From an uncultured Bacteroides sp. (GTDB taxonomy: Bacteria; Bacteroidota; Bacteroidia; Bacteroidales; Bacteroidaceae): DNA of 50,717 bases. Below, piece by piece: positions 1 through 50,717 of this stretch. The DNA lies in contig CASENS010000014.1 of NCBI GenBank assembly GCA_949289345.1, positions 1-50,717 of the forward strand, in the 5' to 3' direction. Both the position numbers and the translations under genes were made by a program. The notes beneath the pieces were generated by a model. That model saw only the letters and a list, made by a program, of their open reading frames with translations. It had not been told where the DNA came from and ran no database searches. How positions within the stretch are numbered: the first letter of the stretch is position 1; each line of letters starts with the position of its first letter.

Positions 1-135
1 CAGATGACACAGATTGAACAAGATGACCACAGATTTTTAAAGGGGCTTCGCCCGAATCTTTCTCATTTCAGATTTCATAAATCAATAAATGAAATAATCT
101 GTGAAAATCTGTCTTATCCGTGTCATCTGTGTGCC
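1..135. repeat. Intergenic inverted-repeat element
   Basis: The left end (cagatgacac, 1-10) is the reverse complement of the right end (gtgtcatctg, 120-129). Further matching blocks of the type cacagatttt and aaaatctgt lie inside each arm, so the segment can fold into a long imperfect stem. It contains no credible reading frame. Similar 'CAGATGACACAG' palindromes are common between genes in Bacteroidetes. The left side may be cut by the window edge. Confidence 0.6.
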
Positions 136-200
136 ATATAATAAACAGCCCGATAAATTATCATTTACCTTTTCACACCGTTGGAAGCGGGTTTCCCAAG

Positions 201-292
201 TATCCTTGGCCACTTGCCCAAGTATGATTGGATACTTTGCCATTTAAGCAAGGATACTTGGGCGTTTATCCTTGCATACTTTTGCGACCCGG
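201..292 (-). repeat. 22-bp-period mini-palindrome array, family i, copy A
   Basis: Read on the minus strand, the motif AAGTATCC or a variant recurs every 22 bp. On the plus strand the matching C of the GATAC-type motif falls at 213, 235, 257 and 279. It is the reverse-oriented relative of arrays at 21488-21568 and 46966-47046. Inside are short dyads such as CCAAGTATnnTTGG. It lies just upstream of the fimbrillin operon promoter. Confidence 0.7.
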
Positions 293-361
293 TTTTCGAA
301 TGAAACCCCATCATAACCATACACCCTGTCCCACTTTAACACTTTATGAACCATTATGAAC

Positions 362-392
362 TTGATTGATATTTTCGCAACCGCTATCTTTG
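362..392 (+). promoter_or_regulatory. Bacteroidetes-type promoter of the fimbrillin operon
   Basis: A TATCTTTG box at 385-392 matches the TAnnTTTG -7 consensus. A TTGA sequence at 362-365 sits at the position expected for the -33 element. The start codon at 425 is about 32 nt downstream, so a short leader is expected. Confidence 0.55.
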
Positions 393-424
393 TATTGCAA
401 TAAATCGTTATAAAAATAAAAGGT

Positions 425-1354
425 ATGAAAAAACACTCATTGACTAGCTGGTTTCTGGGCTTGGCTACCGCTCTTTTCTGCGGTTGCTCGTCCGGCAACG
501 GCACGGACATTCCCGAACCTGTTCCCGAACCTGTTCCGGAACAAATCGCCATCACGCTGCATTGCGGCATATCCGACGCCGCGACCAAAGCCACCGACAC
601 CGACTTTGAAGCCGGAGACCGCATCGGCCTCTACGTGGTGAACTACAACGGCGAGACCGCCGGAAACCTGCAAGCCACCGGAAACCACGTGGACAACATG
701 GCGTTCACCTACAACAACCGGACATGGACACCGCAGACGCCCGTCTATTGGAAAGACGAAACGACTCCGGCCGACTTTTACGCTTACTATCCGTATGCCA
801 GCACCCCGACAGACATCACCGCCTTCCCCGTAGCCGTGAAAACTGACCAAAGCAACGAAACGGCCTATAAGGCAAGCGACTTCCTGTGGGGAAAGACGAG
901 CAAGGTGCATCCCACAGAGGAAGCGGTCAACATCTCGCTCTCCCATCTGTTCAGCTGCGCCGTGGTCAAAATCGTGGCGGGCAGCGGTTTCACCGACAAC
1001 GGCCTTGCCGCCTCGGACGTTCAAGTCCGGCTGAACAATGTCCGCAGCCAGGCATCCGTCAATTTAGGGGACGGAACAGTGACACCTGCCGGAAACGCCG
1101 GCAGCGTCTCGTTCTTCCGTACGGAAGGCAACACGTTCAAAGCCCTGATAGTGCCCCAAACCGTCGCGTCGGACGATAACTTCATCACCGTATCCATCGA
1201 CGGCGAGGAGTTCAACATGGAAAAGGAATTTACCTTCATCGGCGGCCACCGGCATTCGTTTACGCTGACCGTCCGGAAGACAAGCAACGGCATCAACGTT
1301 GACATCAACGACTGGATAGACGATGAAGAGGACAACGGCGGCATAGCCGAGTAA
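425..1354 (+). CDS. Fimbrillin-like lipoprotein (Mfa-like family)
   Basis: This 309-aa protein begins with a lipoprotein signal; the lipobox cysteine is C21 in ALFCGC. A short linker of repeated Pro-Glu-Pro-Val follows. The rest resembles the fimbrillin / Mfa_like_1 family: a 'TKATDTDFEAGDRIGLYV' segment near residues 55-72, then 'WTPQTPVYWKD' and 'YKASDFLWGK' blocks, which are the family's usual landmarks. Such proteins are exported as lipoproteins and form or decorate surface fimbriae in Bacteroidales. It is the first gene of a three-gene operon with the LRR-protease gene (39-nt gap) and another fimbrillin-like gene. The ATG at 425 is chosen because it gives an intact signal peptide just after the promoter. 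Whether it is a shaft or tip subunit cannot be told from the sequence. Confidence 0.8.
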   Translation: MKKHSLTSWFLGLATALFCGCSSGNGTDIPEPVPEPVPEQIAITLHCGISDAATKATDTDFEAGDRIGLYVVNYNGETAGNLQATGNHVDNMAFTYNNRTWTPQTPVYWKDETTPADFYAYYPYASTPTDITAFPVAVKTDQSNETAYKASDFLWGKTSKVHPTEEAVNISLSHLFSCAVVKIVAGSGFTDNGLAASDVQVRLNNVRSQASVNLGDGTVTPAGNAGSVSFFRTEGNTFKALIVPQTVASDDNFITVSIDGEEFNMEKEFTFIGGHRHSFTLTVRKTSNGINVDINDWIDDEEDNGGIAE

Positions 1355-1393
1355 AGCGTCCGTTCTTTATCCCACCTATATACATACTTATAA

Positions 1394-4300
1394 ATGAAGA
1401 ATATTATGAAACGACTCAGATTTACCCACCTTGCCGTCCTTGCCCTGCTGGCATTGGTCACGGCATGCAACGACGACTATCCGGGCGGTTACGGATTGGA
1501 GAACGGATCCGGCCGGCTCATCACCCTGTCCGGTGAAATAGACCAAGTGGCGGTAACCCGCGTAAACGACAACGGCTTCTGCGACGGAGACGAAATGGGC
1601 GTGTACATCGTGGACTACCAAGGCAACCAACCCGGCATCCTGCAAAGCAGCGGCAACCGGGGCACCAACGTGAAACACACGTTCGACGAGGCGGCCTACA
1701 AATGGAACTCCGCCTACAACGTCTATTGGAAAGACGAACATACGCACATCGACGTCTATGGCTACTACCCCTTCGGCTCGCCCGATGATGTGAACGCTTA
1801 TCCTTTTGAAGTGCAGAAAGACCAGTCTACCGAAGCCAGTTCGGCAGGCATGGGCGGCTACGAGGCCAGTGACTTCCTGTGGGGAAAAGCTGAAGACGTG
1901 GCTCCCACAGAGAACGTCATCCGCCTGCCCATGCGCCACCGCATGAGTAGCCCCCGCGTGACATTAATGGAAGGCGAAGGTTTCGCCGAAGGTGAATGGG
2001 CGGAACTGGAGAAAAGCGTATTGGTGACCAACACCAAGCGCAACGCCCTCATCAACCTGGCCGACGGCAGTGTCACGGCAACCGGCGAAGTGGCGACCAC
2101 CGGTACCATTCCCTACAAGAAAGACGACGTGTTCCGCGCCATCGTCGTGCCACAGACCATCAGCGCGGGCATCACACTGTTCACCATTACCGTGGACGGC
2201 GTGGCCTACAAATTCTCGAAAGACGAGGTCTTCACCTACGTCAGCGGCAAGATGCATAACTTTACCATACAAGTCAATAAGAAAGAGATAACCGGCGAAT
2301 ACACCTTCACTTTAGCGGACGAAAGCATCACGGCGTGGGAGAACGACGACGTGTCGCATGATGCTACGATGCGGGAATATATAGTTATTGAGTCATCGGC
2401 CGGACACCTGAAGGACTCTATCACGGCTGCCGGAAAAGATTACCGGGAGTTACAGAACCTAAAGATTACAGGAGAAATCAATGCCCAGGATTTCTACTTT
2501 ATGAGAGATTCAATGGATGTACTACAATCCTTAAATATGAAAGAAGTTTCCATTGTTGGAAGTGATTACAATGCCAATTGGGGCAACTCTAATGATGGGA
2601 AAGATGAAATTCCTATTATGGCTTTCAATAATAAAACTTCATTATTAAGACTTGTATTACCTGACAAACTTAAGGTTATAGGTAGAGCGGCATTCGATGG
2701 ATGTACCAATTTATCAGGTTCATTAAATATCCCAGAAGGAGTAACGCGAATCGAGGCTAGTGCGTTCTGTTATTGCTATTCACTGACAGGCAGCCTCTCG
2801 CTTCCCAGTACCTTGGAATATATTGGAGGAGGTGGTGCCGTTCTAGAACTTGGTGCATTCAATAATTGTGGTTTCGTGGGAGAATTGAAACTCCCCACAA
2901 ACTTAACCTACATCGGCATTAATGCTTTCGCTGGCTGTACAGGCTTATATGGCGAACTGCACCTCCCCGATAAATTAAAGTATTTAGGCACCAATGCTTT
3001 TTTTGAATGCAAAAACTTGACAGGTTCCATTACAATTCCACAAACACTGACCGAAATTGGCGAAGCCGCTTTCCAAAGTTGTGGTTTCAATGGTACACTG
3101 ACACTGCATGATGGCGTTACCTCTATCGGGAAAAGTGCTTTTGCAGGCTGTGCTTTGAAAGGAGAATTGATCCTGCCAAGAGACTTAACCATCATTCAGT
3201 CTTCCGCATTCGATGGGTGTGACTTCTCCGGAGAGTTAAAACTGCCGGAAGGATTAACCGTCATTGGCGATAAAGCTTTTGCTTACAACTGGCGATTGAT
3301 GGGAGTATTGGAATTCCCCGAAGGCATCCAAAGTATCGGCGCAGGTGCTTTCGCACAATGCAGAAGTATCGAAGGCCTGGTGTTCCCCGAAAGCCTGGAA
3401 AATATCCGCTATGAAGCAGCATTTGGAGACATGGGCGGAGCATTCTCTAACTGTTTCGGCATCGGCAGCATCGTCTGCAAAGGCACTATGCCTCCGTATG
3501 TTCAAGCCGGAGCATTCAACGGCGTGGCCAAGGACAACTTCACCCTCGAAGTACCCGAAAGCGCCATCCAGCAGTACCAAGCCGCACCGGGTTGGAGCGA
3601 CTTCAAGCGCATTGCCGCACATCGCGAGTTGGTATGCCGGCCGAGCATTGCCAATGCCATCAATACCCGTTGCACCCGCGACCTCGTGATTGACGCCGAA
3701 GGCGAATGGGAAGTGGAAAGCATGCCCGACTGGTGCAGCCTGTCGCAAACCAGCGGAAACAAAAAAACGGAACTGGTGCTGACCATCAACCAGATGAGTG
3801 GAGAAACCAGCCGCACTGGCGAAATCGTCTTCAAGCTGAAAGACCAGGACTACCGCCACACGTGTACCGTCAGCCAATACGACTATGAATACGCCGAGGA
3901 CGAAGTCATCACGATGCAAAAAGCAACCCGCGGCAACCGGGGAGGCATCAACCTCGTGTTCCTGGGCGACGGCTTCGATGCCAAAGACATCTCGGAAGGT
4001 GAATACATGGCTGCCATGCAGGAACAGGTGGAGAACTTCTTCGGCATAGAACCCTACAAGACGTACCGCGACTACTTCAACGTCTACACAGCCATCGCCG
4101 TATCGCCGGAAACGGGTATCGGTACAGTGAACACCATCCGCTACGCCAAGTTCGAAACTACCTATACGGGCGGTGTGGGCTTGAAGTGCGACTATGACGC
4201 TGTATTCCAATATGCACTGGATATGGGAACGACCGTGACCAAAGACAATCTGAACCAGTCGCTCATCATCATGGTGCCCAACAGCACGGACTATGGCGGC

Positions 4301-4897
4301 ATCTGCCAGATGTGGGACGACGGGTCTGCCATTGCCTTCTGCCCCATGAGCACTTACGGTTATCCGCTGGACACGCGCGGTGTCATCCAGCACGAAGCGG
4401 GCGGACATGGCTTCGGCAAGTTGGGTGATGAGTACATCTATCACAACGAGTTCATCGACTTCTGTACCTGTACATGTTGCGGGCACGTATTCGAATTCAA
4501 CTATGCCAAAGGCTTGGGCTGGTACGACAACCTGTCCCTCACCGGCAAGACCAACGAAGTGCCCTGGAGCCACCTTATCTACGACGAGAAGTACAGCGAC
4601 TTTGTGGACATCTTCGAAGGCGGCTACATGCACAACCGCGGCGTCTTCCGTTCGGAACAGAACAGTTGCATGAACAACGACATCCCTTACTACAGCACCA
4701 TCAGCCGCGAGAGCATCGTGAAGCGCATCAAGGCGTATGCCGGAGAGACGTACTCCTTCGAGGACTTCAAGGCCAACGACAAGGTGGAGGCAAGCGCCGT
4801 GACCCGCTTTGCCCGCGAACCTTACACCGGCACCTCTGTACACGGCTTCCAGATGCCTCCGCAAATACATAAGGGAAGCCCGCTGAGTGGCAAGTGA
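1394..4897 (+). CDS. Multidomain lipoprotein: fimbrillin-like + BspA LRR + BACON + M64 peptidase
   Basis: This protein has 1167 aa. The signal peptide ends in the lipobox LVTAC (C25). Residues about 40-295 are fimbrillin-like ('DGDEMGVYIVDY', 'YEASDFLWGKAED'). Residues about 400-741 hold BspA/LRR_5 repeats of the form 'IGxxAFxGCxxLxGxLxLPxxLxxI'. Residues about 745-830 look like a BACON domain. Residues about 834-1135 match peptidase family M64 (IgA-peptidase type), with the metal-site motif HEAGGHGFGKLGDE at 1000-1013. The protein is probably anchored on the cell surface, where the LRR and BACON parts could bind host or mucin targets and the M64 part could cut them. The substrate is unknown. 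The ATG at 1394 is used; an in-frame ATG at 1406 would also keep the signal. The LRR part (about 2400-3330) is visibly richer in A+T than both flanks, which suggests a separately acquired module. Confidence 0.8.
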   Translation: MKNIMKRLRFTHLAVLALLALVTACNDDYPGGYGLENGSGRLITLSGEIDQVAVTRVNDNGFCDGDEMGVYIVDYQGNQPGILQSSGNRGTNVKHTFDEAAYKWNSAYNVYWKDEHTHIDVYGYYPFGSPDDVNAYPFEVQKDQSTEASSAGMGGYEASDFLWGKAEDVAPTENVIRLPMRHRMSSPRVTLMEGEGFAEGEWAELEKSVLVTNTKRNALINLADGSVTATGEVATTGTIPYKKDDVFRAIVVPQTISAGITLFTITVDGVAYKFSKDEVFTYVSGKMHNFTIQVNKKEITGEYTFTLADESITAWENDDVSHDATMREYIVIESSAGHLKDSITAAGKDYRELQNLKITGEINAQDFYFMRDSMDVLQSLNMKEVSIVGSDYNANWGNSNDGKDEIPIMAFNNKTSLLRLVLPDKLKVIGRAAFDGCTNLSGSLNIPEGVTRIEASAFCYCYSLTGSLSLPSTLEYIGGGGAVLELGAFNNCGFVGELKLPTNLTYIGINAFAGCTGLYGELHLPDKLKYLGTNAFFECKNLTGSITIPQTLTEIGEAAFQSCGFNGTLTLHDGVTSIGKSAFAGCALKGELILPRDLTIIQSSAFDGCDFSGELKLPEGLTVIGDKAFAYNWRLMGVLEFPEGIQSIGAGAFAQCRSIEGLVFPESLENIRYEAAFGDMGGAFSNCFGIGSIVCKGTMPPYVQAGAFNGVAKDNFTLEVPESAIQQYQAAPGWSDFKRIAAHRELVCRPSIANAINTRCTRDLVIDAEGEWEVESMPDWCSLSQTSGNKKTELVLTINQMSGETSRTGEIVFKLKDQDYRHTCTVSQYDYEYAEDEVITMQKATRGNRGGINLVFLGDGFDAKDISEGEYMAAMQEQVENFFGIEPYKTYRDYFNVYTAIAVSPETGIGTVNTIRYAKFETTYTGGVGLKCDYDAVFQYALDMGTTVTKDNLNQSLIIMVPNSTDYGGICQMWDDGSAIAFCPMSTYGYPLDTRGVIQHEAGGHGFGKLGDEYIYHNEFIDFCTCTCCGHVFEFNYAKGLGWYDNLSLTGKTNEVPWSHLIYDEKYSDFVDIFEGGYMHNRGVFRSEQNSCMNNDIPYYSTISRESIVKRIKAYAGETYSFEDFKANDKVEASAVTRFAREPYTGTSVHGFQMPPQIHKGSPLSGK

Positions 4898-4940
4898 TGT
4901 TAAAACAGATACAATAACCCTACAAATAGCTATCAAGAAT

Positions 4941-5819
4941 ATGAAACTACATAATTTATTATCATTCGGCACCTTAGCGTTGCTGCTGACAGCCGTCACA
5001 GCCTGCCAGGAAGAGGCCTCTCTGCCTACGGAGCAGACAGACCCGAACCTCATGACGTTCCATGTGGCCTACCCCGGACAACAAACCCGTGCCACTTCCA
5101 CCGCCTTTGAAGAAGGTGACCGGATAGGACTCTTCATCACAACGCAAGGTACGCCACTCGAAGTGTCAGGCAACTACGTAAACAACGCCTCCTTAGCGTT
5201 CGACGGTGCGCAATGGACTCCCTCCCGCCCCATCTATTGGGACGGAGGCACGTACGACGTTTACGGGTATTATCCCTACTTGGCATCCGTATCCTCGGCA
5301 GACAACCTGCCCTTCAGTGTCTCCACCGACCAGAATGCTGAAGGCGGATACGAAGCAAGCGACTTTCTGTGGGCATCGGCCCAAGCAGCCAGTGCAGGCA
5401 ACACGCCCGTCACCCTGCAATTCTCCCACCGCATGAGCCGCATGCTCATCCAGTTGGTAAAAGGAGAAGACTATGAAGGCGAACTGCCCGAAGATGCGGA
5501 AGTGTATATACATAACACCGTTCCCCAAGCCACCATTGACCTCAGCGCAGGAATCGTGACGCGCGACCCTTATGCTACTTCGGAAACCATACAGGCGCAG
5601 AACTTAGGCAACCACCGGTATGCCGCCATCCTTATCCCGCAACGGTTGGACAACCGGCAGCCTTTAGTGGAAGTCATCACACGGGGAGTCTCCTACCTGT
5701 ACGAAAGCAAATTCGTCTTCAAGGCAGGTATCCAGCATTCCGTGCAACTGGTCGTTTCCAAAAATCCGGAACAAGTCAAGATTGAAATAGGAGGTGAATT
5801 GGAGAACTGGGAGGAATGA
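4941..5819 (+). CDS. Fimbrillin-like lipoprotein (Mfa-like family)
   Basis: This 292-aa protein is the third gene of the fimbrillin operon. I start it at 4941, where MKLHNLLSF opens a lipoprotein signal ending in AVTAC (C22). An in-frame ATG at 4887 would overlap the previous gene and place 18 hydrophilic residues ahead of the signal. The mature part has the same landmarks as the first gene: 'AFEEGDRIGLFI', 'QWTPSRPIYWD', 'YEASDFLWASAQ' and an 'FSHRMSRMLI' strand. It probably forms a fimbrial subunit or accessory protein with its two operon partners. A hairpin at 5856-5910 ends the operon. Confidence 0.8.
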   Translation: MKLHNLLSFGTLALLLTAVTACQEEASLPTEQTDPNLMTFHVAYPGQQTRATSTAFEEGDRIGLFITTQGTPLEVSGNYVNNASLAFDGAQWTPSRPIYWDGGTYDVYGYYPYLASVSSADNLPFSVSTDQNAEGGYEASDFLWASAQAASAGNTPVTLQFSHRMSRMLIQLVKGEDYEGELPEDAEVYIHNTVPQATIDLSAGIVTRDPYATSETIQAQNLGNHRYAAILIPQRLDNRQPLVEVITRGVSYLYESKFVFKAGIQHSVQLVVSKNPEQVKIEIGGELENWEE

Positions 5820-5855
5820 TACATTAATTATTACTTACTCAACAATTAACCGGTG

Positions 5856-5910
5856 GAGATGCTTTCCGTACTTTTCTTTCATTTCGGAGGGAAAGGAACG
5901 AAAGCATCTC
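5856..5910. terminator. Terminator hairpin after the fimbrillin operon
   Basis: GAGATGCTTTC (5856-5866) pairs perfectly with GAAAGCATCTC (5900-5910), and GTTTT follows. The 33-nt loop contains a smaller possible stem (ctttc/gaaag). Its position just after the stop at 5819 and before the next -7 box fits a transcription terminator. Confidence 0.6.
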
Positions 5911-5922
5911 GTTTTAAAACAC

Positions 5923-5930
5923 TATCTTTG
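5923..5930 (+). promoter_or_regulatory. -7 box of the WG-repeat operon
   Basis: TATCTTTG matches the TAnnTTTG consensus. It ends only 4 nt before the ATG at 5935, so transcription would begin at or just after the start codon. No clear -33 TTTG is seen. Either the mRNA is leaderless or this box is fortuitous. Confidence 0.4.
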
Positions 5931-5934
5931 CAGC

Positions 5935-7740
5935 ATGACAACCAACCGACACACCTGTTTCACCGCCGTTATGCTGGTCTTCCTGCTTAGTCTGTATGCC
6001 TGCCAACCTTCCGAAAACAGGACAGAAGCATGGGCTTTCAGCAACGATGACGGACATACGTGGGGACTGATACGTACCGACGGAACCGTGCTTGTACCGA
6101 CGGACGCATTCAGTCAACGCCCTTCGAGCGTCGTGGGAGGTATGTTCAGCCTGCCCGACGGGAAAGGACGCCTGCACTTGCATGCCGCAAACAATCCCGC
6201 CCGTCCCGTCACACCCCGCAGCTTCGCCCGCATAGGCCACTTCTTTGCCGACGTCACACTGGCGCAGGAAACGACAGACGGTCCCATCCTGCTCATCGAC
6301 AAACAAGGCCGCGACATTGCTTCTACCGCACAATACACGCCATATGCCATCATCCGGATGCACAACTTCAGCGAAGGAAGAGCGCTCTTTGTTACCGCGC
6401 AAGGCAAATACGGCTACATGGACACACAAGGACGCATCGTGGTGCAACCCGTCTACGACATCGCCTACGACTATCATGAAGGAGTGGCACTGACCGGCAT
6501 GGAAAACAGCCGGGGCGAAACCGGTTACCAGCTGATAGACAGAGACGGCAAGGTGAGCGGCAACATACGGGTAACCGGATGCCTGCTCGACACCCGTTTG
6601 TCCGAAGGTTTGCTGCTGTTCAAAGAAATGCATACGGGACACATAGGATTTCTGGATAAGCAAGGAAACACGGTAAGCTATCTACCCGAAACCATCTTAC
6701 AGGCGTCACGCTGCCAGGATGACCGTGTAACAATACGGACCAAAGAAGGCTGCGGATGCATGACACGCGACGGACGCCCCATCATACCCCCTCTGTACGA
6801 AGCAACCCGAACCACCGGAAAAGGACGGATAGCCGTCCGCCACAACGGACAGTGGCAACTGACAGACTTGTCGGGGGAAGTAATAGCCGACACGAACTAT
6901 GACACGATAAGCAACTATGCTCCCACTTCACTCGCCATCGCCCGGAAAGGAGGAAACTGCCTGCTCATCGACCGGCAAGGGAACGCCGCCAGCGACACCT
7001 ATACACAGATTGTGGAAGACAGCACAGCCAGCCATCACCTGCCGCAAGTATTCACTATCGACACCGCCACAACGGAAACCGCCGATACATCAGCCACCGC
7101 AAAGCACCGTCCTGACCCCAAACCCGAACACCGCACACCTGCCCAAAGCCGGATAGAAGCCAAGGACTGGCGTGAAGTGGCCAGCCAACACCCGTTTTAT
7201 GAAGAAGCCGTCAAAGTGACATCGGGTAAGCTGGAAGAGACCGATGCCGAACACCGGCGCATGATACTGAACTACGTGGAGCACCTGCGTACCTCGTACA
7301 CCACCAAAGACATTGACTTCCTGGAACAACTCTTCAGCGAAAACGCCTTGATTGTGGTAGGAACCGTGGTACATACCGCCCCACGGGAGGAAAGCGGATA
7401 CCTGTCCCCCGAGCAAGTGGTGTACAATGTCAAAAGCAAACGGCAATACCTGGAACGGCTCAGGCAAGTGTTCAAAGCCAACCACAGCATAGACGTCACG
7501 TTCAGCGACTTTCGCATCATGCGACATCCTACCAAGGAAGGCATCTACGGAGTCAGCCTCAGGCAAAAATACCGGTCGGACATCTACTCGGACGACGGCT
7601 ACCTGTTCCTGTTGTGGGACTTCCGCGACGAAACCGCGCCCCAAATACACGTACGCACCTGGCAGCCAAGCATGAGGGACAACCATACCCCCCTGCCCGA
7701 AAACGAACTGTTCAACATCCGTAACTTCAACTTAGAATGA
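5935..7740 (+). CDS. WG-repeat lipoprotein
   Basis: This 601-aa protein starts at the ATG at 5935, which gives a lipoprotein signal ending in LLSLYAC (C23). Upstream in-frame codons overlap the previous gene and the terminator, so they are rejected. Residues about 30-400 contain WG/KWG-type repeats: 'WGLIRTDGTVLVP', 'YGYMDTQGRIVVQPVYD' and several 'LIDRQG' units. Such repeats usually form beta-propeller-like surface domains. A charged, Thr/Pro-rich linker follows. The last 150 residues ('FYEEAVKVTSGKLEETDAEH' onward) resemble an NTF2/SnoaL-like fold, but I am less sure of this. The gene overlaps the next one by ATGA, which implies coupled translation. The function is unknown; it is probably anchored in the cell envelope. 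Confidence 0.65.
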   Translation: MTTNRHTCFTAVMLVFLLSLYACQPSENRTEAWAFSNDDGHTWGLIRTDGTVLVPTDAFSQRPSSVVGGMFSLPDGKGRLHLHAANNPARPVTPRSFARIGHFFADVTLAQETTDGPILLIDKQGRDIASTAQYTPYAIIRMHNFSEGRALFVTAQGKYGYMDTQGRIVVQPVYDIAYDYHEGVALTGMENSRGETGYQLIDRDGKVSGNIRVTGCLLDTRLSEGLLLFKEMHTGHIGFLDKQGNTVSYLPETILQASRCQDDRVTIRTKEGCGCMTRDGRPIIPPLYEATRTTGKGRIAVRHNGQWQLTDLSGEVIADTNYDTISNYAPTSLAIARKGGNCLLIDRQGNAASDTYTQIVEDSTASHHLPQVFTIDTATTETADTSATAKHRPDPKPEHRTPAQSRIEAKDWREVASQHPFYEEAVKVTSGKLEETDAEHRRMILNYVEHLRTSYTTKDIDFLEQLFSENALIVVGTVVHTAPREESGYLSPEQVVYNVKSKRQYLERLRQVFKANHSIDVTFSDFRIMRHPTKEGIYGVSLRQKYRSDIYSDDGYLFLLWDFRDETAPQIHVRTWQPSMRDNHTPLPENELFNIRNFNLE

Positions 7741-8729
7741 AAAGACATCTCCCAAAACATAGGACCGCCCCTCGGCTGATACTGTTCCTGTACCTGCTTT
7801 GCACGCTCGGAACAGGCGGGACGTTAGCGCAAGACTTCAGCGTACGCTCCTTCCGCATGCTTCCCAACGACATCACGGCCTACATAGCCCCCGTGCGCGA
7901 CCTCAACGACGAAGCCTGCGCACTGGTAAAAGTCGTCGGTGACAAAGACTTCGCCTTTTCATCACCCTTAGGCATTGCCAAACGCAAAAACGATGTAGGC
8001 GAAATATGGATTTACCTGCCTAAAGGTAGCGTCATGCTCACCATCAAGCACCCGCAATGGGGTGTATGGCGCGACTACCGTTTCCCCCAGCCTTTGGAAT
8101 CGCGCATGACCTACGAACTGGTCTTGGCCTCTCCCGTCGGACACAGCCAGCCCAAGAAGCTGCCCCCGCTTACCCTCCGTCCCCCTAAACTCGACACGTC
8201 CACGTCGCAAGCCGTCACACTGCCTGACCCGTCGCCACGCATATACCGCCCACATGAACGGATACACTACTTAGGACTGCTCAATGTAGGCTTCCGTCAA
8301 GGACATCCCTCCGCCGGATTGAGGCTGGCACTCATGCGGCGACACGGTGCCTATCTGCTGGGACAGACCGACTTCCGCTCCACTCCCGGCACCCAAGGAG
8401 AATGCGACAGCGAAGGCAGGATGGACGACGGAACCACCCCCTACTACAGCGGAAGGACAAAGGAAGGCCGATGGACGCTGATGGCCGGAGGCATACACCG
8501 CTTAATAGGCGAATGCTGCCTGTATGAAGGCGTTGGCTACGGTAGACGTACAACCGTCTGGCAACGGTACGACGGTTCCTGGCTACGCAACAAAGACTAT
8601 ACCTGCCGCGGACTGTGCGCCGAAGTGGGAGGGCTGTACCGCTTTCAACGCATAGCCATCTCAGTCGGTGTCCTGACCATACAAGGCAAATACTGGGAAG
8701 GAACCGTAGGCGTAGGCATACATTTTTAG
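7737..8729 (+). CDS. Exported protein of unknown function, possible small beta-barrel at C-terminus
   Basis: This 330-aa protein has a type I signal peptide (hydrophobic stretch about 12-31, cleavage near TLAQD). I do not recognise a named family. The first half ('FSVRSFRMLPNDITAYIAPVRD', with later 'DVGEIWIYLPKGSVMLTI' read in parts) looks like a compact beta domain, followed by a Pro-rich linker near residues 135-175. The second half alternates hydrophobic and polar residues, is rich in Gly and aromatic residues, and ends in ...GVGIHF. A terminal Phe after a beta strand is typical of outer-membrane barrels. The start overlaps the stop of the WG-repeat gene and the FN3/LRR gene follows after 19 nt, so the three genes probably act together. 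Confidence 0.6.
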   Translation: MKRHLPKHRTAPRLILFLYLLCTLGTGGTLAQDFSVRSFRMLPNDITAYIAPVRDLNDEACALVKVVGDKDFAFSSPLGIAKRKNDVGEIWIYLPKGSVMLTIKHPQWGVWRDYRFPQPLESRMTYELVLASPVGHSQPKKLPPLTLRPPKLDTSTSQAVTLPDPSPRIYRPHERIHYLGLLNVGFRQGHPSAGLRLALMRRHGAYLLGQTDFRSTPGTQGECDSEGRMDDGTTPYYSGRTKEGRWTLMAGGIHRLIGECCLYEGVGYGRRTTVWQRYDGSWLRNKDYTCRGLCAEVGGLYRFQRIAISVGVLTIQGKYWEGTVGVGIHF

Positions 8730-8748
8730 AAAATAAAAATCAGACATC

Positions 8749-10383
8749 ATGAAACACTCAGTATACACCATCCCGCTGCTATGCTTACTTTGGACAATCC
8801 TCTCCTGCCAAAGCGAGCACACTCCCCTCAACCTGCCACCCGACGTCCGCATAGAAGCCGCACAGGACATCACCCGCACGAGTGCCCGCCTGCAAGGAGA
8901 AATCACGCCTGCCGGAGAAGGACAGGTCAGCCGGATACAATTCCGTTACGGAGTAACAACGGAGGCGGAAAACGCCATCACCTGCCAACCGGACGAACTG
9001 CGTCCCAGCATCCTGCTCAGCGGACTCAATCCCGGAACCACCTACCATTATCGCTTGGAAGCCGGAAGCGAACATGAACTCATAGCAAGCGACACACGTA
9101 CGTTCAGCACCCTACCCAACGACCCTCCGGCCGTCGGAGAACTGAGGATGCTGTGTCAAGGACCGTTGAGCATCACCTTGGAGTATGACATAACCGACAA
9201 TGGAGGCGAAGCCATCATTTCCACAGGCTTTTACTACACCGCCAACGGAGGAACGGAACAATGCCTCCGCATCGACAATCCCGACGAACCACCCTACAGG
9301 GCACGTCTTGACGGACTGCAACCTGACACCGACTACCAGATACAGGCGTTCGCAAGCAATAGCGTGGGCGAAAGCCGCGGCAAGACATACACCTTCCGCA
9401 CCAGACAAGCCGTTGTCGTAACCCAAGCGGGAATGTTGCAACAGGCATTGAGTGAAGAAGAAAAATACCTCTTCACCGAACTCAGCATTGCCGGACCGCT
9501 CAACGGGACAGACCTCCGCCTTTTGCGGGACATGATGGGTAAAGACACAGAAGGAAACAATACACCAGGACAACTCGAAACGCTGGATTTAACGGACGCA
9601 ACCATCGTGGCAGGAGGAGACAGTTACGATGGACACCATTACACCACTCTGCACACTGTAGGCAGCGGACTGTTTGCCGAATGCAGCCATCTGAAGCGGC
9701 TCATCCTACCAGATGACACCGAGACGGTAGAAAAAGACGCATTCGAAAACTGCGTCGCACTCCACTTCCTGCAACTGTCATCCGCACTCACCACCTTCAC
9801 CCCCTCGGCAGGATGCACAAACCTGGCAGAAATCAGCGTACCGGCTTCCAGCAACCGGTTTACCTGTGACGACGGAGTGCTCTACGACAAAGAACTCACC
9901 ACCCTAATGTGGTATCCCGAAGGGAAAACGGACGAAAGCTACGACGCACCCGCTACCATAAAGGCCATTGGCGACTATGCCTGCCGCTACATCCAGGCAG
10001 ATGAGATACGCCTGCCCGAAGGGCTACAGAGTATCGGCGCAAGCGCTTTCTACGGTTCATACATCCGAAACATTGATTTGCCCCATACAGTAACCTTACT
10101 TCCGAACGGCTGTTTCCAACAATGCCGGCGCCTGACCTCCATCAGTTTAGGAACCGGAATGAGATACCTTTCGGAGTACTGCTTCGACGGATGCACGGCG
10201 TTACGCCACTTCTACGTGCATGCCACGGAATTCCCGCCTTTCTGTCAAGAAGAGACTTTTGCCGGAACCGGCGAGTTACTGCAACAAGGTACGCTCCATG
10301 TACCCACCGGAAGCCTGTCGCTGTACCGCAATCACCGGGAATGGGGCAAATTCCAAATCATTGTAGATGACCTCACGGAATAG
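8749..10383 (+). CDS. FN3-like + BspA-type LRR lipoprotein
   Basis: This 544-aa protein has a lipoprotein signal ending in TILSC (C20). Residues about 30-120 and 125-215 are two fibronectin type III-like modules; landmarks are 'LSGLNPGTTYHYRLEAGS' and 'LDGLQPDTDYQIQAFASNS'. Residues about 280-540 carry BspA/LRR_5 repeats such as 'GSGLFAECSHLKRLILPD' and 'SIGASAFYGSYIRNIDLPH', ending in the usual 'VPTGSLSLYRNHREW' cap. These features point to a surface-exposed binding or adhesion protein. It is the last gene of the WG-repeat operon. Its 3' end overlaps the 3' end of the converging kinase gene by 11 bp. Confidence 0.75.
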   Translation: MKHSVYTIPLLCLLWTILSCQSEHTPLNLPPDVRIEAAQDITRTSARLQGEITPAGEGQVSRIQFRYGVTTEAENAITCQPDELRPSILLSGLNPGTTYHYRLEAGSEHELIASDTRTFSTLPNDPPAVGELRMLCQGPLSITLEYDITDNGGEAIISTGFYYTANGGTEQCLRIDNPDEPPYRARLDGLQPDTDYQIQAFASNSVGESRGKTYTFRTRQAVVVTQAGMLQQALSEEEKYLFTELSIAGPLNGTDLRLLRDMMGKDTEGNNTPGQLETLDLTDATIVAGGDSYDGHHYTTLHTVGSGLFAECSHLKRLILPDDTETVEKDAFENCVALHFLQLSSALTTFTPSAGCTNLAEISVPASSNRFTCDDGVLYDKELTTLMWYPEGKTDESYDAPATIKAIGDYACRYIQADEIRLPEGLQSIGASAFYGSYIRNIDLPHTVTLLPNGCFQQCRRLTSISLGTGMRYLSEYCFDGCTALRHFYVHATEFPPFCQEETFAGTGELLQQGTLHVPTGSLSLYRNHREWGKFQIIVDDLTE

Positions 10384-11284
10384 AATCCCTCCATTGTTCC
10401 ACAGGCAGCGAACGATTGCCGTACACCGGCAGAGAGACTTCGGGAGCATTCGCTGTCGTGGCACGCCAAGCCACATACGTCACCAGCAGTGAAAGCACAA
10501 GAAAAGCCGCCCACTTAAACGACACGAAGGACTTGCGACGAAGCGCCTGCGCCACTTTTAAAGCCGAGGGATAGCGTTCCTGCGGATTGCGGCGGGTACA
10601 CTTGCGGGACAAAGCCGCCAAACGCTTGTCGTGCGTCTGCTCCGCCATCTCACCCACGACAACGCCTAACGAGTAAATATCCGCACGTCCATCCACCGTC
10701 TGTCCCGGCTTCAGCACTTCGGGAGCCAGGTAATGGCGTGTGCCTGCCGGCAGTTTCAAGACATCATAATCGTCGCTGTCCGACAGGCCGAAATCTATTA
10801 ATTTAACGTTCAGTCCGTTGTGCGTAATCAGAATGTTTTCCGGTTTCAAGTCACGATGCAACACCTGTTTGCCGTGCAGATAACCCAATGCATCACACAG
10901 CTCGCCGACAAACTTTCGGGTCAAACCGCCGGTCAAGCGTCCACTCTCCATGAATTCACGCAAGGTGACACCGTCAATGTACTCCAACACGACGCAATGC
11001 CCCACACCGGGCACCGTCTCCCATCCCAGCGTGCGGCAAATGTGCGGATGCTCCAGACCATAGCCCATGTCAAACTCCTTACGCAACGCCTGCTCATAAA
11101 AGGGGTTATCGACATACTCAGGCTTGAGCGCCTTCAAAATATGCAATCTGCTGTAGCGACGGCAGCGGAACAAGCGGGCATACCCCGAAGCTGACACGTA
11201 CACTTCTTCCAATCCCGTGAATCCCTGTGCCTCCTCCGGAAACCCTTCCACGATAAAGCCCGACGTAAACTCCTCCTTATCCAT
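10373..11284 (-). CDS. Membrane-anchored Hanks-type Ser/Thr protein kinase
   Basis: This 303-aa protein has a full kinase core: K51 in HILKALK, the helix-C glutamate E70, HRDLKPEN at 143-150, DFG at 164-166 and APE at 187-189. The N-terminal ATP loop is degenerate: 'SASGYARLF' replaces the usual GxGxxG, so activity should be confirmed. A single membrane helix at about 258-273 leaves a short external tail and no sensor domain. It probably phosphorylates proteins on Ser/Thr at the inner membrane. Its start codon overlaps the stop of the upstream gene by 8 nt (ATGGATAA), so the two are translationally coupled and probably functionally linked. The target is unknown. Confidence 0.85.
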   Translation of the reverse strand: MDKEEFTSGFIVEGFPEEAQGFTGLEEVYVSASGYARLFRCRRYSRLHILKALKPEYVDNPFYEQALRKEFDMGYGLEHPHICRTLGWETVPGVGHCVVLEYIDGVTLREFMESGRLTGGLTRKFVGELCDALGYLHGKQVLHRDLKPENILITHNGLNVKLIDFGLSDSDDYDVLKLPAGTRHYLAPEVLKPGQTVDGRADIYSLGVVVGEMAEQTHDKRLAALSRKCTRRNPQERYPSALKVAQALRRKSFVSFKWAAFLVLSLLVTYVAWRATTANAPEVSLPVYGNRSLPVEQWRDSIP

Positions 11285-11855
11285 TCCACAAACAGTTTAG
11301 CAACGTAAGTCCCCCGTTCCGCCCGGCAATGAATGGCGGCAGGCGCTCACCCCTGCGCTCTACGTAAGGCAAAAACAACGGATGACCCATGAGAAAAGAA
11401 ACCACCTCGAAACTGTCGCCTTCCACTAACTTTGACTGACGAGCCTCGCATACCTCAAACACGCTCCCGCCCTTATAAAGCAGGCGCAGGTAGCGGTTGG
11501 GAGACCAGCCTATTTCCAGTTCCGCACCCGGCGTCAAGTCTTCAGCCAGTATCTGCTCTGCCGAGAAGAACGACGAATTATAGGCCACGCTGGTCTTCAG
11601 CCAAAGACAAAAAGCCTTGAAGCCAGCATGTCCCAAGAACTTCGCCAGCACATCCAATGTCTGCATACGGGGAGCGTGCACGTCATTGACATAGCCCCAC
11701 AAACGTTTCAACGTGGCGGAAGAAACCGTCCCGCACGCCTGCCGCTTCAGACACAGGGAAAACTCGTCGAAATCAGTAGACGTTTTCAGCGACTTGTCAT
11801 AAGCCTTCTCCACCTGCAGCAACAATTCGGCAATCTCTGGTTTATATACATTCAT
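11277..11855 (-). CDS. Hypothetical protein coupled to the Ser/Thr kinase
   Basis: This 192-aa soluble protein starts at MNVYKPEIAEL (11855). An alternative ATG at 11873 lies almost on the predicted transcription start, so the later one is preferred. No named family is recognised. Residues about 35-60 contain 'GTVSSATLKRLWGYVND', a Bacteroidetes pattern often seen in helix-turn-helix-like proteins, and 'RMQTLDVLAKFLGHAGF' follows. The C-terminal half ('LTPGAELEIGWSPNRYL', 'EVCEARQSKLVEGDSFEV') looks like a small beta domain. With the 8-nt overlap to the kinase gene, it could be a regulator or substrate of that kinase. That role is inference only. Confidence 0.6.
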   Translation of the reverse strand: MNVYKPEIAELLLQVEKAYDKSLKTSTDFDEFSLCLKRQACGTVSSATLKRLWGYVNDVHAPRMQTLDVLAKFLGHAGFKAFCLWLKTSVAYNSSFFSAEQILAEDLTPGAELEIGWSPNRYLRLLYKGGSVFEVCEARQSKLVEGDSFEVVSFLMGHPLFLPYVERRGERLPPFIAGRNGGLTLLNCLWNG

Positions 11856-11882
11856 ATTGAACAATCCTTTCATTACACCACA

Positions 11883-11912
11883 CAAAAATACAAATAAAAT
11901 CCTGTCCGCAAA
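11883..11912 (-). promoter_or_regulatory. Promoter of the kinase operon
   Basis: On the minus strand TATTTTTG (11890-11883) matches the -7 consensus and TTTG (11912-11909) is a -33 element with an 18-nt spacer. Transcription would start near 11876, about 20 nt before the ATG at 11855. Confidence 0.6.
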
Positions 11913-12122
11913 ACACATACCTCTACATCTTTTTGGGGTTCATCCGATAAATACATAGGCAGAAGACAGGGGCAGCCTCTGTTTTATGCTTGATGATATG
12001 GCCTCTTCCACATCATTCTTTACAATAAATGGAGAGAAAGCTACGGTTTCTGTCCATATTTATAATTTCTTCCGATTGAATATGCGTAAGGATTGCCAGA
12101 AGCACTTCTCGCGGGTGTTCGG

Positions 12123-12208
12123 GAATGTTAGAAACCTAAGGGGTGAATGTTTCTAACATTCGTCCTCTATGTTAGTAACATACCCTCCTCTGGTTAGTAA
12201 CATAAAAA
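12123..12208. repeat. 22-bp-period mini-palindrome array, family iv
   Basis: GAATGTTAGAAAC (12123-12135) and GTTTCTAACATTC (12149-12161) form a perfect 13-bp inverted repeat. The palindrome ATGTTAGTAACAT follows at 12169-12181, then GGTTAGTAACAT. The ATG-type starts at 12125, 12147, 12169 and 12191 are exactly 22 bp apart. One more stray copy of ATGTTTCTAACATTCG lies at about 12963-12978. Confidence 0.65.
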
Positions 12209-12455
12209 GCGGCACCTATAAAGACAACCGTTTTCGTATACATACTTTTTACTTTTAACATCAGTGTTTTCAGATTTATCAATCATTACATATTAACAGG
12301 CACTTCCCCACAAATGAAAAGGCTTCCCTATAGTCATAACTACGCATTTACCGGATGAACTTTTTTAAAATGAGTAAGAAAACAGCCCTCATACGGTTCA
12401 TTACATTGATAGTAAGTAACTAATCAGATTTACTTTATACTAACTGATAATTTAG

Positions 12456-12542
12456 AAGCCCCCTCAACTCCCCCCGTGGGGGAGCTATTGTATTCTACTT
12501 AGTATTCAAAGCCTCCCCCACGGGGGGAGGTCTGGTGGGGGC
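12456..12542. repeat. G/C-rich intergenic inverted repeat
   Basis: AGCCCCC...CTCCCCCCGTGGGGGAG (from 12456) is the near reverse complement of the arm that ends GGTGGGGGCT at 12542. The loop is about 22 nt. Similar C-run/G-run palindromes occur at 29044-29075, around 29330-29500 and at 37002-37035. Confidence 0.6.
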
Positions 12543-12879
12543 TAAATTCCCATTTATATGACAACTAAAAATCTGTTTTTTGTCAAAACATTTCCCCTTC
12601 ACAGGGTAACGCCGAACTTTCACCGGAAAAACGCTTAACTGTTCCTGCCGAGACAGTTAAGTGTTTACCCCCGAAATACTTAACTATTCCGAGAGAAACG
12701 GTTAAGCGTTGCCAGGCAAACAGTTAAGTGTTTTTCTGGAGCATAAATGTCTGTAAATCAGTATGTATTTGAGAATTGTTCCGGTTAATGGAAAGGCTTG
12801 GCCGCCCGTTTTATGCATTTATTTGCATTCACTCGATAAAAGGTGATGGAATGTTAATACGTATTGTCAAAATAAGTCA
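12541..12879 (+). repeat. 340-bp dispersed repeat, copy 1 (contains a 22-bp-period array)
   Basis: This block matches the reverse complement of 36664-37001 along its whole length, at roughly 90% by eye. Shared landmarks are aaattcccatttata, gtcaaaacatttccc, ctgtaaatcagtatgtattt and aaaaggtgatggaatgttaa. Inside, at 12630-12742, the palindrome AACRSTTAASYGTT recurs with its TTAA centres at 12635, 12657, 12680, 12702 and 12724. No gene is evident. A short frame crossing it is not similar to anything I recognise. Confidence 0.75.
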
Positions 12880-12978
12880 CATCCGCATTCAGACAATGGC
12901 ATGCTGCGGAGGGAATACATTTTGCAAAACAGAAGCGCCGATTCAATTTCGTGCCCTCTTTATGTTTCTAACATTCGG

Positions 12979-13130
12979 TGGTGTGTCAAAATGGAGTTTG
13001 GCTATTAAAAAGTAATGTCATTCTGAGCAACGCGAAGAATCTCCCGCTTGTTTTTGTTAATGGGAGATGCTTCACATCCGTTACCAATGACAAATTGCAG
13101 TAATCGGCTCTCCTCCTTCGGGGAAGGAGG
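12979..13130 (+). repeat. Mosaic intergenic repeat, copy 1
   Basis: The parts are shared with the 29.2-29.7 kb gap. The segment gtgtgtcaaaatg...aaaaagtaatgtcattctgag matches the minus strand of 29610-29669. The core 13026-13083 matches 29236-29293 in the opposite orientation. The tail accaatgacaaattgcagtaatcggctctcctcc matches 29294 onward in the same orientation. The core has short inverted ends, gaagaatctccc (13034-13045) and gggagatgcttc (13062-13073). Confidence 0.7.
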
Positions 13131-13382
13131 GGAGTTTGTTATCATTCACTTTAGGCTGATAAATTCCCATTTATAATATAAACTGATTTAGTTCACTTAC
13201 TTAACGGCAGTACCCAAATCGACTGATGACGGGAACCAGACCTCTGAAAGAAAAGTATCTTAGTGTTAACAGACCTTGCGTTTTGTTCACGAACTGTTCC
13301 TTATGCGTCTTTCAATGTTCAATTTAGTGCAAAACGCAAAAAAAAATGTTGTTGAACGAACGAATATATAGCAAATTGTTAC

Positions 13383-13390
13383 TACATTTG
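13383..13390 (+). promoter_or_regulatory. -7 box of the ATP synthase operon
   Basis: TACATTTG fits TAnnTTTG and lies 83 nt before the atpD start codon. No good -33 element is visible at the usual distance. The leader downstream holds a G/C-rich hairpin (GGAG-atag-CTCC within 13400-13420). Confidence 0.5.
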
Positions 13391-13461
13391 CCCAGCCGGC
13401 AAGGAGATAGCTCCCGGGCCGAAAACAAAGCATCAAAAAATGTACTAACTTCTTAATATAA

Positions 13462-14997
<1,536 letters not shown>

Positions 14998-15008
14998 AAT
15001 GAACGGTA

Positions 15009-15082
15009 AATGAAGAAGGAAGGATTCTCAAGGATGACCGATAAAAAATCTTCATCCAGAGGCAAAACCGATATTCTTCATT
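15009..15082 (+). other. Stem-loop region between atpD and atpC
   Basis: AATGAAGAA (15009-15017) can pair with TTCTTCATT (15074-15082), and an inner GGATGA/TCATCC stem lies between them. The 96-nt gap contains no frame. The structure could slow decay of, or process, the mRNA after atpD, which would help make more beta than epsilon subunit. That role is inferred. Confidence 0.35.
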
Positions 15083-15093
15083 AAAAAGAGAGC

Positions 15094-15342
15094 ATGATGA
15101 ACGAATTGCAATTGACTATCATATCGCCGGAGAAGGAACTCTTCCGAGGTGAAGTGCAGCGGATTACCCTGCCGGGAGTAAAAGGTTCGTTTACTATCCT
15201 GCCACGACACGCCCCTGTGGTATCTTCACTCAGCGCAGGAAAGATTACTTACGTGAAAGCGAACGGCACCGAGGAAACCCGCGAAATAAATGGAGGATTT
15301 GTCGAAATGAATAACAACGAGGCGTCCGTGTGTGTCAACTGA
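15094..15342 (+). CDS. atpC: F1Fo ATP synthase subunit epsilon (short form)
   Basis: This 82-aa protein matches the N-terminal beta-sandwich of epsilon: 'LTIISPEKELFRGEVQRITLPG' is present in overlapping parts and 'GSFTILPRHAPVVSSLSAGK' follows. The family's C-terminal two-helix domain is absent; the E. coli protein has about 139 residues. That helical domain is the one that inhibits ATP hydrolysis in other bacteria, so this epsilon probably only links the rotor gamma to the c-ring. A second ATG follows at 15097. The next gene starts immediately after the stop. Confidence 0.92.
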   Translation: MMNELQLTIISPEKELFRGEVQRITLPGVKGSFTILPRHAPVVSSLSAGKITYVKANGTEETREINGGFVEMNNNEASVCVN

Positions 15343-15343
15343 A

Positions 15344-15766
15344 ATGAGCAGAACCAAACGTAACTATTTGTGGCAGATTGCCCTGCTGACGTTGGTGGGA
15401 GGGAGCTTAGGAGGCTGGGGATATTTCAGCCTGTGTCCGCACCACTACTATAACGGTTATCCACTGATACCGGCCTATTTCTTTTTATTGGGTGTAGGCA
15501 TGATAAACTTGGTGGAATGGGGACGACGAACCATGCCGAACAGATTGTTGCAAATATACATGCTGGTACGCACCATCCGCATGTTGGTTTCGTTCATTCT
15601 GATGTTGGTTTATTGTGTGGCGGTGCGCACGGAAGCCGTAGCTTTTGCGCTGACTTTCATTGCGTTTTACCTGATATATTTGATATATGACAGTTGGTTC
15701 TTCTGCACGTTTGAGGGGAGCCAGAAAATGAAAAAGATGAAAAAACAACATGAAACGAATGTATAA
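15344..15766 (+). CDS. Four-helix membrane protein of the ATP synthase operon (AtpI-like position)
   Basis: This 140-aa protein starts at the ATG at 15344, directly after the atpC stop; a GTG at 15332 inside atpC is less likely. It has four hydrophobic helices at about residues 8-25, 38-55, 68-92 and 96-115, and a short Lys-rich tail ('KMKKMKKQH'). It sits just before atpB, where AtpI or AtpZ, the c-ring assembly or Mg2+-related accessory proteins, are found in other phyla. Sequence similarity to AtpI is not obvious, so the role rests on position and topology. It overlaps the atpB start by 17 nt. Confidence 0.65.
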   Translation: MSRTKRNYLWQIALLTLVGGSLGGWGYFSLCPHHYYNGYPLIPAYFFLLGVGMINLVEWGRRTMPNRLLQIYMLVRTIRMLVSFILMLVYCVAVRTEAVAFALTFIAFYLIYLIYDSWFFCTFEGSQKMKKMKKQHETNV

Positions 15767-16865
15767 CATTGTGGTAGGAATATGCTTGACGATGGGCTTG
15801 CTGATGTGTTCCCAAGTCACACGAGCACAAGAGACGCAAACAGCCAAGTCCGAAGCGAACCCGATGGACGTGAAGGAAATTCTCTTCAGTCACGTGGGCG
15901 ACACGTACGAGTGGCACATCGCGACATGGGGTGACCTGCACCTCACCATTCCTTTGCCCATCATCGTCTACAGCAAGGCAACCGGATGGCACGCCTTTCT
16001 TTCCTCCCGCCTGGAGGAAAACGGAGGAACTTACGAAGGTTTCTCGCTTGCGCCGGAAGGCAGTCCCTACGAGGGAAAAATCGTGGAACGTGACAAGGCC
16101 GGCAACGAAGTACGACCATTCGATATTTCCATCACAAAAATCACCTTTGCGTTATTCATCAACAGTCTCTTGTTGGTATGTATCGTTTTAGGGGTAGCCC
16201 GTTGGTACAAGAAGCATCCCAAAAGCCCTGTGGCTCCAGGCGGATTTGTAGGTTTCATGGAGATGTTTATCATGATGGTGAATGATGACATCATTAAACC
16301 CAGCGTAGGGCCAAACTACAAGAAGTTTGCTCCTTACTTGCTGACTGCGTTTTTCTTTATTTTCATCAACAACCTGATGGGATTGATACCGATCTTCCCC
16401 GGCGGAGCCAGTGTTACCGGCAACATGGCCATCACCTTAGTATTGGCAGCATGCACATTTTTGGCGGTAAACCTCTTTGGTACCAAAGCCTATTGGAAAG
16501 ACATCTTTTGGCCCGATGTACCTTTGTGGCTTAAAGTACCGATACCTATCATGCCTTTCATCGAATTTTTCGGCATCTTCACCAAGCCGTTCGCCTTGAT
16601 GATTCGTCTTTTCGCCAACATGTTGGCAGGACACATGGCCATGTTGGTACTGACTTGCCTTATCTTCATCTCGGTCAGCATGGGGCCGGCCATGAACGGA
16701 GCACTGACATTTGCTTCGGTGTTGTTCAACATCTTCATGAATGCCCTGGAACTCTTGGTGGCTTTTATCCAGGCATACGTATTCACCATGCTTTCCGCAG
16801 TGTTTATCGGACTGGCGCAAGAACGGCACGAGCCTACGAAAGCAGAGATAAAGGAAGCCAATTAA
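15750..16865 (+). CDS. atpB: F1Fo ATP synthase subunit a
   Basis: This 371-aa protein is the stator channel subunit that passes ions to the c-ring. The essential arginine is R286 in the hallmark MIRLFANMLAGH. Helices include 'TAFFFIFINNLMGLIPIFPGG' and the C-terminal 'LLVAFIQAYVFTMLSAVFIGL' read in parts. It is about 100 residues longer than E. coli subunit a. The extra N-terminal part begins with a signal-like segment (to about residue 26) and an exported region, which is typical for Bacteroidetes. The start at 15750 overlaps the preceding gene, so translation is probably coupled. Confidence 0.95.
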   Translation: MKRMYNIVVGICLTMGLLMCSQVTRAQETQTAKSEANPMDVKEILFSHVGDTYEWHIATWGDLHLTIPLPIIVYSKATGWHAFLSSRLEENGGTYEGFSLAPEGSPYEGKIVERDKAGNEVRPFDISITKITFALFINSLLLVCIVLGVARWYKKHPKSPVAPGGFVGFMEMFIMMVNDDIIKPSVGPNYKKFAPYLLTAFFFIFINNLMGLIPIFPGGASVTGNMAITLVLAACTFLAVNLFGTKAYWKDIFWPDVPLWLKVPIPIMPFIEFFGIFTKPFALMIRLFANMLAGHMAMLVLTCLIFISVSMGPAMNGALTFASVLFNIFMNALELLVAFIQAYVFTMLSAVFIGLAQERHEPTKAEIKEAN

Positions 16866-16917
16866 AATAAGAACAACAAAAAGAGAGAATAAATAAAAAT
16901 AACCTATTAAAAATTAG

Positions 16918-17181
<264 letters not shown>

Positions 17182-17257
17182 GTGGAACAGAAAAAGCGAA
17201 GAAGTATTGTATTCTTTGCTTAATGGTAAATTATAAATCGTAAATTGTAATAAAATT

Positions 17258-17764
17258 ATGTCATTGTTACTACCCGAAAGCGGCTTGGTCATTTGGATGT
17301 TGCTATCCTTTGGCATTGTCTTCTTCATCGTAGGCAAATATGGCTTCCCGGTCATCGTCAAGATGGTGGAAGAGCGAAAGGCCTACATAGACCAATCGAT
17401 GAAAGTGGCGCACGAAGCCAACGAACAGCTTGCACACCTCAAAGAAGAAAGTGCAAAGATGGTAGCCGAAGCAAATAAAGAGCAAGGCCGCATCATAAGG
17501 GAAGCGATGCAGGAACGTGAAAAGATTATAGCCGACGCTCGCAAGCAAGCGGAAGTTGCCGCACAAAAGGAATTGGAAGACGTCCGCCGGCAAATACAGC
17601 AGGAAAAGGAAGAAGCCATACGCTCCATCCGGCGACAGGTGGCAGCCCTTTCAGTCGACATTGCCGAGAAAGTAGTCCGCAAACGCTTGGAAGCCGGTAC
17701 CGAACAAATGGACATGATAGACCGCATGTTGGACGAAGTGCTGACAGTTCCCAAGAACAATTAA
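17258..17764 (+). CDS. atpF: F1Fo ATP synthase subunit b
   Basis: This 168-aa protein has one N-terminal membrane helix at about residues 6-28 ('[20 protein letters not shown]'). A long charged coiled coil rich in Lys, Glu and Ala follows ('[20 protein letters not shown]'). It forms the peripheral stalk that holds F1 still. Its length and layout are normal for the family. It lies between atpE and atpH, with 18 nt to atpH. Confidence 0.95.
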
Positions 17765-17782
17765 CCGGAAAGAAGCAGCCAT

Positions 17783-18343
17783 ATGGATATAGGAATAGTT
17801 TCGACGAGATACGCCAAGGCCCTGTTGGGTTATGCACAAGGAGCCGGCAAGGAAGACATTGTGTACGAAGAGCTTAAAAACTTGACGCACAACTTGGAAA
17901 GCCATCCGGAACTGAGGGAAGCACTTCAAAACCCCGTCGTATCCGACGAGGAGAAGTTCACCCTCATCTGTACGGCTTCCACGGGCAACTCCCTCCCTAG
18001 CGAAGAGTTGCGGCGCTTTATCGCCTTGATCCAGAAAAACAAGCGCGATGACCTGCTGACCTTCATCTGCCACTCGTACCTGTCGCTGTACCGCAACAGC
18101 AAGCACATAGGTGTGGCCAAACTAATCACCGCTGTGCCAGTGAGCCGAGCTGTAGAAGAACGTATCCGCCAAAGCGCCTCCTCCTTGTTGCATGCACGCA
18201 TGGAAGTGGCAACCGAAGTAGACCCTTCCATCGAAGGCGGATTTATCTTCGACATCAACGATTACAGGCTGGACGCCAGCATCGCAACCCAACTGAAGAG
18301 AGTGAAACAACAATTCATCGACAAGAACCGCCGCATCGTATGA
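17783..18343 (+). CDS. atpH: F1Fo ATP synthase subunit delta
   Basis: This 186-aa protein joins the peripheral stalk to the top of F1. It starts with the typical 'ISTRYAKAL'-like segment (here GIVSTRYAKALLGYAQ) and ends with the conserved 'DASIATQLKRVKQQF' helix; 'PSIEGGFIFDINDYRLD' is the usual C-terminal signature. The spacing to atpF (18 nt) and atpA (57 nt) supports co-transcription. Confidence 0.95.
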   Translation: MDIGIVSTRYAKALLGYAQGAGKEDIVYEELKNLTHNLESHPELREALQNPVVSDEEKFTLICTASTGNSLPSEELRRFIALIQKNKRDDLLTFICHSYLSLYRNSKHIGVAKLITAVPVSRAVEERIRQSASSLLHARMEVATEVDPSIEGGFIFDINDYRLDASIATQLKRVKQQFIDKNRRIV

Positions 18344-18400
18344 CGCACGCAACAAGCCGATGAATGATTATAGTAAACAAAAAACAGTAGAGAATAAATA

Positions 18401-19987
18401 ATGTTGTCAGGAAATATAAAAGTAAGCGAGGTATCCGATATCCTTCGTAAGCAGCTGGAAGGCATCGACACCCGCATACAACTGGACGAGATAGGAACCG
18501 TGCTTCAAGTAAGCGATGGCGTAGCCCGCATCTACGGACTGCGCAACGCCGAGGCCAACGAACTGCTGGAGTTTGACAACGGTATCAAAGCCATCGTCAT
18601 GAACCTCGAAGAGGACAATGTAGGTGCTGTGCTGCTGGGACCTACGGATAAAATCAAAGAAGGGTTCACGGTGAAACGCACAGGACGCATCGCCTCTATC
18701 ATGGTAGGCGAAAGCATGCTGGGCCGTGTCATTAATCCTTTGGGCGAGCCCCTCGACGGAAAAGGACTGATAGGAGGCGAACTGTGCGAAATGCCGCTGG
18801 AACGCAAAGCTCCGGGAGTCATCTACCGACAGCCCGTAAACCAGCCCTTGCAGACCGGGCTGAAGGCTGTGGACGCCATGATACCTATCGGACGCGGACA
18901 ACGCGAACTTATCATCGGTGACCGCCAGACAGGTAAAACGGCCATCGCCATTGACACCATCATCAACCAACGGTCCAACTACGAAGCCGGCGATCCAGTG
19001 TACTGCATCTACGTGGCCATCGGACAGAAAGGTTCCACCGTAGCCTCCATCGTCAACACCTTGCGCAAGCACGGAGCCATGGACTACACTATCGTGGTTG
19101 CAGCCACGGCAGGCGAACCGGCCGCACTACAGTACTACGCCGCCTTTGCCGGAGCAGCCATCGGCGAATACTTCCGCGACACAGGCCGACACGCTTTAGT
19201 CGTGTACGACGACCTCTCCAAACAGGCTGTAGCCTACCGTGAAGTGTCGCTCATCCTGCGCCGTCCGTCTGGACGCGAAGCCTATCCGGGCGACATTTTC
19301 TACCTGCACTCACGCTTGTTGGAGCGTGCGGCCAAGATTATCAACCAACCCGAAGTGGCCGCCCAGATGAACGACCTGCCCGACAGTCTAAAAGGCAAAG
19401 TGAAAGGAGGAGGAACCCTCACCGCCCTGCCCATCATCGAGACACAAGCAGGGGACGTGTCAGCCTACATCCCCACGAACGTTATCTCCATCACCGACGG
19501 GCAGATATTCCTCGACACGAATCTTTTCAACCAAGGCAACCGACCCGCTATCGACGTAGGTATCTCCGTAAGCCGTGTGGGAGGAAACGCTCAGATTAAA
19601 GCCATGAAAAAAGTGGCAGGTACGTTGAAGATTGACCAGGCACAATACCGGGAACTTGAAGCGTTCACCAAGTTCAGCGGTGACATGGATCCCGTCACAG
19701 CGCTCACCATCGACAAGGGACAAAAGAACACAAGACTGCTGGTGCAGCCTCAGTACAGCCCCATGCCAGTGGAGAAGCAGATTGCCATTCTGTACTGCGG
19801 CACCCACGGCTTGCTGAAAAACATTCCACTGGACAAAGTGAGCGACTTTGAAAACGCCTTCCTGCAATCCTTGGAAATGAACCACCGTACGGATGTGCTC
19901 GACGTGCTGATGGCAGGTACCATTGACGACAACGTATGCAAGCTCATCGAAAGCACGGCGGAAATGGTGGCAAAGCAATTCAGTTAA
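18401..19987 (+). CDS. atpA: F1Fo ATP synthase subunit alpha
   Basis: This 528-aa non-catalytic, nucleotide-binding subunit of F1 has its P-loop, GDRQTGKT, at residues 173-180. Conserved blocks include '[20 protein letters not shown]', '[20 protein letters not shown]' and '[19 protein letters not shown]'. The start [15 protein letters not shown] is the usual Bacteroidetes form. It lies between atpH and atpG (15-nt gap). Confidence 0.97.
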
Positions 19988-20002
19988 TAAAGCATTAATA
20001 TT

Positions 20003-20902
20003 ATGTCTTCACTTAAAGAGGTTAAAAACAGAATAGGCTCCGTAAAAAGCACCCGCCAGATAACGTCGGCCATGAAGATGGTGGCATCGGCCAAGTTGCA
20101 CAAGGCGCAAGACCGTGTGGTCAACATGTACCCCTACCAGCAGAAGCTAAATGAAATTCTGGTGAACTTCATGGGAAGCGAGCTCACCGTCCAGTCGCCC
20201 TACACGGAGGTGCGACCCGTGACAAAGGTAGCCATCGTAGCCTTTTCGTCCAACAGCTCACTGTGCGGCGCATTCAACTTGAACGTAGCGAAAGCGCTGG
20301 AACGGACCTTAGACGAATACCGGACGTTAGGGAAACAGGACATCGTGCTTTATCCCGTAGGGAGAAAGATTGAAACCACCGCAAAGAAGATGGGCTACGC
20401 CACGCGGGGCAGCTACCAAAACCTGGCAGACAAGCCCGCCTACACCGAGGCTTACAAACTGGCCGAAGAGCTGATGAGCCAATTCGCGGCCAAAGACATC
20501 GACCGGGTGGTGCTCATCTATCACCACTTCAAGTCCATGGGTACACAAATCCTCACCGTGGAAGAGTTTCTGCCCATCGACTTGAAGAAGGTAGCGGAAC
20601 AGGTACAGAAGGACACTGCGGAAAACGTGAAAGGCTTCTCCACCTACAACCACGACTACATCGTGGAACCGTCAGCGGAAGAACTCATTACGGCCTTGTT
20701 GCCCAAGGTGCTGTGCCAGAAGATATTTACCGTGCTTCAAGACTCCAACGCCTCGGAACACGCCGCACGCACCATTGCCATGCAGACGGCTACGGACAAC
20801 GCCAACGAACTGATACAGGATTTGACCAAACAATACAACAAAGGCCGCCAACAAGCTATTACCAACGAGTTGTTGGACATCATTGGAGGCAGCATGAAGT
20901 AA
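20003..20902 (+). CDS. atpG: F1Fo ATP synthase subunit gamma
   Basis: This 299-aa protein is the central rotor shaft of F1. The N-terminus 'LKEVKNRIGSVKSTRQITSAM' (read in overlapping parts, residues 4-24) and the C-terminal 'LTKQYNKGRQQAITNELLDI' are the two coiled-coil ends that define the family. It is the last ATP synthase gene. The DUF1573 gene follows after 15 nt and is probably on the same mRNA. Confidence 0.97.
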   Translation: MSSLKEVKNRIGSVKSTRQITSAMKMVASAKLHKAQDRVVNMYPYQQKLNEILVNFMGSELTVQSPYTEVRPVTKVAIVAFSSNSSLCGAFNLNVAKALERTLDEYRTLGKQDIVLYPVGRKIETTAKKMGYATRGSYQNLADKPAYTEAYKLAEELMSQFAAKDIDRVVLIYHHFKSMGTQILTVEEFLPIDLKKVAEQVQKDTAENVKGFSTYNHDYIVEPSAEELITALLPKVLCQKIFTVLQDSNASEHAARTIAMQTATDNANELIQDLTKQYNKGRQQAITNELLDIIGGSMK

Positions 20903-20917
20903 AAGACTGAAAACGAC

Positions 20918-21331
20918 ATGATAAAAAAAACATTCCTAAGCTTGACGCTCTTGATAATGAGCATAGGTTACATGGCCGCACAAGCGCAAGCGGACATCAA
21001 ATTCGACAAAATGAGCCACGACTTCGGCACCTTCTCCGAAAGTAGTCCCATTGTGAAGTGCACCTTTACCTTCACCAACGTAGGTGACGGACCACTGGTA
21101 GTACATCAGGTAGTGGCCTCGTGCGGATGCACCGTGCCCGAGTACACCCAAGAACCCATTATGCCTGGAAAGACAGGCACCATCCAAGTGACTTACAATG
21201 GAACAGGCAAATACCCCGGACACTTCAAGAAATCCATCACCGTCCGGAGCAACGCCAAGTCCTCCGAACTCATCAGACTCGTCATCGAAGGCACTATGAC
21301 GGAAGCAAATCCTACCGAAGGAAATAAATAA
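20918..21331 (+). CDS. DUF1573 exported protein
   Basis: This 137-aa protein has a signal peptide (about 1-25, ending MAAQAQA). A single DUF1573 immunoglobulin-like domain follows: 'FDKMSHDFGTFSE', then 'FTFTNVGDGPLVVHQVVASCGCT' read in parts, then 'PGKTGTIQVTYN'. The SCGCT motif is the family's hallmark. The function is unknown; such domains are common in Bacteroidetes periplasmic proteins. It is coupled to the ATP synthase operon by a 15-nt gap and ends at a strong hairpin. Confidence 0.85.
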   Translation: MIKKTFLSLTLLIMSIGYMAAQAQADIKFDKMSHDFGTFSESSPIVKCTFTFTNVGDGPLVVHQVVASCGCTVPEYTQEPIMPGKTGTIQVTYNGTGKYPGHFKKSITVRSNAKSSELIRLVIEGTMTEANPTEGNK

Positions 21332-21339
21332 GCCCCACC

Positions 21340-21382
21340 CCACGGCTTCCACCGACGGAATGTCCCCCGGTGGAAGCCGTGG
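21340..21382 (+). terminator. Terminator of the ATP synthase-DUF1573 operon
   Basis: CCACGGCTTCCACCG (21340-21354) pairs perfectly over 15 bp with CGGTGGAAGCCGTGG (21368-21382). The tail is AAATTTC, so the U-run is weak, but the stem is very stable. Confidence 0.65.
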
Positions 21383-21487
21383 AAATTTCAACTATAGTCA
21401 ACGGGGTGCGGCTATCCAAACAGCAGGCTCGCTTTTGAGGGCATTAGCTTGAGTAATGGTATGCGGAAGTATTGGTTAAATGCCCGG

Positions 21488-21568
21488 GTATCCTTGGATA
21501 AATGGCAAAGTATCGTTGGATAAACGACAAAGTATCCAATCATATTTGAGCGTGCAATCAATGATATG
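21488..21568 (+). repeat. 22-bp-period mini-palindrome array, family i, copy B
   Basis: GTATC-type units start at 21488, 21510 and 21532, with a degenerate unit at 21554, exactly 22 bp apart. The first unit contains the dyad TATCC-TT-GGATA. The sequence matches copies A (201-292, opposite strand) and C (46966-47046). It lies between two terminators in the converging gap between the atp and Sus-like operons. Confidence 0.7.
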
Positions 21569-21650
21569 CGGGGAAATCCGCTGCCCCCGATAAGACTTCC
21601 TCTTATCCAGATGGGATTAACTTGAACCCACGGATATTCATACCGCATAA

Positions 21651-21699
21651 AAAAGGATGCTGAACTCCGGTATCAAGAAACCGGAGCAGCATCCTTTTC
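21651..21699 (-). terminator. Terminator of the Sus-like operon
   Basis: AAAAGGATGCTG-aa-CTCCGGT pairs with ACCGGAG-CAGCATCCTTTT. The two-part stem has A-runs on one side and T-runs on the other, so it can stop transcription from either direction. It lies 22 nt beyond the stop codon of the last Sus-like gene. Confidence 0.75.
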
Positions 21700-21720
21700 A
21701 CTAAATGCGATGAAGCTAAG

Positions 21721-22752
21721 TTATTGTTTTTCTATCGTACAATAAATATTGTCGGAAGTAGTGCGGCTGGCATACAAGGTAATGGTGTAAGTTCCTGCTT
21801 CTTCTATGTTTATATTAGGACTACTACCACCTACCTCCAGATTGTCAGGCGAACCGCCGACATTACCATAGTCTACCCAATCTCCGTTAGCACGGAACTT
21901 AAATCCTCCGGCTGTCAGATCTAACGTGATTGACCAACAATCGTTTACGGCATCATAAGTCATAGGCACATCGTCCGCCCAACCGTTGAAGTCACCGATG
22001 ACACCCCAACGCTCAATCAGTGTAGCGGTCAGCGAACCCGTAGACAAATCGGCTTCTAAATAATAATAACCCGGAGTAGCAATATTGATGTTAGTTCCTT
22101 CACCTTGCGTAATACCTTCGCCTAATGTCGTAAAGTCGGCAAAGTTATATTCGCCATCATCCCAATTGCGGTGTTTGGTAAACTTAAAATCGCCGTCCAC
22201 ATAACTATAACCCGTGTAGACTCCATCAAAGTTCGGAGAACGCAAAGCAGCACCGTTGTCCGGACTCCATGCGACGGAATTACCCACAAGGTAAATGAAC
22301 TCTTCATAATCTACGTGGAGGGTCACACTCAGCGTGATGTCTGTAGAAACGGTCATTACTGAACCGTCGGCTTGAATAAGCCCTGTCACTACGCCATTCA
22401 GCGTACGTTCTACTGGAGCCTGTCCATACAAGGCGACAACTGCATTCGTTAAATCTTCCACGCTTGCTTTCGCCTCCAATGTGACAGGAATATTCTGCGT
22501 ACCGTCCAATACTAACTTGTAACCCACAACCTGGTCGCCCTCACCCATTGTTACGGAAGGAGTGAACAGAACCAACGAGTCTGTTGTCACTTCTGCCATG
22601 TCAATAGGTGATGCGGCTGTAGCCGTCAACGAGACACTGCGGGCTTCTTCCTGCTCAAAGCCTTGGGGAGCTGCCCAATCATCGTATTCGCCCTTGCAGC
22701 CAATTAATGCCAAACCTGCTAAAGACAGGACATATAATACTTTCTTATTCAT
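21721..22752 (-). CDS. SusE/SusF-type outer-membrane glycan-binding lipoprotein (second)
   Basis: This 343-aa lipoprotein has its acylated cysteine at C19 (ALIGC). Residues about 35-150 resemble the SusE N-terminal Ig-like domain ('DSLVLFTPSVTMGEGD'). Two C-terminal carbohydrate-binding modules follow; both contain the 'GDFNGWADDVP' and 'GGFKFRANGDW' style used by SusE/SusF starch-binding domains. It probably sits on the cell surface and binds the same glycan as the SusCD complex. It is the last gene of the operon, behind a hairpin at 22780-22810 that may reduce its expression. Confidence 0.8.
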   Translation of the reverse strand: MNKKVLYVLSLAGLALIGCKGEYDDWAAPQGFEQEEARSVSLTATAASPIDMAEVTTDSLVLFTPSVTMGEGDQVVGYKLVLDGTQNIPVTLEAKASVEDLTNAVVALYGQAPVERTLNGVVTGLIQADGSVMTVSTDITLSVTLHVDYEEFIYLVGNSVAWSPDNGAALRSPNFDGVYTGYSYVDGDFKFTKHRNWDDGEYNFADFTTLGEGITQGEGTNINIATPGYYYLEADLSTGSLTATLIERWGVIGDFNGWADDVPMTYDAVNDCWSITLDLTAGGFKFRANGDWVDYGNVGGSPDNLEVGGSSPNINIEEAGTYTITLYASRTTSDNIYCTIEKQ

Positions 22753-22779
22753 AAAAAATCTTTTTTATCGGTTTGAAAA

Positions 22780-22810
22780 GGAGGACACTTTTACGGGAAA
22801 AGTGTCCTCC
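22780..22810 (-). terminator. Hairpin between the two SusE/F-type genes
   Basis: GGAGGACACTTTT (22780-22792) pairs perfectly over 13 bp with AAAAGTGTCCTCC (22798-22810) around a 5-nt loop. On the minus strand the stem is followed by CTTTTC. It lies inside the operon, so it may act as a partial terminator or an mRNA-stabilising end. Confidence 0.6.
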
Positions 22811-22822
22811 CGTTAATCATTA

Positions 22823-24016
22823 TTATTCTTCGATGGTGTAGAAATAATAGAAGCCATCGATATCATTAAAGATGATGTTGTAATGTCCGGCCGTCACAGG
22901 GATATTGGCACCACCGTTTGAACCGAAGCCATAGGGGAATCCGGTTCCACCCCAATTGAGACCCCAACCATCGGCACTTCCGGCTTCACCCGGAGCTACC
23001 TTGAACTTGGCTGTCGTATCGCCGTCCGTAGCATTCAGTTCGTACTTCCAAATGTGGTTGTTCATGTCTTCAACGGTATTTACCGCTGTCATGGCAGCGT
23101 CTGTCCAGCCATTGAAGTCACCTTGAATCTGGATGTGGTAAACATCCGCCGCATCTGCAGCCTCAATCGTCAGCACATCCGTAGCGGTGTTCAGCCGGAC
23201 AGTGTAATAGCCGGAAGTCGGAACAGCAAGATTAGAGGAGCCGCCATCATTCTTCACGGGAGCGTCAATGCCGGCTGCTGCGGAATTACCCCACTGGTCA
23301 TCCCAGCTACCCGGTGTCTTGATAAGCTTGAAGCCCTTGCCTGCCAGGAAGTATCCCGTAAACTGGATTTCGCCCTGTCCGGTCGTAGCATCGTACTCAT
23401 AACCATCTATCAAAGACATAGGTACCAAACTTACACCAATATCCTGTATGCCATTGTTTGTCCAAGTACCGTCACCAATACAATCGCCTGTCAGATACCA
23501 GAGTTCCGGCTCGGCATCCACTACCGGCATGTAGTACGGCATGACGGATAATGCCACCGAGTTGGAATGGCAAACATATCCGGAAGCCAACGTAGCACGC
23601 ATGCGGACATAGATGGTTATCGGTTCCGCAGGCACATTGCTCTCGTCGTAACCACCCATTACCATGATGGCACGGTCTATCTGGGAAGCCTCTACTTCCA
23701 TCTCGCACGTAGTGGAGTTACCATTCAGTTCTGTATAAGTGGCTTCCGTCTCCTCCGTTCCGTCTGTCCACGTGTCGTCCATGGATACCTGTGCATAGTA
23801 AGTGACGGCAGCCGTGTAGCCATAGTCCGGTTGCTTATAAGTCAGCCGAATGGTTGAAGTATTTTCCAGGTCATACACGTTTCCGCTTAAGGAAGGTGTG
23901 TTCAGTTCAAATGTCGCGGGCTGTTGAACTACGGGATTGGAGTCGTTGTCATCCTCACAGGCTGTAAAAGCGACACATCCCAAGAAAAGCCCAGCCAATA
24001 TATTCAGTTTTTTCAT
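22823..24016 (-). CDS. SusE-type outer-membrane glycan-binding lipoprotein (first)
   Basis: This 397-aa lipoprotein has a signal ending FTAC (C20). EDDND follows the cysteine, an acidic patch of the kind that directs lipoproteins to the Bacteroidetes cell surface. Residues about 35-160 match the SusE N-terminal domain ('FELNTPSLSGNVYDLENTST', 'PDYGYTAAVTYYAQVS'). Two glycan-binding modules follow ('GKGFKLIKTPGSWDDQWG' and 'IQIQGDFNGWTDAAM'). The architecture is like SusE/SusF of starch systems. It is the third gene of the SusCDE(F) operon, 28 nt after SusD. Confidence 0.85.
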   Translation of the reverse strand: MKKLNILAGLFLGCVAFTACEDDNDSNPVVQQPATFELNTPSLSGNVYDLENTSTIRLTYKQPDYGYTAAVTYYAQVSMDDTWTDGTEETEATYTELNGNSTTCEMEVEASQIDRAIMVMGGYDESNVPAEPITIYVRMRATLASGYVCHSNSVALSVMPYYMPVVDAEPELWYLTGDCIGDGTWTNNGIQDIGVSLVPMSLIDGYEYDATTGQGEIQFTGYFLAGKGFKLIKTPGSWDDQWGNSAAAGIDAPVKNDGGSSNLAVPTSGYYTVRLNTATDVLTIEAADAADVYHIQIQGDFNGWTDAAMTAVNTVEDMNNHIWKYELNATDGDTTAKFKVAPGEAGSADGWGLNWGGTGFPYGFGSNGGANIPVTAGHYNIIFNDIDGFYYFYTIEE

Positions 24017-24044
24017 ACTTCTTTCTTTTTAGAATTAGATAAGA

Positions 24045-25664
24045 TTAATAACCGGGGTTCTGAGTCAAGTTACTGTTGTTCGTCAAGTCATTTTCCGGAA
24101 TCGCAAAGATATTCATGTGACTACCGAACTGGGCACCGGTATACGTACCGCCCATCCATTCCCAACGGTAGTTGGCCTGACCGGCAAAACGTCCGAAACG
24201 AATCAAGTCCATACGGCGACGGCCTTCAAACCAGAACTCTCTGGACCATTCATCCAGAATTTCGTCCAACGTATAGATATTCTGTGTAGAAGCGTTTGCA
24301 CGGCGACGCAAGTCGCTTATCTTTCCAGAAGCATCAGCATTGGCACCGTTCAGGCGGGTAGATGCCTCCGCATAGGTCAGATAGGCTTCTGCGATGCGGA
24401 ACAAAGGCAAATCCGTATATACATAGTCAATAACCGGATGGGTCTGCCCGTCCGAACGTACGTTGCGGAACTTCACACAACCGTAACCTGCATTCTGATC
24501 AGCTTCGTCTTCTATGGAAGTGGTGAAACCGGCGCCATAGAACAGGGCACGGTCATCGTTGGCGGCCGAAGTCATCTCCGCCACATTGTCTGCTGCAGGA
24601 GCCGCCGTATTCCGATAGAACTTATCCAACAACTGTTGACGTACGCGGGAGCATTTCCCCCAACTGTTGTTTGTTCCAGAAGGTACATCCTCGCTCATAC
24701 CTGCACTGTAAGCTGCAAGTATCAAGTAGTTCATACCGCCATAGCTGCGGGTGTTTACACCATCAAACATTACCGGGAAAATCATTTCATAACGGGCATC
24801 CGTCTCATTGTTGTCCGCCAGGAACAACATCTGGTAAGGAGAATATACCTCGCCCGTCACCGGATTGGTAGCGCCTGTTGTACAAAGGTGGTAATAACCG
24901 TTGTTAATGACCCGCTCCGCATAGTTCTGTGCCTCTTGCCAGTGGGCGGTGCCGGTATAGACTTCCGCATTGAGATACAAACGGGAAAGCAAGTTCCAAA
25001 CGGCTACTTTGTCCACACGTCCGTAAGTATTTTGGCCGGCTTCCGCCATGTACTGCTCGCAATCCAGCAATTCGCTCTCTACAAAGTCGAACATCTGCTG
25101 ACGGGTGTAATACTGGGCAAGTTCGGAACCAACCACAGTAGTGAAAGCAGCGTTGCCATACATATCCAATACATAATAGTAATTGAAGGCACGTATGAAG
25201 CGTACTTCAGCACGACGCATGGCCGTCTCGCCCGTTCCATCGTCGGGCACCTGCTCCAGATAGAAGTTGCACAACGTGATAGTGAAGTACAAACGATAAT
25301 ACAAACCTACAGAGAAGGCGTTGCTGGCACCCCAAGAGTTGTGCAGCAAGTCGGGTACACCGGCATCGGTCGCCCATACCCAATGGGCTTCGTCTGTAGT
25401 AAATTCGTTCAAGTACCAAGACATACGGTAAAAGTCGGACTGCCCTTCGTCAATGTCCTGCAAGTCACCGCTACCGGCAGGTCCTTCCTGACCGGTCAAG
25501 GCGAAACTGGCATAAATCTTGTTGAACAAGGCATCTCCGTCCAATTCCATGGTCTGTTGCGGGTTGATGGGAGTTACATCCAAATCGCCTATGCAAGAAC
25601 TGGTGCCCATCAAAAGAGCCAGACCTGCAACAGGTATAAATGCTTTTATTTTATTGAATTTCAT
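24045..25664 (-). CDS. SusD/RagB-family glycan-binding lipoprotein
   Basis: This 539-aa lipoprotein has its cysteine at C24 (GTSSC). It caps the SusC transporter and captures oligosaccharides at the cell surface. The SusD N-terminal TPR-like region is visible ('YYRLYFTITLCNFYLEQV', 'RRAEVRFIRAFNYYYVLDMY'). The C-terminal RagB/SusD block is also visible ('LPLFRIAEAYLTYAEAS', 'LRRRAN', 'REFWFEGRRRMDLIRFGRF'). Spacing to the SusC gene is 21 nt. The substrate cannot be read with certainty; the SusE/F-like partners hint at an alpha-glucan. Confidence 0.93.
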   Translation of the reverse strand: MKFNKIKAFIPVAGLALLMGTSSCIGDLDVTPINPQQTMELDGDALFNKIYASFALTGQEGPAGSGDLQDIDEGQSDFYRMSWYLNEFTTDEAHWVWATDAGVPDLLHNSWGASNAFSVGLYYRLYFTITLCNFYLEQVPDDGTGETAMRRAEVRFIRAFNYYYVLDMYGNAAFTTVVGSELAQYYTRQQMFDFVESELLDCEQYMAEAGQNTYGRVDKVAVWNLLSRLYLNAEVYTGTAHWQEAQNYAERVINNGYYHLCTTGATNPVTGEVYSPYQMLFLADNNETDARYEMIFPVMFDGVNTRSYGGMNYLILAAYSAGMSEDVPSGTNNSWGKCSRVRQQLLDKFYRNTAAPAADNVAEMTSAANDDRALFYGAGFTTSIEDEADQNAGYGCVKFRNVRSDGQTHPVIDYVYTDLPLFRIAEAYLTYAEASTRLNGANADASGKISDLRRRANASTQNIYTLDEILDEWSREFWFEGRRRMDLIRFGRFAGQANYRWEWMGGTYTGAQFGSHMNIFAIPENDLTNNSNLTQNPGY

Positions 25665-25685
25665 ATTGCAATTCTTTTTATATGA

Positions 25686-28600
25686 TTAGAAATTAAGACT
25701 TACACCAAAGATACCCATAAACGGACGCGGATAGATGTTGCCGTCATAGCCGCCGTTTACTTCGGGATCCAATCCTTTGTATTTCGTAATGGTGAATATG
25801 TTCTGAGCGGTGAAATAAACACGACCGCCTATAGACGTATCGCCGAGGTTCGAGAACGAGTATCCTAAGGTGATGTTGTCACACTTCAGATAGGAAGCGT
25901 TCTGGATGAAGTAGTCGGACAAACCATCAATGGTAGATACCTGTTGCCAGTTCTTGGCACGGGTCATAGTCAGTATATTCTTCAGCGTACCACCCGAGTT
26001 GATGCTGGATGGAGAAAGGTTGGAATTGCCTGCCTCTACCGCATTGTAGTTGTAGTTGCCCAAGCTGGCACGGAGCGAGAAGCTGAAATCCCAGTTCTTG
26101 TAAATCAGTTTGGAAGTCAGACCCATCAGTACGTCCGGATCGGCTTTCTTGTAGAAATAGCGGTCGTCACCGTTGATGACTCCATTGCCGTCACGGTCTA
26201 CATATTCGCCTTGGATGGGTTGTCCGTTCTTGTCATACACCTGCTGGTAGGTATAGAAAGCGGTAGAAGGATGGCCTACCGCATAAGCCTTGATACCGTC
26301 CGTACCACCGGCACCTACGGCACTGCCACCATATTGTACCACGTAATCATCACCCTGGCTGGCTACCAACTCGTCAATCTCGTTGGAGTTCCAGGTCACG
26401 TTGTAACCCAGCTCCCAGTTCCAGTCTTCCGTCTGGATGGGACGCCACGTCAACGCTAATTCCACACCTTGGTTGTGCAACGAACCGATGTTGCTGGTCA
26501 GGCGGTTGGAGAAGTTGGAGCCGGCAGCGATATATACGGTATTAATCAGGTCGGTTGTCTTACGATAGTAATAATCGATGTTGGCCGTCAAGCGGTTTTC
26601 CCAGAAACTCAGGTCGATACCGGCGTTGTAAGTCGTCGTCTTTTCCCAAGTCAGGTCATTGTTATAAGCATCCGGACGATAAGTGGTACCGTCGCCTACA
26701 ATCGGATAGTAAGCGCCGTTGCGGTTCGGTGTATAAGATGCAAAATACGTATAGTCACCGATACCTTCCTGCTGACCGGTGATACCATAACCCAAACGGA
26801 GTTTGAAGTCCGACAAAGCCTCTACGTCTTTCAAGAAAGCTTCCTCTTTCAACCGCCATGCCAAAGCTACCGAGGGGAATACGCCCCAACGGTTACCCGG
26901 AGAGAAGCGGGAAGACCCGTCACCACGTACCGTGGCTGTCAACAGGTATCTGTTCTTATACGAATAGTTTAAACGCCCGAAGAAAGAAACCAGATAGTTC
27001 TCCGTCTTATACAACGTATTTTCCGAAGGATTATACTGCTGGCCGGGGAATTCCAGATGCGATTCCGGATAATATCCGCAATAGAAATAATCGGTTTCAT
27101 TGTGGAAATGCTGCCACTCGTAACCGGCCATGATATCAAAATGATGGTCTTCGGTAAAATCCTTCATATATTGGGCATACGCATTCAAAGACAGGTTATA
27201 GGAATCTTGAGAATTCCAACCGAAATTACCATAATAATAGTTACCCGTATTATAGAACTGATGTGAATAGCTCTGATCCGTATCACCGGTAGACAAATTC
27301 ATACCGCCATTGACATGCAAGCGGAGGTCTTCCAAACCGTGTACTTTATAATCCAATTCCAGATTACCCATCAAGACCTTTGACTTACCTTCGTTGGAGT
27401 GCAACATCAAGGTAGCCACTGGGTTGGCCACTGCGAGATTATTCACGCCATACTGCCATTCGGGGTCATAATCGGTGGCATAAGGCCATTGCCAATAACC
27501 GCCATAGTTCTTCATACCGAATTCGGAAAAGTCGTAGATGGGTTTGGTCGGATCCATGGTAGCAGCCTGACCGATGGCACCTTCATCCGCATAGTTGGTT
27601 CTGCTGAACATACCTTTGGCATTCAGGTTTACGCTCAAATGATCATCAAAGAAGGAAGGAGCGATGTTGAAACTTGCGGTAACACGTTCAAAATCGGATG
27701 TCTTCAAGACACCTTCCTGGCTGGTGTAACCAAACGACGCACGATAAGGCATGTTGTTCAAGCCACCGGAAACTGTGATGTTATGGTCGGTACTTACGGC
27801 TGTGCGATAGATGGCATCCTGCCAATCGGTGTTGGCGTACAGATAGTTGCCATTGTCATCCATCAGATAGTTTCCTGCGGCATCTGTCTGTTTGGTCACC
27901 AGATTCCATTGGTCACTGCCGACTCCCCACATGTCTTCCACAAATTCGCCGAACTCCTGTCCGTTCATTACGTCTACAGTATTGGTCACTTTGCTGAAAG
28001 ACACATTACCATTATAAGTCACGCGGGGTTTGGAACCTTTCTTTCCTTTCTTGGTAGTAATCAAAATGACACCGTTCGAGGCGCGCGAACCATAGATGGC
28101 TGTAGCCGAAGCGTCTTTCAATACCGTAAAGCTTTCGATATCATTCGGATTGACCAGCGAGAGCGGATTGGCCAAACCTTGCACACCATAGCTGTCCATG
28201 GCCAGACCGTCGATAACAATCAACGGGTCATTGGAAGCGTTCAGAGATGAGCCTCCACGGATACGGATGGTAGCACCACCGCCCGGTTGACCACCGTTGT
28301 TCTGCACATTGACACCGGCAATCTTACCTTGCATCATGTCCGAGGCGTTTGTCACCAGCCCCTTGTTCATTTCATCCGGCTTTACAGCCGTTACCGAACC
28401 GGTCAGGTCATTCTTACGGGCGACACCGTAACCGATGACTACCACCTCACCCAACAGCTCGGCATCATCCTGCAACGTTACAGCGACAGTAGGAGCAGCA
28501 ACCACTTCCGCCGTCTTATAACCAATAAAAGAAATGGACAATACCCCCCCTTGTGGAACGGTTAATGTAAAGTTTCCTTCAAAATCGGTAATCGTACCGT

Positions 28601-28769
28601 TAGAGGGATTGCCTTTCTCTACAACATTCGCGCCAATCACTTCCAGCCCCGTGGCATCCACTACGTGCCCTTTTACGGTGACCGTCTGTGCATAAGCGCC
28701 TACACACAAGAATAGCCCTACGAGTAGGGAAAGAATCTTTTGACTGATTCTAAGATTAACTTGCTTCAT
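25686..28769 (-). CDS. SusC/RagA-family TonB-dependent outer-membrane transporter
   Basis: This 1027-aa protein is the energised pore that imports the bound glycan. The signal peptide ends near AYAQ (28). A carboxypeptidase-regulatory-like domain spans about 30-105 ('GHVVDATGLEVIGANVVEKG'). The TonB-box-like 'EVVVIGYG' is near 108-116. The plug follows ('ASDMMQGKIAGVNVQNNGGQ', 'IRIRGGSSLNASNDPLIVID', 'LKDASATAIYGSRASNGVI'). The long beta-barrel ends in GVSLNF. No N-terminal STN signalling domain is present, so it does not look like an anti-sigma-coupled transporter. It heads the operon. Confidence 0.95.
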   Translation of the reverse strand: MKQVNLRISQKILSLLVGLFLCVGAYAQTVTVKGHVVDATGLEVIGANVVEKGNPSNGTITDFEGNFTLTVPQGGVLSISFIGYKTAEVVAAPTVAVTLQDDAELLGEVVVIGYGVARKNDLTGSVTAVKPDEMNKGLVTNASDMMQGKIAGVNVQNNGGQPGGGATIRIRGGSSLNASNDPLIVIDGLAMDSYGVQGLANPLSLVNPNDIESFTVLKDASATAIYGSRASNGVILITTKKGKKGSKPRVTYNGNVSFSKVTNTVDVMNGQEFGEFVEDMWGVGSDQWNLVTKQTDAAGNYLMDDNGNYLYANTDWQDAIYRTAVSTDHNITVSGGLNNMPYRASFGYTSQEGVLKTSDFERVTASFNIAPSFFDDHLSVNLNAKGMFSRTNYADEGAIGQAATMDPTKPIYDFSEFGMKNYGGYWQWPYATDYDPEWQYGVNNLAVANPVATLMLHSNEGKSKVLMGNLELDYKVHGLEDLRLHVNGGMNLSTGDTDQSYSHQFYNTGNYYYGNFGWNSQDSYNLSLNAYAQYMKDFTEDHHFDIMAGYEWQHFHNETDYFYCGYYPESHLEFPGQQYNPSENTLYKTENYLVSFFGRLNYSYKNRYLLTATVRGDGSSRFSPGNRWGVFPSVALAWRLKEEAFLKDVEALSDFKLRLGYGITGQQEGIGDYTYFASYTPNRNGAYYPIVGDGTTYRPDAYNNDLTWEKTTTYNAGIDLSFWENRLTANIDYYYRKTTDLINTVYIAAGSNFSNRLTSNIGSLHNQGVELALTWRPIQTEDWNWELGYNVTWNSNEIDELVASQGDDYVVQYGGSAVGAGGTDGIKAYAVGHPSTAFYTYQQVYDKNGQPIQGEYVDRDGNGVINGDDRYFYKKADPDVLMGLTSKLIYKNWDFSFSLRASLGNYNYNAVEAGNSNLSPSSINSGGTLKNILTMTRAKNWQQVSTIDGLSDYFIQNASYLKCDNITLGYSFSNLGDTSIGGRVYFTAQNIFTITKYKGLDPEVNGGYDGNIYPRPFMGIFGVSLNF

Positions 28770-28904
28770 GCATCTACAATAATTAAAGTTAACAATAAAA
28801 TTAATATAATTCTCTTCTCACGTGCCACACGGAGTGGCTGTCGGCTTACAACGGCGGGAGGATGTTTCATGGTATCGATCCAAACAGTCGCTATAAGACT
28901 TGAA

Positions 28905-28932
28905 CAAATGTAGAGGTAATCGCATAAACAAA
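28905..28932 (-). promoter_or_regulatory. Promoter of the Sus-like operon
   Basis: On the minus strand TACATTTG (28912-28905) fits the -7 consensus and TTTG (28932-28929) lies upstream with a 16-nt spacer, shorter than ideal. The leader to the ATG at 28769 would be about 130 nt and includes a possible GCCAC/GTGGC stem, so post-transcriptional control is possible. Confidence 0.45.
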
Positions 28933-29719
28933 AACATGAATGCACAGAAATGTGGCGCAACAGGCGTGCAAACGATTGCAAGAACGAATGCATTGATAAG
29001 GTCTATTAAATTCAGCGGGACGTTGCCCCGCAAAAATCTCTGATTATAAAGCCCCTCCCCATCCCTCCCCCGAAGGGAGGGGGCTTAATCCATTAGAACG
29101 GACAATTCACTAATATGCACGAGTCGCCTCCCCTTCGGAGAGAGGAGGGAGGGTGTGCCAAAATGCAAAACTGCTATCATTAGCTTCGCTCAAAACCTCT
29201 TTTGACTATTTCATTAAGGTATAGTCTGTTATGCTGAACGGATGTGAAGCATCTCCCATTAACAAAAACAAGCGGGAGATTCTTCGCGTTGCTACCAATG
29301 ACGAATTGCAATAATCGGCTCTCCTCCTTCGGGGAAGGTTGCTCTCCCTCGATAACGGGGGAGCAAGGAGGGGGTGAGTACCCGTAGGGGGAGGTGGTAG
29401 GTAAGACATGCCGCGAAGCGACTCCTATTACTATATAATAAATTAGGCCGAATCATTCTTTTCCTACCACCCCGCCCGGTGGGCACCCCTCCTTCCGGAA
29501 GGAGGGAAGTTGTGGGAATGACAGCTGAAGAAGGAAAACAAAAGAACTCTCCTCCTCTTGAAGGAGGGGAGTTAATTACCCGTCATCATCGAATGGGTTT
29601 TCCGCAGGAAATGGGCACTCAGAATGACATTACTTTTTGACAGTCATTCTTGCATTTTGACACACCCTTATTACGATAAATATAGCCGGTACCTACCCCT
29701 ATTGTTATTTGGATGATAC
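28933..29719. repeat. Repeat-filled gap upstream of the Sus-like operon
   Basis: I see no gene here. 29044-29075 is a C-run/G-run palindrome. 29236-29340 is a second copy of the mosaic repeat of 12979-13130, with its core (29236-29293) in the opposite orientation. 29330-29580 holds several ctcctcctt...gaaggaggag hairpins and the pair GGTGGTAGG/CCTACCACC. 29610-29669 repeats 12979-13025 on the minus strand. Reading frames across it are low-complexity artefacts. Confidence 0.6.
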
Positions 29720-29765
29720 AAAAAAAGGAAGCACAATGACAGCATTTCCCGGCATTGTCTTCCTC
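29720..29765 (-). terminator. Rho-independent terminator of hpt-adk
   Basis: On the minus strand AGGAAGACAATG pairs with CATTGTGCTTCCT (one bulge), followed by a run of seven T. The stem extends outward as GAYGATACAAA/TTTGTATCRTC. It lies 22 nt beyond the adk stop. Confidence 0.85.
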
Positions 29766-29786
29766 TTTTCGTTTGTATCGTCTTGC

Positions 29787-30362
29787 TTACTTCCCGGCTT
29801 GGTCGATGGCCTTGCAGATGTCTTCCGTAATACGCTCCAGTTCGCCCAGACCATTGATGTGAGCATAGAGTCCCTCTTGTTTATACCAGTCGATAAGAGG
29901 AGCAGTCTGGCTGTGGTACACGGTGAGTCGTTTGCGGATGGTCTCTTCATTATCGTCAGCACGGCCGCTTTGTTGTCCGCGCAGAATGAGGCGTTTCATC
30001 AGTTCGTCTTCGGGTACTTCAAGGTCCAGCATGACGGTAACGCTCTGTCCACGCTCAGCCAGCATTTTTTTCAAAGCCTCGGCTTGTGCAATTGTGCGGG
30101 GAAAACCGTCGAAAATGACTCCTTTACTGTCCTTCAGCCCGTCCAATGTTGAAGCCAGGATGTCGATGATGAGTTCATCGGGCAGCAGTTGCCCTTGGTC
30201 AATGTATCCTTTTGCCGTTTTACCTAATTCGGTTCCGGCCTTGATTTCAGCACGCAGCACGTCTCCTGTAGAGATGTGGTTAATGCCATACTTTTCTACA
30301 ATTCTCTCGCTTTGCGTTCCCTTGCCTGAACCGGGAGCGCCGAAAATTACAATGTTCAGCAT
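29787..30362 (-). CDS. adk: Adenylate kinase
   Basis: This 191-aa enzyme interconverts ATP + AMP and 2 ADP in the cytoplasm. The P-loop GAPGSGKGTQ is at residues 7-16. The AMP-binding segment is 'STGDVLRAEI' and the 'GFPRTIAQAEAL' block follows. The lid is the short type without zinc cysteines ('RADDNEETIRKRL'). The start MLNIVIFGAPG at 30362 matches the family; 8 extra upstream codons are not needed. It follows hpt by 27 nt and shares its terminator. Confidence 0.96.
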   Translation of the reverse strand: MLNIVIFGAPGSGKGTQSERIVEKYGINHISTGDVLRAEIKAGTELGKTAKGYIDQGQLLPDELIIDILASTLDGLKDSKGVIFDGFPRTIAQAEALKKMLAERGQSVTVMLDLEVPEDELMKRLILRGQQSGRADDNEETIRKRLTVYHSQTAPLIDWYKQEGLYAHINGLGELERITEDICKAIDQAGK

Positions 30363-30389
30363 GTTTGTATAATTTTTGATTTTCAATGA

Positions 30390-30929
30390 TTAGTCATCTA
30401 CCACCGTATAAATGTTCCTGTAGTTTCGTCCCAGTCCGTCGTAATCCAATCCGTAGCCTACGATGAAGTCATTGGGGATGTGCATGGCTACATATTCGAT
30501 GTTCAAATCCACTTTCAGCTTTTCGGGTTTGACGAGCAGGGTGGCGATGTGTATTTCTTGGGGATTGCGTGTTCCCAATGTTTCCAACAGACGTTGCATG
30601 GTCAGTCCTGTGTCTACGATGTCTTCCACAATGACGACCGTACGGCCTGCGATGTCCTCATTGAGGCCGATGACTTCTTTTATCACACCCGTTGAAGCCA
30701 CTCCTTGGTAGGACGCCAGCTTGACGAACGAAATTTCGCAAGGTATCGTGATACGCTTCATAAGGTCGGCCGTAAACATGAACGAGCCGTTCAGCACACT
30801 AAGGAAAAGAGGATGCTTGCCTTCCAAATCCCGGTTTATTTCCTTTGCCACACGGTCAACTTCCCGCAAGATATCTTCCTCGGGAATGGAAATGGCAAAG
30901 CGTTTGTCTTTTATTTGTATGGTTTCCAT
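30390..30929 (-). CDS. hpt: Hypoxanthine phosphoribosyltransferase
   Basis: This 179-aa purine-salvage enzyme converts hypoxanthine or guanine plus PRPP to IMP or GMP. The PRPP-binding motif VVIVEDIVDTGLTM is near residues 94-107, and 'YGLDYDGLGRNYRNI' is the C-terminal base-binding block. The ATG at 30929 gives METIQIKDKRF; the longer frame would start inside the promoter. It is the first gene of the hpt-adk operon. Confidence 0.95.
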   Translation of the reverse strand: METIQIKDKRFAISIPEEDILREVDRVAKEINRDLEGKHPLFLSVLNGSFMFTADLMKRITIPCEISFVKLASYQGVASTGVIKEVIGLNEDIAGRTVVIVEDIVDTGLTMQRLLETLGTRNPQEIHIATLLVKPEKLKVDLNIEYVAMHIPNDFIVGYGLDYDGLGRNYRNIYTVVDD

Positions 30930-30950
30930 GAACTGAATGTTAATTCTGCG

Positions 30951-30958
30951 CAAAGGTA
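30951..30958 (-). promoter_or_regulatory. -7 box of hpt-adk
   Basis: TACCTTTG on the minus strand, 22 nt before the hpt ATG, with a TTGTG at 30981-30977 as a possible -33 element. Confidence 0.55.
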
Positions 30959-31031
30959 GTCTAATTATTCTGATTTCACAAGAGCAAAAGGGAGCTATTC
31001 CTTTTCACTTGCGAAATAGAAAGGGAATGAT

Positions 31032-31039
31032 TACTTTTG
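31032..31039 (+). promoter_or_regulatory. -7 box of nnr
   Basis: TACTTTTG lies 28 nt before the nnr ATG. A TTGC at 31009-31012 is about 19 nt upstream and may be the -33 element. This promoter is back to back with that of hpt. Confidence 0.5.
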
Positions 31040-31066
31040 CCGGACAAATAAAAAAACGAGAAAAAC

Positions 31067-32602
31067 ATGATGAAGATAATTCCTACTTCAAGCATCAAAC
31101 AGCTGGATGCCTATACAATCGAACATGAACCGATTGCTTCTATTGACCTGATGGAAAGGGCCGCGCAGGCGCTGACGGATGCCATTGTGACACGTTGGAC
31201 CGATAAAAACACACCTTTCACCGTCTTTGCAGGACCGGGCAACAACGGAGGTGACGCTTTGGCCGTGGCACGCCTATTGGCTGAGCGGGGCTATCAGTCG
31301 GATGTGTATCTGTTCAATACAAAAGGGCAATTGTCGGAAGATTGTGGGATGAACCGTGACCGGTTGGCCGGAGTGAAGGGTGTAAACTTCCATGAGGTGA
31401 CTACCCAGTTTGTTCCTCCTACGTTGACGGCCGGCCATGTGGTTGTTGACGGACTTTTCGGAAGCGGGCTGAACAAGCCTTTGGGAGGAGGCTTTGCCGC
31501 TGTGGTGAAGTACGTCAACGCATCGCCGGCCCAAGTCGTGTCTATAGACATCCCTTCGGGACTGATGGGGGAGGACAACTCCTATAATATACAGGCGCAT
31601 ATCATTCGGGCCGATTTGACGCTGAGCCTCCAGTTGCCGAAACTGGCTTTTTTGTTTGCAGAGAACGCTCCTTATGTAGGTGAATGGCAGTTGTTGGATA
31701 TTGGCTTGAGTTCCGAAGCGATAGGACAGGCCGATACAGATTACGCATTGACCGAGGCCAAGGATGTTCTGCCCATGTTAAAGCCGCGTGACAAGTTTGC
31801 CCATAAAGGCAGTTTCGGACATGCCATGCTCATAGCAGGTTCGCAGGGGATGGCCGGTGCGTCCATTCTGGCGGCAAAGGCTTGTCTGCGTTCAGGAGTA
31901 GGCTTGCTGACGGTGCATGTTCCTTTCTGCAATAATACCATTGTGCAGACGGCGGTGCCTGAAGCTATGACTGAACTGGACTATAGTGAAACTTGTTTTT
32001 CCGAGTATGCTGATACGGACGACTACCGGGCAGTAGCTTTAGGCCCGGGCTTAGGACGGCGACCCGAAACGGAAGAAGCAGTTCTGCAACAGATAGATTC
32101 CTGCCAGACACCGATGGTAGTAGACGCCGATGCCTTGAACATTCTGGGCGAGCATCGTGAATATCTCAACCGTCTGCCACAAGGTAGCATCCTGACTCCT
32201 CATCCGAAGGAATTGGAACGTCTGGTAGGAACCTGCCGCAATTCATTCGAACGCTTGGACAAGGCACGCCAACTGGCCCGCACAGCCCAAGTACACATTA
32301 TCCTCAAAGGAGCTTATTCGGCTGTCATTACTCCCGAAGGCCGCTGCTGGTTCAATTCTACAGGCAACCCGGGCATGGCTACAGGAGGTAGTGGGGATGT
32401 GCTTACAGGTGTGTTGCTGGCATTGCTGGCACAAGGTTACGAGACTACTGTCGCAGCCCGTCTGGGTGTGTACATTCATGGTCTTGCCGGTGATTTGTAT
32501 CGTAAGCGTCAAGGTATGACGGGGCTGACAGCAGGCGACCTTGTACAGATGTTGCCCGCCGCATGGCACTCGTTAGAGGAAGCTACGGTCGCCGGGTCGT
32601 GA
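31067..32602 (+). CDS. nnr: Bifunctional NAD(P)H-hydrate epimerase / ADP-dependent dehydratase
   Basis: This 511-aa repair enzyme restores damaged NADHX and NADPHX. Residues about 1-220 are the YjeF_N epimerase ('AGPGNNGGDALAVARLL', 'VDGLFGSGLNKPLGG'). Residues about 230-505 are the carbohydrate-kinase-like dehydratase ('HKGSFGHAMLIAGSQGMAGA', 'VDADALNIL', 'LTPHPKELERLVG' and the 'GTGGSGDVL'-like catalytic block, here ATGGSGDVLTGVL). The length is typical of the fused form. The 3' end overlaps the converging DUF5715 gene by 20 bp. ATGATG leaves two possible starts. Confidence 0.93.
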   Translation: MMKIIPTSSIKQLDAYTIEHEPIASIDLMERAAQALTDAIVTRWTDKNTPFTVFAGPGNNGGDALAVARLLAERGYQSDVYLFNTKGQLSEDCGMNRDRLAGVKGVNFHEVTTQFVPPTLTAGHVVVDGLFGSGLNKPLGGGFAAVVKYVNASPAQVVSIDIPSGLMGEDNSYNIQAHIIRADLTLSLQLPKLAFLFAENAPYVGEWQLLDIGLSSEAIGQADTDYALTEAKDVLPMLKPRDKFAHKGSFGHAMLIAGSQGMAGASILAAKACLRSGVGLLTVHVPFCNNTIVQTAVPEAMTELDYSETCFSEYADTDDYRAVALGPGLGRRPETEEAVLQQIDSCQTPMVVDADALNILGEHREYLNRLPQGSILTPHPKELERLVGTCRNSFERLDKARQLARTAQVHIILKGAYSAVITPEGRCWFNSTGNPGMATGGSGDVLTGVLLALLAQGYETTVAARLGVYIHGLAGDLYRKRQGMTGLTAGDLVQMLPAAWHSLEEATVAGS

Positions 32603-33275
32603 TGTGGAAACAGGCCTGCCGGATTTCGTATTTAATATAGCAACAGTCGGTTTTACGTAAGTCGCGCAACACTTCGGCCAAGACCAGTTTCAATGTATCG
32701 GGGGCGACGTCCTGCAAGGGGCGTCCGTCCTTGTCTTCAACTTTTTCAAAGCGTTTCCAACTGATGTCGAATGTCGTACCATACATGTGCGTCGAGCGGG
32801 TGGAAGCATTGGTATTGCGTCGGCGTAGCCGCTTCACGTCATTGTTGGTACGTAGCACGGAGGTCACAATGATTTTATTGGGGTTAAGTCCTTTTGATGC
32901 CAGTGAATCCAAAAAATTCCGGCCTATGGTATCCAGCAAGGCGGCGGCCCCGGGTATCAAATAAGGAATAGAGTGTGTCAACGAGTCCATGGCATAGCGT
33001 TCGTTTTCTTTAATCAACACCAGTCTGTCTGTCATGTGCTCGGCATCTTCCCGCGAGGAGATGGGGGGAATACCGATAGTTTGTGCGATGTTTAATTGCT
33101 TTTGGTTTAAATCACCGAACGTACGGCCGAAATTCGCCACTCCGTGTATATTGCGTGGCTCGTTCATCTTCATGGACATGTCTTTTTCTTTGCATCCGGC
33201 AAGGGAAGTAGTCAGTGTAAGCCCCCCCAGTAGAAAAAAGGGTAAGGCATATCTTGTAAATGCAGTTCTTTTCAT
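32583..33275 (-). CDS. DUF5715-like lipoprotein with LAS-type zinc-peptidase motifs
   Basis: This 230-aa lipoprotein has a signal ending SLAGC (C28). I recognise it as the DUF5715 type of Bacteroidetes. The region '[17 protein letters not shown]' followed by '[16 protein letters not shown]' resembles the SxxHxxGxxxD zinc motif of M15/M74 (LAS) peptidases, and a late 'CFHITTR' could supply the third metal ligand. It may be a periplasmic peptidoglycan carboxypeptidase or endopeptidase. That function is inferred from motifs only. It is a single gene with its own -7 box. Confidence 0.65.
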
Positions 33276-33299
33276 TTATCCGTGTTTTTAAATTCGCCG

Positions 33300-33307
33300 C
33301 AAAAATA
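33300..33307 (-). promoter_or_regulatory. -7 box of the DUF5715 gene
   Basis: TATTTTTG on the minus strand, 24 nt before the ATG, with TTG(T) about 20 nt further upstream. Confidence 0.5.
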
Positions 33308-33417
33308 CGCAAAGGCAGCGAGAATGACAAGGCATTTAAGGGGAAGCTTTCTGTCAAACAGAGTATGGCATGTCGTTTTTTCGGTGTGGAATTGCACGAA
33401 TAAAGCATATTTATGCG

Positions 33418-33425
33418 TACCTTTG
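33418..33425 (+). promoter_or_regulatory. -7 box of mscL
   Basis: TACCTTTG lies 27 nt before the ATG at 33453. ATTG at 33391-33394 is the only -33 candidate, and it is a little too far upstream. Confidence 0.5.
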
Positions 33426-33452
33426 CCCACGCAATTACAAAGAATGATAGAA

Positions 33453-33890
33453 ATGGGAAAGAGTACTTTATTGCAAGACTTTAAGGCGTTTGCCTTGAAG
33501 GGAAATGTAATGGACATGGCCGTCGGTGTAATCATTGGCGGAGCGTTCGGCAAGATTGTGTCGTCCTTGGTGGCGGATGTCATTATGCCTCCTATAGGTT
33601 TGTTGATAGGAGGAGTGAACTTTACGGAACTGAAATGGGTGATGAAACCGGCCGTCGTAGAAGACGGGAAAGAAGTGGCGGCCGCCGTGACATTGAACTA
33701 TGGCAATTTTCTGCAAGTGACCTTTGATTTCCTCATCATCGCTTTCTCCATCTTCATGTTTGTCAAACTCATCACACGGCTTACCACGCGCAAGAAGGAA
33801 GAGAAGCCCGCAACACCTCCTGCACCTCCCGCTCCCAGCCGTGAGGAAGTGCTGCTGACCGAAATCCGTGATTTGCTTAAGAACAAATGA
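33453..33890 (+). CDS. mscL: Large-conductance mechanosensitive channel
   Basis: This 145-aa inner-membrane channel opens under osmotic downshock. The first helix and gate are classic: '[21 protein letters not shown]' in overlapping parts, then '[20 protein letters not shown]'. A periplasmic loop follows, then helix 2 ('[17 protein letters not shown]') and a Pro-rich cytoplasmic tail ahead of the C-terminal helix '[14 protein letters not shown]'. I use [10 protein letters not shown] at 33453; an in-frame ATG lies 9 nt earlier. The length fits the family. Confidence 0.95.
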
Positions 33891-33928
33891 CACCTCGCAT
33901 ATATATACTAATGGGAAATATGCGGTGT
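33890..33928 (+). terminator. Possible terminator of mscL
   Basis: ACACC(T)CGCATAT pairs with ATATGCGGTGT with one bulged base. It begins at the last base of the stop codon. The T-run after it is weak. Confidence 0.45.
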
Positions 33929-34040
33929 AGAAGCGAATTTTAATGAAGGATGGTGAATTTAAGGAGCCAAGAGGTTGTCTCAAAATAAAAAGACACACTC
34001 TCTTTGACAACTCTATTTTCTGACAGCCAAATTATCATTT

Positions 34041-34811
34041 ATGCGAGCAATTGCCTTATTATTAACTTTACTATTTGCCTTAGCCTCCTGTGCCCAAAAC
34101 AGGAGAGAGGGGACGATACTTCATTATGCCCTTACTTTCCTCGAAAGGCCTTACGTGGCTCATACATTGGAGGCCGGAGAGGAGGAACAGCTCGTAATGA
34201 ACTTCAATGAAGTGGATTGTACCACTTACGTGGAGTACGTACTTGCCTTGACTTTGGCACAAGGAGACACACTACGTTCAAAGGATTACCTAAAACGCAT
34301 ACGCTATCGGAACGGAGTAATAGACGGTTATGCCTCACGCTTACATTACATCACTGAATGGATAAAAAACTGCACCTGTAACGGTTTTTTCGAAGACGTT
34401 ACGGCCCGTCATTGCGCAGACACACTTCTAACCCGCCTCTCCTTCATGTCCTCCCACCCCAACACCTATAAGCAATTGAGGAACTCCCCGAAGAATGTAA
34501 AAGAAATCGAGGACATCGAGCAACGGTTATCCGGACAAGCCATACACTATCTGCCCAAAGAAAAACTACCTTTCAATGGCCTTCCTTGGATAAAGGACGG
34601 AGACATCCTATGCATCACCACGAGTATTCCCGGATTGGATGTGGCTCATTTAGGTTTTGCCTATTATAAAGAAGGAAAGCTCCATCTGCTCCATGCCTCG
34701 TCCAGCCACAAGAAAGTACTTGTTTCCGAAGACACCTTTGCCGAGATGTTCACACGCAACAAAACGTGGACGGGGGTACGGGTGTTACGAGCCTTGACTC
34801 CAGAAAAATAA
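34041..34811 (+). CDS. DUF1460 lipoprotein (N-acetylmuramoyl-L-alanine amidase-like)
   Basis: This 256-aa protein has a lipoprotein signal ending ALASC (C17). The DUF1460 fold is of NlpC/P60 type. The likely catalytic pair is C60 in 'FNEVDCTTYVEYV' and H203 in 'GLDVAHLGF'. Members act on cell-wall peptides or muropeptides, so a periplasmic peptidoglycan-recycling role is probable. It converges on dnaB with a 2-nt gap. A TTTG at 34003-34006 and a weak TATTTTCT could form the promoter. Confidence 0.8.
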   Translation: MRAIALLLTLLFALASCAQNRREGTILHYALTFLERPYVAHTLEAGEEEQLVMNFNEVDCTTYVEYVLALTLAQGDTLRSKDYLKRIRYRNGVIDGYASRLHYITEWIKNCTCNGFFEDVTARHCADTLLTRLSFMSSHPNTYKQLRNSPKNVKEIEDIEQRLSGQAIHYLPKEKLPFNGLPWIKDGDILCITTSIPGLDVAHLGFAYYKEGKLHLLHASSSHKKVLVSEDTFAEMFTRNKTWTGVRVLRALTPEK

Positions 34812-34813
34812 AG

Positions 34814-36370
34814 TCAGAAAGGCAACGACTCGCTATTCCCTCTTCCATCAAAAGGATTGTAATCCTCCATGGGAGGTGGCGGAGGAGTGGCTGTGCTCCC
34901 GATAGGCGCATTCATCCGTGAACCGAAAGTGGCTCCTCCTTCACTGCCCGGAGGTGGCACCATCATGTCATCTTCCGGATTCTGGAAACGGGTGTATTGA
35001 CCAATGAAACGCAAGCGGACATCTCCTACCGCACCATTACGATGCTTGGCTATGATAATTTCCGCCATGCCACGCAAATCAGTACCATCGGCCGAAGTAT
35101 AAATTTTATAATATTCAGGACGATGGATAAAGCACACCATGTCGGCATCTTGCTCAATGGCACCGGATTCACGCAAGTCGCTCAGCTGAGGGCGCTTGCC
35201 TTCCTCGCCTTCACGGTTCTCCACGCCTCGGTTCAACTGGGACAAAGCGATAATAGGAATATTCAACTCTTTGGCGAGCCCTTTCAACGATCGCGAAATA
35301 GTACTGACCTCTTCCTGACGGCTTCCATAGGACATGCCGCTGGCATTCATAAGCTGCAGGTAGTCGATGATGATGAGCTTCACGTCATGCTCACGCACCA
35401 AACGGCGTGCCTTCGTGCGAAGTTCAAAGACCGAGAGCGAAGGAGTGTCGTCCACATAAAGCGGCGCATCCAACAGGTCGCGAAGCTTATAGTCCAACTG
35501 TTGCCATTCGTAATCGGCCAACTGACCGCTTTTTATCTTCTCACTCGGAATCTCGCACACATTGGATATCAAGCGGTTGACCAACTGCACATTGCTCATT
35601 TCGAGCGAGAACAAGGCCACGGGATTATGATAATTCACGGCAATGTTCTTGGCCATGGAAAGCACAAACGCTGTCTTACCCATTGCAGGACGTGCAGCTA
35701 TGATGATGAGGTCAGAATTCTGCCAGCCCGAAGTCATTTTGTCCAGTTTCGTAAACCCACTCTCCAGTCCGCTCAATCCGTCGGTACGTGCGGCGGCCTT
35801 TTGAATCAACTGGTAGGCTTCGGCTATCACGGGATTAATCTGCGTATAGTCCTTTTTCGTATTCTGCTGCGAAATCTCGAACAAGCGTCCTTCCGCCTCC
35901 TGCATCAAGTCGTCCACATCAATGGTCTCGTCGAAAGCCTTCGTCTGTATCTGGCTTGTAAAGGTTATCAATTCACGAGCCAAAGCTTTCTGCGCAATGA
36001 TGCGGGCATGATACTCGATGTGAGCCGATGAAGCTACCTTGCTGCTCAACTGGGTGATATAGAACGGTCCTCCCACCTCTTCCAGTTCGCCCCGCTTGGC
36101 CAGCTGTTCCTTCACTGTCAAGATATCCACCGGTTTCTGGTTGATGGCCAAGTCGGTAATGGCCGAATATATCAACTGATGCCTATGTTCGTAGAAAGAC
36201 TCCGGCCGAAGTATCTCACTTACCAACGAGTAGGCGTCTTTCTCTATCATCAATGCGCCCAACACGGCTTCCTCCAACTCAGGAGCTTGAGGCTGGATAC
36301 GTCCGTAATCAGTTACAGGTTCTGGATTTTTTTTCCGGGATGTACGTATAGATTTTCGCTGTTCTACCAC
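34814..36370 (-). CDS. dnaB: Replicative DNA helicase
   Basis: This 518-aa protein unwinds DNA at the replication fork. The N-terminal DnaB domain spans about 25-130 ('APELEEAVLGALMIEKDAY'). The helicase domain has Walker A 'ARPAMGKTAFVLSMA', Walker B 'LIIIDYLQLMN', and 'ALSQLNRGVE' and 'KHRNGAVGDV' motifs. A Pro/Gly-rich C-terminal tail follows. The start appears to be a GTG at 36370; the next ATG would remove conserved residues. Its leader is about 70 nt. Confidence 0.95.
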   Translation of the reverse strand: MVEQRKSIRTSRKKNPEPVTDYGRIQPQAPELEEAVLGALMIEKDAYSLVSEILRPESFYEHRHQLIYSAITDLAINQKPVDILTVKEQLAKRGELEEVGGPFYITQLSSKVASSAHIEYHARIIAQKALARELITFTSQIQTKAFDETIDVDDLMQEAEGRLFEISQQNTKKDYTQINPVIAEAYQLIQKAAARTDGLSGLESGFTKLDKMTSGWQNSDLIIIAARPAMGKTAFVLSMAKNIAVNYHNPVALFSLEMSNVQLVNRLISNVCEIPSEKIKSGQLADYEWQQLDYKLRDLLDAPLYVDDTPSLSVFELRTKARRLVREHDVKLIIIDYLQLMNASGMSYGSRQEEVSTISRSLKGLAKELNIPIIALSQLNRGVENREGEEGKRPQLSDLRESGAIEQDADMVCFIHRPEYYKIYTSADGTDLRGMAEIIIAKHRNGAVGDVRLRFIGQYTRFQNPEDDMMVPPPGSEGGATFGSRMNAPIGSTATPPPPPMEDYNPFDGRGNSESLPF

Positions 36371-36448
36371 AATATTGAGTGTTTATTTAATCTAGATTAT
36401 AAAAATGTATATTTCACATTCCGCCCGCCTCAAACGGCAAACGGGGAA

Positions 36449-36480
36449 CAAAAGTACCTAAATTTGGCGAAATGCACAAA
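36449..36480 (-). promoter_or_regulatory. Promoter of dnaB
   Basis: On the minus strand TACTTTTG (36456-36449) is the -7 box and TTTG (36480-36477) the -33 element, separated by 20 nt. This is one of the best matches in the window. Confidence 0.65.
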
Positions 36481-36497
36481 TAGGAAAGCGCTTTTTA

Positions 36498-36640
36498 ACG
36501 GGAGTAAGGATGGCAAAAAAAGAACCCTGCCTCCAACTTCTTTGCAATCAGTTTGTGTTCGGCAAATTCTGTTCCGTTGTCCGCCGTAATCGTATGCACC
36601 CATTTCTTGTATGGCAGTAGCATTCGAGATTGCTGCAATT
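36498..36640 (-). pseudogene. IS30-type transposase remnant
   Basis: About 45 codons resemble the catalytic core of IS30-family transposases: 'LLPYKKWVHTITADNGTEFA' continues into 'EHKLIAKKL' and 'CHPYS'. The D in TADNGTEF corresponds to the second acidic residue of the DDE/rve site. A stop follows PYSR, and the expected 'WERG' continuation and the whole N-terminal part are missing. The remnant runs into the 340-bp repeat at 36664. It cannot encode an active enzyme. Confidence 0.75.
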
Positions 36641-36663
36641 CGTCATTGGCAGCGTAGTGAAGG

Positions 36664-37001
36664 ATTTTGACAATATGTATTAACATTCCATCACCTTTTA
36701 TTCGGTAAAATGCAAATAAATGTATAAAACGGGCGACCAAGCCCTTCCATGAACCGGAATAATTCCCAAATACATACTGATTTACAGATATTTACGCTCC
36801 ATAAAAACGCTTAACTGTTTGCCCGGCAACGCTTAACTGTTTCTCTCGGAATAGTTAAGTGTTTCGGGAGTAAACACTTAACTGTCTCGGTAGGAACAGT
36901 TAAGCGTTTTTCCGGTGAAAGTCCGGTGTTACCCGATGAAAGGGAAATGTTTTGACGAAAACCAGATTTCTCGTTGTCATATATAAATGGGAATTTAGCA
37001 A
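36664..37001 (-). repeat. 340-bp dispersed repeat, copy 2 (contains a 22-bp-period array)
   Basis: This is the reverse complement of 12541-12879. The internal array has TTAA centres at 36811, 36833, 36855, 36878 and 36900, the same 22/22/23/22 pattern when read in the matching direction. The transposase remnant abuts one end and a C-run palindrome abuts the other (37002-37035). 37036-37268 shows nothing I recognise. Confidence 0.75.
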
Positions 37002-37268
37002 CCCCTCCCCATCCCTCCCCTCCTCCTGGGAGGACTGCAATCCCGATAATATGAGACTGAAGCGAAGTGGCCTGGCTGCATGTCTTTGCGAAGGATAGAG
37101 TGTGGAAAGAACAGATTAAAATCAGCCGTTTGAAATATAAAGCCCGAAAATCGGGAAACAGAATAACCGATTTTCCAGTTTTCTCCCTAAAATCCCTCAT
37201 CTTCCCTCTGTTTCTCCATTGATTTCAAAAAAACATCGTTTACGCACACAGAAAAAGAGTAAGAATGG

Positions 37269-37298
37269 TTTGTAGTTCACAAATTATGCTTAAATTTG
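37269..37298 (+). promoter_or_regulatory. Promoter of the rseC-rnf operon
   Basis: TTTG (37269-37272) and TAAATTTG (37291-37298) match both promoter elements, with an 18-nt spacer. The ATG at 37327 is 28 nt downstream. Confidence 0.65.
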
Positions 37299-37326
37299 CC
37301 GCGATTTGTAATGCTCACTTTGCAAA

Positions 37327-37746
37327 ATGGCGGATACTATAAAACATCAAGGTATTGTGGAAAACATTGACGGCTCTCATCTGCGCGTCCGGATAGTCCA
37401 AACTTCGGCTTGTGCCGCATGCAGTGCAAGAGGCCATTGTTCATCGGCCGATTCGAAAGAGAAACTGATTGACGTAACAGACGCAGCCGCCGCCTCATCC
37501 TGTAAGCCGGGTGACCATGTATGGGTAATCGGCGAACTTTCGTTGGGGCGGATAGCGGTATTGTTGGCCTTTGTTTTGCCTTTCTTTCTGGTCGTAGTTT
37601 CCCTTTTCATTTTCATGGCTTTATGGACGGATGAATTGCAGGCTGCGCTATGCTCGCTATTGCTTCTTATACCATATTATTATATATTATGGTTGAACAA
37701 GGCGCGGTTGGGAAAGAAGTTCTCGTTTTCCATTCAGCCTGAGTGA
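37327..37746 (+). CDS. rseC: RseC/SoxR-reducing-system family membrane protein
   Basis: This 139-aa protein matches the RseC/MucC family. The N-terminal beta domain carries a Cys cluster ('SACAACSARGHCSS', residues about 29-42) that may bind an Fe-S or metal centre. Two membrane helices follow at about 76-98 and 103-123. In other bacteria RseC joins the Rnf/Rsx complex and helps keep SoxR reduced. Here it is the first gene of the rnf operon, 42 nt ahead of rnfB, so an accessory role in Rnf assembly is likely. Confidence 0.88.
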   Translation: MADTIKHQGIVENIDGSHLRVRIVQTSACAACSARGHCSSADSKEKLIDVTDAAAASSCKPGDHVWVIGELSLGRIAVLLAFVLPFFLVVVSLFIFMALWTDELQAALCSLLLLIPYYYILWLNKARLGKKFSFSIQPE

Positions 37747-37788
37747 AGAAAATTCAAAATAATAATCAATAAATAACTAACTAATTTT

Positions 37789-38730
37789 ATGAATGTAATT
37801 CTGATTGCAGTGATTTCGTTGGGAGTGATAGCGCTGGTATCGGCTGCTATTCTGTATGTCGCTTCCAAGAAATTCGCCGTGTATGAAGACCCGCGGATTG
37901 GCCAGGTGGCGGAAGTGCTTCCCCAGGCAAACTGCGGCGGATGTGGTTATCCGGGTTGTAGCGGATTTGCCGCCGCTTGCGTGAAGGCAGGTTCGCTGGA
38001 AGGCAAACTTTGTCCGGTAGGCGGGCAGCCCGTTATGGAAAAAGTAGCCGGAATCCTGGGATTGACTGTTGCGGCTTCCGAACCGAAAGTCGCAGTGGTA
38101 AGATGTAACGGTACATGTGCGAACCGTCCGCGTACCAACCAGTACGACGGAACGAAGAGTTGCGCCATCGCCTCTTCGCTCTATGGCGGTGAGACAGGTT
38201 GTAGCTATGGTTGTTTAGGTTGTGGCGATTGTGTGTCGGCATGTTTGTTCGACGCCATCCACATGAATCCCGAAACCGGACTTCCCGAAGTGGACGAAGA
38301 CAAATGTACGGCTTGCGGTGCTTGTGCCAAAGCCTGTCCGCGAAACATTATTGAAATACGGCCAAAAGGCAAGAAGTCACGTCGCGTGTACGTACAATGC
38401 GTCAACAAAGACAAAGGCGCCGTAGCACGCAAGGCTTGCACATCGGCCTGTATCGGTTGCGGCAAGTGTGTGAAGGTCTGCGCTTTCGAGGCAATTACCT
38501 TGGAAAACAATTTAGCGTACATCGACCCAGACAAATGCAAGTCGTGCCGCAAATGCGAGGAAGCATGTCCTCAGAATGCCATCATTGCGCTGAACTTCCC
38601 GCCGCGTAAGCCCAAGACAGAAGAAGCCGCCCCCACGGCTCCGAAGACTGAACCGGTGAAAAGCCCCGAAGCTCCCAAAGTGGAAGTTTCACAAGAAGCG
38701 GCACCTGAAGCCCCGAAAACGGGAGCCTAA
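37789..38730 (+). CDS. rnfB: Rnf complex subunit B (Fe-S electron entry subunit)
   Basis: This 313-aa protein has one N-terminal membrane helix (about 3-24). A [4Fe-4S] cluster domain follows ('NCGGCGYPGCSGFA', residues 48-61). Several CxxCxxCxxxCP ferredoxin motifs come next, at about 142-185 and 225-262 ('CTACGACAKACP', 'CIGCGKCVKVC', 'CKSCRKCEEACP'). It accepts electrons from reduced ferredoxin. The last 50 residues are a Pro/Ala/Glu-rich tail of unknown role, longer than in E. coli RsxB. It is the first core gene of the rnfBCDGEA operon. Confidence 0.95.
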   Translation: MNVILIAVISLGVIALVSAAILYVASKKFAVYEDPRIGQVAEVLPQANCGGCGYPGCSGFAAACVKAGSLEGKLCPVGGQPVMEKVAGILGLTVAASEPKVAVVRCNGTCANRPRTNQYDGTKSCAIASSLYGGETGCSYGCLGCGDCVSACLFDAIHMNPETGLPEVDEDKCTACGACAKACPRNIIEIRPKGKKSRRVYVQCVNKDKGAVARKACTSACIGCGKCVKVCAFEAITLENNLAYIDPDKCKSCRKCEEACPQNAIIALNFPPRKPKTEEAAPTAPKTEPVKSPEAPKVEVSQEAAPEAPKTGA

Positions 38731-38772
38731 AAATCAACCCGAAATTAGAATGACTAAAAATACAGTATTAGT

Positions 38773-40110
38773 ATGTTGAAAACATTTTCAATCGGTGGTG
38801 TTCATCCACACGAGAATAAACTTTCAGCACATCAGCCCATCATCAAGGCCGATATTCCCGCCAAGGCTGTCATCTTGTTGAGCCAGCACATCGGCGCGCC
38901 TGCAAAACCGATTGTGGCCAAAGGGGATGTTGTGAAAGTAGGTACGAAAATTGCCGAACCGGGTGGTTTCGTATCAGCAGCTATCCACTCTTCGGTCAGT
39001 GGCAAAGTGGCCAAAGTTGATACAGTTATCGACGCCAGCGGCTACCCGAAACCGGCCATCTTTATAGATGTGGAAGGAGACGAATGGGAGGAAAGCATTG
39101 ACCGCACCGATACCTTGGTGAAGGAATGCAATCTGAATTCCGAAGAAATAGTTAAAAAGATAGCTGACTCAGGCATTGTAGGTATGGGTGGCGCTTGTTT
39201 TCCCACACAAGTGAAGCTATGTCCTCCCCCTGCTTTCAAGGCGGAATGCGTCATTATCAATGCCGTAGAATGTGAACCCTACCTGACGGCCGACCATCAG
39301 CTGATGCTGGAGCATGCCGAGGAAATCATAATAGGCGTCACGATTCTGATGAAAGCTGTAAAGGTAAACAAAGCTTTCATTGGCATTGAAAACAACAAGC
39401 CCGACGCCATCCAACTGATGTCGAAAATAGCCTCATCGTATGCCGGCATTGAAGTAGTGCCTCTCCAAGTAAAATATCCGCAAGGCGGTGAAAAACAACT
39501 TATCGACGCTATTATCAAACGTCAAGTAGCAGCTGGCGCATTACCTATCTCCACGGGTGCTGTAGTCCAGAATGTAGGTACGGCTTTTGCCGTATACCAA
39601 GCCGTGCAAAAGAACAAGCCTTTGTTCGAACGCGTCATTACTGTAACCGGCAAATCGCTTGCCAAGCCGTCTAACTTCTTAGCACGTATCGGTACGCCGA
39701 TGCAACAACTCATTGACGCCTGCGGCGGTCTGCCCGAAGACACAGGCAAAATCATCGGCGGTGGTCCGATGATGGGTAAGGCGCTGGTCAATACAGACGT
39801 GCCTACCGCCAAGGGTAGTTCCGGCATTCTGATAATGAACAACAAAGAAGCCAAACGCGGCAAGGTTCAGCCCTGTATCCGTTGCGCCAAGTGCGTAAGT
39901 GCCTGTCCGATGGGGTTGGAGCCGTTCCTGCTTGCCACTGTGTCGGCTCATGGAGACTTCGAAAGAGTAGAGAAAGAAGACATCATGTCGTGTATCGAGT
40001 GTGGCTCTTGCCAGTTCACTTGCCCATCCAACCGTCCGATGCTGGATTACATCCGACTGGGCAAGAGCAAAGTGGGAGCGATGATACGCGCACGCCAAGC
40101 AAAAAAGTAA
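38773..40110 (+). CDS. rnfC: Rnf complex subunit C (NADH-binding side)
   Basis: This 445-aa protein hands electrons to NAD+ using FMN and two [4Fe-4S] clusters. The N-terminal biotinyl-like domain contains 'GVHPHENKLSAHQPI'. The flavin/NADH region has 'GGACFPTQVKL' and 'INAVECEPYLTADHQLM'. The clusters are 'CIRCAKCVSACP' (about 372-383) and 'CIECGSCQFTCP' (about 411-422). The C-terminus is short, without the long repeat tail of proteobacterial forms. rnfD follows after 17 nt. Confidence 0.95.
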   Translation: MLKTFSIGGVHPHENKLSAHQPIIKADIPAKAVILLSQHIGAPAKPIVAKGDVVKVGTKIAEPGGFVSAAIHSSVSGKVAKVDTVIDASGYPKPAIFIDVEGDEWEESIDRTDTLVKECNLNSEEIVKKIADSGIVGMGGACFPTQVKLCPPPAFKAECVIINAVECEPYLTADHQLMLEHAEEIIIGVTILMKAVKVNKAFIGIENNKPDAIQLMSKIASSYAGIEVVPLQVKYPQGGEKQLIDAIIKRQVAAGALPISTGAVVQNVGTAFAVYQAVQKNKPLFERVITVTGKSLAKPSNFLARIGTPMQQLIDACGGLPEDTGKIIGGGPMMGKALVNTDVPTAKGSSGILIMNNKEAKRGKVQPCIRCAKCVSACPMGLEPFLLATVSAHGDFERVEKEDIMSCIECGSCQFTCPSNRPMLDYIRLGKSKVGAMIRARQAKK

Positions 40111-40127
40111 AGTAAAAGATTGAAATT

Positions 40128-41120
40128 ATGAATAAGTTAATCGTATCCCTTTCGCCTCATGTCCATAGCGATGACAGTGTGAAAAAGAACATGTACGGCG
40201 TACTTATCGCGCTGATACCTGCATTTCTGGTGTCGCTCTACTTCTTCGGACTGGGAGCTTTAATTGTTACGCTCACTTCTGTAGTGGCCTGTCTGTTTTT
40301 TGAATGGGCCATCGGTAAGTTCCTATTGAAAAAAGAAACCACAACCATTACCGACGGCTCGGCCATCATCACCGGTGTATTGCTGGCTTTCAACCTGCCG
40401 TCCAATCTACCTATCTGGATTATCATTATTGGCGCGCTGGTAGCTATCGGCGTAGGTAAGATGTCGTTCGGCGGTCTGGGCTGCAACCCGTTCAACCCCG
40501 CATTGGTGGGTCGTGTGTTCCTGTTATTGTCTTTCCCCGTGCAGATGACCAGTTGGCCGGCTGTAGGTCAGCTGACAGCTTATGCCGACGCTGTAACTAC
40601 CGCCACTCCGTTAGCCATAATGAAAGGTGTCATTACGGGTGCCCCCGGTTTCTCTATGGACCAGCTTCCCGGTGCTTTCGACCTTTTGTTGGGCAACAAT
40701 CCCGGCTGCATCGGTGAAGTCAGTGCCCTGGCCCTGCTGATCGGTTTGGCTTATATGTTGTGGAAGAAAATCATCACGTGGCACATCCCCGTATCCATCT
40801 TCGTAACAGTATTCGTATTCGGCTCCATCATGCATCTGGCCAATCCGGAACTCTATGTTGATGGTCTGACACAACTGCTCTCCGGTGGTCTGATGTTGGG
40901 TGCCATCTTTATGGCTACTGACTATGTCACATCACCGATGAACCACAAAGGTATGCTTATTTACGGTGTATGCATCGGCCTGCTGACGGTTATTATCCGT
41001 CTGTTCGGTGCTTACCCCGAAGGTATGTCGTTCGCTATTCTGATTATGAATGCGTTCACACCGTTGATTAACACATATGTTAAACCAAAACGCTTTGGGG
41101 AGGTAGCAAAGAAAAAATGA
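40128..41120 (+). CDS. rnfD: Rnf complex subunit D (membrane flavoprotein)
   Basis: This 330-aa integral membrane protein is a likely part of the ion path. The covalent FMN threonine is probably T160 in 'DAVTTATPLA'. Other landmarks are 'ITDGSAIITGVLLAFNLP' and 'GGLGCNPFNPALVGRVF'. It has about nine hydrophobic helices. The last codons overlap the rnfG start by 4 nt (ATGA), so translation is coupled. Confidence 0.95.
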   Translation: MNKLIVSLSPHVHSDDSVKKNMYGVLIALIPAFLVSLYFFGLGALIVTLTSVVACLFFEWAIGKFLLKKETTTITDGSAIITGVLLAFNLPSNLPIWIIIIGALVAIGVGKMSFGGLGCNPFNPALVGRVFLLLSFPVQMTSWPAVGQLTAYADAVTTATPLAIMKGVITGAPGFSMDQLPGAFDLLLGNNPGCIGEVSALALLIGLAYMLWKKIITWHIPVSIFVTVFVFGSIMHLANPELYVDGLTQLLSGGLMLGAIFMATDYVTSPMNHKGMLIYGVCIGLLTVIIRLFGAYPEGMSFAILIMNAFTPLINTYVKPKRFGEVAKKK

Positions 41121-41779
41121 AAAAGTTAGAATCGTCCTTAAAGAATATGCTGCTGGTGCTGACGGGTGTGGCAGTCATCTCCGTAGCACTGCTGGCATGG
41201 GTAAATGAAATAACTAAAGAACCCATTGCGGCCGCTAACGCCAAGACACTGAGCGATGCCGTAAGTGCAGTGGTTCCCGGTTTTGACAACGACCCTATTG
41301 CCGACAAAAAAATGCAAGAAGTGAACGGCGTACAATACGCTGTTTATCCGGCCACCAAAGGCGGTGAATTTATCGGCGCCGCCGTAGAAGCTTCATCAAT
41401 GGGCTTCGGTGGCGACCTGAAAATACTGGTAGGATTCGACGCACAAGGAAATATCCTTGACTATTCGCTGCTGTCGCATGCGGAGACTCCGGGACTTGGC
41501 TCGAAAGCTGCCGATTGGTTTAAGAAAGGTAGCAAAGGCGACATCATCGGCAAAAACCCAGGTACCTCTCCATTAACCGTAAAGAAAGACGGTGGTGAGA
41601 TTGATGCCATTACAGCCTCTACCATCACCTCGCGCGCTTTCCTCAATGCTGTGAATGCCGCTTACGCCGCCTATGCCGGTCAAAATACGGCTGATGGCGC
41701 AACAAGCGCTACAGCTCAAAAGAATGTTGAACAACCCGCTGAAGAGTCTGCCAAGTCAGACGTTCCCGGCGATAAATAA
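41117..41779 (+). CDS. rnfG: Rnf complex subunit G (periplasmic flavoprotein)
   Basis: This 220-aa protein has one N-terminal membrane anchor (about 10-27). Its periplasmic domain carries FMN covalently. The attachment site is T169 in 'DAITASTITSRA', a variant of the usual SGAT motif with Thr-Ala-Ser-Thr. 'AETPGLGSKAADW' is the conserved flavin-side loop. A short Ala/Glu-rich tail follows. It overlaps rnfD by 4 nt and is 14 nt ahead of rnfE. Confidence 0.94.
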   Translation: MKKLESSLKNMLLVLTGVAVISVALLAWVNEITKEPIAAANAKTLSDAVSAVVPGFDNDPIADKKMQEVNGVQYAVYPATKGGEFIGAAVEASSMGFGGDLKILVGFDAQGNILDYSLLSHAETPGLGSKAADWFKKGSKGDIIGKNPGTSPLTVKKDGGEIDAITASTITSRAFLNAVNAAYAAYAGQNTADGATSATAQKNVEQPAEESAKSDVPGDK

Positions 41780-41793
41780 GAAAGGAGCAGCAT

Positions 41794-42378
41794 ATGAATA
41801 ATTTTAAAGTATTGATGAACGGCATCATCAAAGAGAATCCTACATTCGTGCTTCTGCTGGGTATGTGTCCTACGTTGGGTACCACTTCTTCTGCCCTCAA
41901 CGGTATGGGCATGGGGCTGGCCACTGCGTTTGTACTTATTTGCTCCAATGTAGTGATTTCAGCCATCAAAAATCTGATACCTGACATGGTACGCATTCCC
42001 GCGTTTGTTGTAGTCATCGCTTCGTTCGTGACTTTACTGCAAATGATTATGCAAGCATACGTACCGGCTCTGTATGCCACATTGGGCCTGTTTATCCCAT
42101 TGATTGTAGTAAACTGTATCCTGCTGGGACGTGCCGAGGCTTTTGCCGCCAAGAATGGTCCGGTAGCCTCCATGTTCGATGGATTAGGCATGGGCTTAGG
42201 CTTCACACTGGGTCTGACCACACTGGGCGCTGTGCGCGAGTTGTTAGGCACCGGTAAGATTTTCGGTCTGACCATCTATCCTGAAGACTACGGTATGCTG
42301 ACATTTGTGCTGGCTCCGGGCGCCTTCATTGCGCTGGGTTACCTTATTGCCATTGTCAATCGCCTGAGGAAAGCGTAA
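41794..42378 (+). CDS. rnfE: Rnf complex subunit E
   Basis: This 194-aa membrane protein of about six helices is homologous to RnfA and NqrD/NqrE. The paired glycine/cysteine segment 'LLLGMCPTLGTTSSALNGMG' is typical and forms part of the intramembrane Fe-S site with RnfA. 'GLGFTLGLTTLGAVRELLG' is near the end. It is followed by rnfA after 36 nt. Confidence 0.94.
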   Translation: MNNFKVLMNGIIKENPTFVLLLGMCPTLGTTSSALNGMGMGLATAFVLICSNVVISAIKNLIPDMVRIPAFVVVIASFVTLLQMIMQAYVPALYATLGLFIPLIVVNCILLGRAEAFAAKNGPVASMFDGLGMGLGFTLGLTTLGAVRELLGTGKIFGLTIYPEDYGMLTFVLAPGAFIALGYLIAIVNRLRKA

Positions 42379-42414
42379 GCCAATGATATTTCTCATTCTT
42401 AATACAGATGTAAT

Positions 42415-42993
42415 ATGGAATATATATTAATATTTATATCAGCAATCTTTGTAAACAACATCGTGTTGTCGCAATTCTTGGGTATCTGTCCGTTCCTGGG
42501 CGTTTCCAAGAAGATTGATACGGCATTGGGTATGTCGGCAGCCGTGGCGTTTGTGTTGACTCTCTCTACGATTGTCACTTTTTTGATTCAGAAGTACGTG
42601 CTCGATGCGTTTGAGTTAGGTTATTTGCAGACCATTACTTTCATTTTGGTCATCGCGGCTTTGGTGCAGATGGTGGAAATTATCCTGAAGAAAGTATCTC
42701 CTTCGCTTTATCAGGCATTAGGTGTATTTCTTCCGCTCATCACGACCAACTGCTGTGTATTGGGTGTGGCAATTCTTGTCATTCAAAAGGATTATGACTT
42801 GTTGACGGGAGTCGTTTACGCCTTCTCAACAGCACTCGGTTTTGGACTTGCATTGACCATCTTTGCCGGCATACGCGAGCAACTGAGTTTAGTAAATATA
42901 CCGAAAGGCCTGCAAGGCACTCCTATCACCTTAATTACAGCCGGTCTGTTGGCCATGGCATTCATGGGCTTCTCCGGTGTAGTAAAGATTTGA
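42415..42993 (+). CDS. rnfA: Rnf complex subunit A
   Basis: This 192-aa membrane protein of about six helices pairs with RnfE. The signature 'VLSQFLGICPFLGVSKKI' holds the conserved Cys, and 'PLITTNCCVLGVAIL' holds the second Cys pair used by the intramembrane Fe-S centre. It is the last gene of the operon; a strong terminator follows. Confidence 0.95.
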   Translation: MEYILIFISAIFVNNIVLSQFLGICPFLGVSKKIDTALGMSAAVAFVLTLSTIVTFLIQKYVLDAFELGYLQTITFILVIAALVQMVEIILKKVSPSLYQALGVFLPLITTNCCVLGVAILVIQKDYDLLTGVVYAFSTALGFGLALTIFAGIREQLSLVNIPKGLQGTPITLITAGLLAMAFMGFSGVVKI

Positions 42994-43012
42994 TAATACT
43001 TTTTACATCCTT

Positions 43013-43080
43013 CGGCATCCTTTTTAGGAGCGGTTCCCTAATTATAGCCCGCCCAAAAGGGTGCCGATTGTTTTTTTTCT
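43013..43080 (+). terminator. Rho-independent terminator of the rnf operon
   Basis: CGGCATCCTTTT (43013-43024) pairs with AAAAGGGTGCCG (43055-43066) with one G-T pair. A run of eight T follows from 43071, with more T-runs beyond. The 30-nt loop is G/C-containing and could hold a second small stem. Confidence 0.8.
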
Positions 43081-43111
43081 CTTTTTTATGGATATTCTAA
43101 AATTTTTTATT

Positions 43112-43119
43112 TACATTTG
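43112..43119 (+). promoter_or_regulatory. -7 box of galE
   Basis: TACATTTG fits the consensus and lies 38 nt before the ATG. No clear -33 element is present in the T-rich terminator sequence upstream. Confidence 0.5.
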
Positions 43120-43157
43120 TAGCAGATAAAAAATAACCTATTAAAGAAATCTATCTT

Positions 43158-44198
43158 ATGAAAGAGAGAATATTAGTAACAGGTGGAACCGGATACATCG
43201 GTTCGCATACAGTAGTTGAACTTCAGAACGCAGGATATGAAGTGATTATCATTGATAACCTGTCGAATTCGAGTGCGGATGTAGTAGATAACATTGAGCA
43301 AGTGACGGGTATCCGTCCTGCATTTGAAAAATTGGACTGCCTGGATTTTGCCGGACTGGACGCCATGTTCGGAAAATACAAAGGCATTAAAGCCATTATT
43401 CACTTTGCGGCAAGCAAAGCTGTGGGTGAATCTGTCCAGAAACCGTTGCTGTATTACCGCAACAACTTAGGTTCGCTTATCAACTTGCTGGAATTGATGC
43501 CGAAACATGGTGTAGAGGGTATCGTATTCTCTTCTTCATGCACGGTATATGGCCAACCAGATCCTGAAAATCTGCCTGTAACCGAAAAGGCGCCCATTAA
43601 AAAGGCAGAATCGCCTTATGGCAATACAAAACAGATTAATGAAGAAATCATCCGTGACACCATCGCATCGGGCGCTCCCATTACGTCTATACTTCTGCGT
43701 TATTTCAACCCCATTGGAGCACATCCTACCGCATTGCTGGGTGAACTGCCCAACGGTGTTCCGCAGAATTTAATTCCTTATCTGACCCAAACGGCTATCG
43801 GCATCCGCGAGAAACTGACTGTATTCGGTGATGATTACAACACGCCGGACGGTTCATGCATCCGTGACTTTATCAATGTAGTAGATTTAGCCAAAGCCCA
43901 CGTAGTAGCCATTGACCGCATTCTTTCCAAGAAACAAAAAGATAAAGTTGAAGTGTTCAACATCGGTACCGGACGCGGATTATCAGTACTCGAATTAATT
44001 CATGCTTTCGAAAAAGCTACCGGTGTAAAACTGAATTATGAAATTGGCAAGCGCCGTGCAGGCGACATCGAACAAGTGTGGGCCGACCCTGCGTTGGCCA
44101 ATGAAGAATTGGGATGGAAAGCTGAGACAAGCATTGAAGACACCTTGCGTTCGGCATGGAACTGGCAATTAAAGCTTCGTGAAAGAGGCATACAATGA
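43158..44198 (+). CDS. galE: UDP-glucose 4-epimerase
   Basis: This 346-aa short-chain dehydrogenase interconverts UDP-glucose and UDP-galactose (Leloir pathway and glycan precursor supply). The NAD-binding motif GGTGYIGSH is at residues 9-17. The active-site Ser is in 'FSSSCTVYG' (S126 region), and the YxxxK pair is Y154/K158 in 'SPYGNTK'. The C-terminal 'RRAGDIEQVWADPALANEEL' is typical of GalE. It is a single gene with its own promoter and terminator. Confidence 0.94.
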   Translation: MKERILVTGGTGYIGSHTVVELQNAGYEVIIIDNLSNSSADVVDNIEQVTGIRPAFEKLDCLDFAGLDAMFGKYKGIKAIIHFAASKAVGESVQKPLLYYRNNLGSLINLLELMPKHGVEGIVFSSSCTVYGQPDPENLPVTEKAPIKKAESPYGNTKQINEEIIRDTIASGAPITSILLRYFNPIGAHPTALLGELPNGVPQNLIPYLTQTAIGIREKLTVFGDDYNTPDGSCIRDFINVVDLAKAHVVAIDRILSKKQKDKVEVFNIGTGRGLSVLELIHAFEKATGVKLNYEIGKRRAGDIEQVWADPALANEELGWKAETSIEDTLRSAWNWQLKLRERGIQ

Positions 44199-44208
44199 AA
44201 ATGGTGTC

Positions 44209-44231
44209 ACTGCAATTATTATAATTGCAGT
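44209..44231 (+). terminator. Palindromic hairpin after galE
   Basis: ACTGCAATTAT-T-ATAATTGCAGT is a perfect 11-bp palindrome 10 nt after the galE stop. The flanks lack a long T-run, so termination strength is uncertain. Confidence 0.55.
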
Positions 44232-44258
44232 AATAATATGTTTTGCATCTTAAACTAT

Positions 44259-44419
44259 AAATGCAGAATGCCTGCATTTTCAAGGGTATGCGAATATGCT
44301 TGAAAATCATTTATACCACATTTTTCATAGGTATAAAAGGCAGATGCAGAGTAGTTTTGTCGTGTTTTATTTTGTGTTTGTGTTTTGTAATGGGCATTGT
44401 CGGGAGACAATGCCCATTA
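44259..44419 (+). other. Highly structured intergenic region, candidate small RNA or palindromic element
   Basis: Four perfect hairpins follow one another: AAATGCAG/CTGCATTT (44259-44279), TTTTCAAG/CTTGAAAA (44277-44306, sharing 3 nt with the first), TTTATACC/GGTATAAA (44310-44337) and a 14-bp stem TAATGGGCATTGTC/GACAATGCCCATTA with a GGGA loop (44388-44419). A T-rich stretch lies at 44350-44388. The last stem could end a transcript. Small reading frames here are not convincing. Confidence 0.4.
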
Positions 44420-44494
44420 ATTTATATGAGGCAATACTTTTGTAAAAGGCGTAAAAGCAGATTAGGGAAAGTCTATTTTAATCAGAAATTTCCA

Positions 44495-45070
44495 TCACAC
44501 CATTTCCAAGTCTTGAAACATAATGCGATAAGCAGCAGCTTTCTTTTCAATCGCAAGCGGGTAGGCACGGGATGAGGAAGGCATTCTATAGAGACGTAAA
44601 GCCCGTCCTTCGGAAACAAATTCCGTATAGTCTCCAACTTTAGGCGAACCGATTAAAAAAGTACGGCACAGCGTGTCAGTGGCCTTTTCACCGGTAGTAA
44701 CAACGGCCTGACATTGAGGTAGCCGATGCAGCAAGGTGGCAACATCTGTCGGTTGTACAATTTCCAAGTATTTGTCCGAAGCGTTGTCTTGCAAACGACG
44801 TACGGCGGAAGCTGTATCGAACAAAGCTATGCCACGTTCATTGAGAAATTGTATGATGACTTCCTTGCGGAATCGCTTCCGTTCATTATCGGCAAAATAG
44901 TTGCGATCGTTGTAGAACAACAACCCCATAATCCTCCACATGTCATTACCCCAATTAGGATAATAAAAATCCATGCACCAGCGCTTCCGCTGGGGCGGAA
45001 AACTGCCTAACATCAGCAAACGGGCATGAACCGGCAAGAAAGGCTGCAGCGGATGTTGTTCTATTTCCAT
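44495..45070 (-). CDS. Uracil-DNA-glycosylase superfamily protein
   Basis: This 191-aa protein resembles the UDG-like family that is separate from Ung. Landmarks are 'LLMLGSFPPQRKRWCMDFYY' followed by 'PNWGNDMWRI' (the base-flip loop region) and 'ALFDTASAVRRLQDNASD'. A late 'RMPSSSRAYPLA' corresponds to the HPS-like loop; here Ser replaces the usual His context. It probably removes damaged or mismatched bases from DNA, but the base specificity is unknown. It lies 3 nt after the 209-aa gene upstream, so the two are likely co-transcribed. Confidence 0.75.
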   Translation of the reverse strand: MEIEQHPLQPFLPVHARLLMLGSFPPQRKRWCMDFYYPNWGNDMWRIMGLLFYNDRNYFADNERKRFRKEVIIQFLNERGIALFDTASAVRRLQDNASDKYLEIVQPTDVATLLHRLPQCQAVVTTGEKATDTLCRTFLIGSPKVGDYTEFVSEGRALRLYRMPSSSRAYPLAIEKKAAAYRIMFQDLEMV

Positions 45071-45073
45071 TTT

Positions 45074-45703
45074 TTACTTCTTGGCTTCTTCGTTCTTCGG
45101 TTTAGGTTCCTTTTTGGCCAACATAACGATGTTATAGACATACTCCGTCATCCATTGTTCTGAATACCCCAACCGTTCTTTGTATTGACGTACGGCCGCG
45201 GCTGTTTTGTGTACATCATCTTTCTTCCACACTAATTTGGTACAAACATCGTGAACCGTCTTTTCAGTCATGGCGCGTAGCGTACCTTTGAAGATGGACG
45301 GCATACGGAATTTCCATTGCATCAAGTTACCCATCAACATCATCAAGTCGTTGGTAAACCCTTGATACAAGAATAAATATGCCTGGACATCGTTTTGCGT
45401 ACGGCAGTGTTTTTTTACAGACGCGTCTATTTCCTTAAAGAAACTTTCACTAAGACCATAATCCTGCATCAACATCTTACGCGACGCTATTTTTTCGCCC
45501 TGTCCCAGACGTCCGCCTTGGGTAGGTATTTTGAAGAGCCGCTTGAAGTTTGCCACATCAGGCACAAAGCGAATGTTTGTAATACCCAGATTAGCGGCAA
45601 TGACTGATTGGAAATATACACGGATCAATGATGCAAAGTCTTCTACATTCTTGGAAGACACTTCACTGTTGTTTTTTTGGAATAATTTGCCGAATAGACT
45701 CAT
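45074..45703 (-). CDS. Conserved hypothetical protein (209 aa)
   Basis: I do not recognise this family. The protein has 209 residues, appears soluble and helical, and has no signal peptide. Visible segments are 'DFASLIRVYFQSVIAANLGI', 'KIASRKMLMQDYGLSESFF' and 'YSEQWMTEYVYNIVMLAKKE'. The C-terminal tail is Lys/Glu-rich. The gene precedes the UDG-like gene with a 3-nt gap, so it may share a DNA-related role, which is speculative. A -7 box lies at 45774-45767. Confidence 0.6.
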   Translation of the reverse strand: MSLFGKLFQKNNSEVSSKNVEDFASLIRVYFQSVIAANLGITNIRFVPDVANFKRLFKIPTQGGRLGQGEKIASRKMLMQDYGLSESFFKEIDASVKKHCRTQNDVQAYLFLYQGFTNDLMMLMGNLMQWKFRMPSIFKGTLRAMTEKTVHDVCTKLVWKKDDVHKTAAAVRQYKERLGYSEQWMTEYVYNIVMLAKKEPKPKNEEAKK

Positions 45704-45766
45704 ACCTTTTCAATATATTATATATAAAAATAGGATTATATTTCAACTGTTTTTAATTTCCGCCTG

Positions 45767-45774
45767 CAAAAGTA
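45767..45774 (-). promoter_or_regulatory. -7 box of the 209-aa gene / UDG-like operon
   Basis: TACTTTTG on the minus strand, 64 nt before the ATG at 45703. No good -33 element is visible. Confidence 0.45.
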
Positions 45775-45889
45775 AGAAATATTTTGGTTAGTAAATGCTT
45801 GCGGATGAAAAATGATTGCCAAGTTTTGTCTCCAGGAACAAAAAGTGAAGACGTCCCGTAAATTTTACCGTGTCTGGAGAAGCCTCTTT

Positions 45890-46531
45890 TCATTTTAAGC
45901 GGAAGCGAAAAGCGTGTTCCTTGAATACGATTTCCACAAGGTCGTATCGGACAAACTTGGCAAGTATCTGTTCGGTTGTATGCCGCGGAAGGTGAGCCTG
46001 TCGACAGCATTGGCTGAGCGATAGCGGTCCGTTATTTCCAAGTTGGCTGAGCAGTTGTTGTTCACGGACGGCATATTCGGTCAGTTCGCCACAAGTTCTG
46101 CTTTCTTGTTTCCAAATGCGCAAGTGTACGGATGTAGCCAAGACGGTTTCATCCTTAACACGTAAGTAAGCGAATCGTCTGCCGTTTTCATCTTTAGCAT
46201 ATATAGGTTTTCTCCGGCTTTCCTCCACTTGGGCTACAAGAATTGACTTACCATCCGCTATATAAGTCCGCATGTCAACGTCAACGGCAGGTGAACAATA
46301 CAGTTGCGCGGCGGCTTCTATCATGTATTGCTCTTCAGCCGACTGCACACCGGCAATTTTTCCGTTGTCTTTTACCCCGATAAGCAAACGCCCTCCATCC
46401 GTATTGGCAAAAGCAGAAAGTGTCTTCGCTATTTTACGCGCGTCAGAAATCTCGAACTTAAAGTCTTGTTGCTGATGCTCACCTTCCACGATGAGCGCAT
46501 GTATATAGTCTGTATCGGTAAGCTGTTTCAT
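45890..46531 (-). CDS. AlbA_2 (Schlafen-like) domain protein
   Basis: This 213-aa protein has an AlbA_2 / divergent-AAA-type nucleic-acid domain. The hallmark segments are 'EHQQQDFKFEISDARKIAKT' and 'LSAFANTDGGRLLIGVKDNG'. The C-terminal part ('LSLSQCCRQAHLPRHTTEQI') resembles a winged helix. Such proteins are often DNA-binding regulators. The ATG at 46531 is chosen because the family begins there; 45 codons of upstream frame run through the divergent promoter. The predicted transcription start almost coincides with this ATG. Confidence 0.75.
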   Translation of the reverse strand: MKQLTDTDYIHALIVEGEHQQQDFKFEISDARKIAKTLSAFANTDGGRLLIGVKDNGKIAGVQSAEEQYMIEAAAQLYCSPAVDVDMRTYIADGKSILVAQVEESRRKPIYAKDENGRRFAYLRVKDETVLATSVHLRIWKQESRTCGELTEYAVREQQLLSQLGNNGPLSLSQCCRQAHLPRHTTEQILAKFVRYDLVEIVFKEHAFRFRLK

Positions 46532-46536
46532 GACTG

Positions 46537-46544
46537 CAAAAGTA
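46537..46544 (-). promoter_or_regulatory. -7 box of the AlbA_2 gene
   Basis: TACTTTTG on the minus strand ends 5 nt before the ATG at 46531. Transcription would start at or beside the start codon, as in a leaderless mRNA. Confidence 0.5.
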
Positions 46545-46637
46545 GAGAAAAAAAGCCAAAAATCCCTGGAAATACAGATTTTCACTTTATTAGAAGAAAA
46601 AAAATGCTTTTTTCTGCATTTATTTCCGGAAAGAATG

Positions 46638-46645
46638 TATATTTG
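46638..46645 (+). promoter_or_regulatory. -7 box of the Hc1-like gene
   Basis: TATATTTG lies 39 nt before the ATG at 46685. TCTG at 46613-46616 is a weak -33 candidate. A strong Shine-Dalgarno-like GGAAGGA is just before the ATG, which is unusual for this phylum. Confidence 0.55.
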
Positions 46646-46684
46646 CGTAATATTATTTATTAACAATAAGAAATAGGAAGGATT

Positions 46685-46858
46685 ATGAAAGAATTAATTG
46701 AGAAAGTTGCTGAGTTGTACGCAGCATTCGAGAAAGACGCCAAGGCACAGTTGGAGAATGGTAACAAGGCTGCCGGGACTCGTGCTCGTAAAGCTTCGTT
46801 GGAACTTGAGAAAGCCATGAAAGCTTTTCGTAAGGCATCGTTGGAAGCTGCTAAATGA
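46685..46858 (+). CDS. Histone H1-like (Hc1 family) small protein
   Basis: This short 57-aa protein begins MKELIEKVAELYAAFEKDA. The rest is a single lysine/alanine-rich helix: 'AAGTRARKASLELEKAMKAF' followed by RKASLEAAK. This matches the small Hc1/histone H1-like proteins found in Bacteroidetes, which are thought to bind nucleic acid or compact DNA. It is preceded by GGAAGGA and a -7 box, and followed by a good terminator, so it is a real monocistronic gene. It is divergent from the AlbA_2 gene. Confidence 0.85.
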   Translation: MKELIEKVAELYAAFEKDAKAQLENGNKAAGTRARKASLELEKAMKAFRKASLEAAK

Positions 46859-46889
46859 GATATAGCACTTGCCGTATCGGGATTTAAAG

Positions 46890-46930
46890 ACCGGTTTCTC
46901 TATCAAAAAGAACGAGAACCCGGTTTTTTG
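46890..46930 (+). terminator. Rho-independent terminator of the Hc1-like gene
   Basis: ACCGGTTTCTC (46890-46900) pairs with GAGAACCCGGT (46914-46924) with one G-T pair, followed by TTTTTTG. Confidence 0.85.
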
Positions 46931-46965
46931 TTTTATCGGGTCAGTCCGCTAACCCGGTTGCAAAA

Positions 46966-47046
46966 GTATTCAAGGATAACCGGCGAAGTATCGTTGGATA
47001 AATGCTAAAGTATCCAATAATACTTTGGCACGCAACCAATGATATG
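46966..47046 (+). repeat. 22-bp-period mini-palindrome array, family i, copy C
   Basis: GTATT/GTATC units start at 46966, 46988 and 47010, with a degenerate unit at 47032, exactly 22 bp apart. The sequence is closest to copy B (21488-21568), and the flank aacccggttgcaa resembles that of copy A. It lies between the Hc1 terminator and the 3' end of ung. Confidence 0.7.
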
Positions 47047-47057
47047 TCTTTTCCTTT

Positions 47058-47720
47058 TTACCAGTCTATTTTTTCAATACCGTGTTGCAGCAAGTAGGCA
47101 TTGGCTCGACTGAAGTGACAACATCCCATGAAACCGTGTTCGGCAGAGCGTGGTGAAGGATGGGCAGCGGTCAGCACCAAGTGACGGGAACGGTCTATCA
47201 GTGCGGCTTTTTCTTTCGCATAACTTCCCCAAAGCATGAACACTAAGTGCTCACGTTCATCGCTCAGTTTACGGATGACAGCATCGGTAAACATCTCCCA
47301 GCCATGTCCCCGGTGTGAACCTGTCTGGTAAGCCCGTACAGTCAGGACCGAATTTAATGGGAAGACTCCTTGTGCCACCCATCGGTCGAGATTGCCCGAC
47401 TGAGGAATAGGCGTTCCCAAGTCATCATGAATCTCTCGGAAAATGTTTGCCAAGGAGCCGGGTATCGCCACGCCTTCGGGCACGGAAAAACACACTCCGT
47501 AGTAAAGTCCCGGCGTAGGATACGGGTCTTGTCCCAAGATAACAACCTTTACTTGATTGAACGGGCAATGGTCGAAAATGTAGAAGATGTGACTTCCTGG
47601 CGGAAGCACTTGTGTGTGGGCATATTCTTCCCGTAGGAAATCCGTCAGTTGCTTGAAGTAGGGTTTGTCAAATTCGTCTTGAAGGTGTCGGCGCCAGTCT
47701 TCGGCAATACGTACTTGCAT
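47058..47720 (-). CDS. ung: Family 1 uracil-DNA glycosylase
   Basis: This 220-aa enzyme removes uracil from DNA. The water-activating motif is G63-Q-D65-P-Y67-P-T-P-G71. The canonical motif is GQDPYHGPG, so Pro replaces His at position 68. The second motif, HPSP, is intact at 187-190. 'LLNSVLTV'-type block (here PLNSVLTVRA) and 'MLWGSYAKEK' are normal. Catalytic D65 and H187 are present, so it should be active. It is the last gene of obgE-pgeF-B3/4-ung, 2 nt after the previous stop. Confidence 0.92.
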   Translation of the reverse strand: MQVRIAEDWRRHLQDEFDKPYFKQLTDFLREEYAHTQVLPPGSHIFYIFDHCPFNQVKVVILGQDPYPTPGLYYGVCFSVPEGVAIPGSLANIFREIHDDLGTPIPQSGNLDRWVAQGVFPLNSVLTVRAYQTGSHRGHGWEMFTDAVIRKLSDEREHLVFMLWGSYAKEKAALIDRSRHLVLTAAHPSPRSAEHGFMGCCHFSRANAYLLQHGIEKIDW

Positions 47721-47722
47721 GG

Positions 47723-48403
47723 TTATTTCTCTTTTGAGTACAAATAAGTAATCGTTTCCCGATCCGAATCCGCATACTTTCTTAACAACGCTTGCGTCAT
47801 TTCCGCCGCTTCGCGCAATCTTTGTTCATCCCCGTCATACCCGTTGATAAGAGCCAGAATATGCCGCGTATTCACATCCATCTTTGTCCGTTCATGGTCG
47901 CTGGTAGGAGTTCCTATACCTCCTTGCGCATCACGCCACACGGGCAATCCCTCAATGTTGAGCGGTCCCCGCCCGATGCCTTCAAACGGTTCGTCAGCAT
48001 GACCTACACCCAGACAAAGACCCGCACCTTGAATTTTATCCGCATCGAAGCCTCCGATACTATAGCCCGTGCGCAAAGAGACCAGATTAATGAGGTCGAC
48101 TAACGTATCAATACGATAAAGTTCCAACCCCCGCAACAACCGGCGGCGTAAGGCTTCCGCACTGGGGCGGTAACGGCTGGGATCTTTACCAAAGCGACGG
48201 TAGGCCTCACGTGTAGCAGCAATGGCGGGTTGTTGCTTGATAGTGTCGGGGGTCTCCGTAGCACGCAATTCTTGGGTGAAAGAATCAATCTCTTGCCACA
48301 ATCCTTCGCTGAAGGGCGTATTGGTGACTTCGGCATAAACGGCCGCCACCCGGTATTCGGGACAACGGGAAGCAAGTTCGGAAGAAATGGTCAGATGAAA
48401 CAT
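47723..48403 (-). CDS. B3/B4 tRNA-binding domain protein
   Basis: This 226-aa protein consists of a B3/B4 domain, the editing-type domain of the phenylalanyl-tRNA synthetase beta subunit, here stand-alone. Landmarks are 'REAYRRFGKDPSRYRPSAEA' and 'VDLINLVSLRTGYSIGGFD', then 'GTPTSDHERTKMDV'. Such proteins may hydrolyse mischarged tRNAs, but this is not established for this group. I start at the ATG at 48403; a TTG at 48409 is also possible. It is in the obgE operon, 14 nt after pgeF. Confidence 0.82.
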   Translation of the reverse strand: MFHLTISSELASRCPEYRVAAVYAEVTNTPFSEGLWQEIDSFTQELRATETPDTIKQQPAIAATREAYRRFGKDPSRYRPSAEALRRRLLRGLELYRIDTLVDLINLVSLRTGYSIGGFDADKIQGAGLCLGVGHADEPFEGIGRGPLNIEGLPVWRDAQGGIGTPTSDHERTKMDVNTRHILALINGYDGDEQRLREAAEMTQALLRKYADSDRETITYLYSKEK

Positions 48404-48417
48404 ATACAATAAATCTA

Positions 48418-49233
48418 TTAATATTCGTTCAACATAATACCCGACAAGATGCGCCCCGACTTGACACCCGACCTGCGTGCGGAAAAGAAGTCTTCGTGAC
48501 GCATATAGGTACAGAGCCGACAGTCTTCTATATCGGAATAGTGCATGCCGAAATACTTCATTTGGATGGCATTGGCTTCGGGCAAATTAATGTGACTCTT
48601 GCGGCTGGATGGTTCATAACTGGATATGGCGTACATAGGATAACCCGCCTTATAGAAGGCATCGAACACGTCATCGCCCACTTCGAAAGCTTCCCACGAA
48701 ATGCCGGGTCCGATGCATGCCAAGACATCATCCGCTTCCGTGCCATAAAATTCGTGCAGGCGTCGCAGGGTGCGCAGGACGAGGAAGCTGGCTGTGCCTC
48801 GCCATCCGGCATGGACGGCGGCTATGACCCGATGGACGTGGTCATATAATAATATAGGAATGCAATCGGCCGTAGAGACGCAAAGGCAGACGCCGGGTTT
48901 GTCAGTAATCATTGCGTCAATGCCCTGAAGCAGGTGGTAGCGTCTTTCGGGAGTAGCCGCCAGCCAATCTTCATCAACGGTGAGTATGTCTGTGCCATGG
49001 GTTTGCCAGGGTATGACCAACTCGCGCGGGCGATGAGGAAGGACGTTCAAAAGGATTTCCTGATTTTGGCGCACACACTGCGGGTCATCTCCTACATAGG
49101 GCGTGCAATTCAAGGAAGCATATGCCCCTGTGCTGACGCCTCCATACCGATAGGTGCTGAAAGCATACACTTCAAAGTGCTTCCGCAAGATGGCGTATTC
49201 CACCAATCTGACATTTCCTACAATCCTTTCCAT
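48418..49233 (-). CDS. pgeF: Laccase-domain protein PgeF/YfiH
   Basis: This 271-aa member of the YfiH/DUF152 family has the zinc-binding set H in 'PWQTHGTDI', C in 'STADCIPILL' and H in 'AAVHAGWRGT'. Family members act as purine-nucleoside phosphorylases or as peptidoglycan-precursor editing enzymes (PgeF), and which one applies here is not visible. The ATG at 49233 shares one base with the obgE stop (TGATG), so translation is coupled. A GTG one codon earlier is less likely. Confidence 0.9.
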   Translation of the reverse strand: MERIVGNVRLVEYAILRKHFEVYAFSTYRYGGVSTGAYASLNCTPYVGDDPQCVRQNQEILLNVLPHRPRELVIPWQTHGTDILTVDEDWLAATPERRYHLLQGIDAMITDKPGVCLCVSTADCIPILLYDHVHRVIAAVHAGWRGTASFLVLRTLRRLHEFYGTEADDVLACIGPGISWEAFEVGDDVFDAFYKAGYPMYAISSYEPSSRKSHINLPEANAIQMKYFGMHYSDIEDCRLCTYMRHEDFFSARRSGVKSGRILSGIMLNEY

Positions 49234-50414
49234 CACTTATCTTCTTCGTCCCAGTCTTCCTCCTCGTATTCAAAGTCTTCCAAATCTTCCACATCGTCCT
49301 CGTCCATGTATTCCACCGTCAGGTCTTCGTCCTCGCCTTCTTCTTTCAGTTCTTCTTGCAGGTGGCTCATGTCCTTAGGCCGGTGGGCGATGCGCTCAAT
49401 GTGTCCTTCTATCTTGTTGCTTTCCTCATTCAGCTCCGTCCAAAGGATATCTTTCAAGACATTGATGCCCAACCCTGTGATGGAGGAAATGAACACATGC
49501 GGAATACCCTCGGGCAGGGCAGGCTCTATCTCGTCCATTAATTCTTGGTCCAGCATGTCGCTTTTGGTGATGGCCAGCACCCGACGTTTGTCCATCATTT
49601 CGGGATTGAACTGCCGCAATTCATTCAGCAGGATGTCATATTCACGGGCAATGTCGTCACTATCCGCCGGCACCATGAACAGAAGCAGGGAGTTGCGTTC
49701 GATGTGGCGAAGGAAACGCAGACCCAAGCCTTTGCCTTCGCTGGCCCCCTCAATGATGCCCGGTATGTCCGCCATGACAAACGATTTATTGTCGCGGTAG
49801 GATACGATGCCCAGATTAGGCTCCAGCGTGGTAAACGGATAGTTGGCAATCTTGGGGCGGGCGGCCGATACGGCGGACAGCAATGTAGATTTTCCCGCAT
49901 TCGGTAAACCTACCAAGCCTACATCGGCCAAGAGTTTCAGTTCCAGAATGACCATCATTTCCTGCATCGGCTCACCGGGCTGGGCAAAACGGGGAGCCTG
50001 ACGGGTAGCTGTCCGGAAGTGCCAGTTGCCCAATCCTCCTCGTCCTCCTTTTAATAGTACGACTTCCTGTCCGTGCTCGGTGACGTCGCACAGATATTCG
50101 CCCGTCTCGGCATTGTAGGCCACGGTGCCACAGGGCACTTCTATCACCTTGTCCTCACCGTCCTTGCCGAAACTGCGGTTTTTCGAGCCATTTTCGCCAT
50201 GTCCGGCCAGAATATGCCGTTCATAGCGCAGATGAAGCAATGTCCAATAGTTCCGGTTGGCACGCAGGATGATGTCTCCTCCCCTGCCACCGTCTCCTCC
50301 GTCCGGTCCTCCATTGGGTACATACTTGGCCCGGCGCATATGCGTGGAGCCTCGTCCGCCCTTTCCCGAGCGGCAATATATCTTCACGTAATCTACAAAA
50401 TTCGATTCAGGCAT
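49233..50414 (-). CDS. obgE: Obg-family GTPase
   Basis: This 393-aa GTPase is involved in 50S ribosome assembly and stress or cell-cycle control. The N-terminal glycine-rich Obg fold covers about 1-158 ('[20 protein letters not shown]', '[12 protein letters not shown]'). The G domain has P-loop 'GLPNAGKST' (about 167-175), '[16 protein letters not shown]' and 'TKSD'. The C-terminal tail is very acidic (Asp/Glu-rich, about 350-393), as in many Obg proteins. The start [13 protein letters not shown] at 50414 is used; the longer frame begins inside the promoter. It heads a four-gene operon. Confidence 0.95.
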
Positions 50415-50465
50415 ACTTAACTTATATTGAAAGTAAGAAAATAAAGGTTCTTCATTACGACCCCG

Positions 50466-50473
50466 CAAAGATA
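50466..50473 (-). promoter_or_regulatory. -7 box of the obgE operon
   Basis: TATCTTTG on the minus strand, 51 nt before the ATG at 50414. TTTCG at 50497-50493 is a weak -33 candidate. The 22-bp-period array begins immediately upstream. Confidence 0.55.
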
Positions 50474-50495
50474 CGAATATTTATCCGAATGCCGA

Positions 50496-50582
50496 AATGC
50501 CCCGCAGGGTTGAGTCAATGTTTCATAAAGGATGAAACAATGTTTAGCAAAGGCTAAGCCAATGTTTCGCGAAAGGAAACTC
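50496..50582. repeat. 22-bp-period mini-palindrome array, family iii
   Basis: AATG starts units at 50496, 50517, 50539 and 50561. The second and third units each hold a small hairpin whose arms differ but still pair: TTTCAT-aaagg-ATGAAA and TTAGC-aaag-GCTAA. The fourth holds TTTC-gcgaaag-GAAA and the dyad TTTCGCGAAA. The first is degenerate. It overlaps the expected -33 zone of obgE. 50583-50717 shows nothing I recognise. Confidence 0.65.
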
Positions 50583-50717
50583 TGTGTGGTGATAAATGTA
50601 CTAAAATCTGTTAAGTCCGCTGGTGCAGCTTTTCTAATGGAATGAAAGCCACTAAATTTGCAAGAAAAGCCATATGCTGCTAAGTCAATTTGAAGGTCGT
50701 TTTCCGACGGAAGAATC

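Follow-up and report, generated by a model that had tools for sequence, protein, structure and literature searches.

Arrays with a 22-bp step in intergenic DNA of a Bacteroides genome and the MITEs that carry one of their families

Seven intergenic sites in a 50,717-nucleotide stretch of DNA from an uncultured Bacteroides sp. (hereafter the window) carry tandem arrays of short units spaced at about 22 bp. Analysis of the window, of the draft genome to which it belongs and of related genomes gives good support to the finding, new here, that the arrays of one family (family i) form the inner part of MITEs with inverted ends of ~23 bp, and the family iv array probably lies inside another MITE. 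The reading that we prefer, with a probability of roughly 40%, is that the arrays are the inner cargo of MITEs, that their units are protein sites on one face of the DNA, and that MITE mobility has spread them.

Table 1. Positions of arrays and associated elements in the window
Feature	Position	Strand	Basis
Family i array, copy 1	186..300	+	nhmmer profile row; 22-bp step equalled by 0/500 shuffles
Right terminal repeat remnant TTTTGCGACCCGGTTTTCG	part of family i copy 1, 186..300	+	
Family iv long element, MITE-like, ~425 bp	11937..12361	.	9 own-genome copies and 1 G133 copy align over all or most of it
Ends of family iv long element, 16 bp, GGTTCATCCGATAAAT / AGTTCATCCGGTAAAT, 14/16 match	within 11937..12361	.	
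Four-unit array of family iv, step 22-23 bp	12117..12212	.	self-match and shuffle tests
Family ii dispersed element, 326 bp, at least 28 genome places	12555..12880	.	
Family ii array, five units AACRSTTAASYGTT	12630..12742	.	shuffle tests
Family i array, copy 2, without recognisable terminal repeats	21455..21567	-	
Inverted second copy of the family ii element, 91% identity with the first	36664..36983	-	
Family ii array in second (inverted) copy	36806..36910	-	shuffle tests
Family i array, copy 3	46940..47046	-	profile row, shuffle tests
Terminal repeat of family i copy 3, 2 mismatches, far end not recognised	46942-46960		
Array of family iii with units of the CAATGTTTC type at 22 bp	50497..50600	+	shuffle tests

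The initial annotation had proposed that all seven sites share a 22-bp step and lie outside genes. The step holds up and lies well outside chance expectation: at each of the seven sites the best self-match at a lag of 21–23 was 25–32 of 44 bases, which none of 500 dinucleotide shuffles equalled. The sites also lie outside genes by the ORF rule of this analysis. For statistics on the own genome (a draft, 92% complete), the window was combined with 20 stretches of 20 kb, giving 450,717 bp, and the periodicity scan covered sampled loci in this genome and in its relatives. Direct 44-base self-matching in this sample (site threshold 26 of 44) identified 33 intergenic sites at lag 22 and three each at lags 21 and 23, while the other lags from 12 to 60 gave at most five sites each, except for the harmonic at 44 (15 sites). 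Pairs of dyad centres at lag 22 numbered 29 in intergenic DNA versus 4 in Markov-shuffled intergenic DNA and 11 in ORFs, so that shuffled DNA did not show the equal counts that would have spoken against the pattern; intergenic and shuffled counts were 19 versus 4 at lag 11, 17 versus 1 at lag 33 and 21 versus 8 at lag 44. A search for arrays in named relatives yielded no matches at a strict threshold, and the array results given here were obtained with a looser one. The single Rfam match in the whole window at the gathering threshold was Bacteroides-1 at 44261-44344, away from the arrays. No description of such arrays in Bacteroides was found in the portions consulted of the open-licence literature, including PMC5771137 and a review of MITEs (PMC10969869).

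The units had also been described as palindromes, which holds for families ii and iv. In a four-centre dyad score with steps of 21–23 and 500 shuffles per site, no shuffle equalled the score at three of the seven sites, 12630 and 36806 (family ii) and 12123 (family iv). The units of families i and iii are degenerate, and the term is weak for them because shuffles often equal their score (family i: 51/500 at 201, 195/500 at 21488 and 263/500 at 46966; family iii: 48/500 at 50496). The families are mostly unrelated in sequence, as had been stated, with the exception of a TTAGTAA/TTACTAA centre that, by eye, is common to iv, v and one family of a relative.

The assignment of family i to MITEs is based on the ends of its elements and on target duplications. 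Paired ends of the type CAGTCCGAAAANCCGGTTG, with at most three mismatches, were matched 44 times in the own genome versus 6 times for a reversed control, and 46/4, 22/1 and 11/2 times (matches/control) in G160, G130 and G134, respectively; in G133 (3/4) and G137 (3/2) there was practically no excess over the reversed control. Across the own genome, G160, G130 and G134 this search delimited 28 distinct elements, which are short, non-coding, bounded by terminal inverted repeats and 143–274 bp long with both 19-bp end motifs included. Among 27 scored elements, five are flanked by an 8-bp target duplication (7–8 of 8 positions), versus 0.4% of 729 cross-pairings. Together with the ends, these duplications fit target sites of a MITE, mostly through elements of relatives, which supply four of the five (among 14 elements; the fifth, at 7 of 8, is among 13 of the own genome). 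Eight further elements with family i ends included two with an 8 of 8 duplication. When sites in the own genome were picked by the end motif, 11 of the 14 carried a family-i-type array or a variant of it.

The same ends also bracket at least three other arrays with a step of 22–23 bp: ACGATTAGTAATCGT at 23 bp (G160, G134), AGCAAGCTG at 22 bp (G160, G130) and TTCAGGCTTTGTCGACTGTTGG at 22 bp (G019), as well as a family-i-like array in G135. Some elements hold less: L276 has one unit only and a target duplication, in so far as the contig end allows a judgement, and L335 and L336, which have family i ends, have no 22-bp array, one of the two with an 8 of 8 duplication. Perfect family i ends were further found on a 1430-bp insertion sequence in G083 that encodes its own transposase, with matches to NF049917 and NF049916 (ISAon1) and to PF01610 (DDE_Tnp_ISL3), the ISAon1 group of the ISL3 family. 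Unlike the family i MITEs, this element has no 22-bp array (inside it the highest self-match, found at lag 21 within the transposase frame, is 25 of 44, below the threshold of 26), and no target duplication was seen in its flanks. In the own draft genome ISAon1 genes occur as fragments only, and an exact family i end was not found beside them. Judged from sequence, the ends and duplications are consistent with family i MITEs being moved by an ISL3-type (ISAon1) transposase supplied in trans. IS1595 was rejected as the partner; PF12762 was found in one of ten genomes, with no good match to a family i end adjoining. The initial annotation had raised the possibility that the arrays are pieces of a known insertion sequence. 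This is borne out in so far as family i, and probably family iv, lie inside MITEs; since the full-length insertion sequence with family i ends carries no array, the arrays are not simply pieces of it.

For family iv, pairwise identity among ten copies of the long form was 0.913 in the array, 0.645 and 0.719 in the arms, 0.590 in the ends and 0.342 outside. By eye, an A-rich 8-bp duplication flanks the G133 copy, and a less clear one was seen in L040. A protein-coding reading of the arms was discarded, as the frames appear broken in several copies (by eye). A general scan for terminal repeats over 35 arrays, families i and iv included, found a match of at least 13/16 at 14 of 35 arrays versus 19 of 80 control positions; as this is little above control, families ii, iii, v, vi and the others are not assigned to MITEs.

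The closest known system is the BrickBuilt MITE of Porphyromonas gingivalis (Klein et al. 2015, PMC4596501), which the parts of that paper used here describe as an intergenic Bacteroidales MITE with an inner tandem array of 1 to 22.8 repeats of 23-nt units, its outer parts often lost with the repeats remaining. The MITEs described here share with it the intergenic position, the inner tandem array, the variable unit number and the frequent loss of outer parts from copies whose repeats persist, but the step of the arrays is mostly 22 bp and their units mostly about four. According to Table 2 of the same source, BrickBuilt ends are of IS5 type (e.g. GAGACCTTTGCA), whereas family i ends (GGNNCAGTCCGAAAANNCGGTTG) match the ISL3/ISAon1 element; BrickBuilt is one array family, and here several array sequences occur on one end set. 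REP and BIME sequences, with their RAYT transposases, are likewise dispersed intergenic palindromes in clusters. Such dispersal of REPs is described in the consulted part of PMC3733652, but the present arrays differ by their paired ends and 8-bp duplications. A REP/RAYT origin was dismissed: the Y1 transposase PF01797 had no match in the draft genome under study, which is 92% complete, with the control positive in 5 of 14 genomes.

In the explanation that we propose, the arrays are the non-coding interior of small non-autonomous transposons dispersed in intergenic DNA, which is well supported for family i and probable for family iv. Each 22-bp unit would be a putative site for a DNA-binding protein that recognises specific sequence and is probably a dimer. 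With a near-constant step of 22–23 bp, some four dimers would be lined up along the same face of the DNA and form a cooperative filament or a bend. MITE mobility would spread the arrays, and between lineages the unit sequence would be replaced repeatedly with the spacing kept. In relatives the arrays differ in their letters and agree in spacing, and this suggests a shared job; several unrelated arrays with a near-constant step on one end set are hard to explain by descent or chance, which indicates a shared physical constraint. In the family i alignment, reduced from 102 rows to a single row for each of 53 places, of which 51 were distinct and 48 were used, conservation was 0.824 in units, 0.596 in spacers, 0.677 in the right end and 0.528 in the linker, with a bias toward kept arrays, since most copies were detected by their array. 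Watson–Crick pairing in these 48 places was not above the expectation from column composition (differences of -0.002 to -0.017). Dimeric proteins on one face, as first suggested, would be compatible with both the better-kept units and this lack of covariation. In the 24 copies without recognisable ends, units still matched the consensus at 0.853, versus 0.937 in copies with both ends; as spacers did not fall in parallel (0.719 versus 0.718), lasting selection on the units is not proved. A point against protein binding is that several families per genome would need one protein each, or one very tolerant protein. In a wider form, which we regard as rather doubtful, arrays that differ in sequence but share a layout of about four mostly dyad-like units at 22–23 bp would have been taken on repeatedly by unrelated MITE interiors in many Bacteroides, perhaps in other Bacteroidales, because unrecognised lineage-specific DNA-binding proteins polymerise there, the MITEs seeding platforms between genes. 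Which Bacteroides protein or structure reads a 22-bp phased array is a testable target, and the arrays raise the question of whether, in a genus prominent in the gut, mobile elements establish platforms for chromosome organisation or regulation.

It is unlikely, if still worth weighing, that the arrays instead act as folded strands, RNA or extruded DNA, each forming one long imperfect hairpin that stabilises or ends a transcript or is bound by a structure-specific protein. Predicted folds were strong (z <= -3 in 29 of 40 folds of 20 hand-picked arrays on both strands, 60 shuffles each), and most of the 20 plus-strand folds, viewed by eye, gave each array a single long hairpin, family iii being an exception; family viii (L055, L057) looks by eye like a set of direct and inverted 22-bp units, forming a long hairpin without local palindromes. 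However, symmetric arrays of any kind fold well, with both strands alike, a hairpin has no need of a fixed 22-bp step, family i shows no covariation, and divergent genes flank 8 of the 40 classified sites. The tandem RNA hairpins originally suggested become less likely given the mostly single long folds and the same lack of covariation.

Improbable in our judgement is an origin as palindromic minisatellites, in which whole units slip and the step is a mutational habit without function. The 23-bp family of G160 and G134 does vary from 1 to 5 units in the 15 of 22 examined stretches that contain any unit (some stretches are cut by contig ends), BrickBuilt repeats differ between strains in the consulted part of PMC4596501, and units decay in family i copies without ends; against this, the array is the best-kept part of the family iv element, and slippage leaves an identical step in unrelated sequences unexplained. 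That the arrays aid transposition, by offering the transposase or a helper internal sites to bind, is very unlikely: they do sit inside several different MITEs, within terminal repeats that belong to one end set, but the insertion sequence with those ends has none, and the one-unit element and one of the two array-free elements described above bear target duplications.

Sites showed no clear preference for gene ends, a position that the initial annotation had suggested for testing; 12 of 40 classified sites were between convergent genes versus 19 of 116 background intervals. Arrays were absent from the corresponding site in both informative comparisons between species (five sites examined, three without a clear pair): in G133 and G134 the matching intergenic site lacks the family i array that lies at 21455 of the window, and a G133 family iv array is not at the corresponding own-genome site. 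Within the own genome, family i was found at at least 40 places, family ii at at least 28 and family iv at at least 25, while the genome search for family iii returned the window copy and five short partial matches only. One array resembling family iii was seen at L063:4769.

The initial annotation had described palindrome arrays with a 22-bp step at seven sites of the window; the step was recovered at all seven (0 of 500 shuffles each), while the palindromes proved strong only in families ii and iv. A step of 22 bp corresponds to two helical turns in the cell. The window spans contig C14 from end to end; the draft genome to which it belongs comprises 3.44 Mb in 126 contigs and is 92% complete. 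The ATP synthase beta protein of this genome has its nearest matches among Bacteroides records, which points to a Bacteroides species. Gene boundaries were set by a simple ORF rule (≥100 aa), with no annotation used. In a 450-kb sample of this genome (the window plus 20 stretches of 20 kb), intergenic 44-base direct self-matches were found at 33 sites for lag 22 versus 3 each for lags 21 and 23, and intergenic dyad centres showed maxima at lags 11, 22, 33 and 44. Within ORFs of the sample, lag 22 gave 7 sites, equal to lags 21 and 27. Twenty stretches from other genomes of the genus also peaked at lag 22 (15 sites; lag 14, 7; lag 21, 5), with 8 sites at the harmonic lag of 44. The peak was weaker in ten named Bacteroides and Phocaeicola loci (lag 22, 11; lags 21 and 14, 8 each) and ambiguous in 26 further loci, mostly Bacteroidales (7 at lag 22 versus 9 at lag 33), and the 44 least similar loci had no lag-22 peak (3 and 2 sites, fewer than at lags 14 and 21).

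A permissive scan of the same 450 kb returned 35 arrays outside ORFs and 15 matches within them. Two further families are present in the sample, v (CTTTCTG..CAGAAAG) and vi (TAAACT..AGTTTA), as are single arrays outside the named families and a family with apparently both direct and inverted 22-bp units (L055, L057, L058 and L071). Named relatives carry arrays with different letters, such as GGTAGC..GCTACC (L077) and GGTTCC..GGAACC (L076). Own-genome copies occupy at least 40 places for family i (first 100 candidates scored), 28 for family ii and 25 for family iv (from 48 and 40 rows, respectively, overlapping rows merged); the search with family iii found no full-length copy beyond that of the window. 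Family ii had 0 matches in 24 further genomes of the genus and 16 of the order. Flanking genes were compared at 47 sites (families i, ii and iv): they were tandem at 20, convergent at 12 and divergent at 8, and the remaining sites fell within ORF calls (3) or at an edge (4). The corresponding background figures, for intervals ≥100 bp, were 68, 19 and 29. One family i array of the window was not seen at the corresponding site in two genomes, G133 and G134, nor was the family iv element of G133 at the corresponding own-genome site.

Family i copies are flanked by GGNNCAGTCCGAAAANCCGGTTG, the terminal inverted repeats of MITEs. The inner 19 bases of these ends (≤3 mismatches) gave 44 own-genome matches versus 6 for the control, and 28 distinct elements were bracketed by them in the own genome, G160, G130 and G134. 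An 8-bp direct repeat (7–8 of 8) accompanied 5 of 27 scored elements versus 0.4% of 729 cross-pairings; one of the five (7 of 8) came from the 13 own elements scored. Two of eight additional elements (L328, L336) had a repeat matching at 8 of 8. At ≤1 mismatch, the ends occurred in 24 of 158 genomes of the genus, with 0 for the control among the matches listed. Because array-based copy finding is biased towards kept arrays, a counter-check by end motif was made at 14 own sites, mostly unread before: 11 held a family-i-type array or variant, as judged by eye plus motif and lag counts. Here L343 and L348 were partial, L344 had different array letters, L349 adjoined a family ii array, L355 was previously known, and L345 and L354 had no array. 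The family iv element has a long form of ~425 bp with its own ends (nine own copies plus one from G133; G160 gave a partial match) and short copies consisting of the array and a neighbouring palindrome, nothing more.

We favour, at a probability of about 40%, the reading that the phased units which the MITEs carry are sites for dimeric DNA-binding proteins. That the arrays instead form long hairpins is possible, if less probable. Folds with z ≤ −3 were obtained for 29 of 40, as symmetric DNA should give. Watson–Crick pairing in family i showed no excess over the product of column frequencies (difference from expectation −0.002 on the long axis and −0.002, −0.017 and −0.013 on local axes), which, for family i alone, favours sequence recognition over pair maintenance.

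Among 10 family iv copies, pairwise identity was 0.913 in the array, 0.645 and 0.719 in the arms, 0.590 at the ends and 0.342 in the surroundings. At 48 family i places (one row each), it was 0.824 for units versus 0.596 for spacers, 0.677 for the right end and 0.528 for the linker. Family i units matched their consensus at 0.937 where both ends were recognisable (n = 11), 0.931 with one (n = 13) and 0.853 with none (n = 24); spacers did so at 0.718, 0.696 and 0.719. Units thus outlast the ends yet decay, and spacers fall no further, so selection is not proved. That the arrays are minisatellites without function is, in our estimate, unlikely.

Other interiors also occur between family i ends: G160 and G134 have a 23-bp array, G160 and G130 a distinct 22-bp one, G019 an array of direct repeats at 22 bp, and G135 an array resembling family i. 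Two G019 elements, L335 and L336, have no 22-bp array; L335 self-matches at lag 42 (29 of 44). In G083, an ISL3 transposase gene pair of the ISAon1 type lies between two ends 1430 bp apart, with no array inside and no target duplication visible in the flanks. A role for the arrays in transposition is quite improbable because this IS with family i ends lacks one.

The closest known system is the Bacteroidales MITE BrickBuilt, which has an array of 23-nt units in its interior; it differs from the Bacteroides arrays in its ends, repeat number and single array family (PMC4596501). In open-licence literature, mostly at listing level, we met no account of such arrays in Bacteroides.

ISAon1-type transposase gene fragments also occur in the own genome at L361 and L367. 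The examined part of L361 contains GGGTCAGTAGC, and it shares GGGTCAGT with family i ends before diverging. Family ii copies L004 and L005 are bordered by sequence resembling the dispersed repeat pair of the window.

Locations of individual features (window positions unless a genome is named)
Feature	Location	Description
Family i array compared with G133 and G134	21455	
Extra family iv palindrome	12097-12112	CCAGAAGYRCTTCTGG type, recognised by eye; separated by ~27 bp from the outer unit; shared by long copies and several short ones
Inverted repeat between family iv and ii arrays	12441-12556	G/C-rich; 57-nt arms, 74% complementary, 2 nt between arms
Further dispersed repeat pair	13017-13127 / 29237-29338	Contains a GGCTCTCCTCCTTCGGGGAAGG stretch; inverted match of 66 bp (95%) and direct match of 46 bp (96%)
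Bacteroides-1 RNA (RF01694)	44261-44344 (+)	43.7 bits; family threshold 43
L250, element with family i ends	G160:C133:9800-10400	Interior seems the own-genome array mixed with a AGCAAGCTG array, by eye
L335, element with family i ends	G019:C109:15600-16300	Interior partly resembles an IS200-like gene piece, by eye
L361, transposase gene fragment	G000:C16 end	
L367, transposase gene fragment	G000:C13
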